Source of the DNA: Micromonospora halotolerans
Lineage (GTDB): Bacteria > Actinomycetota > Actinomycetes > Mycobacteriales > Micromonosporaceae
Direction: 5' to 3'
Length of the DNA: 64,000 nucleotides
NCBI RefSeq assembly: GCF_032108445.1
Contig: NZ_CP134876.1
Location: forward strand, 5,084,001-5,148,000
Shown here: positions 1-64,000 of the stretch, piece by piece
Position numbering within the stretch: the stretch's first letter is position 1
Layout of the letters: the number at the start of each line of letters is the position of its first letter
Translations under genes and position numbers: made by a program
Notes under the pieces: model-generated
Told to the model about the DNA's origin: nothing
What the model saw: only the letters and a program-made list of their open reading frames with translations
The model's database searches: none

Positions 1-342
1 GGGGTCGACGGCCGCCGTCGCGTCGGGGCCGGCCAGCTCGGCCGGGTGGTCCTCCACGGCGTCGTGCAGCAGGCCCGCCACGATCACGTCCACGTCGCGC
101 ACCTGGTAGTGGTGCATCATCCGGATCGCCACCCGGAGCAGGTGGTTCAGGTACGGCTCGCGCACCCGCCGGTCCTCCCGGTGCAGCTCGGCGGCGAGGT
201 CGAGGGCGGCGGTGAGCCGCTCCCGGGCGGGCTCGTCGAACGCCTCGACCTCCAGCCGGAAGCGGGCCAGCAGGCCCGGCTCGCCGTGGATCTCGGTAAT
301 CGCGTGCATCGGCATGGTCGCCAGGTACGCCGGGAACTCCAT
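1..342 (-). CDS. HD-domain protein, RelA/SpoT-like hydrolase fold (3' end beyond window)
   Basis: Reading leftward from an ATG at 342, the frame stays open to the window edge, so only the N-terminal ~114 residues are present. The visible part contains a His in YLNHLLRVA and the segment GLLHDAVEDHP, the paired H...HD metal-binding signature of HD-domain phosphohydrolases. The spacing resembles the (p)ppGpp hydrolase HD domain of RelA/SpoT and of small alarmone hydrolases. An AAGGGA stretch lies just upstream of the ATG. The gene is 64 bases downstream of the RsbW-like gene on the same strand and may be cotranscribed. The exact substrate cannot be told from this fragment. Confidence 0.7.
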   Translation of the reverse strand, partial: MEFPAYLATMPMHAITEIHGEPGLLARFRLEVEAFDEPARERLTAALDLAAELHREDRRVREPYLNHLLRVAIRMMHHYQVRDVDVIVAGLLHDAVEDHPAELAGPDATAAVDP

Positions 343-406
343 GCGTCCCTTATAGCTGATCTTCGCCAGGAAGGGTCGCCCCGGTCGGCCTCCCGACCGT
401 GGCCGG

Positions 407-850
407 TCAGCTGCCGGTGAGGCGCTTGACCAGGCGGACCGTGGTGCCCTCCGGGGTGCCGACGATGCTCGCCTCGTCCATCACCCGGTTCATGATCAAC
501 TGTCCCCGGCCCCGGTCGGCGCCGTTCCCGCCGACGTCCGCCCGCCAGCCGCCGCGATCGCGTACCTCGACCACCAGGTGGTCGTCGCGCAGCTCGGCGC
601 GGAGCGTGGTGATCCCCTCGGGGGCGAAGCGGTAGCCGTGCTCGATGGCGTTGGCGCACGCCTCGCCGGTGGCCATGAGCACCGTCTCGACGTCGAGTTC
701 ACCGACCCCGTGGGCGCGCAACCAGCCGCGCAGCCGTTCCCGGGTGGGGGCGAGCCGCCCCGGGTCGGCGGGCAGGTCGGCGGTGAACACCGGCGCCGTC
801 CCGGCCGGATCGTCGCCCGGCACCAGCCCGGCGGCAGTCCCACCCTCCAC
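407..850 (-). CDS. RsbW-like anti-sigma factor / HATPase_c serine kinase
   Basis: A 147-residue protein made almost entirely of one GHKL ATPase domain of the anti-sigma (RsbW/SpoIIAB) type. The N-box is seen at about 61-71 (TGEACANAIEH, with E63 and N67). The G1 box DRG is near residue 98, and a glycine-rich G2 box with LIMNRVMDE follows at 115-125. Family members bind a sigma factor or phosphorylate an anti-anti-sigma protein; no partner gene is adjacent, so the target is unknown. It diverges from the DedA gene across 124 bases and probably leads the short operon that includes the HD-domain gene. Confidence 0.8.
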   Translation of the reverse strand: MEGGTAAGLVPGDDPAGTAPVFTADLPADPGRLAPTRERLRGWLRAHGVGELDVETVLMATGEACANAIEHGYRFAPEGITTLRAELRDDHLVVEVRDRGGWRADVGGNGADRGRGQLIMNRVMDEASIVGTPEGTTVRLVKRLTGS

Positions 851-974
851 GTCCGGCCCCCCGTCCCGCGCACCTCCCGGGCCTGGGCGCTCGTCGTCAC
901 CGTCCCGTCCTGTCGGTCATTGTCCCCGGTACGGGCCGGCGATATTCCTCGACCCGGCCGTTGGTTCCGACCGG

Positions 975-1661
975 ATGTCCGATCCTCCCGCACCGGCACT
1001 CCGGCGGTGGGCCGCGGGTCACAATCGGCGGGTGGACCGGGTGCTGGACCTGCTGGTGGCGCTGCCGCCCGCACTCGTGCTGGCCCTGGTGTTCCTGCTG
1101 CCGGCGCTGGAGGCGTCGACCTTCCTCGGGCTGGTCGTGCCGGGGGAGATCGCCGTACTGGTCGGCGGGGTGCTCGCCCACGAGGGACGCCTGCCGCTCT
1201 GGGCGGTGATCCTCGCGGCGGTCGCCGGCGCGGCGGTCGGCGACCAGGTGGGTTACCTCGTGGGCCGCCGCTACGGGCGGCGGCTGCTGGCCCGGGTGCC
1301 GCAGCGGTTCGCCCGCTCGGGAGAGCTGTCGCGGGCGTTGGCGCTGGTCCGCCGCCGGGGCGCCGCCGCGGTGGTGCTCGGCCGGTGGGCGGCGGCGCTG
1401 CGCGCCCTGGTGCCCGGGCTGGCCGGGATGAGCGGCATCCCGCACCGCGCGTTCACCGTGGCGAACCTGGCCGGCGGCGCGCTGTGGGCGGTGGCCGTGG
1501 CGCTGCTCGGCTACCTGGCCGGTGCGTCGTTCCGGCTGCTGGAGCGACGGCTCGGCTGGGGCGGCGAGGCGCTGCTCGCCCTGGTGGTGCTGGTGGTGGC
1601 GGTGCGGCTGGTCCGGGCCCGGCGGGCCGCCCGCCGCGAACGGGACGCCGCGTCCCGCTGA
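975..1661 (+). CDS. DedA family membrane protein
   Basis: A 228-residue integral membrane protein. It has the DedA/VTT-domain pattern: a hydrophobic N-terminal half ending in FLGLVVPGEIAVLVGG, the conserved GDQVGYLVGRRYGR segment, and a later hydrophobic pair ending in a basic C-terminus rich in Arg. DedA proteins are linked to lipid flipping and membrane homeostasis; no specific role is shown here. The frame is open further upstream, but ATG 975 is the first start that leaves a short cytoplasmic tail. GTG 1032 is an alternative giving a start nearer the first membrane segment. A strong hairpin follows the stop. Confidence 0.8.
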   Translation: MSDPPAPALRRWAAGHNRRVDRVLDLLVALPPALVLALVFLLPALEASTFLGLVVPGEIAVLVGGVLAHEGRLPLWAVILAAVAGAAVGDQVGYLVGRRYGRRLLARVPQRFARSGELSRALALVRRRGAAAVVLGRWAAALRALVPGLAGMSGIPHRAFTVANLAGGALWAVAVALLGYLAGASFRLLERRLGWGGEALLALVVLVVAVRLVRARRAARRERDAASR

Positions 1662-1673
1662 CCGCCGGCCGGG

Positions 1674-1700
1674 CCGGCGCCCCGCGAGGAGGGGCGCCGG
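1674..1700. terminator. Bidirectional hairpin between convergent genes
   Basis: A perfect 10-bp inverted repeat (CCGGCGCCCC / GGGGCGCCGG) with a 7-base loop lies between the DedA stop and the pectate lyase stop, which converge here. There is no T-tract, as is common for actinomycete terminators. Confidence 0.6.
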
Positions 1701-1721
1701 ACCGGTGCGCGTGCTGGGCGG

Positions 1722-3326
1722 TCAGCCGCTGATCTTCCCGGTGCCGGCCCCCGCGGTCACCGTGGCCTTCACCGTGCTCGCCGCGTCGAGCGTGTACGCG
1801 TACGGGACGGCGGCCACGCTGCCGGCGGTCTGCGGCGCGCCCGAGTTGACGTAGAGGTTGTTCCGCTCGACCAGGTTGCCGGCCGGCGAGGAGCCCTCGC
1901 CGACGTGCGTCGGGTCGGTCATGTTCTCGAACGAGTTCCCCTCGACCAGCACCCCGGCCCCGCAGGTGCTGGCGACGCCGTAGCTGTAGGACGGGTTGGC
2001 GGTGTTCACGTAGTAGTTGTTGAACACGTGCACGGGGTTGCCGAAGCGGACCCGCGGGTTGCGCTGGAAGCAGTTGCTGAACACGTTGTGGTGGTAGGTC
2101 ACCTTCAGCTTGCCGCTGTCCTCGCCGGAGTTGCTGTCGCTGTGCCCGACCAGCGAGCACTTCACGTGGTCGTGCAGCCGGTTCCAGGAGACGGTGACGA
2201 AGTTCGACCCGTGGGTGACGTCGAGCAGCCCGTCGTAGTAGTCGGTGCCGCTCGTGGTGTCGCTGGACAGGTCGTTGTGGTCGATCCAGACGTTGGTGGA
2301 GTTGTCCAGGTGGATGGCGTCGCCGTTGCCGACGCCGGCGCGTACCTTGGCGATCCGCAGGTTGCGGACGACGATGTTGCGGGCGTCGCGCAGGTTCAGG
2401 CCGCAGCCGGTCAGCCCGGAGCTCGCGCCGACCCCGATGACGGTCTTGTTCGAGCCGACCCGGATCTCGGTGGAGCAGGTGAAGGTCCCGTTCACCCGGA
2501 CGGTGGTCGCCGCGTCGCCCTCGGCCGCGTCGGCCAGGGCCGCCGGGTCGCTCACGGTCACCGTGCCGCCGCCGGCCCCGCCGGTGGTGCCGCCGTTCTG
2601 CGTGGCCCAGCCGACCAGGCCCGTGGTGGGCGGCGGGTTGGTGGGCGGCGGCGAGGTCGGCGACGCCGTGGGGGAGGAGGAGGTCGGCGGCGTGGTCGGG
2701 GTGCCGCCGACGCCGTCCACCGCGACGTCGTCGAAGACCGCGCTGGCGTACGCGGTGACCAGCGCGATCCGGCCGGCCGCGTACGCGGTGTCGGTGCCGG
2801 CGGCGATCTGGGCGCCGTTGACGAAGCCCCGGATCGTGCTGCCGGTGGCCTCGATCCGCAGGGTGTACCAGGTGCTGGTGGTGACGGTCAGCGCGGCGGA
2901 GCCGAGCACGGAGATCTGGCTGCCGTTGACCATCTGGAGTTCGGCCCGGTTCGCGTTGGTCAGCGCCAGCCGGTACATCTTCGTCGAGCTGGTGGAGCGG
3001 GACGCCAGGCCGACCAGCCGGTTGGCGCCGTTGAACGACAGCGGCCTGACCCGGGCCTGCACCCGGTAGTCGGTCCAGCCGGTCTGGCCGGCGAAGGCGC
3101 GGGCCAGCTCGCTGGCGGTGTTGCCCTGCCCGTACGCCGGTGAGCCGTCGGTGACCACCGACCAGTCACCGCCGGACTTGGACCAGCCGTCGGCGGTGCC
3201 GTCGTCGAAGGTGTCGCCGAACAGGGTGGCCGCCGCGGCGTTGCCGGTCAGGCCGACGGCGAGCAACAGGGCGGTGAGGCCGGCGCCGGCCGCGGCCGCC
3301 GCTCCTCGGTGGTGTCGGAGTCGCAC
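1722..3326 (-). CDS. Secreted PL1 pectate lyase with N-terminal lectin-like module
   Basis: A 534-residue extracellular enzyme. Residues 1-33 form a signal peptide with twin basic start and an Ala-rich cleavage zone. Residues ~34-203 form a beta-sandwich concanavalin/LamG-like module (FDDGTADGW, YRLALTNAN, FDDVAVDG). A Pro/Thr/Ser linker (~208-236) leads to a PL1 parallel beta-helix. Pectate lyase hallmarks are VWIDH at 346-350, DGLLDVTHGSNFVTVSWN, and RNPRVRFG at 422-429 carrying the catalytic-type arginine. The enzyme should cleave polygalacturonate by beta-elimination in a Ca-dependent way. It starts at GTG 3326 behind GGGAGGAAG and lies downstream of a second pectate lyase, 74 bases away, likely cotranscribed. 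Confidence 0.92.
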   Translation of the reverse strand: MRLRHHRGAAAAAGAGLTALLLAVGLTGNAAAATLFGDTFDDGTADGWSKSGGDWSVVTDGSPAYGQGNTASELARAFAGQTGWTDYRVQARVRPLSFNGANRLVGLASRSTSSTKMYRLALTNANRAELQMVNGSQISVLGSAALTVTTSTWYTLRIEATGSTIRGFVNGAQIAAGTDTAYAAGRIALVTAYASAVFDDVAVDGVGGTPTTPPTSSSPTASPTSPPPTNPPPTTGLVGWATQNGGTTGGAGGGTVTVSDPAALADAAEGDAATTVRVNGTFTCSTEIRVGSNKTVIGVGASSGLTGCGLNLRDARNIVVRNLRIAKVRAGVGNGDAIHLDNSTNVWIDHNDLSSDTTSGTDYYDGLLDVTHGSNFVTVSWNRLHDHVKCSLVGHSDSNSGEDSGKLKVTYHHNVFSNCFQRNPRVRFGNPVHVFNNYYVNTANPSYSYGVASTCGAGVLVEGNSFENMTDPTHVGEGSSPAGNLVERNNLYVNSGAPQTAGSVAAVPYAYTLDAASTVKATVTAGAGTGKISG

Positions 3327-3400
3327 GGTGCTTCCTCCCGGGGGTGGTGGGGTGGGGGTGGTGGTCCGGGCGCCGCGCGGGGGACGGCGCGGCCCGCGGC

Positions 3401-4738
3401 TCAGAGCGGCAGCCGGCCGGCGCCCGCGAACGCGCCCACGGCGAGCGGCACCAGCGGCGTGGGCAGCACGGGTGCGGCGCGCAGGGTGGGCGTCCAGCCG
3501 GCATCGCCGCCGAGGTCCGGGTCGTGCGCCGCGTTGTACGCGCCGAGCAGGTCGACCGGGCGCGCCGGGCCGCCGCCCTGGCGCAGCCAGCTGCCCCGCT
3601 CGGTGAGCGCGGTGCCGCCCCAGTCGCGGATGAGGTCGGCCGGGTCGACGTCGCCGGCCAGGGTGAAGAAGTTGTTCTCGGCGTGGATGGCGGACTGCAC
3701 GCCGACGCCGAGGGCGTACTCGAAGCCGGGCCCGCCGAGCCGGTAGTGGTTGTCGTAGACGTCGACCTGGCCGAACCGGACCCGGGGCAGCCGCTGGAGG
3801 TCGCCGTCGAAGAGGTTGTGATGCACGGTGACCTTGAGCCGGCCCACATCCGGGCCGACGGTGTTGGACGAGCCGATCAGCATCAGCTTGTCCCGCCCGA
3901 CGAACCGGTTCCAGGAGGCGGTGACCAGGCTGGCCGTGTGCGTGACGTCCAGCGACCCGTCGTGCACCTGGTAGGGGCGGCCGAAGTGGGTCGGCTGGCC
4001 GCTGTCCGGGTTGTCGCCGTCGGTGAACGTGTTGTGGTCGACCCAGACGTGCTCGCTGCGCCGGACGGAGATCTGGTCGTACTGGGAGTTCCAGTTGCCG
4101 GCGTCGCCGTCGGTGGGGGACCAGGCCGGGAAGCAGTCCCGGGCGTCGGCGAGGGTGAGGTTGCGGACGATCACGTTGCTGACCCGGTCGATCATCAGGG
4201 TCAGCCCGGTGAGCCGGGCGCCGCGCAGCCCCACGATCGTGGTGTTGGCGCCCACGTTGATCTGGGTCTGCCGGGTCTGGTTGGCCACCGAGCGCACCCG
4301 GGCCGCCTCCAGGGGCCCGCTCGGGTCCACCCGCCCCCAGACCGCCGGGTCGTACGCGGCCAGGTAGCCGCCGAGCGAGTAGTCCGGGTCGGCCAGGTCG
4401 GCACAGTCGAGCAGGCTGCCGTCGGGCCGCTCGAAGCCGTCGACCGCGCCCGCCACGTACACGATCTTCGGGGTGGCGTCGCCGGCGTTGGTGGCGTTGT
4501 CCCCGCCGAGCGCCTCGACCAGCTCGGCCCGGGTGCGCACCACCCGGATGCGGTCGGGGGCGGCGGCCGCGCCGCCGGTGGTGCCGGCGCCCTCGGCGGC
4601 CCAGCCGTCGTTCGCGGGCAGCGCCTGGCGGCCGATCTCCCGGGCGAGCCGGGACAGGGCCGGGTCGGCCGGCGCGGGGGCGCCGGTGACGGCGAGCGCG
4701 GCGGCGACGAGCGCCGCGCCGACTGCTGTTCTACGCAT
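3401..4738 (-). CDS. Secreted PL1 pectate lyase
   Basis: A 445-residue protein with a signal peptide (about residues 1-24, Ala-rich core after MRR) and no accessory binding module. The PL1 markers are VWVDHNTF, DGSLDVTHTASLVTASWNRF, and the HHNLFDGDLQRLPRVRFG segment with the catalytic-type arginine. It shares only the family motifs with the neighbouring lyase and lacks its lectin module, so the two probably act on different pectin forms. It is the first gene of a two-lyase unit. The 183 bases upstream are relatively AT-rich and hold a candidate promoter and operator-like sequence. Substrate inferred from family: de-esterified homogalacturonan. Confidence 0.92.
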   Translation of the reverse strand: MRRTAVGAALVAAALAVTGAPAPADPALSRLAREIGRQALPANDGWAAEGAGTTGGAAAAPDRIRVVRTRAELVEALGGDNATNAGDATPKIVYVAGAVDGFERPDGSLLDCADLADPDYSLGGYLAAYDPAVWGRVDPSGPLEAARVRSVANQTRQTQINVGANTTIVGLRGARLTGLTLMIDRVSNVIVRNLTLADARDCFPAWSPTDGDAGNWNSQYDQISVRRSEHVWVDHNTFTDGDNPDSGQPTHFGRPYQVHDGSLDVTHTASLVTASWNRFVGRDKLMLIGSSNTVGPDVGRLKVTVHHNLFDGDLQRLPRVRFGQVDVYDNHYRLGGPGFEYALGVGVQSAIHAENNFFTLAGDVDPADLIRDWGGTALTERGSWLRQGGGPARPVDLLGAYNAAHDPDLGGDAGWTPTLRAAPVLPTPLVPLAVGAFAGAGRLPL

Positions 4739-4780
4739 GACTCCTACCGTCCTGTCAGCTACTGGTGGCCGATATCTGTG

Positions 4781-4836
4781 ACGGTAGAGTCATTGTTTTA
4801 TATGGGTCAATGCGTACTGTGTGCAGGTTTGTTGCA
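4781..4836 (-). promoter_or_regulatory. Candidate promoter and operator-like sequence of the pectate lyase unit
   Basis: On the minus strand TTGACC (complement of 4805-4810) is followed after 18 bases by TACCGT (complement of 4781-4786), a plausible -35/-10 pair ahead of the lyase start at 4738. Immediately upstream of the -35, plus-strand bases 4822-4836 read TGCAGGTTTGTTGCA. This resembles, imperfectly, the dyads beside the LacI gene at 11885. The region is AT-richer than its surroundings. Confidence 0.35.
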
Positions 4837-4921
4837 ATAGCGAGAGCCGTGCGGTATTGCCCCGATCGGAGGCGTCGGGATAGGCGGGCATGTGTCCGGA
4901 TCGTCCGGGCCGGGGTTTGCA

Positions 4922-6100
4922 CTACCGTTGCGGCGCCTCCCCGTCGGGCAGCTCGATCCGGTACGGCGGGACCGCCCACGGCACCCCCGACTCCGACGGC
5001 AGCGCGCCGGACTCGGCGGCCCGGCGCAGCACCGCGTCGACGCCGCGGATCACCCGCACCCGCCGCGGTCCGTCACCCTCGGTGCGCACCAGCGCGCCGT
5101 CGAGCAGGGTCGGCTCCGGCGCGTCCCGCAGCGCCGCCACGATCGCCGTGAACGGCGCGGTACGCGCCAGCGGCGCGATCAGCGGGGTGCCGGCGGCCCG
5201 GTGGTCGAGCAGGTTCTCCAGCAGCCCGCGCCGGCCGGGCACCTCGCGCAGCGCCGGGTCGCCGGGCAACCGGAGCCGGTCGGTCGGGTACTCCAGGACG
5301 GCCCGGTCCCGGTCGCCGGTGACGTGCACCTCGCCGGCGATGTACTCCTCGCCGGCCAGGGTGACCGCGGCCAGCACCGGCGGTCCGGTCCGCGGCGTCA
5401 CCCGCAGCACGGCCGTGTCGTCCACCTCGATGGGCCGTACCCGGTAGCGCTCCACCTCGATCCGGGCCGGCCGGACCGGCGCTCCGGTCACCGCCTCGGC
5501 GACGGCCAGGCACTGCATCACCGCGTGCGCCAGGGGGTTGGCCAGCGCCCCGTCGAGCGCGGGCCGCCCGTCGAGGCTCCGCCGGCCGGCCCACGGGGAG
5601 CGGGCGTAGTAGGCGTCGGGCCGTTGCCAGGCGGCCACGGTGGCGACGGCGGTGACCGTGCCGAGCCGCCCGGCCGCGAGGGCGGCGGTCAGCTCGGCCA
5701 GGGCCGCCGAGCCGAGCGCCTGGAAGCCGACCTGCACGGCCCGGCCGGCGTCCCGCGCGGCCGCGGCGAGCCGCCGGTGTTCGGTCAGGTCGAGCACCGG
5801 CGGCTTCTCCAGCAGCAGGTCCGCCCCGGCGGCGAGCGCGTCGAGGGCGATCGGCAGGTGGGTGTGCGGCGGGGTGCAGACCACCACGACGTCGGGCCGG
5901 ACGGCGGCCAGCATGGCCCGGTGGTCGGTGAAGATCCCCGCCCCGGGCGGGACGGGGGCCGCCGGTTCGTCCTCCAGCGGGTGGAGGTCGACCAGGCCGA
6001 CCAGGCGCGCCCGGCCGGCGGCGTGCAGCGGGGCGATGGCCCGCCGGTGCCAGCGGCCGTGCCCGTTCGCCCCGACGAGCGCCACCCGCGGCGGCGTCAT
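4922..6100 (-). CDS. Gfo/Idh/MocA family NAD(P)-dependent oxidoreductase
   Basis: A 392-residue dehydrogenase with an N-terminal Rossmann fold (VGANGHG at 9-15), the TPPHTHLP segment, and the family's EKPP motif at 98-101 that supplies the catalytic-site lysine. The C-terminal half is the beta-sheet substrate domain. The start ATG at 6100 overlaps the stop of the upstream fructuronate-reductase-type gene (ATGA). The internal position within a uronate operon suggests oxidation or reduction of a sugar acid or modified galacturonate, but the substrate cannot be read from sequence. It is the last gene of the minus-strand catabolic operon. Confidence 0.85.
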   Translation of the reverse strand: MTPPRVALVGANGHGRWHRRAIAPLHAAGRARLVGLVDLHPLEDEPAAPVPPGAGIFTDHRAMLAAVRPDVVVVCTPPHTHLPIALDALAAGADLLLEKPPVLDLTEHRRLAAAARDAGRAVQVGFQALGSAALAELTAALAAGRLGTVTAVATVAAWQRPDAYYARSPWAGRRSLDGRPALDGALANPLAHAVMQCLAVAEAVTGAPVRPARIEVERYRVRPIEVDDTAVLRVTPRTGPPVLAAVTLAGEEYIAGEVHVTGDRDRAVLEYPTDRLRLPGDPALREVPGRRGLLENLLDHRAAGTPLIAPLARTAPFTAIVAALRDAPEPTLLDGALVRTEGDGPRRVRVIRGVDAVLRRAAESGALPSESGVPWAVPPYRIELPDGEAPQR

Positions 6101-7581
6101 GCCGCACCGGCCAGGGTGGCCCGGACGCCGTGCCGTTGCAGCGCGGTCAGCCAGCCGGTCACGTCGGCCCGGACCTCGTCGTCGGCGGCCAGGTCGGCGG
6201 GGAAGACCTCGCGCAGCGCGAAGAGCGCGTCGACCGTGCCGGCCGGGGTTCCCGGTGCGGCGGCGAGGGCGGCCCGGATCCGGTCGGCGAGCGGGTCGTC
6301 CAGCGGCAGCGGCCGGCCGTCGTCGGCGTGCCCGCCCAGGAAGCGCAGCCACGCCGCGACCACCAGGGCGCCCCAGCGGGCCGGGCGGCCGGCGGCGCGC
6401 AGGTCGGCGATGGTGTGCAGCACCCGCTGCGGCAGCTTCTGCGAGCCGTCCATGGCGATCTGCAGCGTGCGGTGCCGGATCGCCGGGTTGGCGAACCGGG
6501 CCAGCACCTCCTCCCCGTACGCCGGCACGGAGACGCCGGGCGGCGGGGCGAAGCTGGCCGCCACGTCCTCGGCGACCAGCCGGCGCAGCACGGCGTCCAG
6601 CCGCGGCAGCGTCAGGGTCTCGGCGACGGTCTCCGCGCCGGCCAGGGCGCCCAGGTACGCCGTCGCCGAGTGCACCCCGTTGAGGGTGCGCAGCTTCAGC
6701 CGCTCCCACGGGCCGGCGTCGCCGGTGAGCACCGCCCCGGCCCGTTCCCAGGCCGGCCGCCCGCCGGGGAAGTCGTCCTCGACCACCCACTGGGAGTACG
6801 GCTCGGCGGCCACCGCCGCCAGGTCGGTCACCCCGAGCGCCCGCCGGGCCGTGTCCAAGGTGTCCGGGGTGGGCGCCGGCACGATCCGGTCGACCATCGT
6901 GCCGGGGAAGGTGACCTGCCGTTCGATCCAGCCGGCCGGCCCGTCGGGCACCCGGGCCAGCGCGAGCGCCTGGGTGACCAGGCCGCGCAGCCGGCGGCCG
7001 TTGGCCGGCAGGTTGTCGCAGCTGACCAGCGCGACCGGGCCGGCGTCGGCGGCGGCCCGGGCGAGCAGCCCGCGGACCAGCAGCCCCGGCACGGTGCGCG
7101 GGGGCCGGTCGGTGGTGAGGTCGGCCAGGAGGTCCGGGTCGGCGCGCAGCGCACCGGTCACCGGGTCGAGCTGGTACGCCTTCTCGGTCACGGTCAGCGT
7201 CACCACCCGGATCGCCGGGTCGGCGAGCAGGCGCACCACGGCGGCCGGGTCGGCGGGCGCGTGGCGTACGCCGGCCAGCGCGCCGACCACCCGGGTGGCG
7301 GCGCCCTCCGGGGCGAGGGTGGTGACGCTGAACAGGGCGTCCTGCTCGGCGAGCGCGTCGACCACGGCGGTGCTGCGCGGGGCGACCCCGACGATGCCCC
7401 AGTCTCCGCCGGCCGCGCCGACCGCCGCCTCGGTGTGCACGGCCTGGTGGGCGCGGTGGAACGCGCCCAGCCCGAGGTGGACGATGCCCGCCGGGACGGT
7501 GCCGGGGCGCAGCAGCGGCCGGCACTCGACGGGCAACCGGCGCAGGGTGGCCAGGCCGAGGCGGTCGGTGGTCACCGCCAT
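6097..7581 (-). CDS. Mannitol dehydrogenase family protein, probable fructuronate/tagaturonate reductase
   Basis: A 494-residue polyol-dehydrogenase-fold enzyme. The N-terminal domain carries GIVHLGLGAFHRAHQAV, the nucleotide-binding start of UxuB/MtlK-type enzymes. The middle contains SCDNLPANG and FPGTMVDRI, and the catalytic region LKLRTLNGVHSATAYLG has the conserved Lys-Asn-His arrangement. Length and motifs fit D-mannonate oxidoreductase (fructuronate reductase, UxuB). Directly beside a uronate isomerase, it most likely reduces fructuronate or tagaturonate to mannonate or altronate. The start ATG at 7581 overlaps the end of the dehydratase gene by 10 bases. UxuB versus UxaB specificity is not decided. 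Confidence 0.85.
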   Translation of the reverse strand: MAVTTDRLGLATLRRLPVECRPLLRPGTVPAGIVHLGLGAFHRAHQAVHTEAAVGAAGGDWGIVGVAPRSTAVVDALAEQDALFSVTTLAPEGAATRVVGALAGVRHAPADPAAVVRLLADPAIRVVTLTVTEKAYQLDPVTGALRADPDLLADLTTDRPPRTVPGLLVRGLLARAAADAGPVALVSCDNLPANGRRLRGLVTQALALARVPDGPAGWIERQVTFPGTMVDRIVPAPTPDTLDTARRALGVTDLAAVAAEPYSQWVVEDDFPGGRPAWERAGAVLTGDAGPWERLKLRTLNGVHSATAYLGALAGAETVAETLTLPRLDAVLRRLVAEDVAASFAPPPGVSVPAYGEEVLARFANPAIRHRTLQIAMDGSQKLPQRVLHTIADLRAAGRPARWGALVVAAWLRFLGGHADDGRPLPLDDPLADRIRAALAAAPGTPAGTVDALFALREVFPADLAADDEVRADVTGWLTALQRHGVRATLAGAA

Positions 7582-8873
7582 GCCGGGCCGTCCGGGAAGC
7601 GGAACTCGGCGATCGACTCGGCTCTCATGGTGCTGCTGTAGCCGGGGGCGGTGGGCAGCAGGTAGCGGCCGCCGCGGGTGCGCACCGGGTCGGTGAAGTA
7701 CTCGTGCAGGTGGTCCACGTACTCGATCATCCGCCCGTCCAGGCTGGCGCCGACCCGGAGGAAGTCGAAGATCGCCAGGTGCTGGACGTACTCGCAGAGG
7801 CCGACGCCGCCGGCGTGCGGGCAGACCGGCACACCGAACTTCGCCGCCATGAGCAGCTCGGCCAGGACCTCGTCGACCCCGCCGACCCGGCAGGCGTCGA
7901 CCTGCATGACACCGATCGCGTCGGCCTGGAGCAGCTGCTTGAAGATCACCCGGTTGGCGGCCACCTCGCCGGTGGCGACCCGGCACCGGCCGCCGGTCAG
8001 CTCGGTGACGGCACGGGCGATCCGGGCGTGGCCGAGCACGTCGTCGGCGTGCGTCGGCTCCTCGATCCAGTACGGGTCGACCTCGGCCAGCGCGGTCATC
8101 GCGGTGATCGCCTCGTCCACGTCCCAGACCTGGTTGGCGTCCATCATGAGCAGCGCGTCCGGGCCGATCTCGGCGCGGATGGCGCGGGCCCGGCGGAGGT
8201 CGTCGTCGAGCGGGCCGCCGACCTTCATCTTCATGGCCCGCCAGCCGTCGGCGTACGCGGCGCGGGTCAGCGCCCGCACCTTGTCGTCCGGGTAGCCGAG
8301 CCAGCCGACCGATGTGGTGTACGAGGGGAAGCCGTCCCGCTCCAGCGCGGCGAGCCGGTCGGCCAGCCCGTCGCGCCCCTTGTCCAGGATGGCCGCCGCC
8401 TCGTCGGGGGTGAGCGCGTCGGTGATGTGGTGGAAGTCGACGGTGGCCACCAGGTCGTCGGTGGGCAGCTCGGCGAGGTACCGCCACATCGGCTTGCCGG
8501 CCAGCTTGGCGCGCAGGTCCCAGACGGCGTTGACCAGCGCGCCGGTCGCCATGTGGATGACGCCCTTCTCCGGGCCGAGCCAGCGCAGCTGCACGTCGGC
8601 GGTGAGCGAGCGCCAGAACGCCACCGGCTCGGCGGCGATCTCCGCGACGGTCCGGCCGCGCACGTGGTGGGCCAGGGCCCGCACGGCCGCGCAGGTGATC
8701 TCGTTGCCCCGGCCGTTGGTGAAGGTGAATCCGGCGCCGGTGGGGCCGCCGTCGGTGGCCAGCTCGACGTAGGTGGCCGAGTAGTCGCCCCGGTTGATCG
8801 CGTCCGAGCCGTCCCCGCTGGCGGCCGTGGGGAACCGCACGTCGTGCACGTGGACGTCGGTGATGGTGGTCAT
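7572..8873 (-). CDS. Enolase-superfamily sugar-acid dehydratase, L-fuconate dehydratase type
   Basis: A 433-residue mandelate-racemase-subgroup enzyme. The visible active site has K215-x-K217 (MKMK), metal ligands D245 (MMDANQVWD), E271/E272 (WIEEPTHADD) and E303 (ATGEVAANR), and a D326/H353 dyad (CPHAGGVGLCEY). The N-terminal VRFP...DGSDAINRGDYSA and the C-terminal EYVDHLHEYF are typical of L-fuconate dehydratases (FucD). The family dehydrates sugar acids to 2-keto-3-deoxy acids. Here it sits exactly where UxaA or UxuA would be expected, between isomerase and reductase. It may act on altronate, mannonate or galactonate, or truly on fuconate from pectin side chains. ATG 8873 overlaps the isomerase stop. 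Confidence 0.85.
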   Translation of the reverse strand: MTTITDVHVHDVRFPTAASGDGSDAINRGDYSATYVELATDGGPTGAGFTFTNGRGNEITCAAVRALAHHVRGRTVAEIAAEPVAFWRSLTADVQLRWLGPEKGVIHMATGALVNAVWDLRAKLAGKPMWRYLAELPTDDLVATVDFHHITDALTPDEAAAILDKGRDGLADRLAALERDGFPSYTTSVGWLGYPDDKVRALTRAAYADGWRAMKMKVGGPLDDDLRRARAIRAEIGPDALLMMDANQVWDVDEAITAMTALAEVDPYWIEEPTHADDVLGHARIARAVTELTGGRCRVATGEVAANRVIFKQLLQADAIGVMQVDACRVGGVDEVLAELLMAAKFGVPVCPHAGGVGLCEYVQHLAIFDFLRVGASLDGRMIEYVDHLHEYFTDPVRTRGGRYLLPTAPGYSSTMRAESIAEFRFPDGPAWR

Positions 8874-10300
8874 GATTCCCCTCCGAACTTGAAGACCCGC
8901 TTCGGCAGCCGGTACGCCAGGTCCACGATGGTCTCGGCGGCCTCGTCGGCGGGTAGCCGGTGCTCGGCGACGAGGCGGGCCAGGAAGCCGGCGTCGACCC
9001 GGCGGGCCACGTCGTGGCGGACCGGGATGGAACAGAACGCGCGGGTGTCGTCGACGAACCCGGCGGTGTTGTAGAAGCCGGCGGTCTCGGTGACCGCCTC
9101 CCGGAACCGGCGCAGCACCTCGGGTGAGTCGAGGAACCACCAGGGCGCGCCCAGGTACAGGGCCGCGTAGCCGCCGGCGAGCGGGGCCAGCTCCCGGGTG
9201 AAGGTGTCCTCGTCCAGGGTGTAGAGCACCACCCGCAGCCGCGGGTCGTTGCCGTGCGCGTCGAGCAGCGGGGCGAGGCCGTGCACGTAGTCGGTGGCCT
9301 GCGGCACGTCGCCGCCGACGTCCCGGCCGTGGCGGGCGTGCAGCCAGCGGTTGTGGTTGCGCACGGCGCCCGGGTGCAGCTGCAGCACCAGGCCGTCGTC
9401 CAGCGACATCCGGGCGAACTCCAGCAGCATGTGCGCCCGGAACGCCTCGGCGTCGGCGGCGTCGGCCCGCCCGCGCCGGCCCCGGTCGTAGAGCGCCGCC
9501 GCCTCCGCCGGCTCCAGGGCGTGGGTACGGGCGGTCGGGTGCCCGTGGTCCGACGAGGTGGCGCCGGCCGCGATGAAAGCCTCCCGCCGCCGCCGCAGCG
9601 CGGCCAGGTAGCCCGCGTACGTGCCGGTGTCCTCGCCGGACACCTCGGCGAGCCGGTCCACGTTGGCCGACCAGTTGCCGAACTCCATGTCCACCACGTC
9701 GTCCGGGCGGAACGTGGTGACCACCCGCCCGCCCGGTCCGCCCCAGCCGTCGGCGGCGAGCTTGGCGTGCCGGCCGAGGTCGTCCAGGGGCGACTCGGTG
9801 GTGGCGAGCACCTCGATGCCGAAGCGTTCGAACAGCGCCCGGGGCCGGAACTCCGGCTCGGCGAGGCGCGCGGCCAGCTCGTCGTAGACCGCGTCGGCGG
9901 TCGCCGGGGAGAGGGCGGTGGTCACCCCGAACACGTCGCGGAAGGTCTGCTCCAGCCAGAGCCGGGACGGGGTGCCGCGGAACAGGTGCCAGTGCGCGGC
10001 GAAGCGGCGCCAGATGGTCCGACCGTCGGTCTCCACCGGGCTGCCGTCGACGCTGGGCACGCCGAGGTCGGCGGGCGGCACCCCCTGGCTGAGCAGCATC
10101 CGGGTGAGGTAGTGGTCGGGCACGATGAGCAGCCGGGCCGGGTCGGGGAACGGGCGGTCCTCGGCCAGTAGGCCCGGGTCGACGTGGCCGTGGGGGGAGA
10201 TGATCGGCTGCTCGGCCGCCAGGGCGTACAACTCGCGGGCCAGGGCCCGCTGGCCGGGTTCGGCGGGCAGCAGCAGGTCGCTGCGGGGGACGGTCGGCAC
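8870..10300 (-). CDS. uxaC: Glucuronate/galacturonate isomerase
   Basis: A 476-residue amidohydrolase-fold isomerase. The zinc-type HGHVD motif is at 37-41, followed by DHYLTRMLLSQG. Further uronate isomerase landmarks are LATTESPLDDL, TTFRPDDVVD, and AGFYNTAGFVDDTRAF near the C-terminus. Length matches UxaC. It converts D-glucuronate to D-fructuronate and D-galacturonate to D-tagaturonate, the entry step for pectin-derived uronates. The gene is followed by dehydratase and reductase genes with start/stop overlap and is preceded by a Gfo/Idh/MocA gene 15 bases away, so the five genes look like one operon. The start is ATG-class at 10300 behind GAGGAGTCACG. Confidence 0.93.
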   Translation of the reverse strand: MPTVPRSDLLLPAEPGQRALARELYALAAEQPIISPHGHVDPGLLAEDRPFPDPARLLIVPDHYLTRMLLSQGVPPADLGVPSVDGSPVETDGRTIWRRFAAHWHLFRGTPSRLWLEQTFRDVFGVTTALSPATADAVYDELAARLAEPEFRPRALFERFGIEVLATTESPLDDLGRHAKLAADGWGGPGGRVVTTFRPDDVVDMEFGNWSANVDRLAEVSGEDTGTYAGYLAALRRRREAFIAAGATSSDHGHPTARTHALEPAEAAALYDRGRRGRADAADAEAFRAHMLLEFARMSLDDGLVLQLHPGAVRNHNRWLHARHGRDVGGDVPQATDYVHGLAPLLDAHGNDPRLRVVLYTLDEDTFTRELAPLAGGYAALYLGAPWWFLDSPEVLRRFREAVTETAGFYNTAGFVDDTRAFCSIPVRHDVARRVDAGFLARLVAEHRLPADEAAETIVDLAYRLPKRVFKFGGES

Positions 10301-10315
10301 GGCGTGACTCCTCGG

Positions 10316-11644
10316 TCAGGGGAGGGTGAGCAGGTCGGCGACGCGGACGGGAGCGCCGGTGTCCAGCGAGCGGTTGGCGGCCAGCCCGGTGAGCAGGGCG
10401 AGCGCCCCGTCGTACGCGGTGGCCGCCCGGCCGAGCGGGTCGGGCTCGCCGCCGAGCAGCACCCGGGTCATCCGGGCGTCCGCGCCGCCGTGGCCCTGCC
10501 GGGTCCAGCCGTCGACGGGGACGTCCACCGGTGGCGCCCAGAACGGCCGCAGGGTGAGGCGGGCCGCGCCGCGCTCGGCCGCCGCCTCGTCGCCGTGCAG
10601 GGCGGCGCCCTTGAGCGCGCCGGCCACGGCGGGGGAGACGTGGTCGCTCTCGGTGACCTCCAGTTCGAGCCGGCCCCGGCTGCCGTTGACCATCACCCGG
10701 TAGCCCTCCCAGGGGGCGTACGCGGTCAGGTGGTAGGTCATCGTGGCGCCGGTGGAGTAGCGGGCCAGCACGGCGAGGTCGTCCTCGATGGTCACGCCGG
10801 GGCCGAAGACGTTGCGGTCGCGCTGGTAGCCGTCCTCGGTCTCGGCGTCCAGGTACAGCTCCCGCAGCCGGGGATGCTCGGCCAGCCGCAGCGCGAACGG
10901 GTCGTCGGCGGCGGCCGGGGAGCCGTGCGCCCGGTCGTAGTCGCGGGCGTAGCCGTGCCGGCGGCCGGACTCGCCGTAGAAGAACAGCCGGCCGGCCGCG
11001 TGTACCTCGACCGGGCGGGCGTTCAGCCACCAGTTGACCAGGTCGAAATGGTGGCTGGCCTTGTGCACGAGCAGGCCGCCGGAGACGGCCTTGTCCCGGT
11101 GCCAGCGGCGGAAGTAGTCGGCGCCGTGGCGGACGTCGAGCAGCCACTCGAAGTGCACCGAGCCGATCTCGCCGACCGCACCGTCGGCGAGCAGCCGGCG
11201 GACCTGCTCGTGCAGCGGGTTGTAGCGGTAGTTGAAGGCGACGGTGACCGAACGCCCGGTCCCGGCCACAGCGTCGAGGATCCGGCGGCAGCGGGGGGCG
11301 TCGACGGTCATCGGCTTCTCGGTGACCACGTCGCAGCCGGCGCGCAGGGCGGCGGTCACGTACTCGTCGTGGGTGACGTCCACACTGGTCACCAGCACCA
11401 CGTCGACCCGCTCTCTGGCCAGCATGGCGTCGAAGTCGGCGGCCCGGTAGGTGGGCACCGGCGGGTGGCCCAGCTCGGCCAGCCAGCGGTTGTGCGCGTC
11501 CATCCGCGCCTGGTTGACGTCGGCGAGGGCGACCAGCTCGGCGGTGTCGGCGTGGTCGAGGGCGAGCGCCCGGACGAACATCTCGGCCCGCGCCCCGGCA
11601 CCGACGAGCGCGTGCCGGACCCGTTCCCGGGCGGGTGGTGACAT
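10316..11644 (-). CDS. Gfo/Idh/MocA family oxidoreductase
   Basis: A 442-residue dehydrogenase distinct from the one at 4922-6100. The Rossmann motif VGAGARA is at 14-20, the EKPM motif at 109-112, and YRYNPLHEQVRRLL follows; the C-terminal domain contains LVHKASHHFDLVNWW, including conserved His residues. The frame is open to 11671, but ATG 11644 is chosen because GGGGAGG lies 8 bases upstream of it. A perfect 6-bp-arm dyad (11667-11680) would also overlap the longer N-terminus. It is first in the minus-strand uronate operon, directly under the candidate LacI operator. Substrate unknown; proteins of this type often oxidise unusual or oligomeric uronic sugars. Confidence 0.85.
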   Translation of the reverse strand: MSPPARERVRHALVGAGARAEMFVRALALDHADTAELVALADVNQARMDAHNRWLAELGHPPVPTYRAADFDAMLARERVDVVLVTSVDVTHDEYVTAALRAGCDVVTEKPMTVDAPRCRRILDAVAGTGRSVTVAFNYRYNPLHEQVRRLLADGAVGEIGSVHFEWLLDVRHGADYFRRWHRDKAVSGGLLVHKASHHFDLVNWWLNARPVEVHAAGRLFFYGESGRRHGYARDYDRAHGSPAAADDPFALRLAEHPRLRELYLDAETEDGYQRDRNVFGPGVTIEDDLAVLARYSTGATMTYHLTAYAPWEGYRVMVNGSRGRLELEVTESDHVSPAVAGALKGAALHGDEAAAERGAARLTLRPFWAPPVDVPVDGWTRQGHGGADARMTRVLLGGEPDPLGRAATAYDGALALLTGLAANRSLDTGAPVRVADLLTLP

Positions 11645-11666
11645 GGCGTCGGCCTCCCCGGAGGAG

Positions 11667-11680
11667 TGCAAAGGTTTGCA
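11667..11680. promoter_or_regulatory. Candidate LacI-family operator upstream of the uronate operon
   Basis: TGCAAAGGTTTGCA has 6-bp arms that pair perfectly around a GG centre. Its core GCAA-N4-TTGC recurs at 11820-11831 next to the divergent LacI gene. It lies 23 bases upstream of the oxidoreductase ATG, suited to repression. Confidence 0.6.
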
Positions 11681-11819
11681 GCCGAAGAAACCACGCCGAC
11701 GAAGACCGCGTCAACGATCGATGGCAAACCCGCCACTTAGATCCGCTTTGGTGGCGAAAAGTGGGTGTGCTGGGAGCGGTGCCGCAATCGATCCGTGACG
11801 AAGTCCCGTTGACACGGGA

Positions 11820-11832
11820 GCAACCGTTTGCA
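11820..11832. promoter_or_regulatory. Candidate LacI-family operator upstream of the regulator gene
   Basis: GCAACCGTTTGCA contains the same GCAA-N4-TTGC core as the dyad at 11667, with a CG centre usual for LacI operators. Its position 53 bases before the regulator start suggests autoregulation. Confidence 0.5.
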
Positions 11833-11884
11833 TTAATTGGCGGCACCCGAGTGACCGCCACCACACTGGACGAGGGAGCCCGCC

Positions 11885-12931
11885 GTGCCAGCCACCATCC
11901 GGGACGTCGCGCGGGCCTCGGGCGTGCACATCTCCACCGTGTCCCGCACGTTCTCGGCACCGCACCTGGTCAACCCGGAGACCCGGGTCCGGGTGCTGGC
12001 CTGCGCGGAGGACCTCGGCTACCGGCCGAACCGGGCCGCCCGCGCCCTCATCACCGGCCGTACGCACAACATCGGCCTGATCGTCGCCGACATCGCCAAC
12101 CCGTTCTTCCCGCCCCTGATCAAGGCGGCCGAGGGGCAGGCGCGGCACCGCGACTACCACGTCTTCGTGGCCGACACCAACGAGGACCAGGCCGCCGAGG
12201 AGGAGCTGGTCCACGCCCTGGCCAAGCAGGTCGACGGGGTGCTGCTGTGCAGCCCCCGGATGAGCAACAGCCTCATCGAACAGGTCAGCCGGGAGGTCCC
12301 GGTGGTGGTGATAAACCGCCAGGTCACCGGCCTGCCCTGCGTGATGATGGACGTCGGCCAGGGAGCGCGGCTGGCCGTCGAGCACCTGCTCGGCCTGGGC
12401 CACCGGCGGATCGCGCTGCTCGGCGGCCCGCGCGGCTCGTGGACCAACCGGGAGATCCGCCGGGCGGCCGGGACCGCCGCCCGGACCGGGGGCGCCGAAC
12501 TGACCGTGCTCGGCCCCAACCACCCCACCGAGACCGGCGGCGGCGCCGTGGCCGACCAGGTGCGCCGCAGCGGCGTCACCGCCGTGCTCGCCTACAACGA
12601 CCTCATGGCGATCGGGCTGATCGAAGGGCTCGACGCGCTCGGCCTGCGGGTCCCGGCCGACGTCAGCGTCGTCGGCATCGACGACATCGCCCTGAGCCGG
12701 CTGACCCGGCCCAAGTTGACGACGGTGGCCACGCCGACCGCGGCCGCCGGCCGGACGGCCGTCGACATGCTGCTGCAACACGACTCCGACGCGCCCCGCG
12801 GCGCCCGGGGCCGGGTCGCAACGGCCGGCGACCGTCGCACCACCGCACAGGTAATGCTCCAGACCGAACTGGTCGTCCGCGACTCGACCGGGCCCGTCCC
12901 ACCGCCCGGCCGGGACGGCACCGGGGCCTGA
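11885..12931 (+). CDS. LacI family transcriptional regulator of the pectin/uronate locus
   Basis: A 348-residue regulator. The N-terminal helix-turn-helix (TIRDVARASGVHISTVSRTF) and hinge (LGYRPNRAARAL) are followed by a periplasmic-binding-protein-like effector domain (IGLIVADIANPFF, YNDLMAIGLIEGL, VVGIDDIALSRLTRPKLTTV). It is divergent from the uronate operon and upstream of the sugar ABC transporter genes. Two similar dyads lie in the 240-base divergent region. Likely role, inferred from position: repression of uronate catabolism and transport until a uronate or KDG-type inducer is bound. The C-terminal ~50 residues are Ala/Arg-rich. Confidence 0.88.
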   Translation: MPATIRDVARASGVHISTVSRTFSAPHLVNPETRVRVLACAEDLGYRPNRAARALITGRTHNIGLIVADIANPFFPPLIKAAEGQARHRDYHVFVADTNEDQAAEEELVHALAKQVDGVLLCSPRMSNSLIEQVSREVPVVVINRQVTGLPCVMMDVGQGARLAVEHLLGLGHRRIALLGGPRGSWTNREIRRAAGTAARTGGAELTVLGPNHPTETGGGAVADQVRRSGVTAVLAYNDLMAIGLIEGLDALGLRVPADVSVVGIDDIALSRLTRPKLTTVATPTAAAGRTAVDMLLQHDSDAPRGARGRVATAGDRRTTAQVMLQTELVVRDSTGPVPPPGRDGTGA

Positions 12932-13028
12932 CGTGGTGGCCCGGGCCCGCATCGCCGTGCGGACCCGGGCGACCCGTGGACGGCCGCCGGTGACGTCGTC
13001 GCCTCCCACAGCCGAGGAGTGAGCGCAG

Positions 13029-14369
13029 ATGCACCCCGCAACGTCCCCCACCGCCGGCGTGCCCGCCGGGCGGGATCACCGTACCCCCCGGACCCGACCT
13101 CGGTTCCTGCGCGGCCTGACCGCCGTCGCGCTGGCCGTGCCGCTCGCCCTGGGCGCGGCTGCCTGCGGCGGCGACGAGGCCGCCGACGACGGCCCGGTGA
13201 AGCTGTCCGTCTTCTGGTGGGGCGGCGACGCCCGCGCCAAGCTCACCGAGGACGCCCTGGCCCTCTACACGAAGAAGCATCCCGAGGTCACCTTCGAGAA
13301 GACCTGGCAGGCCAACCAGGGCTACTTCGACAAGCTGGCCACCCTGACCGCCGGCGGCAACCCGCCCGACCTGTTCCAGATCGACGACAACTACCTCGCC
13401 GAGTACGCCGGCCGCAGCACCACGCTCGACCTGACCAGCTTCACCGACTCCGGCAAGCTCGACGTGTCGAAGTTCCCCAAGAGCCTCCTGCAGTACGGCG
13501 TGGTCGACGGCAAGCTCGCCGGCGTGGCCGCCGGGGAGAACACCCAGGGCCTCGTCTACAACAAGACCCTGTTGCAGAAGCACGGCCTGCCCGAGCCGAC
13601 CACCGGGATGACCTGGGAGCAGCACATCGCCTGGGCCGAGCAGGTGGCGAAGAAGACGAAGGTGCCCGGCACCCAGGACCCGAGCGCCGACTACAAGGCG
13701 TTCTGGGTCTGGCTGCGCCAGCAGGGCAAGGACCTCTACGACGGCAAGGAACTCGGCTTCACGGCCGACGACGTGACGAAGTGGTTCGACCTGTGGAAGG
13801 GCGCCCGCGACCGGGGCGCCACCCCCACGCCCGACGTGATCCACGAGGGCAACGCCACCGACATCACCAAGCAGCTCGTGGTCACCGGCAAGGCGGCGAC
13901 CTCCTGGGTCTGGGCCAACCAGATGCCGGACCTGAAGAAGAACACCAAGGACGAGCTGGGCGTGGTGGCGTACCCGGGTGACCCGAGCGCCCAGTGGGCC
14001 CGGGCCTCCATGTACTGGTCGGTGTTCAAGGGCAGCAAGCACCGGGACGTCGCCGTCGACGTGATCAACTTCCTGAACAACGACCCGGAGGCGGTCGCCC
14101 TGCTCGGCACCGACCGCGGCCTGCCGTCCAACCTCGACCTGCGCGCCAAGGTCAGCGAGACCGCCACCGACCCGGCCATGAAGCAGTCCATCCAGGTCGA
14201 GTCGGAGCTGGCGCAGAAGTTCGGCGAGTCGCCGCAGGTGCCGATCAAGGGGCACAGCAAGGTGAAATCCGAGCTGACCAAGGCCGCCGAGAACGCCCAG
14301 TACGGCCGGGCCACCCCGGCCCAGGCGGCCGAGCAGTTCATGGCCGCCTGCAAGTCCGCGATCGGCTGA
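13029..14369 (+). CDS. ABC transporter sugar-binding lipoprotein
   Basis: A 446-residue family 1 extracellular solute-binding protein. A basic N-terminal stretch and hydrophobic core end in a lipobox-like GAAAC with Cys46, so the mature protein should be lipid-anchored on the outer face of the membrane. The binding-protein fold shows as LSVFWWGGDARAKL, DLFQIDDNYLAEYAG and GLVYNKTLLQKHGL. It starts at ATG 13029 behind GAGGAG and heads the operon with two permeases. The genomic context suggests oligogalacturonides or other pectin fragments as ligand. Ligand identity is inference only. Confidence 0.9.
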   Translation: MHPATSPTAGVPAGRDHRTPRTRPRFLRGLTAVALAVPLALGAAACGGDEAADDGPVKLSVFWWGGDARAKLTEDALALYTKKHPEVTFEKTWQANQGYFDKLATLTAGGNPPDLFQIDDNYLAEYAGRSTTLDLTSFTDSGKLDVSKFPKSLLQYGVVDGKLAGVAAGENTQGLVYNKTLLQKHGLPEPTTGMTWEQHIAWAEQVAKKTKVPGTQDPSADYKAFWVWLRQQGKDLYDGKELGFTADDVTKWFDLWKGARDRGATPTPDVIHEGNATDITKQLVVTGKAATSWVWANQMPDLKKNTKDELGVVAYPGDPSAQWARASMYWSVFKGSKHRDVAVDVINFLNNDPEAVALLGTDRGLPSNLDLRAKVSETATDPAMKQSIQVESELAQKFGESPQVPIKGHSKVKSELTKAAENAQYGRATPAQAAEQFMAACKSAIG

Positions 14370-14396
14370 CCACGCCCGACGGAAAGGAGCCGGCCC

Positions 14397-15377
14397 GTGG
14401 CCCTCACCACGGCGCCCGGCCGGACCGCACGCACCGGCCCGACCGGCCCCCGCCGCACGCGGCGCGGGGCCGGCCGGGCCCGGCTCGGCGAAGGTCTGGC
14501 GGGGTACGTCTTCCTCTCGCCCTGGCTCATCGGACTGATGGGCGTCACGGCGATCCCCATGCTGCTCTCGCTCTGGCTGAGCTTCACCGACTACGACATC
14601 CTCACGCCGCTGTCCGAGGTGCGCTGGGTCGGGCTGGCCAACTACGAGCGGATGTTCACCGGCGACCCGTCGTACTGGCACGCCGTCCGGGTGACCCTGA
14701 CCTTCGCGCTGGTGGCCGTGCCGCTCAAGCTGGCCGCCGCGCTCGGCGTGGCGCTGCTGCTCAACCGCACCTGGCGGGGCGTCGGGCTGTTCCGCGGCCT
14801 GTTCTACCTGCCGTCGCTGCTCGGCGGCAGCGTCGCCCTGGCCATCGTCTGGGTGAACATGTTCAACCGGGACGGGGCGTTCAACTCGTTCCTCGCCCTG
14901 TTCGGCATCGAGGGGCTGCCCTGGGTCAGCGACCCCGACTGGGCCCTCGAAACGCTCATGGTGCTGGCGATCTGGCAGTTCGGCGCGCCCATGGTGATCT
15001 TCCTGGCCGGGCTCAAGCAGATCCCCACCGAGCTGTACGAGGCGGCGGCCGTCGACGGCGCCGGCGCCTGGCGGCGGTTCCGGGCGGTCACCCTGCCGAT
15101 GCTCTCCCCGGTGATCTTCTTCAACCTGGTGCTGGAGACCATCCACGGCTTCCAGGGCTTCACCGCGGCCTTCGTGCTCAGCAACGGCACCGGCGGTCCG
15201 GTCGACTCCACCCTCATGTACACGCTCAAGCTCTACATCTCCGGCTTCACCGACCTGGAGATGGGCTACGCCTCCGCGATGGCCTGGGTGTTCCTGCTCG
15301 CCATCGCGCTCATCACGGCCGTCTTCTTCGGCACCGGCCGGTTCTGGGTGCACTACTCCGACGGAGATGACCGATGA
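14397..15377 (+). CDS. Sugar ABC transporter permease (MalF type)
   Basis: A 326-residue inner-membrane permease starting at GTG 14397 behind AAAGGAG. It has about six membrane segments and the cytoplasmic EAA loop (ELYEAAAVDGAGAWRRFRAVTLPMLSPV) that contacts the ATPase. The N-terminal ~35 residues are Arg/Thr-rich and cytoplasmic. Its stop overlaps the start of the second permease (ATGA). No ATP-binding subunit gene is in this locus. Actinomycete sugar importers often share a distant MsiK-type ATPase, which is a likely explanation here. Confidence 0.92.
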   Translation: MALTTAPGRTARTGPTGPRRTRRGAGRARLGEGLAGYVFLSPWLIGLMGVTAIPMLLSLWLSFTDYDILTPLSEVRWVGLANYERMFTGDPSYWHAVRVTLTFALVAVPLKLAAALGVALLLNRTWRGVGLFRGLFYLPSLLGGSVALAIVWVNMFNRDGAFNSFLALFGIEGLPWVSDPDWALETLMVLAIWQFGAPMVIFLAGLKQIPTELYEAAAVDGAGAWRRFRAVTLPMLSPVIFFNLVLETIHGFQGFTAAFVLSNGTGGPVDSTLMYTLKLYISGFTDLEMGYASAMAWVFLLAIALITAVFFGTGRFWVHYSDGDDR

Positions 15378-16243
15378 CCGCCCTCGCTCCCGCCCGCCGT
15401 CGCCCCGGCGGCAGCCGCCAGGCCGTGCGCCTGCTGGTGCTGGTCGTGATCGTCGCGGTGGTGCTCTACCCGCTCGTCTGGATGGTCGGCACCTCGGTGA
15501 AGAGCCAGGCGGAGATCGTCAACAACATCGGGCTGCTGCCGGAGCGGTTCACCCCCGGCAACTACGCCGACGGGTGGACGAACTTCGACGTCGGCTTCGG
15601 CCGGTTCTTCCTCAACAGCGCGATGGTCAGCCTGCTCACCGTGGTCGGCAACGCGCTGTCCTGCCTGCTCGCCGCGTACGCCCTGGGGCGGCTGCGGTTC
15701 CGGCTGCGCAAGGTCTGGTTCACCGTCATGATCGGCACCCTGCTGCTGCCCGGGCACGTGCTGATCGTGCCGCAGTACATCCTGTTCCGCAGCCTCGGCC
15801 TGGTCGGCGGGGACTGGCCGTACCTGCCGCTGCTCATCCCGCACTTCCTGGCCACCGAGGCGTTCTTCGTCTTCCTCATGGTGCAGTTCATGCGGGGCAT
15901 CCCGCGCGAGCTGGACGAGGCCGCCAAGATCGACGGTGCCTCCCCGTACGGGGTCTTCCGCCACGTCATCCTGCCGCTGAGCCGGCCCGCGCTGGTCACC
16001 ACCGCGATCTTCTCGTTCATCTGGACCTGGAACGACTTCTTCCGGCAACTGGTCTTCCTGTCCAACCTGGACGGCTACACGGTTCCGGTGGCGCTGACCC
16101 TGTTCATCGACTCCACCAGCCAGAGCGCGGTCGGGCCGATGTTCGCCATGTCGGTGCTGTCGCTGCTGCCGGTGTTCCTGTTCTTCCTGGCCTTCCAGCG
16201 GATGCTGGTCGAGGGCATCAACACCAGCGGGCTGAAGGGATGA
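15374..16243 (+). CDS. Sugar ABC transporter permease (MalG type)
   Basis: A 289-residue permease that forms the heterodimer with the preceding gene product. The N-terminal membrane anchor is followed by SVKSQAEIVNN and GLLPERFTPGNY, usual for MalG-type permeases. The EAA loop is ELDEAAKIDGASPYGVFRHVILPLSRPAL. The C-terminus (QRMLVEGINTSGLKG) is the conserved tail of this group. It overlaps the MalF-type gene by 4 bases and the YesL-like gene by 4 bases, so the unit is translationally coupled. Confidence 0.92.
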   Translation: MTALAPARRRPGGSRQAVRLLVLVVIVAVVLYPLVWMVGTSVKSQAEIVNNIGLLPERFTPGNYADGWTNFDVGFGRFFLNSAMVSLLTVVGNALSCLLAAYALGRLRFRLRKVWFTVMIGTLLLPGHVLIVPQYILFRSLGLVGGDWPYLPLLIPHFLATEAFFVFLMVQFMRGIPRELDEAAKIDGASPYGVFRHVILPLSRPALVTTAIFSFIWTWNDFFRQLVFLSNLDGYTVPVALTLFIDSTSQSAVGPMFAMSVLSLLPVFLFFLAFQRMLVEGINTSGLKG

Positions 16244-16848
16244 GCGCCGAGCCGGCCCGCCGGGACTGGCGGGACACCGCGCGCGAGGCGAGCGACCTCG
16301 CGCTGCTCGGCTTCGCCGTGGCCCTGGCCGCGCTGCCGCTGCTCACCCTGGCCCCGGCGGTCGCCACGGCCAGCGCCGCGCTGCACGACCGGGGCGTCAC
16401 CGGCAGCTGGCCGCCGGTGCGGACCACGCTCGCCCGGTTCGGCCGCGCGCTCCCCGCCGGGCTGGCGGCCAGCGCCGTCGGGCTCGCCGTGGCCGGCGCG
16501 CTCGGCGCCGACCTGCTCGCCCTGGCCGGCGGCCGCGTCCCCGGCGGCGGGCCCGCCACGGTCCTCACCGCCGGGGTCGCCGCCGCCCTGCTCGGGTACG
16601 CGGGCCTGGTCGCCGTCGCCGTCGGGCGCACCGGTGGCCGGGGCTGGCGGGACGCGGCCCGGGCGGCGGCCGGCACCTGCGCGCGGCGGCCCGGCACCTG
16701 GGCGGCCGCCACCGGGGTGTGCTGCCTGGCCGGGCTGCTCGCCGTGCTGGTCACCCCGGTCGCCGTGCCGATCCTCGCGGGCTACGCCCTGGCCGCCCTG
16801 CACGCGGTCGCCGCCCGCCACCCGGTCACCCGCCCGGAGGCGCCGTGA
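16240..16848 (+). CDS. YesL-like (DUF624) membrane protein
   Basis: A 202-residue membrane protein with about five hydrophobic segments (for example LLGFAVALAALPLLTLAPAVAT and [26 protein letters not shown]). The arrangement resembles YesL/DUF624 proteins, which accompany sugar ABC transporters in pectin and rhamnogalacturonan loci of Bacillus and actinomycetes. ATG 16240 overlaps the permease stop. The biochemical role of the family is unknown. It is placed between permeases and sugar-processing genes, so a link to uptake is likely. Confidence 0.65.
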   Translation: MSAEPARRDWRDTAREASDLALLGFAVALAALPLLTLAPAVATASAALHDRGVTGSWPPVRTTLARFGRALPAGLAASAVGLAVAGALGADLLALAGGRVPGGGPATVLTAGVAAALLGYAGLVAVAVGRTGGRGWRDAARAAAGTCARRPGTWAAATGVCCLAGLLAVLVTPVAVPILAGYALAALHAVAARHPVTRPEAP

Positions 16849-17684
16849 CCGAGTGCCTGGTCGTGGCCGGCGCCGAGGTGGCCCGGTACGTGGTCCACCC
16901 GGATCTGGACGCGCGGCACGGCCGGCGGCCGTACCTGCATCCGGTGCGCACCCGGGCCGGCACCCCGGTCACCGACGCGCTGCCCGCCGACCACGTCTGG
17001 CACCTCGGCGCCTCCCTCGCCGTGCAGGACGTCGACGGCGCCAACCTCTGGGGCGGGCGCACCTACGTCCGGGACGCCGGCTACACCTGGCGGGACGACC
17101 ACGGGGTGATCACCCACACCGGCTGGCGCGCCCGTGCCGCCGACCGGCTCGACCACGACCTGGAGTGGCGGGACGCGGCCGGCCGGCCGCTGCTGCGCGA
17201 GCGGCGGCGGCTCGCCGCCACCCCGGCCGGCCCCGACGCCTGGTGGCTCGACGTCGACGCCACCCTCACGGCCGCCACCGGGCGGGACGTGCACCTGGGC
17301 AGCCCGGCCACCAACGGCCGGCCCGGCGGCGCCGGCTACGGCGGCTTCTTCTGGCGGGCGGTGGCCGACGGCGAGCCCGAGGTGTTCACCGGGGACGCCG
17401 AGGGGGAGGAGGCGGTCAACGGCTCGGCCGCGCCGTGGCTGGCGCTCACCGGGTCAGGGCCGGGCGACGGCGCGTACACCCTGGTCTTCACCGGCCTGGG
17501 GCCCGGCGACCGCTGGTTCGTGCGGACCGCCAGGTACCCGGGCGTCTGCGTCGCGTACGCCTTCGAGCGGCCGGCCGTGGTCGCGGCCGGGCGGCCCCGG
17601 CGCAACCGGCACCGGGTGCTGGTGGCCGACGGCCGGCTCGACCGCGCCGCGGTGACCGACCGGCTCGCGACGGGGCCGGGGTGA
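16845..17684 (+). CDS. PmoA-like (DUF6807) protein of sugar metabolism
   Basis: A 279-residue soluble protein starting at GTG 16845, which overlaps the YesL-like stop (GTGA). Segments such as RPYLHPVRTRAGTPVTD, DHVWHLGASLAVQDVDGANLWGGRTY, and TNGRPGGAGYGGFFWRA fit the PmoA-like family. Those proteins are beta-rich and co-occur with Gfo/Idh/MocA dehydrogenases and carbohydrate transporters in actinobacteria. The conserved HP, His and Asn-Gly-Arg-Pro clusters may form a binding site. No reaction is established that I can name. It is cotranscribed with KDG kinase. Confidence 0.7.
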   Translation: MTECLVVAGAEVARYVVHPDLDARHGRRPYLHPVRTRAGTPVTDALPADHVWHLGASLAVQDVDGANLWGGRTYVRDAGYTWRDDHGVITHTGWRARAADRLDHDLEWRDAAGRPLLRERRRLAATPAGPDAWWLDVDATLTAATGRDVHLGSPATNGRPGGAGYGGFFWRAVADGEPEVFTGDAEGEEAVNGSAAPWLALTGSGPGDGAYTLVFTGLGPGDRWFVRTARYPGVCVAYAFERPAVVAAGRPRRNRHRVLVADGRLDRAAVTDRLATGPG

Positions 17685-18727
17685 CCGGGCCGGAGGTGGC
17701 CTGCGTGGGCGAGACCATGGTGGTGCTCGCCCCCGCCGCCCCCACCCCGCTGGAGGACGCCGACCGGCTCGCCGTCGGGGTGGGCGGCGCCGAGTCCAAC
17801 GTGGCCATGGCACTGGCCCGGCTCGGCTACCGGGCCGCCTGGGTGAGCCGGGTCGGCGACGACCCGTTCGGCCGCCGGGTGCTCCGCGAGGTCGCCGCCG
17901 CCGGGGTGGACACCAGCCTGGTCGCCGTCGACCCGGCCGCGCCGACCGGCGTCTACCTGAAGGACCCCGGCCCGGACGGCACCCGGGTGCACTACCACCG
18001 GGCCGGCTCGGCCGCGTCCCGGCTGACCGCCCGCGCCCTCGACGACCCGCGGCTGGCCGGGGTGCGGCTGCTGCACCTCACCGGGATCACCCCGGCGCTC
18101 TCCCGGAGCTGCCGCGACCTGGTCGCGCACGCGCTCACCGCCCGCCCGCTGCCCGCCGCGCGGATCAGCTTCGACGTCAACCACCGGCCCCGGCTCTGGC
18201 CGGCGCGCCGGGCCGCCCCGGTGCTGCGCGACCTGGCCGACCGCGCCGACGTGGTGCTGGTCGGGCTGGACGAGGCGGCCGCCCTCTGGGGCGTCACCGC
18301 GCCGGCCGCCGTCCGCGCGCTGCTGCCCGGCCCGGACCTCGTGGTGGTCAAGGACGGCGGGGTCGGCGCGACGGCGCTGCCGCGTACCGGGGCGGGGGTG
18401 TTCGTGCCGGCGCTGCCGGCGCCGGTGCGCGAGCCGGTCGGCGCGGGGGACGCCTTCGCCGCCGGGTTCCTGGCCGGCCTGCTGCGCGGCCTCGACCCGG
18501 CGGCCTGCCTGCGGCTCGGGCACCTCACCGCGGTACCGGCGCTTGCCGCCGCCGGGGACACCGCGCCACCGCCCGATCCCGACTGGACGGCCCGTGCGCT
18601 GGCGCTGCCCGACGCGCGGTGGGCCACCCTCGTGCCACCGGAGCCCGCCGGTCCACCGCAGTGGGCGCCGGATCGGGCCGGCAGGGAGCAGAATGCGGGC
18701 GGCCACGGAGGAGGGAGCGGGCGATGA
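17681..18727 (+). CDS. kdgK: 2-keto-3-deoxygluconate kinase, PfkB family
   Basis: A 348-residue PfkB-family sugar kinase starting at GTG 17681 (overlap GTGA). The N-terminal GETMVVLAP and GGAESNVAMALARLG motif binds the sugar. The C-terminal GAGDAFAAGFLAGLLRG supplies the anion hole and catalytic base D257. The neighbouring KDPG aldolase strongly supports KDG as substrate: KDG plus ATP gives KDPG. The last ~40 residues after the kinase fold are low-complexity Gly/Pro-rich and end in GGHGGGSGR. They overlap the ribosome-binding site of the aldolase gene. Confidence 0.88.
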   Translation: MTGPEVACVGETMVVLAPAAPTPLEDADRLAVGVGGAESNVAMALARLGYRAAWVSRVGDDPFGRRVLREVAAAGVDTSLVAVDPAAPTGVYLKDPGPDGTRVHYHRAGSAASRLTARALDDPRLAGVRLLHLTGITPALSRSCRDLVAHALTARPLPAARISFDVNHRPRLWPARRAAPVLRDLADRADVVLVGLDEAAALWGVTAPAAVRALLPGPDLVVVKDGGVGATALPRTGAGVFVPALPAPVREPVGAGDAFAAGFLAGLLRGLDPAACLRLGHLTAVPALAAAGDTAPPPDPDWTARALALPDARWATLVPPEPAGPPQWAPDRAGREQNAGGHGGGSGR

Positions 18728-19332
18728 ACGGGCACGACTTCGAGCCGATCTTCGGGCCCGCGCGGGTCATGGTGATAGTGCGCGACCTGCCGCCCGACGA
18801 GACCGTCCGGCTCGCGGAGCAGGCCTGGGACCTCGACATCGACGTGGTGGAGGTGCCGATCCGCACCTCCGACGCGGTCCCGGCGCTGCGCGCCGCGGTG
18901 GCGGCGGGCCGGCGGCGGGACCGCCTGGTCGGCGCCGGCACGGTCCGCACCCCCGCCCAGGTCCGGCAGGCCGCCGGGGCGGGCGCCGCGTTCACCGTGG
19001 CCCCCGGGCTGGACCTCGCCGTCGCCGACGCGGCGGTCAGCTACGGCATCCCGCACCTGCCCGGGGTGGCCACCCCCACCGAGGCGCAGCGGGCGCTCGA
19101 CCACGGCCTGCTCTGGTTGAAGGCGTTCCCCGCGGTCAGCCTCGGGCCGGCCTGGTTCCGGGCCGTCGCCGGGCCGCTGCCCGAGGCGCGGTTCGTGGCC
19201 ACCGGCGGGATCGACGCCGACAACGCGGACGACTTCCTGGCCGCCGGGGCGCGGCTGGTGGCGGTCGGGTCGGCGCTGTCCGACCCCCGGCAGATCCCCC
19301 GCCTCGCCGCCCTGGCGGCCGGCCCCGGCTGA
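18724..19332 (+). CDS. eda: KDPG/KHG aldolase
   Basis: A 202-residue class I aldolase. The Schiff-base lysine K133 is in LLWLKAFPAVSLGP, and the catalytic glutamate E43 lies in VVEVPIRTSD. GAGTVRTPAQV and the phosphate-binding ATGGIDADN segment are typical of Eda. It cleaves KDPG to pyruvate and glyceraldehyde-3-phosphate, the last step of the uronate route encoded around it. ATG 18724 overlaps the kinase stop and has GGAGGGAG just upstream. It is the last gene of the forward operon. Confidence 0.92.
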   Translation: MNGHDFEPIFGPARVMVIVRDLPPDETVRLAEQAWDLDIDVVEVPIRTSDAVPALRAAVAAGRRRDRLVGAGTVRTPAQVRQAAGAGAAFTVAPGLDLAVADAAVSYGIPHLPGVATPTEAQRALDHGLLWLKAFPAVSLGPAWFRAVAGPLPEARFVATGGIDADNADDFLAAGARLVAVGSALSDPRQIPRLAALAAGPG

Positions 19333-19348
19333 GCCCGCCGGGCGCGCA

Positions 19349-19364
19349 CCGGCCGTCGAGCCGG
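19349..19364. terminator. Weak hairpin between convergent genes
   Basis: CCGGC, a 6-base loop and GCCGG form a 5-bp stem between the aldolase stop and the LacI stop. No T-tract. Only the convergent position suggests a terminator. Confidence 0.3.
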
Positions 19365-19395
19365 CGTGAGCCGGGTCGGCCCGGGTCGCGGCCGG

Positions 19396-20403
19396 TCAGG
19401 CCGGGGCCGGGCCGAGGCTGTCCCGGTGAACCAGTTCGGCCGGGAGGGTCTCCACCCGGTCGCGGCCGTCGGGCGCGTCCAGGGCCAGGGTCATGGCGCG
19501 GGCGCCCAGCTCGGCCAGCGGCAGCCGGACCGTGGTCAGCGCCGGGGTCACGTCGGCGGCGATCGGCATGTCGTCGAAGCCGACCACGGAGACCTCCGCG
19601 GGCACCCGCACGCCGCGGGCGCGCAGCAGGTTCAGCGCGCCGACGGCCATCGAGTCGTTCATCGCCACGATCGCCGTCAGCCCCGGTGCGGCGTCCAGCA
19701 GCTCGGCCGCGACCCGGGACCCGCCGTCGCGGGTGAAGTCCGCGTACCGGATCCGCGCCTCCGGCAGCGGCTCGCCCAGGCCGGCGGCGAGCCCGGCGAG
19801 CCGGTCGCTCGTGGTGGTGAGGGAGCGCGGACCGGCGAGCACGCCCACCGCCCGGTGGCCGAGCCGGCGCAGCTCCGCGCCGAGCAGGCGGGCACCCTCC
19901 TCGTTGGCCGGCAGCACGGCGTCGCCCCGGTGCCGGTGCCGGCCGATCACCGCGACCCGCCCGCCGGTGGCCGCGTACGCGGCGAGCCGCTCGTCGAGCA
20001 GGGCGTTGACCGTGGCGTCGTGGTAGCCGGAACCGGCCAGCACGATGGCGGCGACCTGCTGGGCGCGGAGCAGGTCGACGTACTCCACCTCCCGCTCCGG
20101 GTCGCGGTAGCTGTTGCAGATGATGACCAGCCGCCCCCGCTCGGTGGCGACCCGCTGCAACCCCCGGGTCACCTCGGCGAAGTACGGGTCGGAGACGTCG
20201 TGCACCAGCACGCCGACCACGCTGCGCTGCGGCCGGGCCAGGAGCTGGGCGTGCGCGTTCGGCACGTACCGCAGCTCGGCGACGGCTTGCAGCACCCGCT
20301 CGCGCAGCTCGGCGGCGACCGGCTTGCTGCTGCCGTTGATGACCCGCGACGCGGTCGCGGGCGAGACGCCCGCCCGGCGGGCGACATCGGCCAACGTCGC
20401 CAT
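19396..20403 (-). CDS. LacI family transcriptional regulator
   Basis: A 335-residue regulator. The helix-turn-helix is TLADVARRAGVSPATASRVING, followed by the effector domain (VGVLVHDVSDPYFAEVTRG, IVAMNDSMAVGALNLLRARG, VVGFDDMPIAADVTPALTTVRLP). ATG 20403 is chosen because GAGGGGG lies 6 bases upstream; the frame is open six codons further. It converges on the KDPG aldolase gene and is not divergent from an obvious target, so its regulon is unknown. Proximity to the pectin locus suggests a second sugar signal, but that is inference. Confidence 0.85.
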   Translation of the reverse strand: MATLADVARRAGVSPATASRVINGSSKPVAAELRERVLQAVAELRYVPNAHAQLLARPQRSVVGVLVHDVSDPYFAEVTRGLQRVATERGRLVIICNSYRDPEREVEYVDLLRAQQVAAIVLAGSGYHDATVNALLDERLAAYAATGGRVAVIGRHRHRGDAVLPANEEGARLLGAELRRLGHRAVGVLAGPRSLTTTSDRLAGLAAGLGEPLPEARIRYADFTRDGGSRVAAELLDAAPGLTAIVAMNDSMAVGALNLLRARGVRVPAEVSVVGFDDMPIAADVTPALTTVRLPLAELGARAMTLALDAPDGRDRVETLPAELVHRDSLGPAPA

Positions 20404-20487
20404 GCGCACCCCCTCGCACACCCCGGTGGCCGAGAGGCTACCGCAGCACCGCCGGGAAAGCCGTGCCCGGAACGGCGGAGGCGGCGC

Positions 20488-21258
20488 TCACCGGGCCCGC
20501 GTGGTGGGGCGGGAGGTGGTCGCGGTGGTCCGGACGGCCTTGACGATGGCGGGGATCGAGCCGATCAGCAGGACCAGCGCCCAGATCAGCGCCACCACGG
20601 CGAACACGACCGCGCCCAGGTCGTCGGTGATGCTGACCAGGATCCCCGGCACGAACTGGTGCAGGAACTCCAGCACCACCGTGCACAGCAGGGTGGTCAG
20701 CGCCAGCAGCGCGAGCCCCTTGTTCTGCAGGAAGCGCGGCTGGGCGAGCAGCAGCAGCGCCGCCCAGACCAGCTTGAGCAGCAGCACCAGGCCGAGCAGC
20801 ACGGCGGCGTCGCCCACCGGGAAGAACCCCCACACCGCCAGGTACGCGAGCGTGCCGAACGGCGCGGCCAGGAACAGCGACACCATCACGGTCAGCTCGA
20901 CGAAGGCGACGATCAGCAGGACCAGCGACGCGAGCAGCAGCAGGATCGAGAAGACCAGGGTGGCCACCCCCTGCACCCGGCCCTGGATCCGGTCCGGCAC
21001 CACGAGGCTCAGGGCGAACAGCCCGGTGGTCCAGAGCGCCACCACGTCGACGAGCGCCAGGTGGCCGGTGCCCCGGCCGGACGGCTCGGTCACCGCGCCG
21101 ACGTCGCCCAGCTCGACGCCGAGCCGCCCGGCGCTGTCCCGCAGCGCGCCGCCGGCGTCGCCGCCGCCGGTGAGCGCCGCCGCCCCCAGCTCCAGCCCCA
21201 CGACTAGCGCGATCGCGAGCAGCGCCAGCAGCAGGAACGGTTTCCGCAGCTCACCCAT
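20488..21258 (-). CDS. Polytopic membrane protein at the end of the eCIS operon
   Basis: A 256-residue protein with roughly six to seven hydrophobic segments. The first (about 7-27) is followed by an extracytoplasmic loop of ~50 residues, then LALVDVVALWTTGLFALSLVV and a dense hydrophobic block (LLLLASLVLLIVAFVELTVMVSLFLAAPFGTLAYLAVW). The C-terminus is short, Thr/Arg-rich and cytoplasmic. ATG 21258 is preferred over an in-frame start five codons earlier. No family recognised. It is last of three membrane-associated genes downstream of the injection-system baseplate genes, on the far side of the TnpB element. Confidence 0.65.
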   Translation of the reverse strand: MGELRKPFLLLALLAIALVVGLELGAAALTGGGDAGGALRDSAGRLGVELGDVGAVTEPSGRGTGHLALVDVVALWTTGLFALSLVVPDRIQGRVQGVATLVFSILLLLASLVLLIVAFVELTVMVSLFLAAPFGTLAYLAVWGFFPVGDAAVLLGLVLLLKLVWAALLLLAQPRFLQNKGLALLALTTLLCTVVLEFLHQFVPGILVSITDDLGAVVFAVVALIWALVLLIGSIPAIVKAVRTTATTSRPTTRAR

Positions 21259-21306
21259 GGCACGCCTCCCCACCGGCCGGCTCCGGCCGGCCCGGCCCGC
21301 GTCCGG

Positions 21307-21783
21307 TCAGGACCGGGCGACGGTGACCACGCATCCGCCACCTCCCGGGCATCGCAGGGCGACCTCGGTCGCCCCGTCCACCGCCACCTTCGCCACCGCC
21401 GTGCCGTCGTCGCCGGGCGTCACCTCGTCGGTCACCGTGACGTCGGCGTCCCCGGGCGCCGGGGCGCTCACCACGAACGGCGCCCCGCTGCGCAGCACCA
21501 GGCTGCGCAGGCCGCCCGGGTCGGCCACCCGCAGCCGGCAGGCGATGCCGAAGCCGACCACCAGACCCTCGGCGGACGGGCTCGGCTCGGCGGCCGGCGG
21601 CACGCACGCCACGGTCACCGTGGCCGGGTCCACCGTGCCGGCGTTCCCGCCGAACCGGGCCAGCCAGCCGGGCCCGGCGGCCGGGTCGCCCCGGTCGTGC
21701 CGGCCGCCGCCCACCGCGACCAGGTAGAGCACCGCGAGCAGCCCGGCGAGGGCCGCCAGCAGCACCTTCTGCCGCCCGCTCAC
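21307..21783 (-). CDS. Small membrane-anchored protein, function unknown
   Basis: A 158-residue protein starting at GTG 21783, which overlaps the upstream stop (GTGA). One hydrophobic segment near residues 6-25 ([21 protein letters not shown]) anchors a soluble, beta-rich C-terminal domain of about 125 residues. That domain carries three cysteines: CVPPAA, ACRLRV and RCPGGG. The cysteines and N-terminal anchor suggest an extracytoplasmic domain. No homologous family recognised. Translational coupling to the bitopic protein upstream implies joint function. Confidence 0.6.
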
Positions 21784-22700
21784 GGCGCGAGGAGCTGGGT
21801 GAACCGGATCTGGTCGACCCCGGCGAAGTACCGGTCGGTGCCCTGCGTCCGGCTCACCGCCACCAGGGTCAGCTTGTGCGGGCCCCGAGCCAGCTCCACG
21901 GTGCCCACGTCCACGAAGTCGGTGCGCACCACCGTCGGGGTGAAGCCGAAGAAGGTGTCCCCGACCTGCCGGCCGTCCACCAGCCAGATGGTGTTCGCGT
22001 AGTCGAACGAGGTGGTGCGCACGGTGGCGAGGCGCCACGTGCCGTCGGCGGGCAGGTCCACCGAGACGGTCACCCGGTCACCCACGGCCCGACCCTGGAA
22101 GAACAGCTGGGCGTCGCCGGACCAGACCACCTCGCAGCAGTTCGGCTGGGACACCACCCGCGCGGCCGCCGCGGAGGTCGACTGCACCGTCGCGCCGGCG
22201 ACCAGGCTCTCCGCCTCCACGGTCACCACCTGGGCCCGCGGCGGGGGCGGCGGATCACCGCCGCGGGTCACCAGCCAGGCGACCACCCCGCCCACCACCA
22301 GCAGCAGCGCCGCCGCGGCCGCGAGCCACGGCCACGGCGCGCGCTTCGGGGGTACGACGGCCCGCACGTCGTACGTCACCCGGCCGCTGGACCGGGAACT
22401 CTCCTCGGGGGCGGTGTTCGCCGAGTACGCGAAGCCGCTCATGTCGTAGCGCCGGGGCGGGGTGCCGGACGGCACGGCGAGCCGGACCAGGAACGACACC
22501 GAGCCCTGCCCGGGCACCACCCGCTGCGGCTCGGCCACGGTGAACCAGCCGCGCTGGCTGCCCTCGCCGGGCGCGACGTCGAAGACCACGGTGTCCGGCG
22601 CCTCGCCCGGGTTGGAGACCGTGAAGGTCAGCTCGCCGCAGTTGCGGGCGTCCAGGGTGAACTGCTCGGCGGCGGCGACGACGGCCCATTCGGTGGTCAT
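21780..22700 (-). CDS. Bitopic membrane protein with Ig-like N-domain and CBM-like C-domain, eCIS-associated
   Basis: A 306-residue protein with no signal peptide. Residues 1-115 form a beta-rich Ig-like domain ([32 protein letters not shown]). A single membrane segment lies at about 123-145 ([16 protein letters not shown] onward). After a Pro linker the C-terminal ~150 residues look like a jelly-roll carbohydrate-binding module ([46 protein letters not shown]). The predicted topology is N-in, C-out. Similar Ig-domain proteins accompany actinobacterial contractile injection clusters. A membrane-docking role is possible by analogy to Streptomyces CIS membrane proteins, untested here. GAAGGAG precedes ATG 22700. 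Confidence 0.6.
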
Positions 22701-22718
22701 CGAACTCCTTCGTGGAGA

Positions 22719-22739
22719 CCCCTGGCTGTAGCCGTGGGG
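22719..22739 (+). repeat. Left-end subterminal hairpin of the TnpB element
   Basis: The structure is CCCC, T, GGCT-GT-AGCC, GT, GGGG, followed by AGGAA. It has the same layout and length as the hairpin at 24010-24030, with a compensatory G-C to C-G change in the stem. It lies 72 bases before the tnpB start. Confidence 0.6.
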
Positions 22740-22810
22740 AGGAAACGAGGGCCACGGCCGGCCGGCACGTCGCCCAGGTGTTCACAAGATGGTCGGCTAG
22801 GTTGTGAGGC

Positions 22811-24022
22811 ATGACCGTGAAGACGGTGAAGCGGGCGTTCAAGTACCGCTTCTACCCGACCCCGGAGCAGGCCGGCGAGCTTGCCCGGACGTTCGGGTGC
22901 GTCCGGCTGGTCTACAACATGGCGTTGCAGGCTCGCGCCGAGGCGTGGACGCTGCGCCAGGAGCGGGTCAACTACAACGCCACGTCCGTGCTGCTCACCG
23001 GTTGGAAGAAGACTGAGGAACTGGCATTCCTCAACGACGTCTCCTCCGTGCCGTTGCAACAGGCGCTGCGGCATCTGCAAGTCGCGTTCACCAACTTCTT
23101 CGCCAAACGGGCGAAGTACCCGACGTTCAAGAGCAAGAAGAAGTCCCGCCGCTCGGCGGAGTACACCACCAGCGCGTTCCGCTCGCGCGATGGTCGGCTG
23201 ACCCTGGCGAAGATGACCGCGCCCCTGCACATCGTGTGGTCGCGGCCGCTGCCCGACGGCGCGTCGCCGTCCACGGTGACCGTCTCGCAGGACGCGGCCG
23301 GACGCTGGTTCGTGTCCCTGCTCTGCGACGACGTGATCCACGCCACCCCGGCCGTCAACGCCGCTATCGGTATCGACGCCGGCCTGGACAGCCTGCTCAC
23401 CGTTTCCACCGGGGAGAAGATCACCAACCCGAAGCACGAACGCCGCGACCGGGTCGCTCTCGCCCGCGCCCAGCGCAACCTGGCAACGAAGGAGAAGGGC
23501 TCCGCGAATCGGGCGAAGGCACGGGTCAAGGTCGCCCGCGTCCACGCCCGAATCACCGACCGCAGATGGGACCACCTGCACAAGCTGACAACTCGGCTCG
23601 TTCGTGAGAACCAAACGATCGTGATCGAGGACCTGACCGTGCGAAACATGATCCGCAACCACCGCCTGGCCCGCGCCATCAGCGACGCGGCCTGGCGGCA
23701 GTTCCGCACCATGCTGGAGTACAAGGCCGACTGGCACGGCCGGAACCTGATCACGATTGATCGCTGGTTCCCGTCGTCCAAGTTGTGCTCCGCCTGCGGC
23801 GCGCTCGCCGAGAAGATGCCGCTGACCGTACGGAACTGGACATGCCGCTGTGGTACCACCCACGACCGCGACGTCAACGCGGCCATCAACATCAAGGCCG
23901 AAGGGCTTTCGGTCTCTGCCTGTGGAGGCGGTGTAAGACCTCAACGGACGAACGCCCGGACGAGGCAGTCGCCGGTGAAGCAGGAAACCCGTGGGGCGAC
24001 CCAGGGATTCCCCCGCCTTTAG
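22811..24022 (+). CDS. tnpB: TnpB RNA-guided nuclease (transposon-encoded)
   Basis: A 403-residue TnpB. The N-terminal helix-turn-helix region begins with FKYRFYPTPEQ. The RuvC-like triad is complete: D189 in GIDAGLD, E273 in IVIEDL, and D354 in DRDVNAAINI. A zinc ribbon (CSAC and CRCG) sits between the last two. Family members use an RNA made from the element's right end to cut DNA and favour element retention. All catalytic residues are intact, so the protein may be active. Its stop codon TAG lies in the loop of the right-end hairpin, so mRNA and guide RNA overlap. The C-terminal ~35 residues are basic and disordered. Confidence 0.9.
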   Translation: MTVKTVKRAFKYRFYPTPEQAGELARTFGCVRLVYNMALQARAEAWTLRQERVNYNATSVLLTGWKKTEELAFLNDVSSVPLQQALRHLQVAFTNFFAKRAKYPTFKSKKKSRRSAEYTTSAFRSRDGRLTLAKMTAPLHIVWSRPLPDGASPSTVTVSQDAAGRWFVSLLCDDVIHATPAVNAAIGIDAGLDSLLTVSTGEKITNPKHERRDRVALARAQRNLATKEKGSANRAKARVKVARVHARITDRRWDHLHKLTTRLVRENQTIVIEDLTVRNMIRNHRLARAISDAAWRQFRTMLEYKADWHGRNLITIDRWFPSSKLCSACGALAEKMPLTVRNWTCRCGTTHDRDVNAAINIKAEGLSVSACGGGVRPQRTNARTRQSPVKQETRGATQGFPRL

Positions 24023-24040
24023 GCATGGGGAGGAAGTCAA
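23920..24040 (+). ncRNA. Putative right-end guide RNA (omega/reRNA) scaffold
   Basis: TnpB scaffold RNAs derive from the 3' end of tnpB and the right end. This stretch overlaps the last codons and ends with the hairpin at 24010-24030 and GGAGGAAGTCAA. The following host bases, from 24041, would serve as guide. The 5' limit is a guess; no transcript evidence. Confidence 0.45.
24010..24030 (+). repeat. Right-end subterminal hairpin of the TnpB element
   Basis: The structure is CCCC, C, GCCT-TT-AGGC, AT, GGGG, followed by AGGAAGTCAA. It pairs in design with 22719-22739. The tnpB stop codon is within the hairpin. Confidence 0.65.
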
Positions 24041-24582
24041 GACGGCTCCTCTGACGGCTGGTCCTGGGGTTCGGGGGTCGGGTCGGTGGTGACCTCGACG
24101 GTGACCGCGGCGGGCTTCTCCGCCTCGACGATGCGGGTGACCAGGGCGAGCCGGTCGGCGGCGGCCGGCGGCACCCGGACCACCACGTGGAACGGCCGCT
24201 CGGCCGGCTCCTCCAGCACGAAGCCGGTCACCCCGGTGGCCAGCTCCAGCGCGGTGCGCATCCCGTAGGGGGTGCCCCGCCACCGGGCCAGCAGCGCGCC
24301 GTGCGCCACCAGGTCCCGCAGCCGGCCGAGCGGCAGCGGCAGCGGCGCGTCCGCCCGGGGCGCGGCGACCACGTGGTCCATGGCCACCCACCGGGTCAGG
24401 TACGCCACGAACCCGTCCGGCGTGCGGTACGGCGCGAACAGCGCGTCGACGTCGGCGAGCACCGCCTCGTCGGGGGCGTGCAGCGCCTCCATGACGTCCA
24501 GCAGCGCGCCCAGCACGCTGCCCGGGCCGGCGGCCCGCTGGTACGCGGCCGGCAGCAGCCGCTCAATCGCCGCTCGGCGCAT
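24037..24582 (-). CDS. eCIS/phage-tail gpI-like baseplate protein
   Basis: A 181-residue protein with the phage tail protein domain of P2 gpI type and of the actinobacterial injection systems (LPAAYQRAAGPGSVLGALLDVMEALHAP, RTPDGFVAYLTRWVAMDHV, RWRGTPYGMRTALELATGV). It belongs to the baseplate wedge. ATG 24582 overlaps the wedge gene by 20 bases. The last codons run into the right end of the TnpB element, which supplies the TGA stop and part of the last codon. The native tail may thus have been altered slightly at the Pro/Glu-rich, probably dispensable end. Confidence 0.8.
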   Translation of the reverse strand: MRRAAIERLLPAAYQRAAGPGSVLGALLDVMEALHAPDEAVLADVDALFAPYRTPDGFVAYLTRWVAMDHVVAAPRADAPLPLPLGRLRDLVAHGALLARWRGTPYGMRTALELATGVTGFVLEEPAERPFHVVVRVPPAAADRLALVTRIVEAEKPAAVTVEVTTDPTPEPQDQPSEEPS

Positions 24583-27181
24583 CCTGCCGCACCACCTCGA
24601 TGTCGTGCTCGCCGGAGCAGAGCAGCCAGGTGCCGGGGACGGTGACCACGTCGGCGGTGGCCTGGTTGGCGCTGGCCGTCCAGTCCGCCGCGTCGCCGCT
24701 GCGGTACACGCCGCGCTCGCCGCCGGCCAGGACCAGCCGGGTGGCCCCACCCGGGCCGGAGGGCGCGGTGGCGGCGATCGCGTCGACCGGGACGAACCGG
24801 GTCCGGTCGCGCAGCGGCAGCCCGCAGTTGACCATCACGGGTTGCCACTGCGGCTGCGCGGCCAGGGTGTCCAGCCGGACCACCCCGCCGCTCTGCGTGG
24901 CGGCCAGCGCCAGGGTGCCGCTGAACGCCAGGTCCCGGCAGGTGCCGCCGATCCAGCCGCCCGCCACCGACTGCCACTTCACGTCGGACTCGAACAGCCG
25001 GGTGCGGTGGCAGCCCTGCCCGGGCTTCTTCGGGTCCGGCTCGCCGGCGCCGCTCCAGAGCAGGGTGGCCGGGCCGTCGTACTGCACGGCGAGCACCCGG
25101 TTGTCGACGTTGGCCAGGCCGACGTGCGCGAACGTGCCGGGGCGGCCGGCCGCGGTGGACAGGTAGACGCCGAAGCCGGCCTGCGCGGCCACCGCCACAC
25201 CGGGCGCGCCGCGCTCGGAGACGAACGACCGGACCGCGTAGAAGCCGCGGTCGGCGTCGGCCGGGTCGACGAGGATCTGCAACGGCACCGCGCCGGGCAG
25301 CAGGGACACCTCGTAGAGGCCGGCGTCGGTGGCCAGAAGCAGCGCCGCGGCGCCGTCCCGGTCGATCCAGGCCAGGTCCCGCACGCCGGAGTCCAGGTCG
25401 GTGAGCAGCGTCCACGTCTCGCCCAGGTCGGTGCTCAACCGGACCCGGGAGCCGCCCGCGTCGCGCGCGGTCACCACGGCCACCGAACCGGCCCGGGGCA
25501 CCACGCCGGGGCGGACCGGGGCGGGGGCGGGCACCACCCGGACGACGCTCTCGCCGTCGAACCGGCCGGCCGGCTCCCACCCCGCGCCCGCGTCGGTGGA
25601 GCGGAACAGCACCGGGCCGCGCCCGGCGTACCAGGTGCCCGGCTGGTACTGGTCGACGGCCACGGTCCGCACCTGCGCGTCCGGCGCCTCGTCGACCACG
25701 AACCGGACCGACTCGACGTAGCGCACGCCCGGCTCGGCGTGCTCCAGCATCCGGTACACGTTGGAGGCCCGCAGCGGCTCGCCGAACGCCCAGCCGGCCG
25801 GGTTGAGCGGGGTGGGCAGCGGGCTGAGGGTCTGGTGCAGCCGGTCGTGGACGCGCCGCCGGACCGCCTCGACGTCCTCCTCGCGGCGGACCACCACCCG
25901 GGCCCGGATGGAGACCGCCTTGTAGCGCGCCCAGCCGGCCCGCACCGCCGTGCCGAGCGCCCGCCGCCGCTCCAGGTCGGCCTCCACCCGGCGGCGCGCC
26001 TCCTCGACCTCGTGCTCCCGCAGCACCGCCACCGGCAGCCGGCCGCCCGGGCGGGCCTGCTCCGGCACGTACGGCACCAGGACCACCTCGACCTCGCCGG
26101 GTCGGGCGAAGCTGTACACCGACGCCCGGGTGAACGCCCGGGCCCGGGCCACCGCACCGGAACCGGCCGCCAGGATCTCGTAGTCCCGGGCGGTCACCGC
26201 GCGCTGCTGGGCGAAGAACTCGTACGGGCCGCGCGCCAGGGCCGACTCCATCGACTCCAGGTCCCGGCCACCGGCGGCCGGGACCGGGTTGTCCACCCGC
26301 AGCCCGGGCAGCGGGTCGCGCAGGCTGGTCAGCGTCCCGGCCGCCACGTTGCCGGCCGGCCCGCCGCCGCACCGGTACCACAGCCGGATCTGCCGCCCGG
26401 CCGGCGGCACCGCCGCCACCGGGCCGGGCGCCCCCTCGACACCCGGCCCGGCGCCGTCCGCCGGCCGCAGGTCCAGCGCGGGGGCGAAGGTGACCACCCC
26501 GGACGCGCGGTCGACCAGGTAGACCTTGGCCTGCGGGCCGACGCCGGCGAAGCTGCCCACCGGCCGCCAGACCTCGTACGTGCGGCCCTCGTGCTCCCGG
26601 GCGGCCGCGCCCAGCTCCACCGACCCGGCCGGCACCTCCACCCCGAGCAGCAGGTCCAGCGCCTCGGTGGTCCGGGTCAGCGGCGCGCGGGCCGCGCGGA
26701 ACACCTGCCCGGCCTGCCCGGTGCCGGTGCCCAGCAGCTCCGCCTCGACCGGCTCGCAGTGGTGCACGCGTACCGTCACCTCGGTCTCGCCCGCGGGCAG
26801 CACGGCCGGCTCGGTGGTCACGAAGACGACCGGCCGGGGGTCGGCGCCCCGGGCGGCGGCGACCCGGGTGCCGGCCGGGACGCGGACCGCGCCCCGGTCC
26901 GCGCCGGTCCGGGTGAAGCGGACATCCGCCCAGGCGGCGGCCGGCGGGTGCCGGGTCACCCCGAGCAGGTTGAGGAAGGACACGTACGCCTTCTCCGGCA
27001 ACTGGTTCAGCCGGTAGATCATCACCTCGGTGAGATAGGCGAACGCCTCCAGCAGCGCCATCCCCGGGTCGTGCGCGGAGAGGTCCGTCCAGTCCGGGCA
27101 GGACCGGCGGATCCGTTCCCGCGCCTCGGTGACCAGGTCGAGGAAGGCGCGGTCGTCCAGGTGCGGCACCGGCAGCGTCAT
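24563..27181 (-). CDS. Baseplate wedge protein (gpJ-like) fused to an Asp-box propeller-like region
   Basis: An 872-residue protein. Residues ~1-500 match putative baseplate assembly proteins of contractile injection systems (DWTDLSAHDPGMALLEAFAYLTEVMIYRLNQLPEKAYV, later ARDYEILAAGSGAVARARAF). The C-terminal ~350 residues contain Asp-box (BNR) motifs: S-T-D-x-G-x-G-W at 528-535, S-T-D-x-G-x-T-W at 583-590 and a degenerate S-G-D-A-A-D-W near 828. This implies a beta-propeller. The wedge part joins spike hub and sheath in the particle; the propeller could bind glycans, a receptor or another particle component. ATG 27181 overlaps the gp25 stop. Confidence 0.85.
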   Translation of the reverse strand: MTLPVPHLDDRAFLDLVTEARERIRRSCPDWTDLSAHDPGMALLEAFAYLTEVMIYRLNQLPEKAYVSFLNLLGVTRHPPAAAWADVRFTRTGADRGAVRVPAGTRVAAARGADPRPVVFVTTEPAVLPAGETEVTVRVHHCEPVEAELLGTGTGQAGQVFRAARAPLTRTTEALDLLLGVEVPAGSVELGAAAREHEGRTYEVWRPVGSFAGVGPQAKVYLVDRASGVVTFAPALDLRPADGAGPGVEGAPGPVAAVPPAGRQIRLWYRCGGGPAGNVAAGTLTSLRDPLPGLRVDNPVPAAGGRDLESMESALARGPYEFFAQQRAVTARDYEILAAGSGAVARARAFTRASVYSFARPGEVEVVLVPYVPEQARPGGRLPVAVLREHEVEEARRRVEADLERRRALGTAVRAGWARYKAVSIRARVVVRREEDVEAVRRRVHDRLHQTLSPLPTPLNPAGWAFGEPLRASNVYRMLEHAEPGVRYVESVRFVVDEAPDAQVRTVAVDQYQPGTWYAGRGPVLFRSTDAGAGWEPAGRFDGESVVRVVPAPAPVRPGVVPRAGSVAVVTARDAGGSRVRLSTDLGETWTLLTDLDSGVRDLAWIDRDGAAALLLATDAGLYEVSLLPGAVPLQILVDPADADRGFYAVRSFVSERGAPGVAVAAQAGFGVYLSTAAGRPGTFAHVGLANVDNRVLAVQYDGPATLLWSGAGEPDPKKPGQGCHRTRLFESDVKWQSVAGGWIGGTCRDLAFSGTLALAATQSGGVVRLDTLAAQPQWQPVMVNCGLPLRDRTRFVPVDAIAATAPSGPGGATRLVLAGGERGVYRSGDAADWTASANQATADVVTVPGTWLLCSGEHDIEVVRQDAPSGD

Positions 27182-27615
27182 GCGGGACCCTCCTCGCCGG
27201 GTTCGTCGTCGACGGGCAGCAGGTCGACGGAGAAGACCAGCTGGCCGGGGGAGAGGCTGGCCCGGACCCGGTAGTCCAGCCGGATCACCAGCCGCCACGG
27301 GTCGTCCGGGTCCGGCCCGGCGTCCACGTCGAGCACCTCGACCCGCGGCTCCCAGCGCCGGATGGCCTGCCGCACGTAGTGGATGGCCAGCCCGGCCGTG
27401 GTGTCGTCGTTGGGCGCGAAGACCAGCCGGTGCAGCCGGGAGCCGTACCCGGGGCGCATCAGCCGCTCGCCCGGCGTGGTGGACAGCAGCAGGAACAGCG
27501 CCTGGCGCACGGTCTCGTCGCCCTCGGTCATGGCCAGGCCGCCGGCGGCGGTCAGCGCGAGGCCGCCGGTGCGACCCGCGTCGAAGCCGGCGCCCACGAA
27601 CCGGAAGGCCCTCAT
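27178..27615 (-). CDS. GPW/gp25 family baseplate protein
   Basis: A 145-residue protein with the gp25 lysozyme-like fold pattern. It reads EGDETVRQALFLLLSTTPGERLMRPGYGSRLHRLVFAPND, then IHYVRQAIRRWEPRVEV and RLVIRLDYRV. In phage T4 and eCIS particles this is the baseplate component that nucleates sheath polymerisation. It starts at ATG 27615 overlapping the PAAR-like gene stop and is followed directly by the wedge gene (ATGA). Length is normal for the family. An acidic tail (VDDEPGEEGPA) ends the protein. Confidence 0.88.
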   Translation of the reverse strand: MRAFRFVGAGFDAGRTGGLALTAAGGLAMTEGDETVRQALFLLLSTTPGERLMRPGYGSRLHRLVFAPNDDTTAGLAIHYVRQAIRRWEPRVEVLDVDAGPDPDDPWRLVIRLDYRVRASLSPGQLVFSVDLLPVDDEPGEEGPA

Positions 27616-27950
27616 GCGTCCGCCCCCAGGAACGTCTGCCGCGGGTCGCGGACGGTGTGGTGGACCAGCCCGGGCGGGGTGCCGTCGGTCAGCCCGTCCA
27701 GGTGCGACAGCACCACGCGGTGGCCGTCCACCCGCAGCCAGGCGCTGTAGCCGACGGTCACCGTCAGCGTCTTCGCGCAGGGCTTGATGGTCGGCCCGTA
27801 GTTGGGGCAGGCGGTGATGTCCCGCCCCTCCGGGTCGGCCTCGACCAGCACCGGCACGCCCCGCACCGTCACCCACCGCTGCGAGGGGCGGTTGGACACC
27901 CGCCCGTCGTGGTCGCAGGTGATCAGCGAGTCGCGGTGGATCCAGCGCAT
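27612..27950 (-). CDS. PAAR-like spike tip protein
   Basis: A 112-residue small protein with HDGRVSNRPSQRWVTVRGVPVLVE and CPNYGPTIKPCAKTLTVTVGYS. The layout of short beta-hairpin repeats, with cysteines and histidine clusters that may hold a metal, resembles PAAR-like tips in eCIS (Afp10 position). It lies between the spike (VgrG-like) and gp25 genes, the expected place for the tip. The start ATG 27950 shares a base with the spike stop (TGATG). The family assignment rests on position, size and general motif layout. Confidence 0.7.
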   Translation of the reverse strand: MRWIHRDSLITCDHDGRVSNRPSQRWVTVRGVPVLVEADPEGRDITACPNYGPTIKPCAKTLTVTVGYSAWLRVDGHRVVLSHLDGLTDGTPPGLVHHTVRDPRQTFLGADA

Positions 27951-29521
27951 CAGCCACCTCCGTGGGCGCGGGCGAGGGTACGGGCCTGGGCGGCGGCGGT
28001 CTCGGCGTCCTCGGCCGCCTCCGCCTGCAGGAAGTCGACGGTGCGGGCGCGCACCACCATGGCCCGGCCCGGCGCGGAGAGCACCAGGTCGCCGGCCGCG
28101 TGCACGGTGGTCAGCTCGGGGCGCAGCTCGACGAAGCTGCCGCCGTCGGTGGCCAGGCGCAGGCTGCGCCCGTCGTCGTCGATGACGATCGACTGCCCGG
28201 TGCCGGTCCGCATCGACCAGCGCCGGGACCGGCCGGACACGATCCCCGCGTCGTACGGCTCGACCGCGCCGAACAGCGAGCCGAGCACGACGCCCGAGGC
28301 GGGCTCGCCGCCGGGCAGCGCCACGAGCACGGTGTCCTCCGGGTCGGGCAGCGCCACGATGCCCTTGCCCCGGCCCGCGCCCGGGCAGAGCACGGCGAGC
28401 CAGCCGGCGTCCAGGTCCCCGTACGCGGGCAGGGTCACCCGGGCCCGGCCCAGCCCGTCCGGGTCGTCCACGTCGGTGACCGTGCCGAGGGTGACCGTGG
28501 CCGCGACGGGCGCGGCGGCCGGCGGCGGTCCGGGTGGGACGGTGGAGAAGCGGGTCAGGTGCCCGTTCGCGTCGAGGGTGTGCACCACCTCGGTGAGCAC
28601 GTACACGCCCGCGACCGGCTCGGGCACGCCGGTCAGGGCGATCCGCCGGCCGGGGCGCAACGCCGGGTCGCCCTCGGCCGTGCCCTCGGCCGTCACCAGC
28701 GCCGCGACTCGGGCGTCCAGCCCGGCCTGGGCCAGGGCGGCCAGCTCGTCGTCGCTGCGGCCCGGCTGGTCGACGGCCGTGCGGACCGCGTCCGCGCCCA
28801 CCCCGCCCGGGTCCGGGCGCAGCGGGATGCGCCGCCCGGAGCGGGCCTCGCCGGCCTCCTGGCGCAGCGGCTCGGCGCGCTGCGGGTGCCAGCCCAGCGC
28901 GGCGCACCCGCCGCCGGCCCGGTCCAGGTTCTCCGCGATCCGCAGCGCGTGCACGCTCCCGCCGAGGGTGAGCGGGACCGGGTCGCCGTGACCGTCGAGG
29001 GTCAGCAGGCGCAGCCGGTCGCCCTCGACGGTCAGGTGCAGGCCGGCCCGGCCGGCCACCTCGCGCAACAGCTCCAGGTCGGTGTGCCGGTGCTGGAGCA
29101 GCCGGTCCAGGCGCGGCCCGTCGGTGTCGGCGTCGACGGTGAGCCCCACGTCGGCGCAGAGCTCCCGGGCCAGCTCGGCGGCGGTCACCGACTCGAACAC
29201 CCGCAGCTCCTGCCGCTTGCGCAGCCGGTGCAGCGGGTCGTACGCCCGCAGCCGCAGCAGCGCCGCGCCGTCGCCGGCGTACTCCACCTCGACGCCGGTC
29301 ACCTCGCCGGTGAACAGGGCGTCGGGCTGGCCGTCCAGCCGCAGGTCGAGGGCGGCGCCGGGGCGTACCGGGGGGTCGAGGGCGGCGGCGCCCGGTGCGG
29401 TGGCCAGGGTGAGCTCGCACTGGGTCGGCTGGTCCAGTCGGGCGGCGACCCGGACGCCGCGCAGCCGTCCGGGGTCGGCCAGTGGGATCCCGTCGATCGT
29501 GACGGCGGCGGCCCGGATCAC
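27950..29521 (-). CDS. VgrG/late-control-D type spike protein
   Basis: A 523-residue spike. The N-terminal hub domain (gp27/late control D type) shows in YDPLHRLRKRQELRVFESVTAAELARELC and ELLREVAGRAGLHLTVEGD. The OB-fold and needle part follow as GTVTDVDDPDGLGRARVTLPAYG, LPDPEDTVLVALPGG and GVVLGSLFG. It ends in a beta-helical stretch (DDDGRSLRLATDGGSFVELRPELTTVHAAGDLVLSA) and a short Ala-rich helix. This is the central piercing spike of the injection particle. GTG 29521 overlaps the LysM-gene stop (GTGA). Confidence 0.88.
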   Translation of the reverse strand: MIRAAAVTIDGIPLADPGRLRGVRVAARLDQPTQCELTLATAPGAAALDPPVRPGAALDLRLDGQPDALFTGEVTGVEVEYAGDGAALLRLRAYDPLHRLRKRQELRVFESVTAAELARELCADVGLTVDADTDGPRLDRLLQHRHTDLELLREVAGRAGLHLTVEGDRLRLLTLDGHGDPVPLTLGGSVHALRIAENLDRAGGGCAALGWHPQRAEPLRQEAGEARSGRRIPLRPDPGGVGADAVRTAVDQPGRSDDELAALAQAGLDARVAALVTAEGTAEGDPALRPGRRIALTGVPEPVAGVYVLTEVVHTLDANGHLTRFSTVPPGPPPAAAPVAATVTLGTVTDVDDPDGLGRARVTLPAYGDLDAGWLAVLCPGAGRGKGIVALPDPEDTVLVALPGGEPASGVVLGSLFGAVEPYDAGIVSGRSRRWSMRTGTGQSIVIDDDGRSLRLATDGGSFVELRPELTTVHAAGDLVLSAPGRAMVVRARTVDFLQAEAAEDAETAAAQARTLARAHGGG

Positions 29522-30267
29522 GGCGCACCTCCGGCGTCGGCGGGGAGCGGCGCGGCGGCGGCGGTCGGCACGGCCAGGGCGGTGCCGGCCGGCACGGTCA
29601 GCGGGTCGGTGATCCGGTTGTGCTCGGCGAGCAGCCGCCAGCGCAGCGGCGAACCGAGCGCGTCGTGGGCGAGCAGGTCGAAGCGGACCCCGGACCAGCC
29701 CGGCTCGGCCGCCCCGTCGGCCGCGGCGACCACCGCCGATCCGGGCGGCACGGTCGGCGTGCTCGCCGCGGCCAGCTCCTCCTCGAAGCCCGCCCGGGCC
29801 GCCTCGGCGGTCTCGGCCACCCGGACCAGCTTGAGCCGCAGCCAGGAACGGCGCGGGGTGCCGGTGAGGGTGAACGCGTCGAAGCGCTCCGCGATGGCCA
29901 CGATGACGCCGGGCACGTTCCAGGTCTTGCCCCACACCAGCCGGATCAGCGGAGGCCGCAGCCAGCCGTGCTCGGTCGCGGAGTTCTCGGCCAGCATCCA
30001 CAGCGGACGGGTGAGCGCGCGGACGTCCTCGGGGCGTACCGGGGATTCCACGAAGTCGGTGTCGAAGAGCAGGTCCAGCACCAGCTCGGTCCGCCCGCCG
30101 CCGGTGAAGACCAGGGGGTCGTCGGCGCGGCCGGCCCCGGTGAGCGGTCCGCCCGGCGCCCCCCGGGGCCGTACGCCGGCCAGCCGGGTCACCTGCACGG
30201 TCTCCGGGTTGAGCAGGCAGTCCACCCGGGTGCCGGACTCGTCCACGAGGAAGGCGACGCGTTCCAT
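29518..30267 (-). CDS. LysM-containing tube-terminal/baseplate protein (Afp7/Cis7 type)
   Basis: A 249-residue protein. The N-terminal ~165 residues form the tube-initiator-like domain seen in eCIS LysM proteins (FLVDESGTRVDCLLNPETVQVTR, LVLDLLFDTDFVESPVRPEDVRALTRPL, WNVPGVIVAIAERFDAFTLTGTPRRSWLRL). A LysM-like tail (LAEHNRITDPLTVPAGTALAVP) follows. In particles of this class it links spike and inner tube. ATG 30267 overlaps the stop of the disordered protein gene by one base. The C-terminus is Ala/Pro-rich. Confidence 0.82.
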   Translation of the reverse strand: MERVAFLVDESGTRVDCLLNPETVQVTRLAGVRPRGAPGGPLTGAGRADDPLVFTGGGRTELVLDLLFDTDFVESPVRPEDVRALTRPLWMLAENSATEHGWLRPPLIRLVWGKTWNVPGVIVAIAERFDAFTLTGTPRRSWLRLKLVRVAETAEAARAGFEEELAAASTPTVPPGSAVVAAADGAAEPGWSGVRFDLLAHDALGSPLRWRLLAEHNRITDPLTVPAGTALAVPTAAAAPLPADAGGAP

Positions 30268-31928
30268 CAGTCACCCGCCTGTTCCCGGTCGAGCCGGGCC
30301 AGCCGGTCGGCGTCGCGTGCCGGGACGGCCGGCGCCCGCAGCTCCCGGTCGTCGGGCAGCGCCGGCCACGGGTCCCGTTGTGGCACGCCCGCGGCCCGGT
30401 CGCCGGCGGCGTGCGGCAGCGTCCGCCACGACCCGTCGTCGCCGGCCTCGGGCGGGAGCACTGGCCACGGCCCTGCCGCCGCAGCCGTCCACTCCCGCGT
30501 CGGCCGCCTCGCCGTGCTCGCCTCCGGGTTCGGGTGCGTTTGTTGTCGTCCCAGCGACAACAGATGCACCCGACCGTCGCCGGCGGGGGAAGCCGTCGTC
30601 CAGGCGGGGCCGAGTTCCGCTCGGTCGGCCGGACGTTCGGGCCGGGTACGGCCCGTGGCCGGGTCGGTGAGCGGGACGGCTGGCCCAGCTGCGCTGGCCG
30701 GTGCCGGGAACCGCATGGTGCGGCCGATCATTCCAGGCTCGGCTCCGCCGGCCGCGACACCGCTCCACCCCGACCGGCCGCTGCTGGAACGGCCAGGCCC
30801 GGAACCCGGTGGGGTGCCCGCCCGGCCGGCTGACGAGGCCGGCGGGGCACCGGGTCCGCCGGGCGACGATCCCCGGGGGCTGCCGGTCTGCCGGTGCGGT
30901 GAGCCGGCGTGGGCCCCGATCGCGCCGTGCGGTGATCCGGGTTGGGCGCCGATTGCGCCGTGCGGTGATCCGGGTTGGGCGCCGATCTCGACGGCCGACC
31001 AGTCCGGCGGCCCGCCGCCCTTGCCGGCCGTCCGGTGCGGCCGTGCGGCCTGACGGGACGACGAACTGCCCGGAAACGAGGCGTCGCCCCGCGACCCACC
31101 CTGGCCGGCGTCCTCGGCCGACGAGGTGTCCGTCGGTCCGACGAGTGACCCGTGCGTGGTGTCGGGCGTGGCCGACTCCCAGCCGAAGCCGAGGGGCCGG
31201 CGTCGGGCCTTGCGGTCGCCCGGCGTGAATCCGCCCCGGCCGGCGTCGCCGCCCGACGGCGCCACGCGCCCCGCGATCCCGCCCCCCGACGTGGTCGGAT
31301 ACCCCGACGTGCCCGCACCCCGCGCACCAGGGCCGGCACGCCGGCCGGAGTCGGCAAGCCCGCTGGGGCCGGGATGCCCGCCGAGGCCGGGATGCCCGCC
31401 GGGGTCACGGCGTCCGGCGATACTGGCGGCCCCGGTTCGACCGAAACTGACCCAGGCCCGGAGGCGCGACCCGGCGAAGCCCCCCGCCACCCCAGCGACC
31501 CTCGCCCCGGAGAACCTGCCTGCCTCATCGCCCCACCCGGGCAACCCGAACGCCCCCGGAACCGAAGGCCGCAACCGCAGCCCCCGCACAGACTCCCCGA
31601 CCCCAACCCCCCGACCACCGCCCTCAACCCCGCCACGTCCCACCGCCCCCTCCTCGTCGATCAAGAGGTTTGCGTCGGCGGAGGCGTCGGATCCGACGCA
31701 AACTTCTTGATCAACAGGGAAGGCGGGGGCGGGGGCGGGGTGGGGGAGGTCGTGGAGGAGGCCGGGGGCGTGGGTGGCGACCAGGTGGAGCCAGTGCTCG
31801 GGGGGTTCGCCGGGGCGGCGCGGTGCGGGCGCCTCGGCGGACGCGGTGGTGGGCCCGGTGGTGAGGCGGTCGGCGGTGGCCCGGAGCAGGCGGGCCAGCC
31901 GCTCACGCGGGCGCCGGGGCGGCGGCAC
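30267..31928 (-). CDS. Large disordered protein of the eCIS operon, function unknown
   Basis: A 553-residue Gly/Ser/Pro/Arg-rich protein starting at GTG 31928 inside the tube gene's 3' end (26-base overlap). The N-terminal ~60 residues are ordered-looking (RERLARLLRATADRLT, EHWLHLVATHAPGLLHDL). The C-terminal ~60 end in WPALPDDRELRAP...RDADRLARLDREQAGD. Genes of this type, with conserved ends and a variable disordered middle, occur between tube and LysM genes in actinobacterial clusters. The middle has three 11-residue repeats (GAIGAQPGSPH) and a peptide encoded by a 20-bp inverted repeat. The middle may have grown by insertion. Possible roles: scaffold, cargo or adaptor. Confidence 0.6.
   Translation of the reverse strand: MPPPRRPRERLARLLRATADRLTTGPTTASAEAPAPRRPGEPPEHWLHLVATHAPGLLHDLPHPAPAPAFPVDQEVCVGSDASADANLLIDEEGAVGRGGVEGGGRGVGVGESVRGLRLRPSVPGAFGLPGWGDEAGRFSGARVAGVAGGFAGSRLRAWVSFGRTGAASIAGRRDPGGHPGLGGHPGPSGLADSGRRAGPGARGAGTSGYPTTSGGGIAGRVAPSGGDAGRGGFTPGDRKARRRPLGFGWESATPDTTHGSLVGPTDTSSAEDAGQGGSRGDASFPGSSSSRQAARPHRTAGKGGGPPDWSAVEIGAQPGSPHGAIGAQPGSPHGAIGAHAGSPHRQTGSPRGSSPGGPGAPPASSAGRAGTPPGSGPGRSSSGRSGWSGVAAGGAEPGMIGRTMRFPAPASAAGPAVPLTDPATGRTRPERPADRAELGPAWTTASPAGDGRVHLLSLGRQQTHPNPEASTARRPTREWTAAAAGPWPVLPPEAGDDGSWRTLPHAAGDRAAGVPQRDPWPALPDDRELRAPAVPARDADRLARLDREQAGD
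30883..30981. repeat. 33-base tandem repeat, about three units
   Basis: Two near-identical 33-base units (30916-30948 and 30949-30981) and a more diverged one before them encode 11-residue repeats on the minus strand. One base differs between the last two units. They lie in the disordered part of the eCIS protein. Confidence 0.75.
31659..31712. repeat. 20-bp inverted repeat (REP-like) inside a coding sequence
   Basis: The arms 31659-31678 and 31693-31712 match at 19 of 20 positions around a 14-base loop, with arm core TCAAGAxGTTTGCGTC. The composition is markedly AT-richer than the surrounding gene and keeps the reading frame open. It looks like an inserted palindromic element. Confidence 0.65.
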
Positions 31929-32385
31929 CGCCGGACTCCAGTTCCAGCCCCTCGTACGCGAGGGTCAGCGCCTCGATGGCGATCTCCTGGGACAGGGTGT
32001 TCAAGTGCGCGCCCCGCCACCGGGTCGGCCACGCGTTGATCATGTTCCAGCGCAGCACCTCGGCGGTGCCGGCCGGGTCGAGCAGCACCACCGAGACGTT
32101 GCGCCGGTTCACCGTGCCCTTCGCGGCCGCGTTCACCCAGTCCCACAGCTCGCGCGACGCGGTCAGGCCGAAGTGGAGGGTGACCGGGGCGTACTCGACC
32201 TGGCCGGGGACCGCCCGGATCCGCTCGTTGCCGGCCTCCCGGTACGCCAGCGACGGTATGGCCACCTCGAAGCCGCTGACCTCGGTGAAGTGCCCGTTGG
32301 TGACGCCGTTGATGAGCAGCTTGAAGTGGTACGCCCGGTAGGGGTCGACGGGCGCGCCCGGCTGCGGGGTGGCCGTGGTGGGCAT
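31903..32385 (-). CDS. Inner tube protein (T4 gp19-like)
   Basis: A 160-residue tube subunit: DPYRAYHFKLLINGVTNGHFTEVSGFEV, VTLHFGLTASRELWDWVNAA and WRGAHLNTLSQEIAIEALTLAYEGLELE. These fit the gp19 family that builds hexameric rings of the inner tube. It lies one base from the sheath gene stop and is the only tube gene I can see in the cluster, whereas many eCIS have two or more. The C-terminus is Ala-rich and overlaps the next gene start by 26 bases. Confidence 0.88.
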   Translation of the reverse strand: MPTTATPQPGAPVDPYRAYHFKLLINGVTNGHFTEVSGFEVAIPSLAYREAGNERIRAVPGQVEYAPVTLHFGLTASRELWDWVNAAAKGTVNRRNVSVVLLDPAGTAEVLRWNMINAWPTRWRGAHLNTLSQEIAIEALTLAYEGLELESGGAAAPAPA

Positions 32386-32386
32386 G

Positions 32387-33604
32387 TCAGCCTCCGATCG
32401 TCTCGGTCTCGGTGCCGCCGGCCCACTGGCTCAGCTTGAACACCACGAACTCCGCGGGCTTGACCACCGCGATGCCGATGTGGGCCACCACCATCCCGGC
32501 GTCGCGCACGTCGGCCGGGTTGGTCTCCTCGTCGCACTTGACGAAGAACGCCTCCTCGGGCGTGCGGCCGAGCAGCGCGCCGTCCCGCCACACCCGGGTG
32601 AGGAACGCGCCGATGTCCCGCCGGATCGAGCGCCACAGGGTGTAGTCGTTCGGCTCGAACACCATCCACCGGGTGCCGCCCGCGATGGCCAGCTCGATGG
32701 CGATGGAGAGCCGCCGCACGTTCAGGTAGCGCCACTCGCTGGCCTCGGCGGCGAGCGTCCGGGCGCCCCAGAGCCGGATGCCCTCGCCGGAGAAGAAGCG
32801 GATCACGTTGACGCCCTTGGGGTTGAGCACGTCGTGCTCCGGGCGGGTGACCCGGTACGCCAGGTCCACCGCGCCGCGTACCGGCTCGTTGGCCGGCGCC
32901 TTGTGCACGCCGCGCAGCGCGTCGGTGCGGGCCCAGATGCCGGCCACGTGCCCGCTCGGCGGGGTGAGGACCAGGTCGCCGCTGAGCGGGTCGCGGACCC
33001 GGATCCAGGGGAAGTAGTACGTGGCGAAGTCCGACTGCCGGGGCCGGTCGCCGCCGGGCGGGTCGTCGTCGGGCTTCGGCGTACCCTCGGCGGGCTTGCC
33101 GGACGACGGCTTGCCGGGCGTGGCGACCCGGGTGAGCCGGGAGATGTCGGCCACCTCGGGCGGCGGGTCGCAGATCGCGACCATGGTGCGCAGCCGCTCG
33201 GCCATGCTGATGAGCGCCTCGTGTGAGACCGGGTCGTGGTACCCGGGCGCGGCCAGGATGGAGATCTCGTCGATGGCCTCCAGCAGTTGCAGGCCGCTGC
33301 GCCGCCCGCCGGTGCCGGTGAGTTGGCCACCCTCGCCGACGTTCACCACCCAGCAGCGGGTGCCGCCGTTGTCGAGGAAGCCGAAGACCGCGCGGGCCAG
33401 GGGCGTGCTCTCCAGGTGCTCGCCGTCGGCGTAGAGCCGGAGGAACTCCGACCAGCTGTTCACGGCGAGCGCCTCGTCGACGTGGGCGGCGCGGTTCGGC
33501 GCGAGCCCGACGAAGGCGGCGGTGCTCGTGCCGACCGGGCCGATCGGGCGGGCCCCGCTCGGCACCTCCTCGACATAGATGCCGGGGGAGAAGTAGGTGG
33601 GCAT
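32387..33604 (-). CDS. Contractile sheath protein
   Basis: A 405-residue tail sheath protein. The hallmark N-terminus YFSPGIYVEEVPSGARPIGPVGTSTAAFVG is followed by a mid-domain and the conserved C-terminal region (NVIRFFSGEGIRLWGARTLA, YLNVRRLSIAIELAI, ETNPADVRDAGMVVAHIGIAVVKPAEFVVFKLSQ). A Gly/Pro/Lys-rich loop near residues 165-190 is a probable surface insertion. Sheath contraction drives the inner tube outward. Only one sheath gene is present. It starts at ATG 33604 behind AAGGAGGA, the strongest ribosome-binding site in the cluster, as expected for an abundant subunit. Confidence 0.93.
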   Translation of the reverse strand: MPTYFSPGIYVEEVPSGARPIGPVGTSTAAFVGLAPNRAAHVDEALAVNSWSEFLRLYADGEHLESTPLARAVFGFLDNGGTRCWVVNVGEGGQLTGTGGRRSGLQLLEAIDEISILAAPGYHDPVSHEALISMAERLRTMVAICDPPPEVADISRLTRVATPGKPSSGKPAEGTPKPDDDPPGGDRPRQSDFATYYFPWIRVRDPLSGDLVLTPPSGHVAGIWARTDALRGVHKAPANEPVRGAVDLAYRVTRPEHDVLNPKGVNVIRFFSGEGIRLWGARTLAAEASEWRYLNVRRLSIAIELAIAGGTRWMVFEPNDYTLWRSIRRDIGAFLTRVWRDGALLGRTPEEAFFVKCDEETNPADVRDAGMVVAHIGIAVVKPAEFVVFKLSQWAGGTETETIGG

Positions 33605-33621
33605 CGGTCCTCCTTGAGGAG

Positions 33622-34302
33622 TCAGTCGGGGGCGCAGACGACGACGTGGTCTCCGTCGGCGGGGTGCAGCTCGGCGGTGTGGGTGCGGCCCCGGCCGATC
33701 AGCCGGATCCGCACCGGCCGGTCCGGGGCGTCGGGGTCGTGCGGGACGCCGACCAGCCGGAACCGGCCGGCCGCGTCGGTCTCGGTGGCCTGGGCGGTGC
33801 CGACCAGCTCGACCCGCATGGCGGCGAGCGGTTGGCGCTCCGGCCCGACCACCCGGCCGTCGAGGGTGCGCATGTCGAGCTGCCGCAGCCGCAGCGGCTG
33901 CCGCACGGGCGGCGCGGACGGCGCCGGCCGGTCGATCCGCGCCGGCACGTCGAGCAGCAGCGCGGGCCGGGGCGGCACGCCGAGGGCCCGCCAGAGCGCC
34001 GGGTCCCCGGCGGCCAGCACCACCTCGGGCTGGCCGGCCGCGGTGGCGGCGGCCAGCACCCGGTCCAGCGCCGGCAGCGCCGCCGGCCCGCCGCCGCTGA
34101 CCAGCAGCCGGACCACAAAGCGGTACGGCTCGCGCGCCCCGCCGCTGGCCGCGGTCTGCCGGGCCGGCCGCAGCTCCAGCGGCCAGACGGTGAGGCCGCC
34201 GTCGGGGTCGTCGCGGGGCGGGCCGACCGGGACGGGGTCGCCCGCCGCCCCGGTCAGCCAGGCCGCGAGGTCGCCGACGGCCGCCTCGATGGCACCGGTC
34301 AT
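33622..34302 (-). CDS. Putative eCIS cap-like protein with carboxypeptidase-regulatory-like domain
   Basis: A 226-residue protein. The N-terminal ~130 residues (AAVGDLAAWLTG, LTVWPLELRPARQ, YRFVVRLLVSGGG) are vaguely like the DUF4255/cap-type proteins of eCIS. The C-terminal ~90 residues (LDMRTLDGRVVGPERQPLAAMRVELVG, TDAAGRFRLVGVP) form a carboxypeptidase-regulatory/CnaB-like beta-sandwich. It starts at ATG 34302 overlapping the membrane protein stop and is 18 bases upstream of the sheath gene. Position just before the sheath gene fits the cap gene of related clusters, but the homology is weak to the eye. Confidence 0.6.
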   Translation of the reverse strand: MTGAIEAAVGDLAAWLTGAAGDPVPVGPPRDDPDGGLTVWPLELRPARQTAASGGAREPYRFVVRLLVSGGGPAALPALDRVLAAATAAGQPEVVLAAGDPALWRALGVPPRPALLLDVPARIDRPAPSAPPVRQPLRLRQLDMRTLDGRVVGPERQPLAAMRVELVGTAQATETDAAGRFRLVGVPHDPDAPDRPVRIRLIGRGRTHTAELHPADGDHVVVCAPD

Positions 34303-34907
34303 CGCGGCGGCGTCCCCTGGATCCGGTACGCGATGGCCTCGTTCCAGACGTGCGGGTAGACGCCGATCTCGAAGTAGCGGGTGAACCGGTTGATCGGCGC
34401 GTTGCTGTGGTCGTGCCAGAGCAGCCACACCGGGGCGATGGTGAACAGCACGTAGTTGAGCGCGACCAGCGGCAGGTAGAGCGGGCCGAGCAGCCGCGCC
34501 TGGAGGACGTGCACGTCCTCGTGCCGCTGGATGCCGAGGCTGGAGCCGGCGCAGACCGTGCCGATGGTGGTGGCGTAGCGGGGCGAGACCCCCTCGACCA
34601 CGTTGACCCGCCCGCTGCCCTGCGAGACCACCCGGTCGAGCTGGTGCCCGAAGACCAGGTGCAGGGTCAGGTAGAGCGCGCCGGTGACGGTGTTGAGCAG
34701 GCTCCAGGTGTGGTCGACCACGAAGAGGAAGATGCCCTTCGGGTCGGCGCCGTAGGTGCCGGCGGAGGCGACCGCCCAGCCGAACGGCGCGCCGACGAGC
34801 AGCCCGACGACCGCGCCGATCAGCAGACCGACGGTGCCGCCCGCCGCACCGCCGAGCACGACGCCAAGGACGATGTGGACGGCGGCGCTGATGATGCCGA
34901 GGACCAT
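34299..34907 (-). CDS. Membrane protein with Gly-zipper and HEDVH motif, eCIS operon
   Basis: A 202-residue protein with hydrophobic segments near the N-terminus (IISAAVHIVLGVVLGGAAGGTVGLLIGAVVGLLVGAPFG) and in the C-terminal half (PLYLPLVALNYVLFTIAPVWLLW). Between them is SLGIQRHEDVHVLQARLLG, which contains an HExxH sequence as in zincin peptidases, although the remaining zincin geometry is not evident. ATG 34907 is chosen for GAGAGGTGA upstream; the open frame before it is Arg-rich shadow sequence. It could be a membrane partner of the injection particle or a membrane-bound hydrolase. Confidence 0.6.
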   Translation of the reverse strand: MVLGIISAAVHIVLGVVLGGAAGGTVGLLIGAVVGLLVGAPFGWAVASAGTYGADPKGIFLFVVDHTWSLLNTVTGALYLTLHLVFGHQLDRVVSQGSGRVNVVEGVSPRYATTIGTVCAGSSLGIQRHEDVHVLQARLLGPLYLPLVALNYVLFTIAPVWLLWHDHSNAPINRFTRYFEIGVYPHVWNEAIAYRIQGTPPR

Positions 34908-34921
34908 GGGGGTCACCTCTC

Positions 34922-35266
34922 TCAGACCCAGGAGCGGATGTAGCGGGGCTCGCGGCCCTGCGCGAGCTGGGTCGGCGACGCGTTCGTCGCCTGTCGGTTG
35001 CCGGGCGGCAGCTGGTTGATGCCGAGGGCGGCGGAGAAGATGACCAGCGCGTTGAAGAACGCAATGATCCACTTTTCGGATCCCGCGTCGTCGGCGAAGG
35101 CGGCGGTCAGGTACGACAGGACGAGCGCGAAGCCCAGGGCGATCCACTTGCGCGCCTTGTCGCCGCTCGGCCCGATGAGGCCGCCGATGACGTTGGTGGC
35201 GAGCAGGGTGGCGGCGCTGGCGCCGGTGAGGCTGCCCAGGGCGGCCCAGGTGAAGAGATCGTTCAC
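34922..35266 (-). CDS. Small membrane protein, holin-like in size
   Basis: A 114-residue protein starting at GTG 35266 behind GAGGGGGAT. Three hydrophobic stretches are visible: FTWAALGSLTGASAATLLATNVIGGLIG, WIALGFALVLSYLTAAF, and WIIAFFNALVIFSAALGIN. A polar C-terminal tail of ~25 residues follows. Size and topology resemble holins or small phage membrane proteins, but no family is recognised. It is the first gene of the injection operon, 14 bases before the HEDVH membrane protein gene. Confidence 0.6.
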   Translation of the reverse strand: MNDLFTWAALGSLTGASAATLLATNVIGGLIGPSGDKARKWIALGFALVLSYLTAAFADDAGSEKWIIAFFNALVIFSAALGINQLPPGNRQATNASPTQLAQGREPRYIRSWV

Positions 35267-35376
35267 GGCGATCCCCCTCTTCGGTTGGTGCGGTGGCGCG
35301 GTCGGGGTGGGTGGTGCGGCGGCCCCGGCTGGTGCGGCTCCGGGTGCCGCCCGGGTGGTGACTGCGCCGCGCCCGC
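35267..35376. other. Intergenic stretch upstream of the eCIS operon
   Basis: This 110-base G/T-rich (plus strand) spacer separates the LppM-like stop from the first eCIS gene. It must hold any dedicated eCIS promoter, but I see no clear -35/-10 pair or dyad. Confidence 0.3.
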
Positions 35377-36150
35377 TCAGGCGGGCCGGCCGGCCGGGGG
35401 AGTGGGCGCGGGGGTGGGTGTGGCCGGGGCGGCGGCGACCGGGCCGCGCGGGCGGCGGAGCAGGAGGACGACGACCACGGCGACCAGCAGCAGCACGACG
35501 ACCCCGCCGACGACCAGCAGCCAGGGGAACGCGCCGCCGCCGGCAGGTTCCGCGCCGGTGACCGAGGGGCGTGGCGGCGCCTCCGCCTCGGCGACCAGTT
35601 CGGCGGGCTTGGCCTGGTTGGTGGTGAGCTTCCAGCTGACCGAGCGGCCGATGATCGTGCCGTTCGCGCTGAGCACCCGACCGGGGAAGGTCACCGATAT
35701 CTCGATCGACATCAACGTGATGTACGCCCGGACCGTTTCCAGATTTTGTTCGGGTACTTTTCCGGCGTAACTCTCCGGGTTCAGCGGAAATGAGAAGCGA
35801 TAGCGGTCGCCGATGCGGATCAATTTCACGCTGTCGCTGGTGAACTGTGACAATGGCTTCTTGCGATACGTGACCTGCACGCCGTAGAACTTGGCGCCCT
35901 CGTAGCGGCTCTCGTTGCCGGCGGGAAGAGTGGGCAGCTGACGCCGCATGTCGACGAAGGCGGTATGGACGTCCGGGTTCTGCCCTTCGAGCAGGGCCCT
36001 GTCGGCGGTGACCAGGAGTTGGCCGGTGACGGTGTCGTCGGGGTTCACGGTCAGCCCCAGATTGAGCTGCATGCAGCCGCTCAGTGCCGCCACGAGGGCG
36101 AGACACACCGCGAGGCGGAACGCCCTGCTGCGGCCGAGTCTCGTATTCAT
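35377..36150 (-). CDS. LppM-like lipoprotein
   Basis: A 257-residue secreted lipoprotein. The signal peptide ends in the lipobox AALSGC with Cys26. The LppM-type domain follows (MQLNLGLTVNPDDTVTGQLLVTADRALL, FSFPLNPESYAGKVPEQN, ISVTFPGRVLSANGTIIGRSVSWKL). A C-terminal membrane segment ([24 protein letters not shown]) and a Pro/Ala tail end the protein. It resembles mycobacterial LppM, linked to envelope glycolipid balance. ATG 36150 is chosen just before the signal peptide. Codon use in the first two thirds is less GC-biased than its neighbours. A CRP-like site lies 13 bases upstream. Confidence 0.78.
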   Translation of the reverse strand: MNTRLGRSRAFRLAVCLALVAALSGCMQLNLGLTVNPDDTVTGQLLVTADRALLEGQNPDVHTAFVDMRRQLPTLPAGNESRYEGAKFYGVQVTYRKKPLSQFTSDSVKLIRIGDRYRFSFPLNPESYAGKVPEQNLETVRAYITLMSIEISVTFPGRVLSANGTIIGRSVSWKLTTNQAKPAELVAEAEAPPRPSVTGAEPAGGGAFPWLLVVGGVVVLLLVAVVVVLLLRRPRGPVAAAPATPTPAPTPPAGRPA

Positions 36151-36162
36151 GGGCACAGTGTG

Positions 36163-36178
36163 TGTGATCGCCGTCACG
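36163..36178. promoter_or_regulatory. Candidate CRP/cAMP-type binding site
   Basis: TGTGATCGCCGTCACG matches the TGTGA-N6-TCACA consensus except at the last base. It lies immediately upstream of the LppM-like start, where binding would more likely repress than activate. Confidence 0.35.
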
Positions 36179-36302
36179 TCTCGCAGTCAGCGATCAGTCA
36201 CAGGCTTGTCGCCGATCTTACCGGCCCGCTCTCCCATTCGGCCGACCCGGAAAAGCGCGCCCGATCGATATTCTGGAGGATTGTGCGCGGCACAATTTCC
36301 GC

Positions 36303-37457
36303 TCAGCCCGGCGGCCGCCAGTCGGCGTACCGGGCGGCGGCGCGCAGGGCCGCCCTCGCCGGGGTCAGCCGGAGCACGCCGTCGCGCAGGGCGACCGCCG
36401 CGGGGTGGCGCAGCTGCTGGCCGTACCGCGCGGCGCGGGCGGAGGCCCGGGCGATCGCCTGGCTGCGGGGCCGCCGCTGCCGGTCGTACGCGGCCAGCGC
36501 CCCGGCCAGCTCGTCCGTTCCGCCGGCGCAGGCCGCGCCGAGCACCACGGCGTCCTCGATCGCCTGCCCCGCGCCCTGCCCCAGGTGCGGCGTCATGGCG
36601 TGCGCCGCGTCGCCGAGCAGGGCCACCCGGCCCCGGACGTACGACGGCAGCGGGGTCGCCAGGTGGAACAGGTCGGTCCGGAGCACCGCCCCGGGCGGCG
36701 TGGCCGCCAGCAGCGCCGGTATCGGCTCGTGCCAGCCGCCGAAGCGGTCCCGGACGGCCGCCAGCTCGTCCGGCTCGCGACCGCCCGGCGGGGCCGTCTC
36801 CGCCGCGTACCAGTAGAGCCCTCCATCGCCGAGCGGGACGGTGCCGAACTCCCGGCCCGGCCCCCAGGTGACGGCCGTCGCCACCGGCGCGGTCCAGCGG
36901 ATCGCCGCCCGCCAGGCCGTCGAGCCGGAGTACGCCGGGGCCGGCAGGTCGGGCCAGAGCCGCCGGCGCAGCACGCTGTGCAGCCCGTCGGCCCCGACCA
37001 CGAGGTCCGCCGGCAGCGTGGTCGGCGTGCCGTTCCGCTGGTACGTCACGGCGGGCAGGTCGGCGTCGACGTCGACCACGTCGGCGCCGGTGACCAGTGT
37101 CGAGGCCGGCAGGGCGTCGCGGAGCAGCCGGTGCAGCGCGGTCCGGTGGATCCCGAGCGCCGCGGTGCCGAGGGTCCGTTCCAGCGCGGCCCCGTCGATC
37201 CGGGACAGCCAGTGGCCGGCGCTGGTCCGCAGCCCGCCCGGCGAGTCCGGTACGCCCTGCCGGCGGATCGTGTCGCCCACGCCGAGCGCGTCCAGACCGC
37301 GCAGCGCGTTGGCCATGAGGGTCAAGCCGGTGCCCAGTTCGCGTGGCGCGGCGGCGCGTTCCAGCACCGTCACCCGCCAGTGCCGGCGGTGCAGGGCCAG
37401 CGCCGCGGCGAGCCCGCCGATGCCGGCGCCGACCACGATCGCGTGCGGCTCGCCCAT
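36303..37457 (-). CDS. FAD-dependent monooxygenase
   Basis: A 384-residue class A flavoprotein hydroxylase. The Rossmann motif VVGAGIGGLAAALAL is at the N-terminus, the DG motif is in LVVGADGLHSVLRRRL, and the FAD-ribityl motif is LLGDAAHAMTPHLGQGAGQAIEDAV. No membrane anchor is seen. Related enzymes hydroxylate aromatic or polyketide-like substrates; none is indicated here. The gene is divergent from a TetR regulator, and the 71-base gap between them holds two operators. It is therefore probably induced by a ligand of that regulator, for example in detoxification or aromatic degradation. Confidence 0.88.
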   Translation of the reverse strand: MGEPHAIVVGAGIGGLAAALALHRRHWRVTVLERAAAPRELGTGLTLMANALRGLDALGVGDTIRRQGVPDSPGGLRTSAGHWLSRIDGAALERTLGTAALGIHRTALHRLLRDALPASTLVTGADVVDVDADLPAVTYQRNGTPTTLPADLVVGADGLHSVLRRRLWPDLPAPAYSGSTAWRAAIRWTAPVATAVTWGPGREFGTVPLGDGGLYWYAAETAPPGGREPDELAAVRDRFGGWHEPIPALLAATPPGAVLRTDLFHLATPLPSYVRGRVALLGDAAHAMTPHLGQGAGQAIEDAVVLGAACAGGTDELAGALAAYDRQRRPRSQAIARASARAARYGQQLRHPAAVALRDGVLRLTPARAALRAAARYADWRPPG

Positions 37458-37470
37458 GGCCGACCACCCC

Positions 37471-37486
37471 TTCTACGCCTGTAGAA
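37471..37486. promoter_or_regulatory. TetR operator copy 1
   Basis: TTCTACGCCTGTAGAA is a perfect inverted repeat (TTCTAC / GTAGAA with a 4-base spacer) between the divergent monooxygenase and TetR genes. Confidence 0.7.
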
Positions 37487-37491
37487 CGCCA

Positions 37492-37507
37492 TACTACATC
37501 CGTAGAA
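37492..37507. promoter_or_regulatory. TetR operator copy 2
   Basis: TACTACATCCGTAGAA repeats the same dyad with one imperfect outer position. Its centre is 21 bp from copy 1, two helical turns, so two dimers could bind on one face. Confidence 0.65.
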
Positions 37508-37528
37508 CGTCGGTGAGGAGGGGCGACA

Positions 37529-38152
37529 GTGAGTGGACGGGCGGCCCGGGTGGCGCGGCTGGCCGACGCGGCGGTGGAACTGCTGGCCGAGGGCGGCATG
37601 CGGGGCCTGACCCACCGCGCCGTCGACGCGCGCGCCGGGATGCCGCCGGGCACCACCTCGGCGTACCTGCGGACCCGCCAGGCGCTGATCGAGGCCGTGG
37701 TCCAGCGCCTCGCCGACCTCGACCGCGCCGACCTGGCGGCCCACGAGCTGCCCACCGCGCCACCCCACGCCGCCGCGGCGCTCGGGCCGGACGGGCTCGA
37801 CCAGCTCGCCGCCGGGGTGGCCGACGTGCTCGACCGCTGGCTGACCACCGGCCGCAGTCGCGCCCTCGCGCGGTACGCCTGCCTGCTGGAGGCGGTGCAC
37901 CGGCCCGAGCTGCGCCGGATCCTGGACCACGGCACCGTGCTCCGCGTCCAGGCCCGGGACCTGCTGGCCCGGGCCGGCGCGCCGGATCCGCGCCGGCAGG
38001 GCGACCAGCTCGTCGCGTTCATCGACGGGCTGCTCTTCGACCGCCTGGTCGGCGCCGGGGCGCTCAGCGCGCCGCCGCCCGGCACCCCGGCCAGTCGGGA
38101 GGACCTCCGGGCCGGGGTGCGTACCCTGCTGCGGGCGTTCACCGGAGCCTGA
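37529..38152 (+). CDS. TetR family transcriptional regulator
   Basis: A 207-residue regulator starting at GTG 37529 behind GAGGAGGGG. The N-terminal helix-turn-helix region reads VARLADAAVELLAEGGMRGLTHRAVDARAGMPPGTTSAYLRTRQALIEAV. The C-terminal domain is helical and ligand-binding (LTTGRSRALARYACLLEAV, LVAFIDGLLFDRLVG). It is divergent from the flavin monooxygenase. The paired operators between the genes suggest that it represses both itself and the monooxygenase. Effector unknown. Confidence 0.88.
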   Translation: MSGRAARVARLADAAVELLAEGGMRGLTHRAVDARAGMPPGTTSAYLRTRQALIEAVVQRLADLDRADLAAHELPTAPPHAAAALGPDGLDQLAAGVADVLDRWLTTGRSRALARYACLLEAVHRPELRRILDHGTVLRVQARDLLARAGAPDPRRQGDQLVAFIDGLLFDRLVGAGALSAPPPGTPASREDLRAGVRTLLRAFTGA

Positions 38153-38262
38153 CCCGACGCCCGGCCGTGACCGCCGCCACCGGTCCGGGGTGGCGCCCAC
38201 CGCTGCCGACCGGCGCGACCAGGCCGCAGGATGGGTGGGCGGGCGCGACAGGAAGGCAGGCC

Positions 38263-39441
38263 ATGGCGGGGTGGAGCGCGGTCCGGCTACGACGGCGCGG
38301 CGGGTCGGACGCTCCGCCGCGACCGGGAGCAGCCGTCCGGGAGGCGGCCGGGCGGCTGCGGCGGGGCTGGCTGCCGGTGGTCGAGGCCACCCTGGCGGCC
38401 ACCGTGGCGTGGATCCTCGCCACCCGGTTGGTCGGCCACACGCAGCCGTTCTTCGCCCCGGCCGCCGCGCTGATCGTGCTCGGCCAGGCGCGCGGCCAGC
38501 GGATGCGCCGGGCCGTCGAGGTGGTGCTCGGCGTCGCGGCCGGCGTGCTCGTCGCCGACCTGGTGGTGCAGGCGCTCGGCCCCCGGAGCACCTGGACGGT
38601 GCTCACCGTCATCCTGCTCACCGTGGCCCTGGCGGTGGCCGTCGGCGCCAGCTCGGTCACCGTGGTGCAGGCGGCCGTCTCCGCGCTCTACCTGGTGGTG
38701 GTCTCCCCGCCGACCGAGTCGCTGGTGCCGTTCCGGTTCGTCGACGCGCTGATCGGCGGCGCGGTGGCCGTGGTGGCCAGCCAGCTCGTCGACGCCCGCC
38801 GGCCGCTCGCCCCACTGGTCAGCGAGTTCCGGCACACCTTCGCCGAGCTGGCCGGGGTGCTCGACGAGATCGCCGACGCGCTCGACCGGGGCGACGACGC
38901 GGCGGCGCTGGCCGCGCTGGAGCGGGCCCGGCACGCCGACGCGGGGGTGGAGCGGCTGCGCGGCGCCGTGCTGGCCGCCGGCGAGGCGCTGCGGCTCAAC
39001 GTGCGCCGCCGCCGGCACCTGGGCCGGCTGCGCTCGGTGGAGGGCTCCATCCGGCAGATCGACTACGCGGTCCGCAACATCCGGGTACTCGCCCGCGCCG
39101 CGGTCACCCTGACCCGGGGACCGGCACCGGTCCCGGCCGAGCTGGGCGGCGCCGTGCGGACCCTCGCCGAGGCGGTGCGCTCGGCCGGTGACGCGCTCGC
39201 CGCCGACCTGACCGGGCAGGACGGCGTCGCCGACGCCCACGCCGAGCGGGTCGAGGTCGCCGCGCTGGAGGCCGTCCGGGCCGCCGGTCGGCTCTTCACC
39301 CCCGGCGAGACGCTGCCGCTCGCCATGATCATCGGGCAGGTCCGGGCCACCGCGATCGACCTGCTGCGCGGCGTGGGTGGCGACGACGACGCCACCGTGC
39401 TCGCCCGGGTCGACGCGGCGGTCACCGGGCCGGGGCACTGA
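38263..39441 (+). CDS. FUSC family (aromatic acid exporter-like) membrane protein
   Basis: A 392-residue protein. The N-terminal half has about five to six membrane segments (VVEATLAATVAWILATRLVG, FFAPAAALIVLGQARGQRMRRAVEVVLGVAAGVLVADLV, TWTVLTVILLTVALAVAVGAS). The C-terminal half is a soluble helical domain (LAGVLDEIADALDRGDDAAALAALERAR onward). This matches FUSC/ArAE-like proteins thought to export aromatic acids or act in the envelope. ATG 38263 has GGAAGG upstream; the long open frame before it is a shadow. It ends six bases from the convergent hydrolase gene. Confidence 0.8.
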   Translation: MAGWSAVRLRRRGGSDAPPRPGAAVREAAGRLRRGWLPVVEATLAATVAWILATRLVGHTQPFFAPAAALIVLGQARGQRMRRAVEVVLGVAAGVLVADLVVQALGPRSTWTVLTVILLTVALAVAVGASSVTVVQAAVSALYLVVVSPPTESLVPFRFVDALIGGAVAVVASQLVDARRPLAPLVSEFRHTFAELAGVLDEIADALDRGDDAAALAALERARHADAGVERLRGAVLAAGEALRLNVRRRRHLGRLRSVEGSIRQIDYAVRNIRVLARAAVTLTRGPAPVPAELGGAVRTLAEAVRSAGDALAADLTGQDGVADAHAERVEVAALEAVRAAGRLFTPGETLPLAMIIGQVRATAIDLLRGVGGDDDATVLARVDAAVTGPGH

Positions 39442-39447
39442 CCCGGC

Positions 39448-40143
39448 TCACCCCACCAGCCAGTCCACCGCCCGCCGCCGGATCTCCGCCGGCACCTCGT
39501 GCCCGCCGGCGAACTCGGCGTACTCGGCCGGGTAGCCGAGCCCGTGCAGGCGGGGCACCAGCCGCCGGCTGCACACGTCGACCGGCAGGACCCGGTCGTC
39601 GGTGCCGTGCGAGACGAACAACCGGGGCCGGCCGTGCGTGACCAGCGGCGCGGCGAAGCCGGGGGAGAAGGCCAGCACGGCGTCGACCAGGTCGCCGTTG
39701 GTCAGGCCCAGGGAGAGGGCGTACGAGGCGCCGTCGGAGAAGCCGCCCACGGTGACCCCGGCCACCGGGTACGCGCGGAACGTCGCGGCCAGCAGCGCGT
39801 CGATCCGGGCCACGTCCGGGCCGTACCCGGCGGCGATCAGGTCCCAGGTGCTGGCGAGCGCCTGCGGGGCGAGCAGCAGCAGCCGGTGCGCGTCGGCCAG
39901 CGGCAGCAGCAGGTCGAGGCCCTGCCGGGCCGAGCCGCCCGCGCCGTGCAGCAGCAGCACCAGCCGGTACGGTCCCTCCCCGCCGGTCGGCACGTGGCGC
40001 AGCGCGGGCGGCCCGCCGGCCGGGTCGGTGACCTCGGCCGGACCCGTCGGGCCGGGCGCGGTCACGGTGGTGGGGCGGGCGGTCAGCCGGCCGTGCCGGT
40101 ATCCCTCCTCGGGCTGCCGGTGCGGCGGTGCTGGTTCGGTCAC
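39448..40143 (-). CDS. Alpha/beta hydrolase, dienelactone/phospholipase-carboxylesterase type
   Basis: A 231-residue serine hydrolase. The oxyanion motif is LLLHGAGGSARQGLD, the nucleophile S136 lies in GFSDGASYAL, the acid is in SHGTDDRVLPVD, and the catalytic His is in FAGGHEVP near the C-terminus. There is no signal peptide, but the first ~45 residues are Pro/Gly-rich and disordered. Substrate probably a small ester, unknown. The gene is convergent with the FUSC-like gene and ~60 bases from the LacI gene stop. Confidence 0.82.
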   Translation of the reverse strand: MTEPAPPHRQPEEGYRHGRLTARPTTVTAPGPTGPAEVTDPAGGPPALRHVPTGGEGPYRLVLLLHGAGGSARQGLDLLLPLADAHRLLLLAPQALASTWDLIAAGYGPDVARIDALLAATFRAYPVAGVTVGGFSDGASYALSLGLTNGDLVDAVLAFSPGFAAPLVTHGRPRLFVSHGTDDRVLPVDVCSRRLVPRLHGLGYPAEYAEFAGGHEVPAEIRRRAVDWLVG

Positions 40144-40211
40144 CTCGGCCCCCTGTCGTCGGTCGGGTCGGGCGGCGGATACCCGCCTGCCGGCCGCTCA
40201 ACCACCGGCGC

Positions 40212-41201
40212 TCAGGCGCTCTCGCGGGCCACCAGCGTCGAGGGGAACGCGGTCACCGGCGGCACCGGGCGGCCGTCCAGGACCGCGGTCGCGGCCGCCG
40301 TGGCGATCCGGGCCACCGGGTGGGTGGCGGTGGTCAGCGCCGGGCTGCTCACGGCCGCGTACGGGATGTCGTCGAACCCGGCCACCGCCACGTCGTGCGG
40401 CACCCCGATCCCGCGCCCGCGCATCGCGGCGATCGCGCCCAGCGCGGTGGCGTCGCTGGCCGCGTAGATCGCGTCGGTGTCCGGCCAGCGGGTCAGCGCC
40501 TCCAGCGCCGCCCGGCCGCCCCGCGCGGCGGTGAAGTCGCCGTCGACCAGCCGCACCGGCAGCCCGGCCGCCCGCATGAGCCGCTGGTACGCGGTCACCG
40601 AGCGTTCGGCGCAGCTCAGCCAGCGCGGGCCGGTGACCATGGCGATCCGGCGGCGCCCGCCGGCGTGCAGGTGGCGCAGCACGGCGTCGGCGCCGCCGGC
40701 GTTGTCCACGTCGAAGGAGGGGACGGCCGGTGAGCCCGTGCCGATCGAGACGACCCGCCCGCGCAGCCCGGGGGGCACCGCGTCGAGGACCGGCGCGGTG
40801 GTGTTGACCAGCAGCACCCCGCAGACGCTCCGGTCGTCGCCGAGCCGGCGCAGCCCGGCCGGGGCGTCCAGGGGCAGCCACTCCAGGGCGACGCCCACCC
40901 CGTGCGGGGCGCACACCCGGGCGGCCGCGCTCACCAGCCGGTCCACGTACGGGTCGTCCAGCACGGTGGCGTCGGTGCCGGAGACCGCCACGACGAGGCG
41001 CACGCCGGCGCCCCGGACCAGCGCCCGGGCCGTGGTGTTGGGCACGTAGCCGAGCCGGTCGGCGGCGGCGCCGACCCGCTCCCGGGCGTCCACCGAGGCG
41101 AACCCGTAGCCGCCGAGCACCCGGGACGCGGTGGCCCGGGAGACCCCGGCCGCCCGGGCCACGTCGTCGAGGGTCGCCGGGCGGGTGGTGGGCGTCTCCA
41201 T
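40212..41201 (-). CDS. LacI family transcriptional regulator, divergent from MFS gene
   Basis: A 329-residue regulator. The helix-turn-helix is TLDDVARAAGVSRATASRVLGG, the hinge LGYVPNTTARAL, and the effector domain includes GVALEWLPLDAP, YAASDATALGAIAAMRGRG, and VAGFDDIPYAAVSSPALTTATHP. ATG 41201 starts the protein; the long frame upstream of it is a shadow. Divergent arrangement with the MFS transporter and two CebR-like operator sequences between them suggest control of the transporter and autoregulation. The ligand may be a small sugar. Confidence 0.86.
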   Translation of the reverse strand: METPTTRPATLDDVARAAGVSRATASRVLGGYGFASVDARERVGAAADRLGYVPNTTARALVRGAGVRLVVAVSGTDATVLDDPYVDRLVSAAARVCAPHGVGVALEWLPLDAPAGLRRLGDDRSVCGVLLVNTTAPVLDAVPPGLRGRVVSIGTGSPAVPSFDVDNAGGADAVLRHLHAGGRRRIAMVTGPRWLSCAERSVTAYQRLMRAAGLPVRLVDGDFTAARGGRAALEALTRWPDTDAIYAASDATALGAIAAMRGRGIGVPHDVAVAGFDDIPYAAVSSPALTTATHPVARIATAAATAVLDGRPVPPVTAFPSTLVARESA

Positions 41202-41269
41202 GTCTGGTCCTCCCCGTGCTGGCCGTTCTGTCGGCATCATGCCCGGTCGGGCCCGCCCGGGGTAAGGGG

Positions 41270-41298
41270 TGGGAGCGTTTGTGGTGGTAGCGCTCTCA
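41270..41298. promoter_or_regulatory. Candidate LacI operator pair in the LacI/MFS intergenic region
   Basis: TGGTAGCGCTCTCA (41285-41298) matches 12 of 14 bases of TGGGAGCGCTCCCA, the cellobiose-type operator of actinomycete LacI proteins. A perfect half-site TGGGAGCG (41270-41277) lies 15 bp upstream. Confidence 0.55.
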
Positions 41299-41346
41299 GG
41301 TGTGCGATGGTCGTCGGACCAACCTGGGGGAGAGGACGACACCACG

Positions 41347-42564
41347 GTGAGCAGCACCATCGACGCGCCGGCCGACGCCGGCGCCACGACACCACGGGCG
41401 GTCCTGGCCGCCCGCAACGGCGTGGCGGTCGTGTTCGCCCTCAACGGGCTGGCGGTGGCGACCTGGTTCGCCCGGGTGCCCGCGATCCGCGAGTCGCTCG
41501 GGCTCAGCGCCGGGCGGCTCGGCCTGCTGCTGCTGGCCATGTCGGCCGGCGCGCTGGTCGCCATGTCCACCGCCGGTCTGGTCACCCTCCGGCTCGGCCC
41601 GGCCCGCACCGTGGCGGCCTCGACCGTGCTGGTCGCCCTCGGCCTGACGGCCGCCGGTCTCTCCGCCAGCCTGGCCGGCTCGCTGGTCGGCGTGGTGGTC
41701 GGGCTCTTCGCCGTGGGGTACGGCTCCGGGGCCTGCGACGTGGCCATGAACGTCGAGGGCGCGGCCGTGGAGAAGCGGCTCGGCCGGACGATCATGCCCC
41801 GGTTCCACGCCGCCTGGAGTCTCGGCTCGGTCGCCGGGGCCGGGCTGGGCGCCGGGGCGGCCCGGCTGGGCGTACCGGTCGGCTGGCACCTGCCCGTGAT
41901 CGCGGTGGTGGTCCTGGCCGGCACGCTGCTCGCCGCCCGGGCCTTCCTGCCCGCGCCGGCCGAGACGGCCGGCCCGGCCGAGCCGGCCGCGCACCGGCGC
42001 GCGCTGCTGGCCACCTGGCGGGAGCCGCGGACCCTGCTCATCGGCCTGTTCGTGCTGGTGATGGCGTTCACCGAGGGAAGCGCGAACGACTGGCTGGCGG
42101 TGGCGTTCGTCGACGGGTACGGGGTGAGCGAGGCGGCCGGCGCCGCCGTCTTCGGGGTCTTCGTGGTCGGCATGACGATCGGCCGGACCGCCGGCACCGT
42201 GGCGATCGACCGGTGGGGCCGGGTGCCGGTGCTGTTCGGCACCATCGCGCTGGCCGCCACCGGGGCCACCTGCGCCGTGCTGGCCGGCTCCGGGCCGCTC
42301 GCCGTGGCCGGCGTGGCGCTGTGGGGCGTCGGGGCGTCGCTCGGCTTCCCGGTCGGGATGAGCGCCGCCGCCGACGACGAGGACCGGGCGCCGACCCGGG
42401 TCAGCGTGGTCGCCATGATCGGCTACACCGCGTTCCTCGCCGGCCCGCCGCTGCTCGGCTTCCTCGGTGACCACCTGGGCATCCTCGACGCCCTCGGCGT
42501 GGTGCCGCTCCTGCTGCTGCCCACCCTCGCCCTGGTCCCGATCCTGCGCCCGCCGGCCCGCTGA
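41347..42564 (+). CDS. MFS transporter
   Basis: A 405-residue major facilitator with about 12 membrane segments in two halves. Segment starts include VAVVFALNGLAVATWFARVPAI, LGLLLLAMSAGALVAMST, and HAAWSLGSVAGAGLGAGAARLG; a short cytoplasmic loop carries Arg/His (HRRALLATWREPRTLLIG). GTG 41347 is chosen because GGGGAGAGG lies upstream and because an earlier start would add the operator sequence to the protein. It resembles YbjJ/FucP-like transporters. Divergence from a LacI gene suggests a sugar or sugar derivative as substrate. Direction of transport is unknown. Confidence 0.83.
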   Translation: MSSTIDAPADAGATTPRAVLAARNGVAVVFALNGLAVATWFARVPAIRESLGLSAGRLGLLLLAMSAGALVAMSTAGLVTLRLGPARTVAASTVLVALGLTAAGLSASLAGSLVGVVVGLFAVGYGSGACDVAMNVEGAAVEKRLGRTIMPRFHAAWSLGSVAGAGLGAGAARLGVPVGWHLPVIAVVVLAGTLLAARAFLPAPAETAGPAEPAAHRRALLATWREPRTLLIGLFVLVMAFTEGSANDWLAVAFVDGYGVSEAAGAAVFGVFVVGMTIGRTAGTVAIDRWGRVPVLFGTIALAATGATCAVLAGSGPLAVAGVALWGVGASLGFPVGMSAAADDEDRAPTRVSVVAMIGYTAFLAGPPLLGFLGDHLGILDALGVVPLLLLPTLALVPILRPPAR

Positions 42565-42671
42565 CCCGCGGCCCGGCACGCCGGCCGGCTCAGCGGACGT
42601 CCACCCGGCTTCCAGCCGGTTGCCAGGTACGGGTGCTGCACTGGGTGGGACGCCGAGGAGAGGAGGCGGGC

Positions 42672-43004
42672 ATGGGCTGGTTCACCCGACGGGCCGCCGA
42701 CCCGACGACCCCGACGAAGCTCGACCGCGAGGCGAACCGGGACGACCTGGCCGCGCTGGAGGCGTTCGTGACCAGCCGGCGCGGGGTGGAGTTCTACCTG
42801 GAGCCGGAGACCACCGCCACGGACACGACGGTGGTGGCCGTCGCCCACGACGGTGAGTGGATCCGGCGCCGCACCGGCACGCCCCGGGCCGCCGGGAAGA
42901 TCGCCCGGAAGCACGCGGTCCCGCTCTACGAGGCCGCCCGCACCGGCTACCCGGAGCGGATGCGCGCCTGGAACCGGGCCCACCCGGAGCGGCGCGCCCG
43001 CTGA
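42672..43004 (+). CDS. Conserved hypothetical actinobacterial protein
   Basis: A 110-residue soluble basic protein (LDREANRDDLAALEAFVTSRRGVEFYLEPETTATDTTVVAVAHDGEWIRRR then RKHAVPLYEAARTGYPERMRAWNRAHPERRAR). ATG 42672 follows AGGAGG by a few bases. Length and Trp/Arg pattern suggest a small folded alpha/beta protein found in many actinomycetes, but no function is known to me. It is monocistronic, between the MFS gene and a convergent hydrolase gene 12 bases away. Confidence 0.75.
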   Translation: MGWFTRRAADPTTPTKLDREANRDDLAALEAFVTSRRGVEFYLEPETTATDTTVVAVAHDGEWIRRRTGTPRAAGKIARKHAVPLYEAARTGYPERMRAWNRAHPERRAR

Positions 43005-43016
43005 CCCCGGCGTGGC

Positions 43017-43727
43017 TCAGCCGGCGCCGGCCAGCACGGCCCGCGCCTCGGCCAGCCGCAGCGGTTCCTCGTGGGCCGAGACGAACCAGGCGAGGTCGTC
43101 ATCGAGCAGGCTCGCCGCGAGGGCCAGGTCCGGCCCGTCCTCGGGCGTCCGCAGGTGCGCCGGCGGCGGGTACCAGCAGTCGCCGAGCAGCAGCACCCCG
43201 GAGTCCGGCACCCGCACCACCGCGGAGTCCGGCGCGTGCCGGCCGCCCACGTGCCGGACCACCACGCCGGTGGGCAGGGTCAGCTCGTCGGCGAACGTGC
43301 GGGTGGGCGGGAGCACGGCGAAGCCGTCCCAGGAGTCGACCGCCAGGGCCCGGGCCCGGAAGCTGTGCCCGAGGCGGGGGTCCTCGCGGACCTGCTCGCG
43401 CAGGTAGCGGTGACTCCACGGCCGGGCCGCCTCGGCGCGCAGCAGGGCCACCGCCGACTCGTGCCCGACGATCTCCACCTCCGGCCAGGCGCAGGCGCCC
43501 CAGACGTGGTCCCAGTGGTGGTGGGTGTAGACCAGCCAGCGCGGCTCCGGCAGCCCGGCCGCCGCCAGCGCGGCCCGGATCTCCCGGGCGTGGGCGGGGC
43601 TCTGGCCCGCGTCGACGATCACACTTCCGCGGTCGTCGGCCACCACGGCCACGGTCGGCCGGACCGCGAGCGGGTCGGGATCGCCGGGAAACAACCAGAC
43701 CCGACCGTCGAGGTGTCGCAGCGTCAC
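43017..43727 (-). CDS. Metallo-beta-lactamase fold hydrolase
   Basis: A 236-residue MBL-fold enzyme. The metal-binding motif HHHWDH is at 69-74, further ligands appear in HAPDSAVV and LLLGDCWYPP, and SAHEEPL is near the C-terminus. GTG 43727 is chosen for GGAGGAA eight bases upstream; the longer frame above it is a shadow of intergenic DNA. Enzymes of this group hydrolyse thioesters, lactones or phosphodiesters; the substrate is not indicated. It is divergent from the cobalamin operon across about 260 bases. Confidence 0.85.
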   Translation of the reverse strand: MTLRHLDGRVWLFPGDPDPLAVRPTVAVVADDRGSVIVDAGQSPAHAREIRAALAAAGLPEPRWLVYTHHHWDHVWGACAWPEVEIVGHESAVALLRAEAARPWSHRYLREQVREDPRLGHSFRARALAVDSWDGFAVLPPTRTFADELTLPTGVVVRHVGGRHAPDSAVVRVPDSGVLLLGDCWYPPPAHLRTPEDGPDLALAASLLDDDLAWFVSAHEEPLRLAEARAVLAGAG

Positions 43728-43986
43728 CGGCAATTCCTCCCCGCTCCGTGGCAGCTCATCCACAGTCGACCGCGATGCTATCCGCCGGCCGCCGCCCCGG
43801 GCCGCCCCGGCTGCGGCGACGCGGGTCGTCCGGGGTGGCGGGCGGCCGGCGGGAACGCTCGCCACGGACCGTGGAAATGCCGCCGCTGCCATCGATTCAC
43901 GCCATTGCCATCGGAGCTGGAGGATGCCACTCGCAGATCGACTGCTGCGGATGTCGAGGGCCGGGCGGAGGCCGGGGGACCCGGCG
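43728..43986. other. Intergenic region upstream of the cobalamin promoter
   Basis: A 259-base stretch between the MBL gene and the riboswitch promoter. It contains only short shadow frames on both strands and GC-rich imperfect repeats. I see no supported gene, RNA or operator here. Confidence 0.5.
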
Positions 43987-44016
43987 TTGACCCGCGCCGG
44001 GCGGCTGTGGCAGCAT
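43987..44016 (+). promoter_or_regulatory. Candidate promoter of the cobalamin riboswitch transcript
   Basis: TTGACC (43987-43992) and CAGCAT (44011-44016) are separated by 18 bases, a plausible housekeeping-type promoter ending about 10 bases before the riboswitch. Confidence 0.5.
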
Positions 44017-44024
44017 TCGCGGCC

Positions 44025-44185
44025 TGACGGCAGTGAAGGAAGCCGGTGCGATTCCGGCGCGGTCCCGCCACTGTCACCGGGGAGCGATCCCCCCTCGTGA
44101 GTCACGGCCGTGCGTGCGCGGTTGGAAGGCCGGGGGTGAGCGTCGATCCGGAAGCCAGGATACTTCGGCCGTCGGAGAGCCCCAG
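44025..44185 (+). promoter_or_regulatory. Cobalamin (B12) riboswitch
   Basis: The conserved core is present in order: AGCCGGTGCGATTCCGGC, CGGTCCCGCCACTGT (the near-invariant B12-box part, about 44059-44074), a GGGGAG element, and the 3' GGAAGCCAGGATAC (about 44150-44163). Cobalamin binding should turn off the downstream cob operon. The boundaries are approximate. It lies 25 bases before a small ORF and about 310 bases before cobN. Confidence 0.9.
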
Positions 44186-44210
44186 GGCGTGGACACCCGA
44201 GGAGGACCCG

Positions 44211-44345
44211 ATGCACGGCCTTTCCGCCATCGACGACGATCGTCGTTTCCGGCCGGCGCGCACCGACGCGCCGCTGACCGCTCGCCCCGCCGCCCCGCCG
44301 GCCGCCGTGCCGCGCGCCGGGCTGGCCCGCGCCGTCCGCCGCTGA
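44211..44345 (+). CDS. Small ORF between B12 riboswitch and cobN
   Basis: A 44-codon ORF (MHGLSAIDDDRRFRP..., ending GLARAVRR) starting at ATG 44211, with GAGGAGG five to nine bases before the ATG. It is too short and Ala/Pro/Arg-rich to assign a family. The strong ribosome-binding site directly after the riboswitch means that the riboswitch could gate its translation first. Its stop is 7 bases ahead of a hairpin. It may be a leader peptide coupled to cobN expression or a true small protein. Confidence 0.45.
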   Translation: MHGLSAIDDDRRFRPARTDAPLTARPAAPPAAVPRAGLARAVRR

Positions 44346-44352
44346 CCGCCCC

Positions 44353-44393
44353 GGCGGGTCCCGCACCCGGCCGGGCGCCCCTGCCGACCCGCC
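44353..44393 (+). promoter_or_regulatory. Possible attenuator hairpin ahead of cobN
   Basis: GGCGGGTC (44353-44360) pairs perfectly with GACCCGCC (44386-44393) across a 25-base loop. It lies between the small ORF and cobN without a T-tract. Leader-type regulation is possible; in GC-rich DNA chance is also possible. Confidence 0.3.
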
Positions 44394-44497
44394 GTCGGTG
44401 AGCCGTCCGCCGGACCCGCGTACCCGCCGCACCCGCACCCACCCCCGCCCGCCGCCGGCCCTGCCGCGCCGTCGGGCGTCACGCTCCGGAGCCGTCC

Positions 44498-48162
<3,665 letters not shown>

Positions 48163-48166
<4 letters not shown>

Positions 48167-48215
48167 GCGCGAGGAGTGAGCCGGTTCTGCGAGCCCCGCA
48201 GTCGCGAACGAAGGA
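48163..48215 (+). repeat. Possible dispersed intergenic element with small hairpin
   Basis: The 55-base cobN/chelatase gap contains GCGCGAGGAGTGAGCC, then CTGCG-AGCCC-CGCAG (48187-48201), then TCGCGAACGAAGGAG. The composition looks like intergenic repeats I associate with Micromonospora genomes, but only one copy is here. GAGGAGTGAGCGCAG at 13015-13029 is similar. Low confidence. Confidence 0.3.
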
Positions 48216-48221
48216 GCCGCA

Positions 48222-50486
48222 GTGACCAGCTATCCGTTCAGCGCGGTGCTCGGGATGGACGAGATGCGGCTCGCGCTGCTGCTCAACGCGGTCAGCCCGG
48301 CCATCGGCGGGGTGCTGGTCCGGGGCGAGAAGGGCACCGCCAAGTCCACCGCGGTGCGCGCCCTCGCCGGGCTGCTGCCCCCGGTCGACCGGGTGGCCGC
48401 CTGCCGCTTCGCGTGCGACCCGGCCGCGCCCGACCCGGGCTGCCCGGACGGGCCGCACCCGGCCGGGTCGGCGGGAGAGCGCCGCCCGGCCCGCCTGGTC
48501 GAGCTGCCGGTGGGCGCCGCCGAGGACCGGGTGGTCGGCTCGCTCGACCTGGAGAAGGCCCTCGCCGAGGGGGTACGCGCCTACGAGCCCGGCCTGCTCG
48601 CCGCCGCCCACCGGGGCGTGCTCTACGTCGACGAGGTCAACCTGCTCCACGACCACCTGGTCGACCTGCTCCTGGACGCGGCGGCGATGGGTCGCTGCCA
48701 CGTCGAGCGGGAGGGCGTGTCGGTCAGCCACGCCGCCCGGTTCCTCCTGGTCGGCACCATGAACCCGGAGGAGGGGGAGCTGCGCCCGCAGCTGCTCGAC
48801 CGATTCGGGCTCACCGTCGAGGTGGCCGCCAGCCGCGACCCCGCCGTACGCGCCGAGGTGGTCCGCCGCCGCCTCGCCGCCGACGCCGACCCGGCCGGTT
48901 TCGCCGCCGGCTGGGCCGAGGCGGACGCCGAGGTGGCCCGCCGGGTCGCCGCCGCCCGGCGCCGGCTGCCCGGGGTGGCGCTGCCCGACGCGGCGCTGCG
49001 GCAGATCGCCGAGGTCTGCGCCGCGTTCGACGTGGACGGCATGCGCGCCGACATCGTCACGGCCCGCACCGCCGTGGCGCACGCCGCCTGGCGGGGCCGG
49101 GAGCGGGTGGCCGCCGAGGACGTCCGAGTCGCCGCCCGCCTGGCCCTGCCGCACCGCCGCCGCCGGGACCCGTTCGACACCCCGGGCCTGGACGAGCAGC
49201 GCCTGGACGAGGCGCTGCGCCGCGCCCGCGAGCAGCACCCCGACGACGACCCGGACGACGGCCCGGACGGCGGCGGCCCGGCCGGTGGGCCCGGCGGTGG
49301 GCCGGAGCCGGACCGCGGGCCGGACTCCGCCGGCGGGCCCGGCGGAACCGGGGCGGACGTTGGCGGCGGGTCCGACCCCGACGGTCCCGGCCGGTCGGCC
49401 CGCGGGAAGGGCGGCGCCGGTGGCCGGGACCGGTCCGGGGGGTCCGACGACGCCGGACGCCCCGGGCCGCCGGACGACGGGCGTGGCGGGGCCGGCCACG
49501 ACGGCCCTGCCGCCGACTCGGATCCGTCCGGCCACCCGGACGACGACGGGAGCGGCGGTGGCCACGACCCCGACGGCGCGCCGCCCGGTGGCGGCCACCG
49601 GGGGCGGCCGCACGCCCGACGGTCCCGTCCCGGCGCCCGGCCGGGGGACCCGGACCATGCGGAGGGAGGGACCGTGGCCGTACCCGACGGGGGGCTGCGT
49701 GCCCGGCTGCTCACCGCGCCCGGCATGGGCGAGGGTGTGCCCGGCCGGCGCTCCCGGGCCCGCACCGGGCGGGGCCGCACCACCGGCGCCCGGGTGCCGG
49801 CCGGCCCGGCCGGCGCGCTGCACCTGCCGGCCACCGTCCGGGCCGCCGCCCCGCACCAGGCCGCCCGCGGCCGGGCCGGCGGGCCGCTGCGGCTGCGCCC
49901 GTCCGACGTGCGCGAGGCGGTCCGCGAGGGACGCGAGGGCAACCTCGTTCTCTTCGTGGTCGACGCCAGCGGGTCGATGGGCGCCCACCAGCGGATGTCC
50001 GCCGTCAAGGGCGCCGTGCTGGCCCTGCTCACCGACGCGTACCAGCGGCGGGACAAGGTCGCCGTGGTCGCCTTCCGGGGCGCCGGGGCACAGACCCTGC
50101 TGCCGGCCACCTCCTCGGTGCTCGCCGCCTCGGTCCGGCTGGCCGAGCTGCCCACCGGCGGGCGTACCCCCCTCGCGGAGGGGCTGCTCGCGGCGGCCGA
50201 CCTGCTGCGGGTGGAGCGGCTGCGCGACCCGAAGCGCCGCCCCCTCGTGCTGGTGGTCACCGACGGCCGCGCCACCGCCGGCCACCGCCCGCTCGACCGG
50301 GCCGCCCGCGCCGCCGCGGTGCTCGCCGCCACCGGCGCGCCCTGCGTCGTCGTCGACTGCGAGTCCGGCCCGGTCCGCCTGCACCTGGCCCGCCGCCTCG
50401 CCGCCCACCTGCACGCCCCGCACCACCACCTCGCCGACGTGGCCAGTGACCCGCTCGTCGGCCTCACCACGAGGAGCGCCGCCTGA
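48222..50486 (+). CDS. Chelatase AAA+/VWA subunit (ChlI-ChlD-like fusion), CobN partner
   Basis: A 754-residue protein. Residues 1-~330 form an AAA+ ATPase: Walker A G35-EKGTAKS, Walker [10 protein letters not shown], sensor-like [21 protein letters not shown] ~190-residue Gly/Pro/Asp-rich linker follows, with basic patches. The C-terminal VWA domain has the MIDAS motif DASGSMG at D581 and [10 protein letters not shown]. The family powers metal insertion by the large subunit; next to cobN it is most likely CobS/CobT-equivalent for cobalt. GTG 48222 starts behind AAGGAG. The long linker may hold the two modules apart in the ring. Confidence 0.9.
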
Positions 50487-51097
50487 TGCCGCAGGGAAAG
50501 CCGACCCACGTGCCCGCCGACGGGCTGACCACCCGGCAGCGGCGCCACCGGCCGCTGCTGATCGTGCACACCGGACAGATGAAGGGGAAGTCGACCGCCG
50601 CGTTCGGGCTGGCGCTGCGCGCCTGGACCGCCGGGCTGCCGATCGGCGTCTTCCAGTTCGTCAAGAGCGCCAAGTGGCGGGTGGGGGAGGAGAACGCCTT
50701 CCGGGCCCTCGGCGAGGTGCACGGGCGCACCGGGCAGGGCGCCCCGGTCACCTGGCACAAGATGGGCGAGGGCTGGTCCTGGATCCAGCGCGGCGGCGCG
50801 GCCGACCACGCCGAGGACGCCCGCGAGGGCTGGCGGCAGATCCAGCGCGACCTGGCCGCCGAGCGTTACGGGCTCTACGTGCTCGACGAGTTCACGTACC
50901 CGATGAAGTGGGGTTGGGTCGACGTGGACGAGGTCGTCGCCACCCTGCGCGACCGGCCCGGCTTCCAGCACGTGGTGGTCACCGGACGGGACGCGGACCC
51001 GCGGCTGGTCGAGGCGGCCGACCTGGTCGCCGAGCTGACCAAGGTCAAGCACCCGATGGACGCCGGTCAGAAGGGCCAGAAGGGCATCGAATGGTGA
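50486..51097 (+). CDS. cobO: Cob(I)yrinic acid a,c-diamide adenosyltransferase
   Basis: A 203-residue CobO/BtuR-type enzyme. The P-loop is GQMKGKST at 30-37, with PIGVFQFVKSAKW, the LYVLDEFTYPMKWGWVDVDEVVATLRDRP segment and VVVTGRDADPRLVEAADLVAEL typical of the family. It transfers adenosyl from ATP to cob(I)alamin precursors. Its start shares a base with the chelatase stop (TGATG), and its stop overlaps cobB. Length is normal. Confidently assigned. Confidence 0.95.
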   Translation: MPQGKPTHVPADGLTTRQRRHRPLLIVHTGQMKGKSTAAFGLALRAWTAGLPIGVFQFVKSAKWRVGEENAFRALGEVHGRTGQGAPVTWHKMGEGWSWIQRGGAADHAEDAREGWRQIQRDLAAERYGLYVLDEFTYPMKWGWVDVDEVVATLRDRPGFQHVVVTGRDADPRLVEAADLVAELTKVKHPMDAGQKGQKGIEW

Positions 51098-52445
51098 CGC
51101 CCTGGGCGCTGCCCCGGCTGGTCGTCGCCGCCCCGGCCAGCGGGCACGGCAAGACCACCGTGGCCACCGGGCTGCTCGCCGCGCTGCGCCGCCGCGGCCT
51201 GGCGGTCAGCCCGCACAAGGTCGGCCCCGACTACATCGACCCCGGCTACCACGCGCTCGCCGCCGGCCGCCCCGGCCGCAACCTCGACCCCTGGCTGGTC
51301 GGCCCGGAGCGGATCGCCCCGCTGCTGCGGCACGGCGCCAGCGTGCCCACCCCGGCCGACGTGGCCGTGGTGGAGGGGGTGATGGGGCTGCACGACGGCG
51401 CGGTCGGCCACGGCGGGTACGCCTCCACGGCCCACGTGACCCGGCTGGTCGAGGCGCCGGTGCTGCTGGTGCTCGACACCACGGCGCAGGGCCGCTCCGC
51501 CGCCGCGCTGGTGCTCGGCATGCGCGCCTTCGACCCGGCGGTACGCATCGGCGGGGTGGTCCTCAACCGGGTCGGCTCGCCCCGGCACGAGACGCTGCTG
51601 CGCGACGCGCTCGCCGAGGTGGACGTGCCGGTGCTCGGCGCGGTGACCCGGGCCGCCGAGGTGGCCGCGCCGTCCCGTCACCTCGGGTTGGTGCCGGTCG
51701 CCGAACGCGCGCCGGAGTCGGTCGCCGTGGTGGCCGCCCTCGCCGACCTGGTCGAGGCCACCGTGGACCTCGACGCCGTGCTGGCGCTGGCCCGCACCGC
51801 GCCGCCGCTGACCGCGCCCGCCTGGGATCCGGCCGCCGCGGTCGGCGGCCCGCCGGCACCGCCCGCCCGGTCGTGGCGGTGGCCGGCGGGGCGGCGTTCA
51901 CCTTCTCGTACGCGGAGACCGCCGAACTGCTCACCGCGGCCGGCGCGGAGGTGGTGACCCTCGACCCGCTGCGCGACGAGGCCCTGCCGCCCGGCACCCG
52001 GGCCCTGGTGATCGGCGGCGGCTTTCCCGAACTGCACGCCGACGCCCTGGCCGGCAACACCGCGCTCCGCGCCGAGCTGGCCGGCTTCGACGGCCCGGTG
52101 GTCGCCGAGTGCGCGGGGCTGCTCTACCTCGGCCGCTCCATCGACGGGGTGCCGATGTCCGGGCGGCTCGACCACACCGCCCGGATGACCGGCCGGCTCA
52201 CCCTCGGCTACCGCGACGCGGTGGCCGCCGCCGACTCCCCGGTGCACCGCGCCGGCGACCCGGTACGCGGACACGAGTTCCACCGCACCGTCACCGACCC
52301 GGGGCACGGCGACCGCCCCGCCTGGCACTGGGACGGCGCCCCGCACGGCTTCGTGGCCGGCCGGGTGCACGCGTCCTACCTGCACACCCACTGGGCCGGG
52401 CACCCGGCGGCGGCCCGCCGGCTGGTCGAGGCGGCGAGCGGGTGA
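51091..52445 (+). pseudogene. cobB: Cobyrinate a,c-diamide synthase CobB, apparent frameshift
   Basis: The N-terminal part (from ATG 51091) has the P-loop PASGHGKTTVATG, then VGPDYIDPGYH and VVEGVMGLHDG, in frame 1. The C-terminal glutaminase-like part (VVAVAGGAAFTFSYAETAELL, IGGGFPELHADAL, VVAECAGLLYLG, catalytic-type Cys) is in a different frame, readable from about 51873 to 52445. The switch falls near the CCC run at 51866-51868; one extra C there would restore PAPPAPVVAVAGG. It could be a sequencing indel, a mutation, or two overlapping pieces. The flanking cob genes are intact. CobB amidates cobyrinate side chains with glutamine. Confidence 0.8.
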
Positions 52446-53200
52446 GCCCGCCCGCCGCCGTGCTGACCGGGATCGGGGTCGGACCCGGCGACCCGGAACT
52501 GCTGACGCTCAGGGCCGCGCGGCTGCTGGGCGAGGCCGACCTGGTGTTCGTACCCGTGCTGGACCGGCTCGCCGCGGACCCGGACGCGCCCGCCGGGCGG
52601 GCCGAGACCACCGTGCGCGCGCACGTGCCTGCGGACCGGCTGCGCCGGCTGCCGTTCGCCCTGGACGACCGGGGCGGGGTGACCGCCCGCCGGGAGCGGG
52701 CCTGGGACGCCGCGGCGGCGGCCGTGGTGGCCGCCGTCGACGGCGGCGCCCGGTCGGTCGCCTTCGCCACCATCGGCGACCCCAACGTCTACTCGACCTT
52801 CGGCTACCTGGCCGACGGGGTCCGGGCCCGGCGACCCGGGGTCGCGGTGCGGACCGTGCCCGGCATCACCGCCATGCAGGACCTGGCCGCCCGCGCCGGG
52901 GTGGCGCTCTGCGAGGGCCGGGAACCGCTCACCCTGCTGCCCGCCACGGCCGGCCTCACGCCGGTCGCCGACGCGCTCGCCGGCCCCGGGACCGTCGTCG
53001 TCTACAAAGGCTGGCGCCGCCACCCCGACCTGGTCGACGAGCTGCGCCGGCAGGGCCGGCTGGCCGACGCTGTGCTGGGCCGGGCGCTGGGCCTGCCCGG
53101 CGAGCGGATCGGGCCGGTGGACGCCATGGCCGGCGACCTGCCCTACCTGTCGACGCTGCTCGTCCCGGCCCGCCGGGACGGCCGGGGAGGAAAACTGTGA
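52442..53200 (+). CDS. cobI: Precorrin-2 C20-methyltransferase
   Basis: A 252-residue tetrapyrrole methyltransferase: GIGVGPGDPELLTLRAARLLGEADLVFVPV at the N-terminus, FATIGDPNVYSTFGYLADGV in the middle, VPGITAMQDLAARAGVALCEGREPLTLLPAT and VVVYKGWRRHPDLVDELRR later. The GDP and PGITA motifs and the length fit CobI/CbiL, which methylates precorrin-2 at C20 using S-adenosylmethionine. GTG 52442 overlaps the cobB stop (GTGA). CbiL and CobI differ by whether cobalt is already bound, which sequence alone does not settle. Confidence 0.9.
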   Translation: MSPPAAVLTGIGVGPGDPELLTLRAARLLGEADLVFVPVLDRLAADPDAPAGRAETTVRAHVPADRLRRLPFALDDRGGVTARRERAWDAAAAAVVAAVDGGARSVAFATIGDPNVYSTFGYLADGVRARRPGVAVRTVPGITAMQDLAARAGVALCEGREPLTLLPATAGLTPVADALAGPGTVVVYKGWRRHPDLVDELRRQGRLADAVLGRALGLPGERIGPVDAMAGDLPYLSTLLVPARRDGRGGKL

Positions 53201-54051
53201 CCACCATCGGCAAGGTCTGGTTCGTCGGGGCCGGCCCGGGCGCGGCCGACCTGCTCACCCTGCGCGCCGCCCGGGTCATCGCCGAGGCCGACGTGGTGAT
53301 CTGGGCGGCCAGCCTCGTGCACGCCGACGTGCTGGCCCACGCCCGCCCGGACGCCGAGATCGTCGACTCCTCCCAGCTGCCCATCGAGGGCGTCCGGCCG
53401 CTGTACGAGCGGGCCGCCGCCGACGGGCGGACCGTGGCCCGGATCCACTCCGGCGACCCGGCCCTGTGGGGAGCCGTGCAGGAGCAGTTCGACCTGTGTC
53501 GCGACCTCGGTCTGGCCGTCGAGGTGGTGCCCGGGGTGTCCTCGTTCACCGCGGTCGCCGCGCTGGTCGGCCGGGAGCTGACCATTCCCGAGGTGGCCCA
53601 GTCGGTGATCCTCACCCGCCTGGAGGGCGGCAAGACGCCGATGCCAGCCGGCGAGCGGGTCCGCGAGTTCGCCCGCCACGGCACCACCATGGCGCTGTTC
53701 CTTTCCGCCGCCCGCTCCGGGCAGGCCCAGGCGGAGCTGCTGGCCGGCGGCTACCCGCCGGAGACGCCGGTGGTGGTCGCCTACCAGGCGACCTGGCCGG
53801 ACGAGCTGGTCGTCCACTGTGCGCTGGGCGAGCTGGAGGCCACCGTCAAGGCGCACCGGCTGTGGAAGCACACCCTGTTCCTCGTCGGGCCGGCGCTCGC
53901 CGCCACCGGCACCCGCTCGCACCTGTACCACCCGGGGCACTTCCACACCTACCGGCGGGCCGAGCCGGGCGCCCGCGCCGCGCTGCGCCGTGCCCGCGCC
54001 GACCGGCCCGGCGACGGCCGGCCCGGTGACCCCACCGGGGACGGCCGGTGA
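53197..54051 (+). CDS. cobM: Precorrin-4 C11-methyltransferase
   Basis: A 284-residue methyltransferase: VWFVGAGPGAADLLTLRAARVIAEADVVIWAASLVHADVL, RIHSGDPALWGAVQEQFD, VVPGVSSFTAVAALVGRELTIPEVAQSVILTR, and YQATWPDELVVHCALGEL. These are characteristic of CobM/CbiF. It methylates C11 of precorrin-4. GTG 53197 overlaps cobI stop (GTGA), and its stop overlaps cbiD, so translation is coupled. The C-terminal ~30 residues after the fold are Arg/Gly/Pro-rich. Confidence 0.92.
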   Translation: MTTIGKVWFVGAGPGAADLLTLRAARVIAEADVVIWAASLVHADVLAHARPDAEIVDSSQLPIEGVRPLYERAAADGRTVARIHSGDPALWGAVQEQFDLCRDLGLAVEVVPGVSSFTAVAALVGRELTIPEVAQSVILTRLEGGKTPMPAGERVREFARHGTTMALFLSAARSGQAQAELLAGGYPPETPVVVAYQATWPDELVVHCALGELEATVKAHRLWKHTLFLVGPALAATGTRSHLYHPGHFHTYRRAEPGARAALRRARADRPGDGRPGDPTGDGR

Positions 54052-55193
54052 CGTACGCCGAGCCGCCGCTGCGCGAGCCGGACCTGCCGCGCACGGCGAA
54101 GGTCCGGCCCACCGCGCTGCGTACCGGCTGGACCACCGGCGCGTGCGCCACGGCCGCGACCAAGGCGGCGCTGACCGCACTGGTCACCGGCGAGCCGCAG
54201 CGCCAGGTGGAGATCGGCCTGCCGGCCGGCCGACGGGTCACCTTCGCGGTGGCCCGCTGCGACCTCGACCCGTCCCGCCGGGCGGAGGCCGTCGTGGTCA
54301 AGGACGCCGGCGACGACCCCGACGTCACCCACGGCGCCGAGCTGACCGCCACGGTCACCTGGCGGGACGAGCCGGGGCTGCGCCTCGACGGCGGGCCGGG
54401 CGTCGGCACGGTCACCCGGCCGGGGCTCGGCCTGGCGGTGGGCGGCCCGGCCATCAACGAGACCCCGCGCCGCATGATCGGCCAGGCCGTCGCCGAGGTG
54501 GTCGACCTCGGCGAGACCGGCGTCCGCGTGGTGATCAGCGTGCCGCGCGGCGAGATCATGGCCCGCAAGACCACGAACCGGCGGCTCGGCATCCTCGGCG
54601 GCATCTCGATCCTCGGCACCACGGGGATCGTCCGGCCCTTCTCCACCGCCTCCTGGCGGGCCAGCGTGGTGCAGGCCGTGCACGTGATGGCCGCCCAGGG
54701 CGAGCGGACCGTGGTGCTGTGCACCGGCGGGCGGACCGAGCGGGCGGCCCGGGCGCTGCTGCCGGAGCTGCCCGAGGTGTGCTTCGTCGAGGTCGGCGAC
54801 TTCACCGGCGCGGCCGTCACGGCCGCCGTCGGCGACGGGATGACCGGGGTGGTCTTCGTCGGCATGGCCGGCAAGCTGGCCAAGCTCGCCGCCGGCATCC
54901 TGATGACCCACTACACCCGGTCCAAGGTGGACCTGTCGCTGCTCGGCGCGGTGACCGCCGAGGCCGGCGGCGACCCGGACCTGGTCGCCGCCGTCACCGC
55001 GGCCAACACCGGCCGGCACGCGTACGAGCTGTGGGCGGCCGCCGGACTGCTCGGCCCGGCCGGGGACCTGCTCTGCCACCGGGTCCGGCAGGTGCTGCGC
55101 CGCTTCGCCCGGCACGCGGTCAGCGTCGACGTCGCCATGGTGGACTTCGCCGGCGAGCGGATGGTCGCCTCCTCCGGGCGGTGGGCCGCGTGA
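54048..55193 (+). CDS. cbiD: Cobalt-precorrin-5B C1-methyltransferase CbiD
   Basis: A 381-residue CbiD: LRTGWTTGACATAATKAALTALVTG at 24-48, VKDAGDDPDVTHGAELTA, GLGLAVGGPAINETPRRMIGQAV and LGILGGISILGTTGIVRP, which are the diagnostic blocks. CbiD methylates C1 of cobalt-precorrin-5B, a step of the anaerobic-type pathway. Its presence beside CobN is notable. GTG 54048 overlaps cobM; the stop overlaps cobL (GTGA). Length is normal. Confidence 0.93.
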   Translation: MTYAEPPLREPDLPRTAKVRPTALRTGWTTGACATAATKAALTALVTGEPQRQVEIGLPAGRRVTFAVARCDLDPSRRAEAVVVKDAGDDPDVTHGAELTATVTWRDEPGLRLDGGPGVGTVTRPGLGLAVGGPAINETPRRMIGQAVAEVVDLGETGVRVVISVPRGEIMARKTTNRRLGILGGISILGTTGIVRPFSTASWRASVVQAVHVMAAQGERTVVLCTGGRTERAARALLPELPEVCFVEVGDFTGAAVTAAVGDGMTGVVFVGMAGKLAKLAAGILMTHYTRSKVDLSLLGAVTAEAGGDPDLVAAVTAANTGRHAYELWAAAGLLGPAGDLLCHRVRQVLRRFARHAVSVDVAMVDFAGERMVASSGRWAA

Positions 55194-56395
55194 CCCCGAC
55201 CGTGCTCGTGGCGGGGATCGACGCCGCCGGCCGGCCGGCGCACCCCGCGCTCGTGGCGGCGCTGGCCGGCGCCGGGCTGGTCGTCGGCGCCGCCCGGCAC
55301 CTGGCCGCCGTGCCCGTGCCGCCCGGCTGCGCCACCGTCGTCCTCGGCCCGCTCGCCCCCGCCCTGGACCGGCTCGCCGCCGCCGTCACCGCCGGCACAC
55401 CCGCGGTGGTGCTGGCCAGCGGCGACCCCGGCCTCTTCGGCATCGTCCGCCGGCTCCGCGCCGCCGGCCTGCCGCTGCGGGTACTGCCCGCCGTCTCCAG
55501 CGTGGCCGCCGCGTTCGCCCGCGCCGGGCTGCCCTGGGACGGCGCCGCCGTGGTCACCGCGCACGGCCGGGACCCGCGCCCCGCGGTCAACGCCTGCCGC
55601 GCGCTGCCCGCCGTCGCGGTGCTCACCGCACCCGGAGCGGGCGCGGCCGAGCTGGGCGCCGGCCTGGCCGGCTGGGACCGCCGCCTGGTCGTCGCCGAGC
55701 ACCTCGGCACCACCGACGAGCGGGTCACCTGGACCACGCCGGCCGAGGCCGCCGCGACGGCCTGGACCGACCCGCACGTCGTGCTCAGCCTCGCCCCGGA
55801 CACCGCGCCGGCCGGGATGCGCGCCGACGACCAGCCCGCCGCCGCGCCGGCCGGGGGGTGGGCGCTGCCCGAGTCCGCGTACGCCCACCGGGACTCGATG
55901 ATCACCAAGGCCGAGGTCCGGGCCCTCGTGGTGGCCCGGCTGCGGCCCCGCCTCGGCCGTCTCGTCTGGGACGTCGGCGCGGGCAGCGGCTCGGTCGGCA
56001 TCGAGTGCGCGCTGCTCGGCGCCGCGGTGCTCGCCGTCGAACGCGACCCCGCCGCGCCGATCCGGGCCAACGCCGCCCGGCACGGCGTCGACGTGCGGGT
56101 GGTGACCGGCACGGCCCCGGCGGCCCTGGCCGGGCTGCCCGACCCGGACGCGGTCTTCGTCGGTGGGGGCGGCGTGGACGTGCTCGCCGCGGTGGCCGAC
56201 CGCCGCCCGCCCCGGGTGGTGGTCACCCTGGCCGCCCTCGACCGGGTCGCGCCGGCAGTGCACCTGTTCCGCGCCGCCGGCTACGCGGTCGACGGCTGCC
56301 AGCTCGCCGCCGCCCGCCTCGCCGACCTGCCCGGGGGCTCGCTGCGCCTGGCCGCCACCAACCCGGTCGTCGTCCTCACCGCGGAACACCGATGA
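55190..56395 (+). CDS. cobL: Precorrin-6Y methyltransferase/decarboxylase (CbiE-CbiT fusion)
   Basis: A 401-residue bifunctional protein. Residues ~1-200 are CbiE-like (VVLASGDPGLFGIVRRLRAAGLPLRVLPAVSSVAAAFARAGLPW). The second half is CbiT-like, with WALPESAYAHRDSMITKAEVRALVVARLRPRLGRLVWDVGAGSGSVGIECAL forming the S-adenosylmethionine site. It methylates C5 and C15 and decarboxylates the C12 side chain. GTG 55190 overlaps cbiD. The stop overlaps the ATG at 56392 of the next frame. Confidence 0.92.
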   Translation: MTPTVLVAGIDAAGRPAHPALVAALAGAGLVVGAARHLAAVPVPPGCATVVLGPLAPALDRLAAAVTAGTPAVVLASGDPGLFGIVRRLRAAGLPLRVLPAVSSVAAAFARAGLPWDGAAVVTAHGRDPRPAVNACRALPAVAVLTAPGAGAAELGAGLAGWDRRLVVAEHLGTTDERVTWTTPAEAAATAWTDPHVVLSLAPDTAPAGMRADDQPAAAPAGGWALPESAYAHRDSMITKAEVRALVVARLRPRLGRLVWDVGAGSGSVGIECALLGAAVLAVERDPAAPIRANAARHGVDVRVVTGTAPAALAGLPDPDAVFVGGGGVDVLAAVADRRPPRVVVTLAALDRVAPAVHLFRAAGYAVDGCQLAAARLADLPGGSLRLAATNPVVVLTAEHR

Positions 56396-56405
56396 CCGCC
56401 CACCC

Positions 56406-56412
56406 GGAGGAA
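56406..56412 (+). promoter_or_regulatory. Ribosome-binding site deciding the cbiG-cobJ start
   Basis: GGAGGAA lies five bases before GTG 56416. It argues for that start over ATG 56392, which only overlaps the cobL stop and lacks a comparable site. Confidence 0.55.
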
Positions 56413-56415
56413 CCC

Positions 56416-58263
56416 GTGACCACACCCTCGGACCTGTCGGAGCCCTGCGCGACCGGAGGCGTCGACAAGGAGCCGCTCCTGGTCGGACTCGTGGCGGCGA
56501 CCGCCGCTGGGCGGCGACATGCGCGTACCGTCGCCGCGGCCTGGCCGCACGCCCGGCTCGTGGAGGCGGGGAGCGTCGCCGACGCGCTGCGGGTCGCCTG
56601 GCGGGAGTGCGACGCGGTGGTCGCCTTCCTGGCCACCGGCGCGGTGGTCCGCATCCTCGCCCCGCTGCTCGGTGACAAGCACACCGACCCGGCCGTGGTG
56701 GTCGTCGACGAGGCGGCCCGGCACGCCGTGGCCCTGCTCGGCGGGCACGCCGGCGGCGCGAACGACCTCGCCACCGAGGTGGGCGCGCTGCTCGACGCCC
56801 GGCCGGTGGTCACCACCGCCACCGACGCGGTCGGCCTGCCCGGACTGGACACCCTCGGCTGGCCGGTGGAGGGCGCGCTGGCCGCGGTGTCCCGGGCGTT
56901 GCTCGACGGCGAGCCGGTCCGGCTGGTCGCCGACGCCACCTGGCCGCTGCCCGCCCTGCCGGAGCACGTGCACGTCGAGGTCACACCCCCGCCGGCCGGC
57001 GGAGGCACGCCGGCCGCCACCCCGACGGCGACCGGCGGACCGGCGACCCCGACGCCGACCGGGGGAGCGGCCACCGCCGGGACGGGCGAGAGCGCGGACG
57101 GCTGGCGGATCCTGGTCACCGACCGGGTCGTCCCGGTCGACGGGCGGACCGTGGTGCTCCGGCCGCCGTCCCTGGTCGCCGGGGTCGGCTCCAGCCGGGG
57201 CGTGCCCGCCGCCGAGGTGATCGACCTGCTGCGCCGGGCGCTCGCCGACGCCGGCCTCAGCCCGGCCAGCCTGCGCTGCCTGGCCAGCGTGGACCTCAAG
57301 GCCGACGAGGCGGGCATCCGGGCGGCCGCCGACGCGCACGGCGTACCCCTGGAGACCTGGCCGGCGGCGGACCTGGCGGCGGTCGACGTGCCGCACCCCA
57401 GCGAGGTGGTCCGCGCCGCGGTCGGCACGCCGAGCGTCGCGGAGGCCGCGGCGCTGCGCGGCGGCGGCACGTTGCTGGTGCCGAAGACCGCCTCGGCGAT
57501 GGCCACCGTCGCGGTGGCCCGGCACGCCCCACGCGGCCGGCTCGCGCTCGTCGGCCTCGGCCCGGGCGCGGCCGACCTGCGCACCCCGCGCGCGGTGGCC
57601 GAGCTGCGCCGGGCCGCCGTGGTGGTGGGCCTGGACCAGTACGTCGACCAGGTCCGTGACCTGCTCCGCCCCGGCACCCGGGTGCTGGCCAGCGGGCTCG
57701 GCGCGGAGGAGGCGCGAGCCCGGGCCGCCGTCGCCGAGGCCACCGCCGGCCACGCGGTCGCCCTGGTCGGCTCGGGCGACGCCGGGGTGTACGCGATGGC
57801 CAGCCCCGCCCTGGAGTACGCCGACGACCGGATCGACGTGGTCGGCGTGCCCGGGGTGACCGCCGGGCTCGCCGCGTCCGCGCTGCTCGGCGCGCCGCTG
57901 GGGCACGACCACGTCTACCTGAGCCTGTCCGACCTGCACACCCCGTGGGAGGTGATCGCGGGCCGGATCGCCGCCGCGGCCGGGGGTGACCTGGTGGCGC
58001 TGCTCTACAACCCGCGCAGCCGCACCCGCGACTGGCAGCTCGGCGCGGCGCTGGACGCCTTCGCGGCGCACCGCCCGCCGGACACCCCGGTCGGCGTGGT
58101 GCGCAACGCCAGTCGCCCCGGCGAGCGGGTGCACCTGGCCACCCTGGCCACCCTCGACCCGGCCCTGGTCGACATGTACAGCGTGGTGGTGGTCGGCAGC
58201 TCGCAGACGCGGGTGGTCGCCGGCCGGATGGTGACGCCCCGGGGGTACCGGTGGCGGTCGTGA
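56416..58263 (+). CDS. cobJ: CbiG-CobJ fusion: precorrin-3B C17-methyltransferase with cobalamin-hydrolase-type domain
   Basis: A 615-residue fusion (623 if ATG 56392 is used). The first ~355 residues are CbiG-like (LVGLVAATAAGRRHARTVAAAWP, VVAFLATGAVVRILAPLLGDKHTDPAVVVVDE, VAGVGSSRGVPAAEVIDLLRRALADAGL). A Thr/Pro/Gly/Ala stretch in the middle of that part separates its two subdomains. The C-terminal ~250 residues are CobJ/CbiH (LALVGLGPGAADLRTPRAVAELRRAAVVVGLDQYVDQ, GSGDAGVYAMASPALEY, GVPGVTAGLAASALLGAPLGHDH). It contracts the ring by methylating C17 and opens the delta-lactone. Fused cbiG-cobJ genes occur in other actinomycetes. Confidence 0.9.
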   Translation: MTTPSDLSEPCATGGVDKEPLLVGLVAATAAGRRHARTVAAAWPHARLVEAGSVADALRVAWRECDAVVAFLATGAVVRILAPLLGDKHTDPAVVVVDEAARHAVALLGGHAGGANDLATEVGALLDARPVVTTATDAVGLPGLDTLGWPVEGALAAVSRALLDGEPVRLVADATWPLPALPEHVHVEVTPPPAGGGTPAATPTATGGPATPTPTGGAATAGTGESADGWRILVTDRVVPVDGRTVVLRPPSLVAGVGSSRGVPAAEVIDLLRRALADAGLSPASLRCLASVDLKADEAGIRAAADAHGVPLETWPAADLAAVDVPHPSEVVRAAVGTPSVAEAAALRGGGTLLVPKTASAMATVAVARHAPRGRLALVGLGPGAADLRTPRAVAELRRAAVVVGLDQYVDQVRDLLRPGTRVLASGLGAEEARARAAVAEATAGHAVALVGSGDAGVYAMASPALEYADDRIDVVGVPGVTAGLAASALLGAPLGHDHVYLSLSDLHTPWEVIAGRIAAAAGGDLVALLYNPRSRTRDWQLGAALDAFAAHRPPDTPVGVVRNASRPGERVHLATLATLDPALVDMYSVVVVGSSQTRVVAGRMVTPRGYRWRS

Positions 58264-58439
58264 CCATCGGCGCCTGCCAGGGCTGCGGCGCCTGCCTGCT
58301 CACCTGCCCGACCCACGCCATCCGCCCCACCCCCGCCGGCCTGCGCGTCACCGACCGCTGCACCGGCTGCCTCGAATGCCTGGAGATCTGCCCCGTGGAC
58401 GCGATCCGCGTCGACCCCGAACCCGGAGGAGAGCGATGA
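58260..58439 (+). CDS. Two [4Fe-4S] ferredoxin-like protein
   Basis: A 59-residue protein starting at GTG 58260, which overlaps the cobJ stop (GTGA); an in-frame GTG at 58251 is an alternative. Two CxxCxxCxxxCP cluster motifs are visible: CQGCGACLLTCP and CTGCLECLEICP. It is a bacterial-type ferredoxin with no other domain. Inside the cob operon it may donate electrons to a corrin-ring reductase or assist metal handling. It could also be general, since no reductase gene is adjacent. The stop overlaps the transporter start (ATGA). Confidence 0.8.
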   Translation: MTIGACQGCGACLLTCPTHAIRPTPAGLRVTDRCTGCLECLEICPVDAIRVDPEPGGER

Positions 58440-59512
58440 CCTCGACCCCGACCGCCGTCCCCACCATCGGCAGCTGGAGCCGCGCCGAACGGGCCCGCCT
58501 CGGCGGCATCGTCTGCGCGATCGCCGCGCTGCACGTCGCCGGCGTGACCCTCTACCTCTACTGGAACCACCAGCCGGTGGCGGCCGGCGGGCTGGCCGGC
58601 GCCGGCACCCTGGCCTACGTGCTGGGGGTGCGGCACGCCTTCGACGCCGACCACATCGCCGCCATCGACGACACCACCCGACTCATGCTGCTGCGCGGCC
58701 GGCGGCCGGTCGGCGTCGGCTTCTTCTTCGCCCTCGGGCACAGCGCCGTGGTGCTGCTGCTCGCCCTCGTGGTCGGGCTCGCCTCCACCCGGCTGACCGG
58801 CGACCGGATGGCCGGCGTCCGCGAGGTCGGCGCCACCGTCGCGATCGTCACGGCGACCGGCTTCCTGCTGCTCGTGGCGGCCCTCAACGCGGTGGTGCTG
58901 GCCGGGCTGGCCCGGCTCTGGCGGCGGCTGCGCGCCGACGCGCTGGACGAGACCGAGCTGGACCTCCTGCTGCTCAACCGGGGGCTGATGCACCGGATCC
59001 TCGGGGCCCGGGCCCGCACCCTGGTCCGCTCCTCCTGGCACATGGCCCCGGTCGGCTTCCTCTTCGGGCTCGGCCTGGAGACGGCCAGCGAGGTGACCCT
59101 GCTGGCGCTGTCGGCGAGCACCGCCGCCGCCGGCGGGCTGCCCGTGCTGGCGCTGCTCACCCTGCCGCTGCTCTTCGCCGCCGGGATGTCCGCCATGGAC
59201 ACCGCCGACAGCCTGCTGATGAGCCGCGCCTACTCGTGGGCGTACCGGCAGCCGGCCCGGCGGCTCTGGTACAACCTGGCCACCACCACCATGACCGTGC
59301 TGGTCGGCGGCCTGGTCGCCAGCGTCTACCTGGCCGGGCTGCTCGCCGACCACCTCGGGCTCACCGTCCTGGCCGCGTACGCCTCGATCGCCGACCACTT
59401 CGAGCAGCTCGGGTACGCCGTGGTGGGCCTCTTCGCCCTCGCCTGGGGCGGCGCCGTGCTGCTCTGGCGGCTGCGCGGCCTCGACCGCCGCTTCGGGCGG
59501 GCGGAATCATGA
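58436..59512 (+). CDS. NiCoT family nickel/cobalt transporter
   Basis: A 358-residue integral membrane protein with about eight membrane segments. It has the family's signature RHAFDADHIAAIDDTTR (HX4DH), then FFALGHSAVVLLLALVVG and LFGLGLETASEVTLLAL. The acid/His motifs line the metal path. In this operon cobalt is the expected substrate for corrin insertion. ATG 58436 has GGAGGAGAG directly upstream and overlaps the ferredoxin stop; its own stop overlaps cobH. Cobalt versus nickel preference cannot be read here. Confidence 0.9.
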   Translation: MTSTPTAVPTIGSWSRAERARLGGIVCAIAALHVAGVTLYLYWNHQPVAAGGLAGAGTLAYVLGVRHAFDADHIAAIDDTTRLMLLRGRRPVGVGFFFALGHSAVVLLLALVVGLASTRLTGDRMAGVREVGATVAIVTATGFLLLVAALNAVVLAGLARLWRRLRADALDETELDLLLLNRGLMHRILGARARTLVRSSWHMAPVGFLFGLGLETASEVTLLALSASTAAAGGLPVLALLTLPLLFAAGMSAMDTADSLLMSRAYSWAYRQPARRLWYNLATTTMTVLVGGLVASVYLAGLLADHLGLTVLAAYASIADHFEQLGYAVVGLFALAWGGAVLLWRLRGLDRRFGRAES

Positions 59513-60102
59513 CGCGGACCGTGCATCCCATCGAGGCGGAGTCCTACCGGATCCTGCGCGGGCGGGTCGACCTGTCGCACCTGCCGCCGCTGACCCGGGC
59601 GGTCACCGAGCGGGTGGTGCACGCCAGCGCCGACCTCGACTACGTCGCCGACCTGGTCTGCGACGAGGACGGGCTGGCCGCCGGGCTGGCCGCGCTGCGG
59701 GCCGGCGCGCCGATCGTCACCGACGTGTGGATGGTCGCCGCCGGCATCACCCGGGCCGGGCGGGAGATCGTCTGTCCGGTCGCCGAGCCGGCAGCCGCCG
59801 AGCTGGGCCGCGCCGCCGGCATCACCCGCTCGGCCGCCGCGGTGCGGATCGCGTCCGAGCGGGTCGGCCCGGGCGCGGTCTGGGTGGTCGGCTGTGCCCC
59901 CACCGCGCTGGTCGAACTGATCGCGCTCGACGCGGCCCCGGCGCTGGTGGTCGGCCTGCCGGTCGGGTTCGTCGGCGCGGCCGAGTCCAAGGCGGCGCTG
60001 CGGGCCAGCGGCCTGCCCGCCGTGTCCAACGTGGGCGAGAAGGGCGGCTCCGCGGTGGCCGCCGCCGCCCTCAACGCCCTGCTGTACCTGGAGGAGAAGT
60101 GA
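59509..60102 (+). CDS. cobH: Precorrin-8X methylmutase
   Basis: A 197-residue enzyme: VHPIEAESYRILRGRVDLSHLPPLTRAVTERVVHASADLDYVADLV includes the conserved catalytic His (RVVHAS). VVGCAPTALVELIALDAAPALVVGLPVGFVGAAESKAAL is the other hallmark. It moves the methyl group from C11 to C12 to form hydrogenobyrinate or cobyrinate. Start ATG 59509 overlaps the transporter stop. Length is normal. Confidence 0.93.
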   Translation: MTRTVHPIEAESYRILRGRVDLSHLPPLTRAVTERVVHASADLDYVADLVCDEDGLAAGLAALRAGAPIVTDVWMVAAGITRAGREIVCPVAEPAAAELGRAAGITRSAAAVRIASERVGPGAVWVVGCAPTALVELIALDAAPALVVGLPVGFVGAAESKAALRASGLPAVSNVGEKGGSAVAAAALNALLYLEEK

Positions 60103-61820
60103 AGGACCGGACCCCGCTGCTGATCGTCGGGCACGGCACCCGCAGCGCCGCCGGCGTCGCCCAGTTCGCCGCGCTGGTGGAGCGGATCCGCCGCCGGGGC
60201 GCGGTCGCCGACGTCGAGGGCGGCTTCATCGAGCTGTCCCGCCCGCCGCTGACCGACGCCGTCGGCGCGCTCGTCGGCCGGGGCCACCGGTCCGTCGTGG
60301 CGCTGCCGCTGGTGCTGGCCGCCGCCGGGCACGGCAAGGGGGACATCCCCGCCGCCCTCGCCCGGGAGAAGCAGCGCCACACCGGCCTCCGGTACGCCTA
60401 CGGGCGGCCGCTCGGCCCGCACCCGCTGCTTCAGGAGACGCTCGCGCGGCGGATCGACGCGGCGCTCGACGGGGCCGACCGGGCCGGCACGTGGGTAGCC
60501 CTGATCGGGCGCGGCTCCACCGACCCGGACGCCAACGCCGAGGTGACCAAGGTGGCCCGGCTGCTCTGGGAGGGGCGCGGCTACGCCGAGGTGGAACCCG
60601 GCTTCGTCTCGCTCGCCGAGCCGTCCGTGCCGGCCGTGCTGGAGCGGCTGCGCCGGCTCGGCGCCCGGCGGATCGTGGTCGCCCCCTACTTCCTCTTCGC
60701 CGGGGTGCTGCCGGACCGGATCGTGGCGCAGAGCCGGGAGTTCGCCGCCGACCATCCCGGCCTGGACGTGCGGGTGGCCGAGGTGATCGGCGACTGCGAT
60801 CCCCTCGCCGACCTGGTCCTGGAGCGGCACGCCGAGGCGCTGCGCGGTGACATCCGAATGAACTGCGACACCTGCGCGTATCGGGTGGCGCTGCCCGGGT
60901 TCGCCGACAAGGTGGGCCGGCCGCAGACCCCGCACCACCACCCCGACGACCCGGCCGACGGGCACGGCCACCACCATCACCACCACCACGCCGGCCACCA
61001 CGACGAGCCGGCCCTGCGCCCCGGACAGGTGGCCGTCGTGGGCGGCGGGCCCGGCCCCGACGACCTGATCACCGTACGCGGCCGGGCGCTGCTCGACGCC
61101 GCGGACGTGGTGGTGGCCGACCGGCTCGCTCCGGCCGGGCTGCTGCGCCGGCTGCGCCCCGGCGTGCTGGTGGTGGACGCCGCCAAGGTGCCCCGGGGCC
61201 CGTCGATGGCCCAGGACACCATCAACGACACGCTGATCGCGCACGCCCGCGCCGGGCGCCGGGTGGTCCGGCTCAAGGGCGGCGACCCGTACGTCTTCGG
61301 CCGGGGCCACGAGGAGGTCCTCGCCTGCGCGGCGGCCGGGGTGGAGACAGTGCTCGTGCCCGGGGTGAGCAGCGCGGTGGCCGCGCCCGCCCTGGCCGGG
61401 GTGCCGGTGACCCACCGGGGCGTGGCGCACGAGGTCACCGTGGTGTCCGGGCACCTCCCGCCCGGGCACCCCGACTCCCTGGTGGACTGGGCCGCGCTGG
61501 CCCGGGCGCGGGGCACGCTGGTGCTGCTCATGGCGGTGGACACCGTCGGGCGGATCGCCGCCGAACTGCTCGCCAACGGGCGGGCGCCGGAGACGCCGGT
61601 GCTGGCGGTCCGCGACGCCGGACACCCGGAGCAGTGGACGGCCCGGTGCCGGCTGGACGAGGTCGGCGCGCTCGCCGCGCGGGACGAGGTCCGGCCGCCG
61701 GCGGTGTTCGTGGTCGGGCCGGTGGTGGGGCTCGCCGCCGACCCCGCCTCGCTCGCCGGGGCCGATCCGGTGCCGGCCGCCGCCGGCCCCGCGTCCGTCG
61801 CCGTCACGGTGCGGGGGTGA
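60099..61820 (+). CDS. CbiX-CobA fusion: sirohydrochlorin chelatase plus uroporphyrinogen-III C-methyltransferase
   Basis: A 573-residue single frame starting at GTG 60099 behind GAGGAG. Residues 1-~275 are CbiX-like (LLIVGHGTRSAAGVAQF with His12, ALPLVLAAAGHGKGDIPAAL, IVVAPYFLFAGVLPDRI). Residues ~281-303 are His-rich (HGHHHHHHHAGHHDE) and likely bind metal. Residues ~310-560 are CobA/SUMT (VAVVGGGPGPDDLITVRGRALLDAADVVV, VRLKGGDPYVFGRGHEE, VPGVSSAVAAPALAGVPVTHRG). One protein could make precorrin-2 and insert cobalt. No stop or internal frame break separates the modules. Confidence 0.9.
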   Translation: MKDRTPLLIVGHGTRSAAGVAQFAALVERIRRRGAVADVEGGFIELSRPPLTDAVGALVGRGHRSVVALPLVLAAAGHGKGDIPAALAREKQRHTGLRYAYGRPLGPHPLLQETLARRIDAALDGADRAGTWVALIGRGSTDPDANAEVTKVARLLWEGRGYAEVEPGFVSLAEPSVPAVLERLRRLGARRIVVAPYFLFAGVLPDRIVAQSREFAADHPGLDVRVAEVIGDCDPLADLVLERHAEALRGDIRMNCDTCAYRVALPGFADKVGRPQTPHHHPDDPADGHGHHHHHHHAGHHDEPALRPGQVAVVGGGPGPDDLITVRGRALLDAADVVVADRLAPAGLLRRLRPGVLVVDAAKVPRGPSMAQDTINDTLIAHARAGRRVVRLKGGDPYVFGRGHEEVLACAAAGVETVLVPGVSSAVAAPALAGVPVTHRGVAHEVTVVSGHLPPGHPDSLVDWAALARARGTLVLLMAVDTVGRIAAELLANGRAPETPVLAVRDAGHPEQWTARCRLDEVGALAARDEVRPPAVFVVGPVVGLAADPASLAGADPVPAAAGPASVAVTVRG

Positions 61821-61838
61821 GCGCGGCAGCCCGGGGGA

Positions 61839-62201
61839 TCAGCCGGTGACGGCGCGGGCCAGGACGTAGCCCAGGGTGGCCGCCGCGAGTCCGGCGGTCA
61901 CGCTGCCCAGCGCGTTGGCCAGCGCCGGGCCGCGGTGACCCGAGCGGTGCAGCCGAACGGTCTCGTAGCCGAGGGTGGACCAGGTGGTCAGCGCGCCGCA
62001 GAAGCCGGTGCCGACCAGGGCGGTCACCGCGGGGGAGGCGGGCACGGCGGCCACCGCGCCGAGCACCAGCGACCCGACCACGTTGACGGTCAGCGTGCCC
62101 CACGGGAACAGGGAGCCGTGCCGGGCCTGCACGGCCCGGTCGGTCAGGTAGCGCAGCGGCGCGCCCACCGCCGCCCCGAGCGCGATCAGCAGGACGGTCA
62201 C
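61839..62201 (-). CDS. crcB: CrcB/Fluc fluoride channel subunit
   Basis: A 120-residue membrane protein with four hydrophobic segments. It has the Fluc motif GTGFCGALTTWSTLGYE and an early LGAAVGAPLRYLTDRAVQ with the conserved Arg; FPWGTLTVNVVGSLVLG carries the conserved Asn. It exports fluoride as a dimer. GTG 62201 overlaps the stop of the second crcB gene (GTGA), so the two probably form a heterodimer. It is convergent with the cbiX-cobA gene, 18 bases away. Confidence 0.9.
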   Translation of the reverse strand: MTVLLIALGAAVGAPLRYLTDRAVQARHGSLFPWGTLTVNVVGSLVLGAVAAVPASPAVTALVGTGFCGALTTWSTLGYETVRLHRSGHRGPALANALGSVTAGLAAATLGYVLARAVTG

Positions 62202-62680
62202 CGGGCCACCCCGCCCCGGGCCCGGGCCAGCACCCGGCCGGCCACCGCGTCCCCGGCCCCGACCGCCAGCAACGCCCCGGCCAGGGTCGCCGCCAGGTAC
62301 GCCAGCGCGGTGCCCGGCGCCCCGGCGGCGATCGCCCGCTGGGCGTCCACGGCGTAGGTGGAGAAGGTGGTGAAGCCGCCGAGCACGCCGACGCCGAGGA
62401 ACGGCCGGACCAGCGGCCCGGCCGGGCGGGCGGTGAGCACCGCCATGAGCGCGCCGATCAGCAGGCAGCCGGTGACGTTGATGCCGAAGGTGGCCCACGG
62501 GAAGCCGGTGGGCGGGTGCGGGAACGCGGCCTGCAGCCCGGCCCGGCCCAGCGCGCCGAGCACCCCGCCGGCGGCGATGACCCCGAGCACCGCCGCCGGG
62601 TGGGCGGGCAGCTCCCGCCGGTCGGCGGGGACGCGCAGGTCGACGTCGGGGTCGACGCGGAACTCGGACGGTCCGGTCAC
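62198..62680 (-). CDS. crcB: CrcB/Fluc fluoride channel subunit, with N-terminal extension
   Basis: A 160-residue membrane protein. The ~30-residue polar N-terminus (PSEFRVDPDVDLRVPADRREL) is followed by the Fluc fold: GGVLGALGRAGLQ with Arg, FPWATFGINVTGCLLIGAL with Asn, and GVGVLGGFTTFSTYAVD. GTG 62680 is chosen because GGAGG lies 4 bases upstream; a GTG nine codons earlier is possible. Tandem non-identical crcB genes usually encode obligate heterodimers. No fluoride riboswitch was recognised in the upstream 100 bases. Confidence 0.88.
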   Translation of the reverse strand: MTGPSEFRVDPDVDLRVPADRRELPAHPAAVLGVIAAGGVLGALGRAGLQAAFPHPPTGFPWATFGINVTGCLLIGALMAVLTARPAGPLVRPFLGVGVLGGFTTFSTYAVDAQRAIAAGAPGTALAYLAATLAGALLAVGAGDAVAGRVLARARGGVAR

Positions 62681-62899
62681 GGTGCCTCCCACCAGGACGC
62701 GCAGCACTGGCAGGGACCGTTGGCGAGCGGGTCGCGGTTCTCCCGGCCGTTACCGGGACGGCGGGCCCCACCGCCGGTTTCCGCCCGAGCATAACGCCGT
62801 CCCTCGGGCCGGCCCGGTCCGCGGCCGCGCCCGCCGGCCCGGCCCCGGGGCGGGGACGACCGCCCGGCCGGCCCGGCCGGCCCGGCCGGTCCGGGCCGG

Positions 62900-64000
62900 T
62901 CAGGCCGCGACGTCGGCCAGCTCGTGGGTGGCCGCGGCGTCGCCCGGGGTACGCCGGGCACGCCGCTCGGCCACCAGGAGCACCGCGAGGCCGAGCAGGG
63001 TGAGCCCGGCGCCGGCCCAGATCGGGGCGGTGAAGCCGAGGCCGGCGTCGATGGTCAGCCCGCCGAGCCAGGCGCCGAGCGCGTTGCCGACGTTGAACGC
63101 GGCGATGTTCGCCCCGGAGGCCAGGGTCGGGGCCTGGCGGGCGTACTTCATGATCCGCATCTGGAGCGGCGGCACGGTGGCGAAGCCGAACGCGCCCATC
63201 AGCACCAGCGCGACCACGGTCAGCGCCGGGCTCGCGGCGGTCAGCGCGAAGCCGACCAGCACCAGGGTGAGCACCGCCAGGACGGTGACCAGGGTCCGGG
63301 ACAGCGACACGTCGGCGGCCCGGCCGCCGGCCAGGTTGCCGGCGAACAGCCCGACCCCGAAGAGCACCAGCAGCCACGGCACGGTGCCGGCCGCGAAGCC
63401 GCTCACCTCGGTGAGCGTGTACGCGATGTAGGTGAACGCGCCGAACATGCCACCGAAGCCGAGCACGGTGACCACGAGCGAGAACCAGACCTGGGCGTGG
63501 GTGAAGGCCCGCAGCTCGCCGCGCAGCCCGCCAGTCGGTGCGGCGTCGGTGGCCGGACCGCGACCGGGCACCAGGACGGCGAGGCCGACCAGCGCGACCA
63601 GCCCGATGCCGGTGATCGCCCAGAACGTGGCGCGCCAGCCGAGGTGCTGGCCGAGGAGGGTGCCGAACGGCACGCCGAGGACGTTGGCGATCGTGAGGCC
63701 GGCGAACATCATGGCGATCGCGCCTGCCCGGCGGGCCGGCGCGACCAGGCCGGCTGCCACGACCGCGCCGATGCCGAAGAACGCGCCGTGGCAGAGTGCC
63801 GCGACGATCCGGCCGGCCAGCATGGTGCCGTAGTCGCCGGCCAGCGCCGAGAGGAGGTTGCCGGCGATGAAGAGCACCATCAGGCCGAGCAGGACCGGCT
63901 TGCGGCGCAGCCGGGTGACGGCGGCGGTGAGCGCCACCCCGCCGACGGCGACGCTGAGGGCGTAGCCGGAGATCAACCAGCCGGCCACCGACTCGCTGAC
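62900..64000 (-). CDS. MFS transporter, DHA1 type (5' end beyond window)
   Basis: At least 366 residues of a major facilitator; the frame runs off the right edge with VSESVAGWLISGYALSVAVGGVALTAAVTRLRRKPVLLG. Later segments include MLAGRIVAALCHGAFFGIGAVVAAGLV, IANVLGVPFGTLLGQHLGWRATFWAITG, and a C-terminal half with GANIAAFNVGNALGAWLGGLTID. The layout matches AraJ/YdhP-like drug or sugar efflux proteins. The C-terminus is a short polar tail. It is separated from crcB by ~220 bases of GC-rich intergenic DNA with low-complexity CCGG repeats and no recognisable gene. Confidence 0.88.
   Translation of the reverse strand, partial: VSESVAGWLISGYALSVAVGGVALTAAVTRLRRKPVLLGLMVLFIAGNLLSALAGDYGTMLAGRIVAALCHGAFFGIGAVVAAGLVAPARRAGAIAMMFAGLTIANVLGVPFGTLLGQHLGWRATFWAITGIGLVALVGLAVLVPGRGPATDAAPTGGLRGELRAFTHAQVWFSLVVTVLGFGGMFGAFTYIAYTLTEVSGFAAGTVPWLLVLFGVGLFAGNLAGGRAADVSLSRTLVTVLAVLTLVLVGFALTAASPALTVVALVLMGAFGFATVPPLQMRIMKYARQAPTLASGANIAAFNVGNALGAWLGGLTIDAGLGFTAPIWAGAGLTLLGLAVLLVAERRARRTPGDAAATHELADVAA

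Follow-up and report, generated by a model that had tools for sequence, protein, structure and literature searches.

Can a contractile injection system (CIS) persist as a conserved machine when its locus holds no AAA+ ATPase? That ATPase has been described as invariably marking eCIS regions, and with the Pvc16_N tail terminator it is among the eCIS-defining features given by Vladimirov et al. (both in the available text of PMC10020575). The question is raised by a minus-strand operon at 20488..35266 of a 64,000-nucleotide stretch of DNA from the soil bacterium Micromonospora halotolerans, hereafter the window, which a first-pass annotation described as a compact CIS. Pfam matches (PF04984, PF17482, PF19266, VgrG-like, gp19-type tube, gp25, gpJ, gpI) confirmed the sheath, single tube, LysM hub, VgrG-like spike, gp25, gpJ and gpI where that annotation had placed them, and the gene set is confirmed as real and conserved. 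Its anatomy, known here from genes alone, is well supported as that of a complete but minimal CIS that lacks a Cis15 ATPase, a second tube, a tail fibre and a classical tape measure.

Anatomy of the operon

All genes lie on the minus strand unless stated otherwise. The cap or tail terminator (33622..34302), suspected earlier to be missing, is a diverged Cis16 with a C-terminal carboxypeptidase-regulatory-like domain. The window protein is too diverged for Pfam, and its relation to Cis16 was seen by profile match and fold comparison; with the VIA-align Z and the profile match both supporting Cis16, its absence was rejected. Foldseek by itself places CIS caps low (E 4.5e-3 and 2.1e-2). In 17 genomes where no sheath but the compact one was detected (compact-only genomes), Pvc16_N (PF14065) gave no match, and a diverged relative was found by profile and fold. 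The contractile sheath (32387..33604; PF04984, PF17482) has 405 aa, and its best solved relatives in the PDB are the S. coelicolor CIS sheath chains (E 4e-105). The inner tube protein (31903..32385; PF06841, E 3e-34) scored better with NCBIfam CIS5 than with CIS1, both under the cut-off, and a single tube gene, as annotated, is what the window and all 20 relatives' loci contain.

The LysM-type, Cis7-like hub (29518..30267; CIS_tube/LysM PF19266, E 9e-12) weakly matches the S. coelicolor CIS LysM protein and precedes a VgrG-like, Cis8-like spike (27950..29521; PF05954, PF04717). A putative PAAR-like spike tip of 112 aa (27612..27950), assigned by position and Cys/His pattern, was called in 20/20 relatives' loci and gave no Pfam, NCBIfam or PHROG match. 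The wedge genes encode a gp25-like, Cis9-like wedge or sheath initiator (27178..27615; PF04965, E 4e-25), a Cis11-like gpJ of 872 aa (24563..27181) and a gpI-like, Cis12-like protein (24037..24582; PF09684, E 3e-6). Residues ~491-845 of gpJ are modelled as a C-terminal beta-propeller, missed in the first-pass annotation and absent, judged by length, from 8 of 10 long-type gpJ rows. Propeller identity across hosts is 43-98% in 65 of 66 rows, the one row at 26% reading as a frame problem. A tree of the gpJ N-terminal part separates 29 compact from 10 long rows with support 1.000. Alignment A3 was built from 27 of the 66 locus rows together with the window, and Alignment A4 from 35 of the 120 listed proteins, again with the window added. 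Pfam and PHROG recognised no tail fibre, classical tape measure or lysis genes in the operon, and no effector was identified.

Between tube and hub, at the tape-measure position, lies an overlooked ORF (30267..31928) that encodes a disordered Gly/Pro/Ala/Arg-rich protein and overlaps both neighbouring genes. A base-composition gene caller left this gap uncalled, and open frames are cheap in GC-rich DNA. Because the frame, the neighbour overlaps and the end motifs recur, we accept the ORF as a gene and reject a non-coding gap. A WPxL motif occurs in 30/30 loci and an N-terminal PPxHW-type motif in 23/30, the ORF of each locus having been picked using those same motifs and L048 standing outside the comparison; counterparts occur in distant hosts as well. 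The protein has about 300-660 residues across loci (ORF of 309-665 codons stop to stop) and differs in length between close relatives, which counts against a strict ruler. Third codon positions of the ORF vary only slightly more than the others in close relatives, which leaves its middle weakly constrained at best. The earlier statement that a tape measure is absent holds in that no classical one was recognised, but a disordered protein occupies the place. As there is no ATPase to load cargo, this protein would probably be luminal content or a length-setting factor, and the compact subtype bears on the question whether a tube could owe its length to a disordered protein.

Five membrane proteins had been annotated within 20488-35266, and all five are present, with helices assigned by hydropathy only. 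TM306 (21780..22700) is predicted to have an Ig-like N-terminal domain, one transmembrane helix and a CBM-like extracytoplasmic domain, with the topology taken from hydropathy; the window copy shows no Pfam domain over the cut-off, and wall-binding PASTA domains, missed in the first-pass annotation, are found in the homologues of five loci (L047, L050, L163, L164, L168). TM158 (21307..21783; hydropathy, 20/20 loci) is a signal-anchor protein with a small C-terminal domain. The polytopic TM256 (20488..21258; 20/20 loci) marks the compact subtype: its profile matches none of the 50 genomes that carry only other sheath types and does match the genome of the window strain, and in 68 of 79 TM256 loci it is preceded by gpJ and gpI on the same strand. 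With three conserved membrane genes and the PASTA domains, a membrane linkage of the compact CIS is plausible. Two accessory genes complete the five, a glycine-zipper membrane protein with an HEDVH (HExxH-type) motif (34299..34907; 11/20 relatives' loci), which also adjoins compact CIS genes in L164 and L161/162, and a small two-helix protein (34922..35266; hydropathy, 10/20 relatives' loci). The latter had been raised as a possible holin; we found no holin mark and no family match over the cut-off, and regard it as a conserved two-helix membrane protein. A sixth membrane protein, an accessory LppM-domain lipoprotein with a C-terminal transmembrane helix (35377..36177; PF21946, E 2e-26; 11/20 relatives' loci), lies just upstream of 20488-35266.

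Conservation and the missing ATPase

The 20 fetched loci, from 25 with a full-length compact sheath, share one order: cap, sheath, one tube, disordered protein, LysM hub, spike, PAAR-like tip, gp25, gpJ, gpI and three membrane proteins. Hub and spike are uncalled in L048, yet present in L139 of the same organism. The full order also occurs in Microlunatus speluncae, Actinopolymorpha pittospori and two further actinobacterial genomes. An Anaerolineae MAG carries the whole compact layout on one contig, and a Bryobacteraceae MAG has membrane genes and structural genes on different contigs. This layout in distantly related bacteria therefore looks like an overlooked subtype, not a broken copy. Our literature search found nothing joining contractile injection with PASTA or CHAT domains, and the subtype list of Chen et al. 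2019 may contain the compact group.

The annotated absence of an ATPase from the cluster stood: no gene called in the window region or in the 20 loci encodes a Cis15-type ATPase, the genome profile search placed none of the strain's own Cis15 matches within the window, and in none of the 20 loci do the missing genes adjoin the cluster. The AAA+ ATPase of the eCIS definition is likewise lacking in 17/17 compact-only genomes, none of which gave a full-length Cis15-type match; their best score was 143.7 bits, covering the C-terminal AAA part only, against 358-1011 bits in genomes with long-type loci. Among 50 genomes with only other sheath types the ATPase was found in 40, and the other 10, some incomplete, gave no match at E 1e-60. 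Absence of the ATPase is thus not unique to the compact type, and we reject the ATPase as an absolute rule of long-type systems.

Nine more genomes reached via named loci, two of them repeating first-set genomes or organisms, also gave no full-length Cis15 match; G551 was kept out of the nine, since its sheath (549-aa frame, L170) may belong to a different type. G136, left out of the compact-only count because of a further 38%-identical sheath, likewise lacks ATPase and Pvc16_N. No full-length ATPase match came from G545 and G437, each with a second sheath, and an ATPase accompanies the two or more sheaths in each of G544, G549, G550, G553 and G558. A weak 34.5-bit AAA match lies ~4 kb from TM256 in L156 (Arthrobacter). 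The first-pass annotation had offered either genes located elsewhere or a reduced variant. For the ATPase the reduced variant holds in the compact-only genomes, while the ATPase of the window strain sits in a second, separate CIS 1.4 Mb away. The genome of that strain has a second cluster, of sheath, tube, Pvc16_N and ATPase genes, as well as a baseplate cluster set apart. Since a conserved, selected family lacks the ATPase, the machine can do without it as a loading or activating factor. Surveys filtering on marker genes such as the ATPase may miss the subtype.

Relation to known systems

The nearest solved sheath, J protein and LysM protein are those of CIS-Sc/SLP (S. coelicolor, S. lividans; IId). 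Both systems are without a classical tape measure or fibre and encode a membrane protein after the baseplate genes. CIS-Sc has the AAA+ ATPase SCO4259 and two tube genes, whereas the compact CIS has no ATPase and one tube; the sheaths measure 534 and 405 aa, and the J protein of 652 aa in CIS-Sc has no propeller, in contrast to the 872-aa compact protein. By best PDB matches the compact CIS shows the IId trait of a sheath and baseplate closest to CIS-Sc, the closest solved J protein included, but not the IId gene content of ATPase plus two tubes. In S. coelicolor the ATPase is reported to be dispensable for assembly and needed for function (available text of PMC10020575), so the compact system must work differently. 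CIS-Sc particles are described as uniform in length though no tape-measure gene is known.

In the accessible part of PMC12237407, CIS-Sc Cis11 is surface-exposed, present twice per wedge and predicted to pair with CisA. The gene for CisA follows the baseplate genes, as does that for TM306, which is similar in position and layout. TM306 showed no sequence similarity to four long-locus proteins called CisA-like by layout only (hhalign P 0.3), and on that comparison we rejected its homology to CisA.

A related IId lineage, the Roseiflexus/Deinococcota CIS, is reported in Chloroflexota as unanchored intracellular particles, and its cluster scheme, as far as the available text goes, includes an ATPase gene that the compact CIS lacks (PMC12998442). 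The Streptomyces davawensis CIS group resembles the compact one in spanning distant phyla including Chloroflexota. It is defined by Tme, a DUF4157 effector of very large size that resembles a tape measure and is encoded upstream of the baseplate (accessible portion of PMC11126660), and that definition sets the compact CIS apart; compact operons have no called protein except gpJ above 538 aa, the disordered ORF being uncalled. The thylakoid-anchored CIS of Anabaena is described as held by membrane-bound tail fibres (PMC12923769, in the text available), none of which is recognised in the compact CIS.

Proposed docking on the cell's own membrane and alternative readings

With a probability of roughly 0.6, we read the compact CIS as a reduced, cytoplasmic or membrane-docked CIS related to Streptomyces IId, probably tethered through TM306 and the gpJ propeller. 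We infer tethering and firing as follows. The particle would assemble in the cytoplasm, and its gpJ propellers may bind the inner domain of TM306, docking it on the cell's own membrane, while TM306 would grip the wall from outside via its PASTA or CBM-like domain. On firing, the particle would pierce the envelope of the cell that made it, a course also proposed for the Streptomyces system with its membrane protein CisA. With so few genes, the subtype is suited to asking how a cytoplasmic CIS meets its own membrane.

A stronger version is possible but tentative. Here the loci would form a distinct multi-phylum, wall-anchored subtype in which PASTA/CBM-type bitopic anchors hold a loaded particle by its gpJ propellers, the disordered protein replaces a helical tape measure, and no ATPase is needed because no loaded toxin is carried. 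In some lineages CHAT and subtilisin-like proteases would link its firing to programmed cell death. Some loci do have CHAT and subtilase neighbours, to which PADLOC matches are weak; four window proteins had no PADLOC match.

Rather unlikely is a released antibacterial or anti-eukaryotic R-tailocin-like particle, whose gpJ propellers would be receptor-binding domains in place of fibres and which would kill by puncture without cargo. R-type bacteriocins are described as lacking Cis6 and Cis15 (available text of PMC12210884) and beta-propellers are known in eCIS fibres (PMC12923769, same limitation), but fibre tips evolve fast and the propeller is conserved from host to host, the operon contains no recognised lysis gene, and the membrane module is linked to it. 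That module, adjoining the baseplate genes and perhaps held in the wall by PASTA domains, could instead be the trans-envelope base of a type VI-like contact-dependent system firing outward at neighbours; this is improbable, since the window membrane proteins gave no TssJ/L/M-type Pfam match and hub and sheath are nearest CIS-Sc, not T6SS. That a second CIS provides the ATPase and further parts in trans, for which the window strain has the clusters, is refuted as a general rule by the compact-only genomes and the nine further ones; as to the window strain by itself it is still conceivable, and overall we consider it very improbable.

It is hardly credible that the operon is a prophage tail or remnant in decay: most of the structural proteins do have matches among PHROG tail families, a compact-like sheath occurs in G112 only as frame-shifted pieces, and a TnpB insertion lies inside the operon, yet 15 genes are under purifying selection (dN/dS 0.05-0.75 against 3 relatives), the order is kept in 20/20 loci, and the Pfam-scanned set of the operon region contains no recognised head, integrase or lysis gene. 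The insertion, ~1.3 kb long and specific to the window strain, includes a TnpB-type IS605 ORF on the plus strand (22811..24022; PF01385, PF07282) that is not part of the machine. Among the 21 loci compared, gpI and the membrane module are parted by it in the window alone, where the gpI-to-TM306 gap is 1336 bp, versus -4 to 41 bp in the 20 relatives.

The compact operon and its conservation in the family

The host genome is a single contig of 6.96 Mb, in which the window corresponds to C1:5084001-5148000, and the compact contractile injection system (CIS) is encoded by an operon on the minus strand of the window. The sheath, tube, hub, spike, gp25, gpJ and gpI genes proposed in the first-pass annotation were each borne out by Pfam, and its finding of a reduced CIS without ATPase or second tube stands; no fibre was recognised in the operon either. 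Beyond what that annotation described, the compact CIS proves to be a subtype that is conserved, widespread and equipped with modules of its own, which makes the finding more striking. On the other hand, it becomes less striking because the nearest described relative already lacks both tape measure and fibre.

With the window sheath as query, 82 of 150 family genomes gave a match. Besides the host, 25 genomes contained a full-length compact sheath (65-97% identity), and 20 of these loci were compared. Synteny across Micromonosporaceae was well preserved: the cap-like gene, sheath, tube, PAAR-like gene, gp25, gpJ, gpI and three membrane proteins (TM306, TM158 and TM256) were kept in all 20 loci. 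In one locus (L048) neither hub nor spike was called, and both were present in L139, a locus from apparently the same organism. The accessory genes were more variable, i.e., the lipoprotein LppM and the glycine-zipper membrane protein GlyZip were each found in 11/20 loci and the small two-helix membrane protein TM114 in 10/20. Purifying selection acts on the compact CIS genes. In genome G112 (C3:385364-386682), a compact-like sheath occurs only as frame-shifted pieces and is a decaying copy.

The gpI and TM306 genes overlap by 4 bp in 14/20 relatives. In the window, a TnpB-type IS605 insertion (22701-24036) lies between them. Both frames are intact despite the insertion, which supplies the gpI stop as well as a GAAGGAG motif 5' of the TM306 start.

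A Gly-, Pro-, Ala- and Arg-rich ORF separates tube from hub and spans 309-665 codons from stop to stop in 30 loci. Its end motifs recur, also in distant hosts, and the disordered protein had no match in Pfam or PHROG. In PBSX-type tails, the tape-measure gene occupies the same position between tube and hub.

Absence of the ATPase from compact-only genomes

The first-pass annotation considered that the missing genes might lie elsewhere. The strain indeed has one Cis15-type (AAA+) ATPase, but it belongs to a second CIS (C1:6504000-6553500) that is split into two clusters with about 25 kb between them. The first cluster (~6.504-6.511 Mb) encodes sheath, tube, Pvc16_N cap and the AAA ATPase, and the baseplate cluster (~6.535-6.553 Mb) encodes LysM, hub, spike, PAAR, gp25 and large J-type proteins.

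A Cis15 profile built from six Cis15-type ATPases was run against 36 genomes. All 14 genomes with a long-type sheath locus gave a full-length match (358-1011 bits), as well as a Pvc16_N match. The genome-wide check for an ATPase in the 17 genomes with compact as the sole detected sheath gave no full-length match in any of them, which argues against an ATPase gene located elsewhere in these genomes. The best match in these genomes was a generic AAA module covering only the C-terminal part of the profile (at most 143.7 bits), and Pvc16_N had no match in any of the 17. Likewise, only a generic AAA match and no Pvc16_N was found in G136, which has a further sheath, and in four sheath-less genomes. 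Among 50 control genomes that contained sheaths of other types only, 40 had the ATPase and 10 gave no match. From the 36-genome search and this control, we conclude that the long type usually, though not always, comes with a Cis15-type ATPase and that the compact type lacks one. Nine single-sheath genomes reached via TM256 loci also lacked a full-length match (at most 73.3 bits); the nine include Catellatospora bangladeshensis, whose genome was already part of the first set, and a named Micromonospora.

Spread of the compact CIS beyond the family

TM256, found in 20/20 compact loci, had no profile match in any of 50 genomes whose sheaths were all of other types, and the same profile does match the host genome. 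TM256 is a marker of the compact subtype. Scanning named genomes for this protein yielded 143 relatives, of which 79 loci were kept, mostly from Micromonospora, the genus to which the named relatives at 96-98% identity belong. Other hosts were Hamadaea, Catellatospora, Dactylosporangium, Allorhizocola, Rhizocola, Actinopolymorpha, Microlunatus and Arthrobacter, together with a record labelled Mycobacterium sp. ST-F2 and MAGs titled Bryobacterales, Bryobacteraceae, Anaerolineae, Aggregatilineales and Myxococcaceae.

TM158 was present in 71 and TM306 in 70 of the 79 loci, and in 68 the gpI and gpJ genes lay upstream of TM256 in the same orientation. Among the remaining loci, several either carried the CIS genes in the reverse orientation, tail to tail, or were short contigs. 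Microlunatus speluncae, Actinopolymorpha pittospori and another two actinobacterial genomes each had the full compact gene order on one stretch, as did one Anaerolineae MAG. Contig ends cut the operon in the Bryobacterales and Myxococcaceae MAGs, and the Bryobacteraceae MAG has membrane genes and structural genes on separate contigs. The MAG hosts may partly reflect binning errors.

Membrane proteins and neighbouring genes

TM306 is predicted to have an Ig-like part at its N-terminus, followed by one helix and an extracytoplasmic part. The latter is PASTA in the homologues from L047, L050, L163, L164 and L168 and, judged by eye, appears CBM-like in the window protein. According to PMC12237407, CisA of S. 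coelicolor is required for firing, has a cytoplasmic N-terminus and a C-terminus outside, and is predicted to contact Cis11, the counterpart of gpJ; its gene occupies the same place as the TM306 gene does in the compact CIS. In view of the place, topology, role in firing and predicted Cis11 contact of CisA, we infer as the most economical reading that the C-terminal beta-propeller of gpJ would dock on TM306.

At 14465-17874, upstream of the cap gene, locus L164 encodes two additional TM306-like proteins with PASTA, one of which carries a LamG-type lectin domain. The membrane protein at window 34299-34907 contains an HExxH-type motif (HEDVH) and may be a membrane metallopeptidase. Its homologues adjoin compact CIS genes in distant hosts too.

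A caspase-like TPR-CHAT protein adjoins the compact CIS in 8/20 family loci and two further genomes (L047 to L054, L158 and L173); in 11 long-type loci, no protein carried this label. Its placement follows at least three arrangements, and in some compact loci a subtilase lies beside it.
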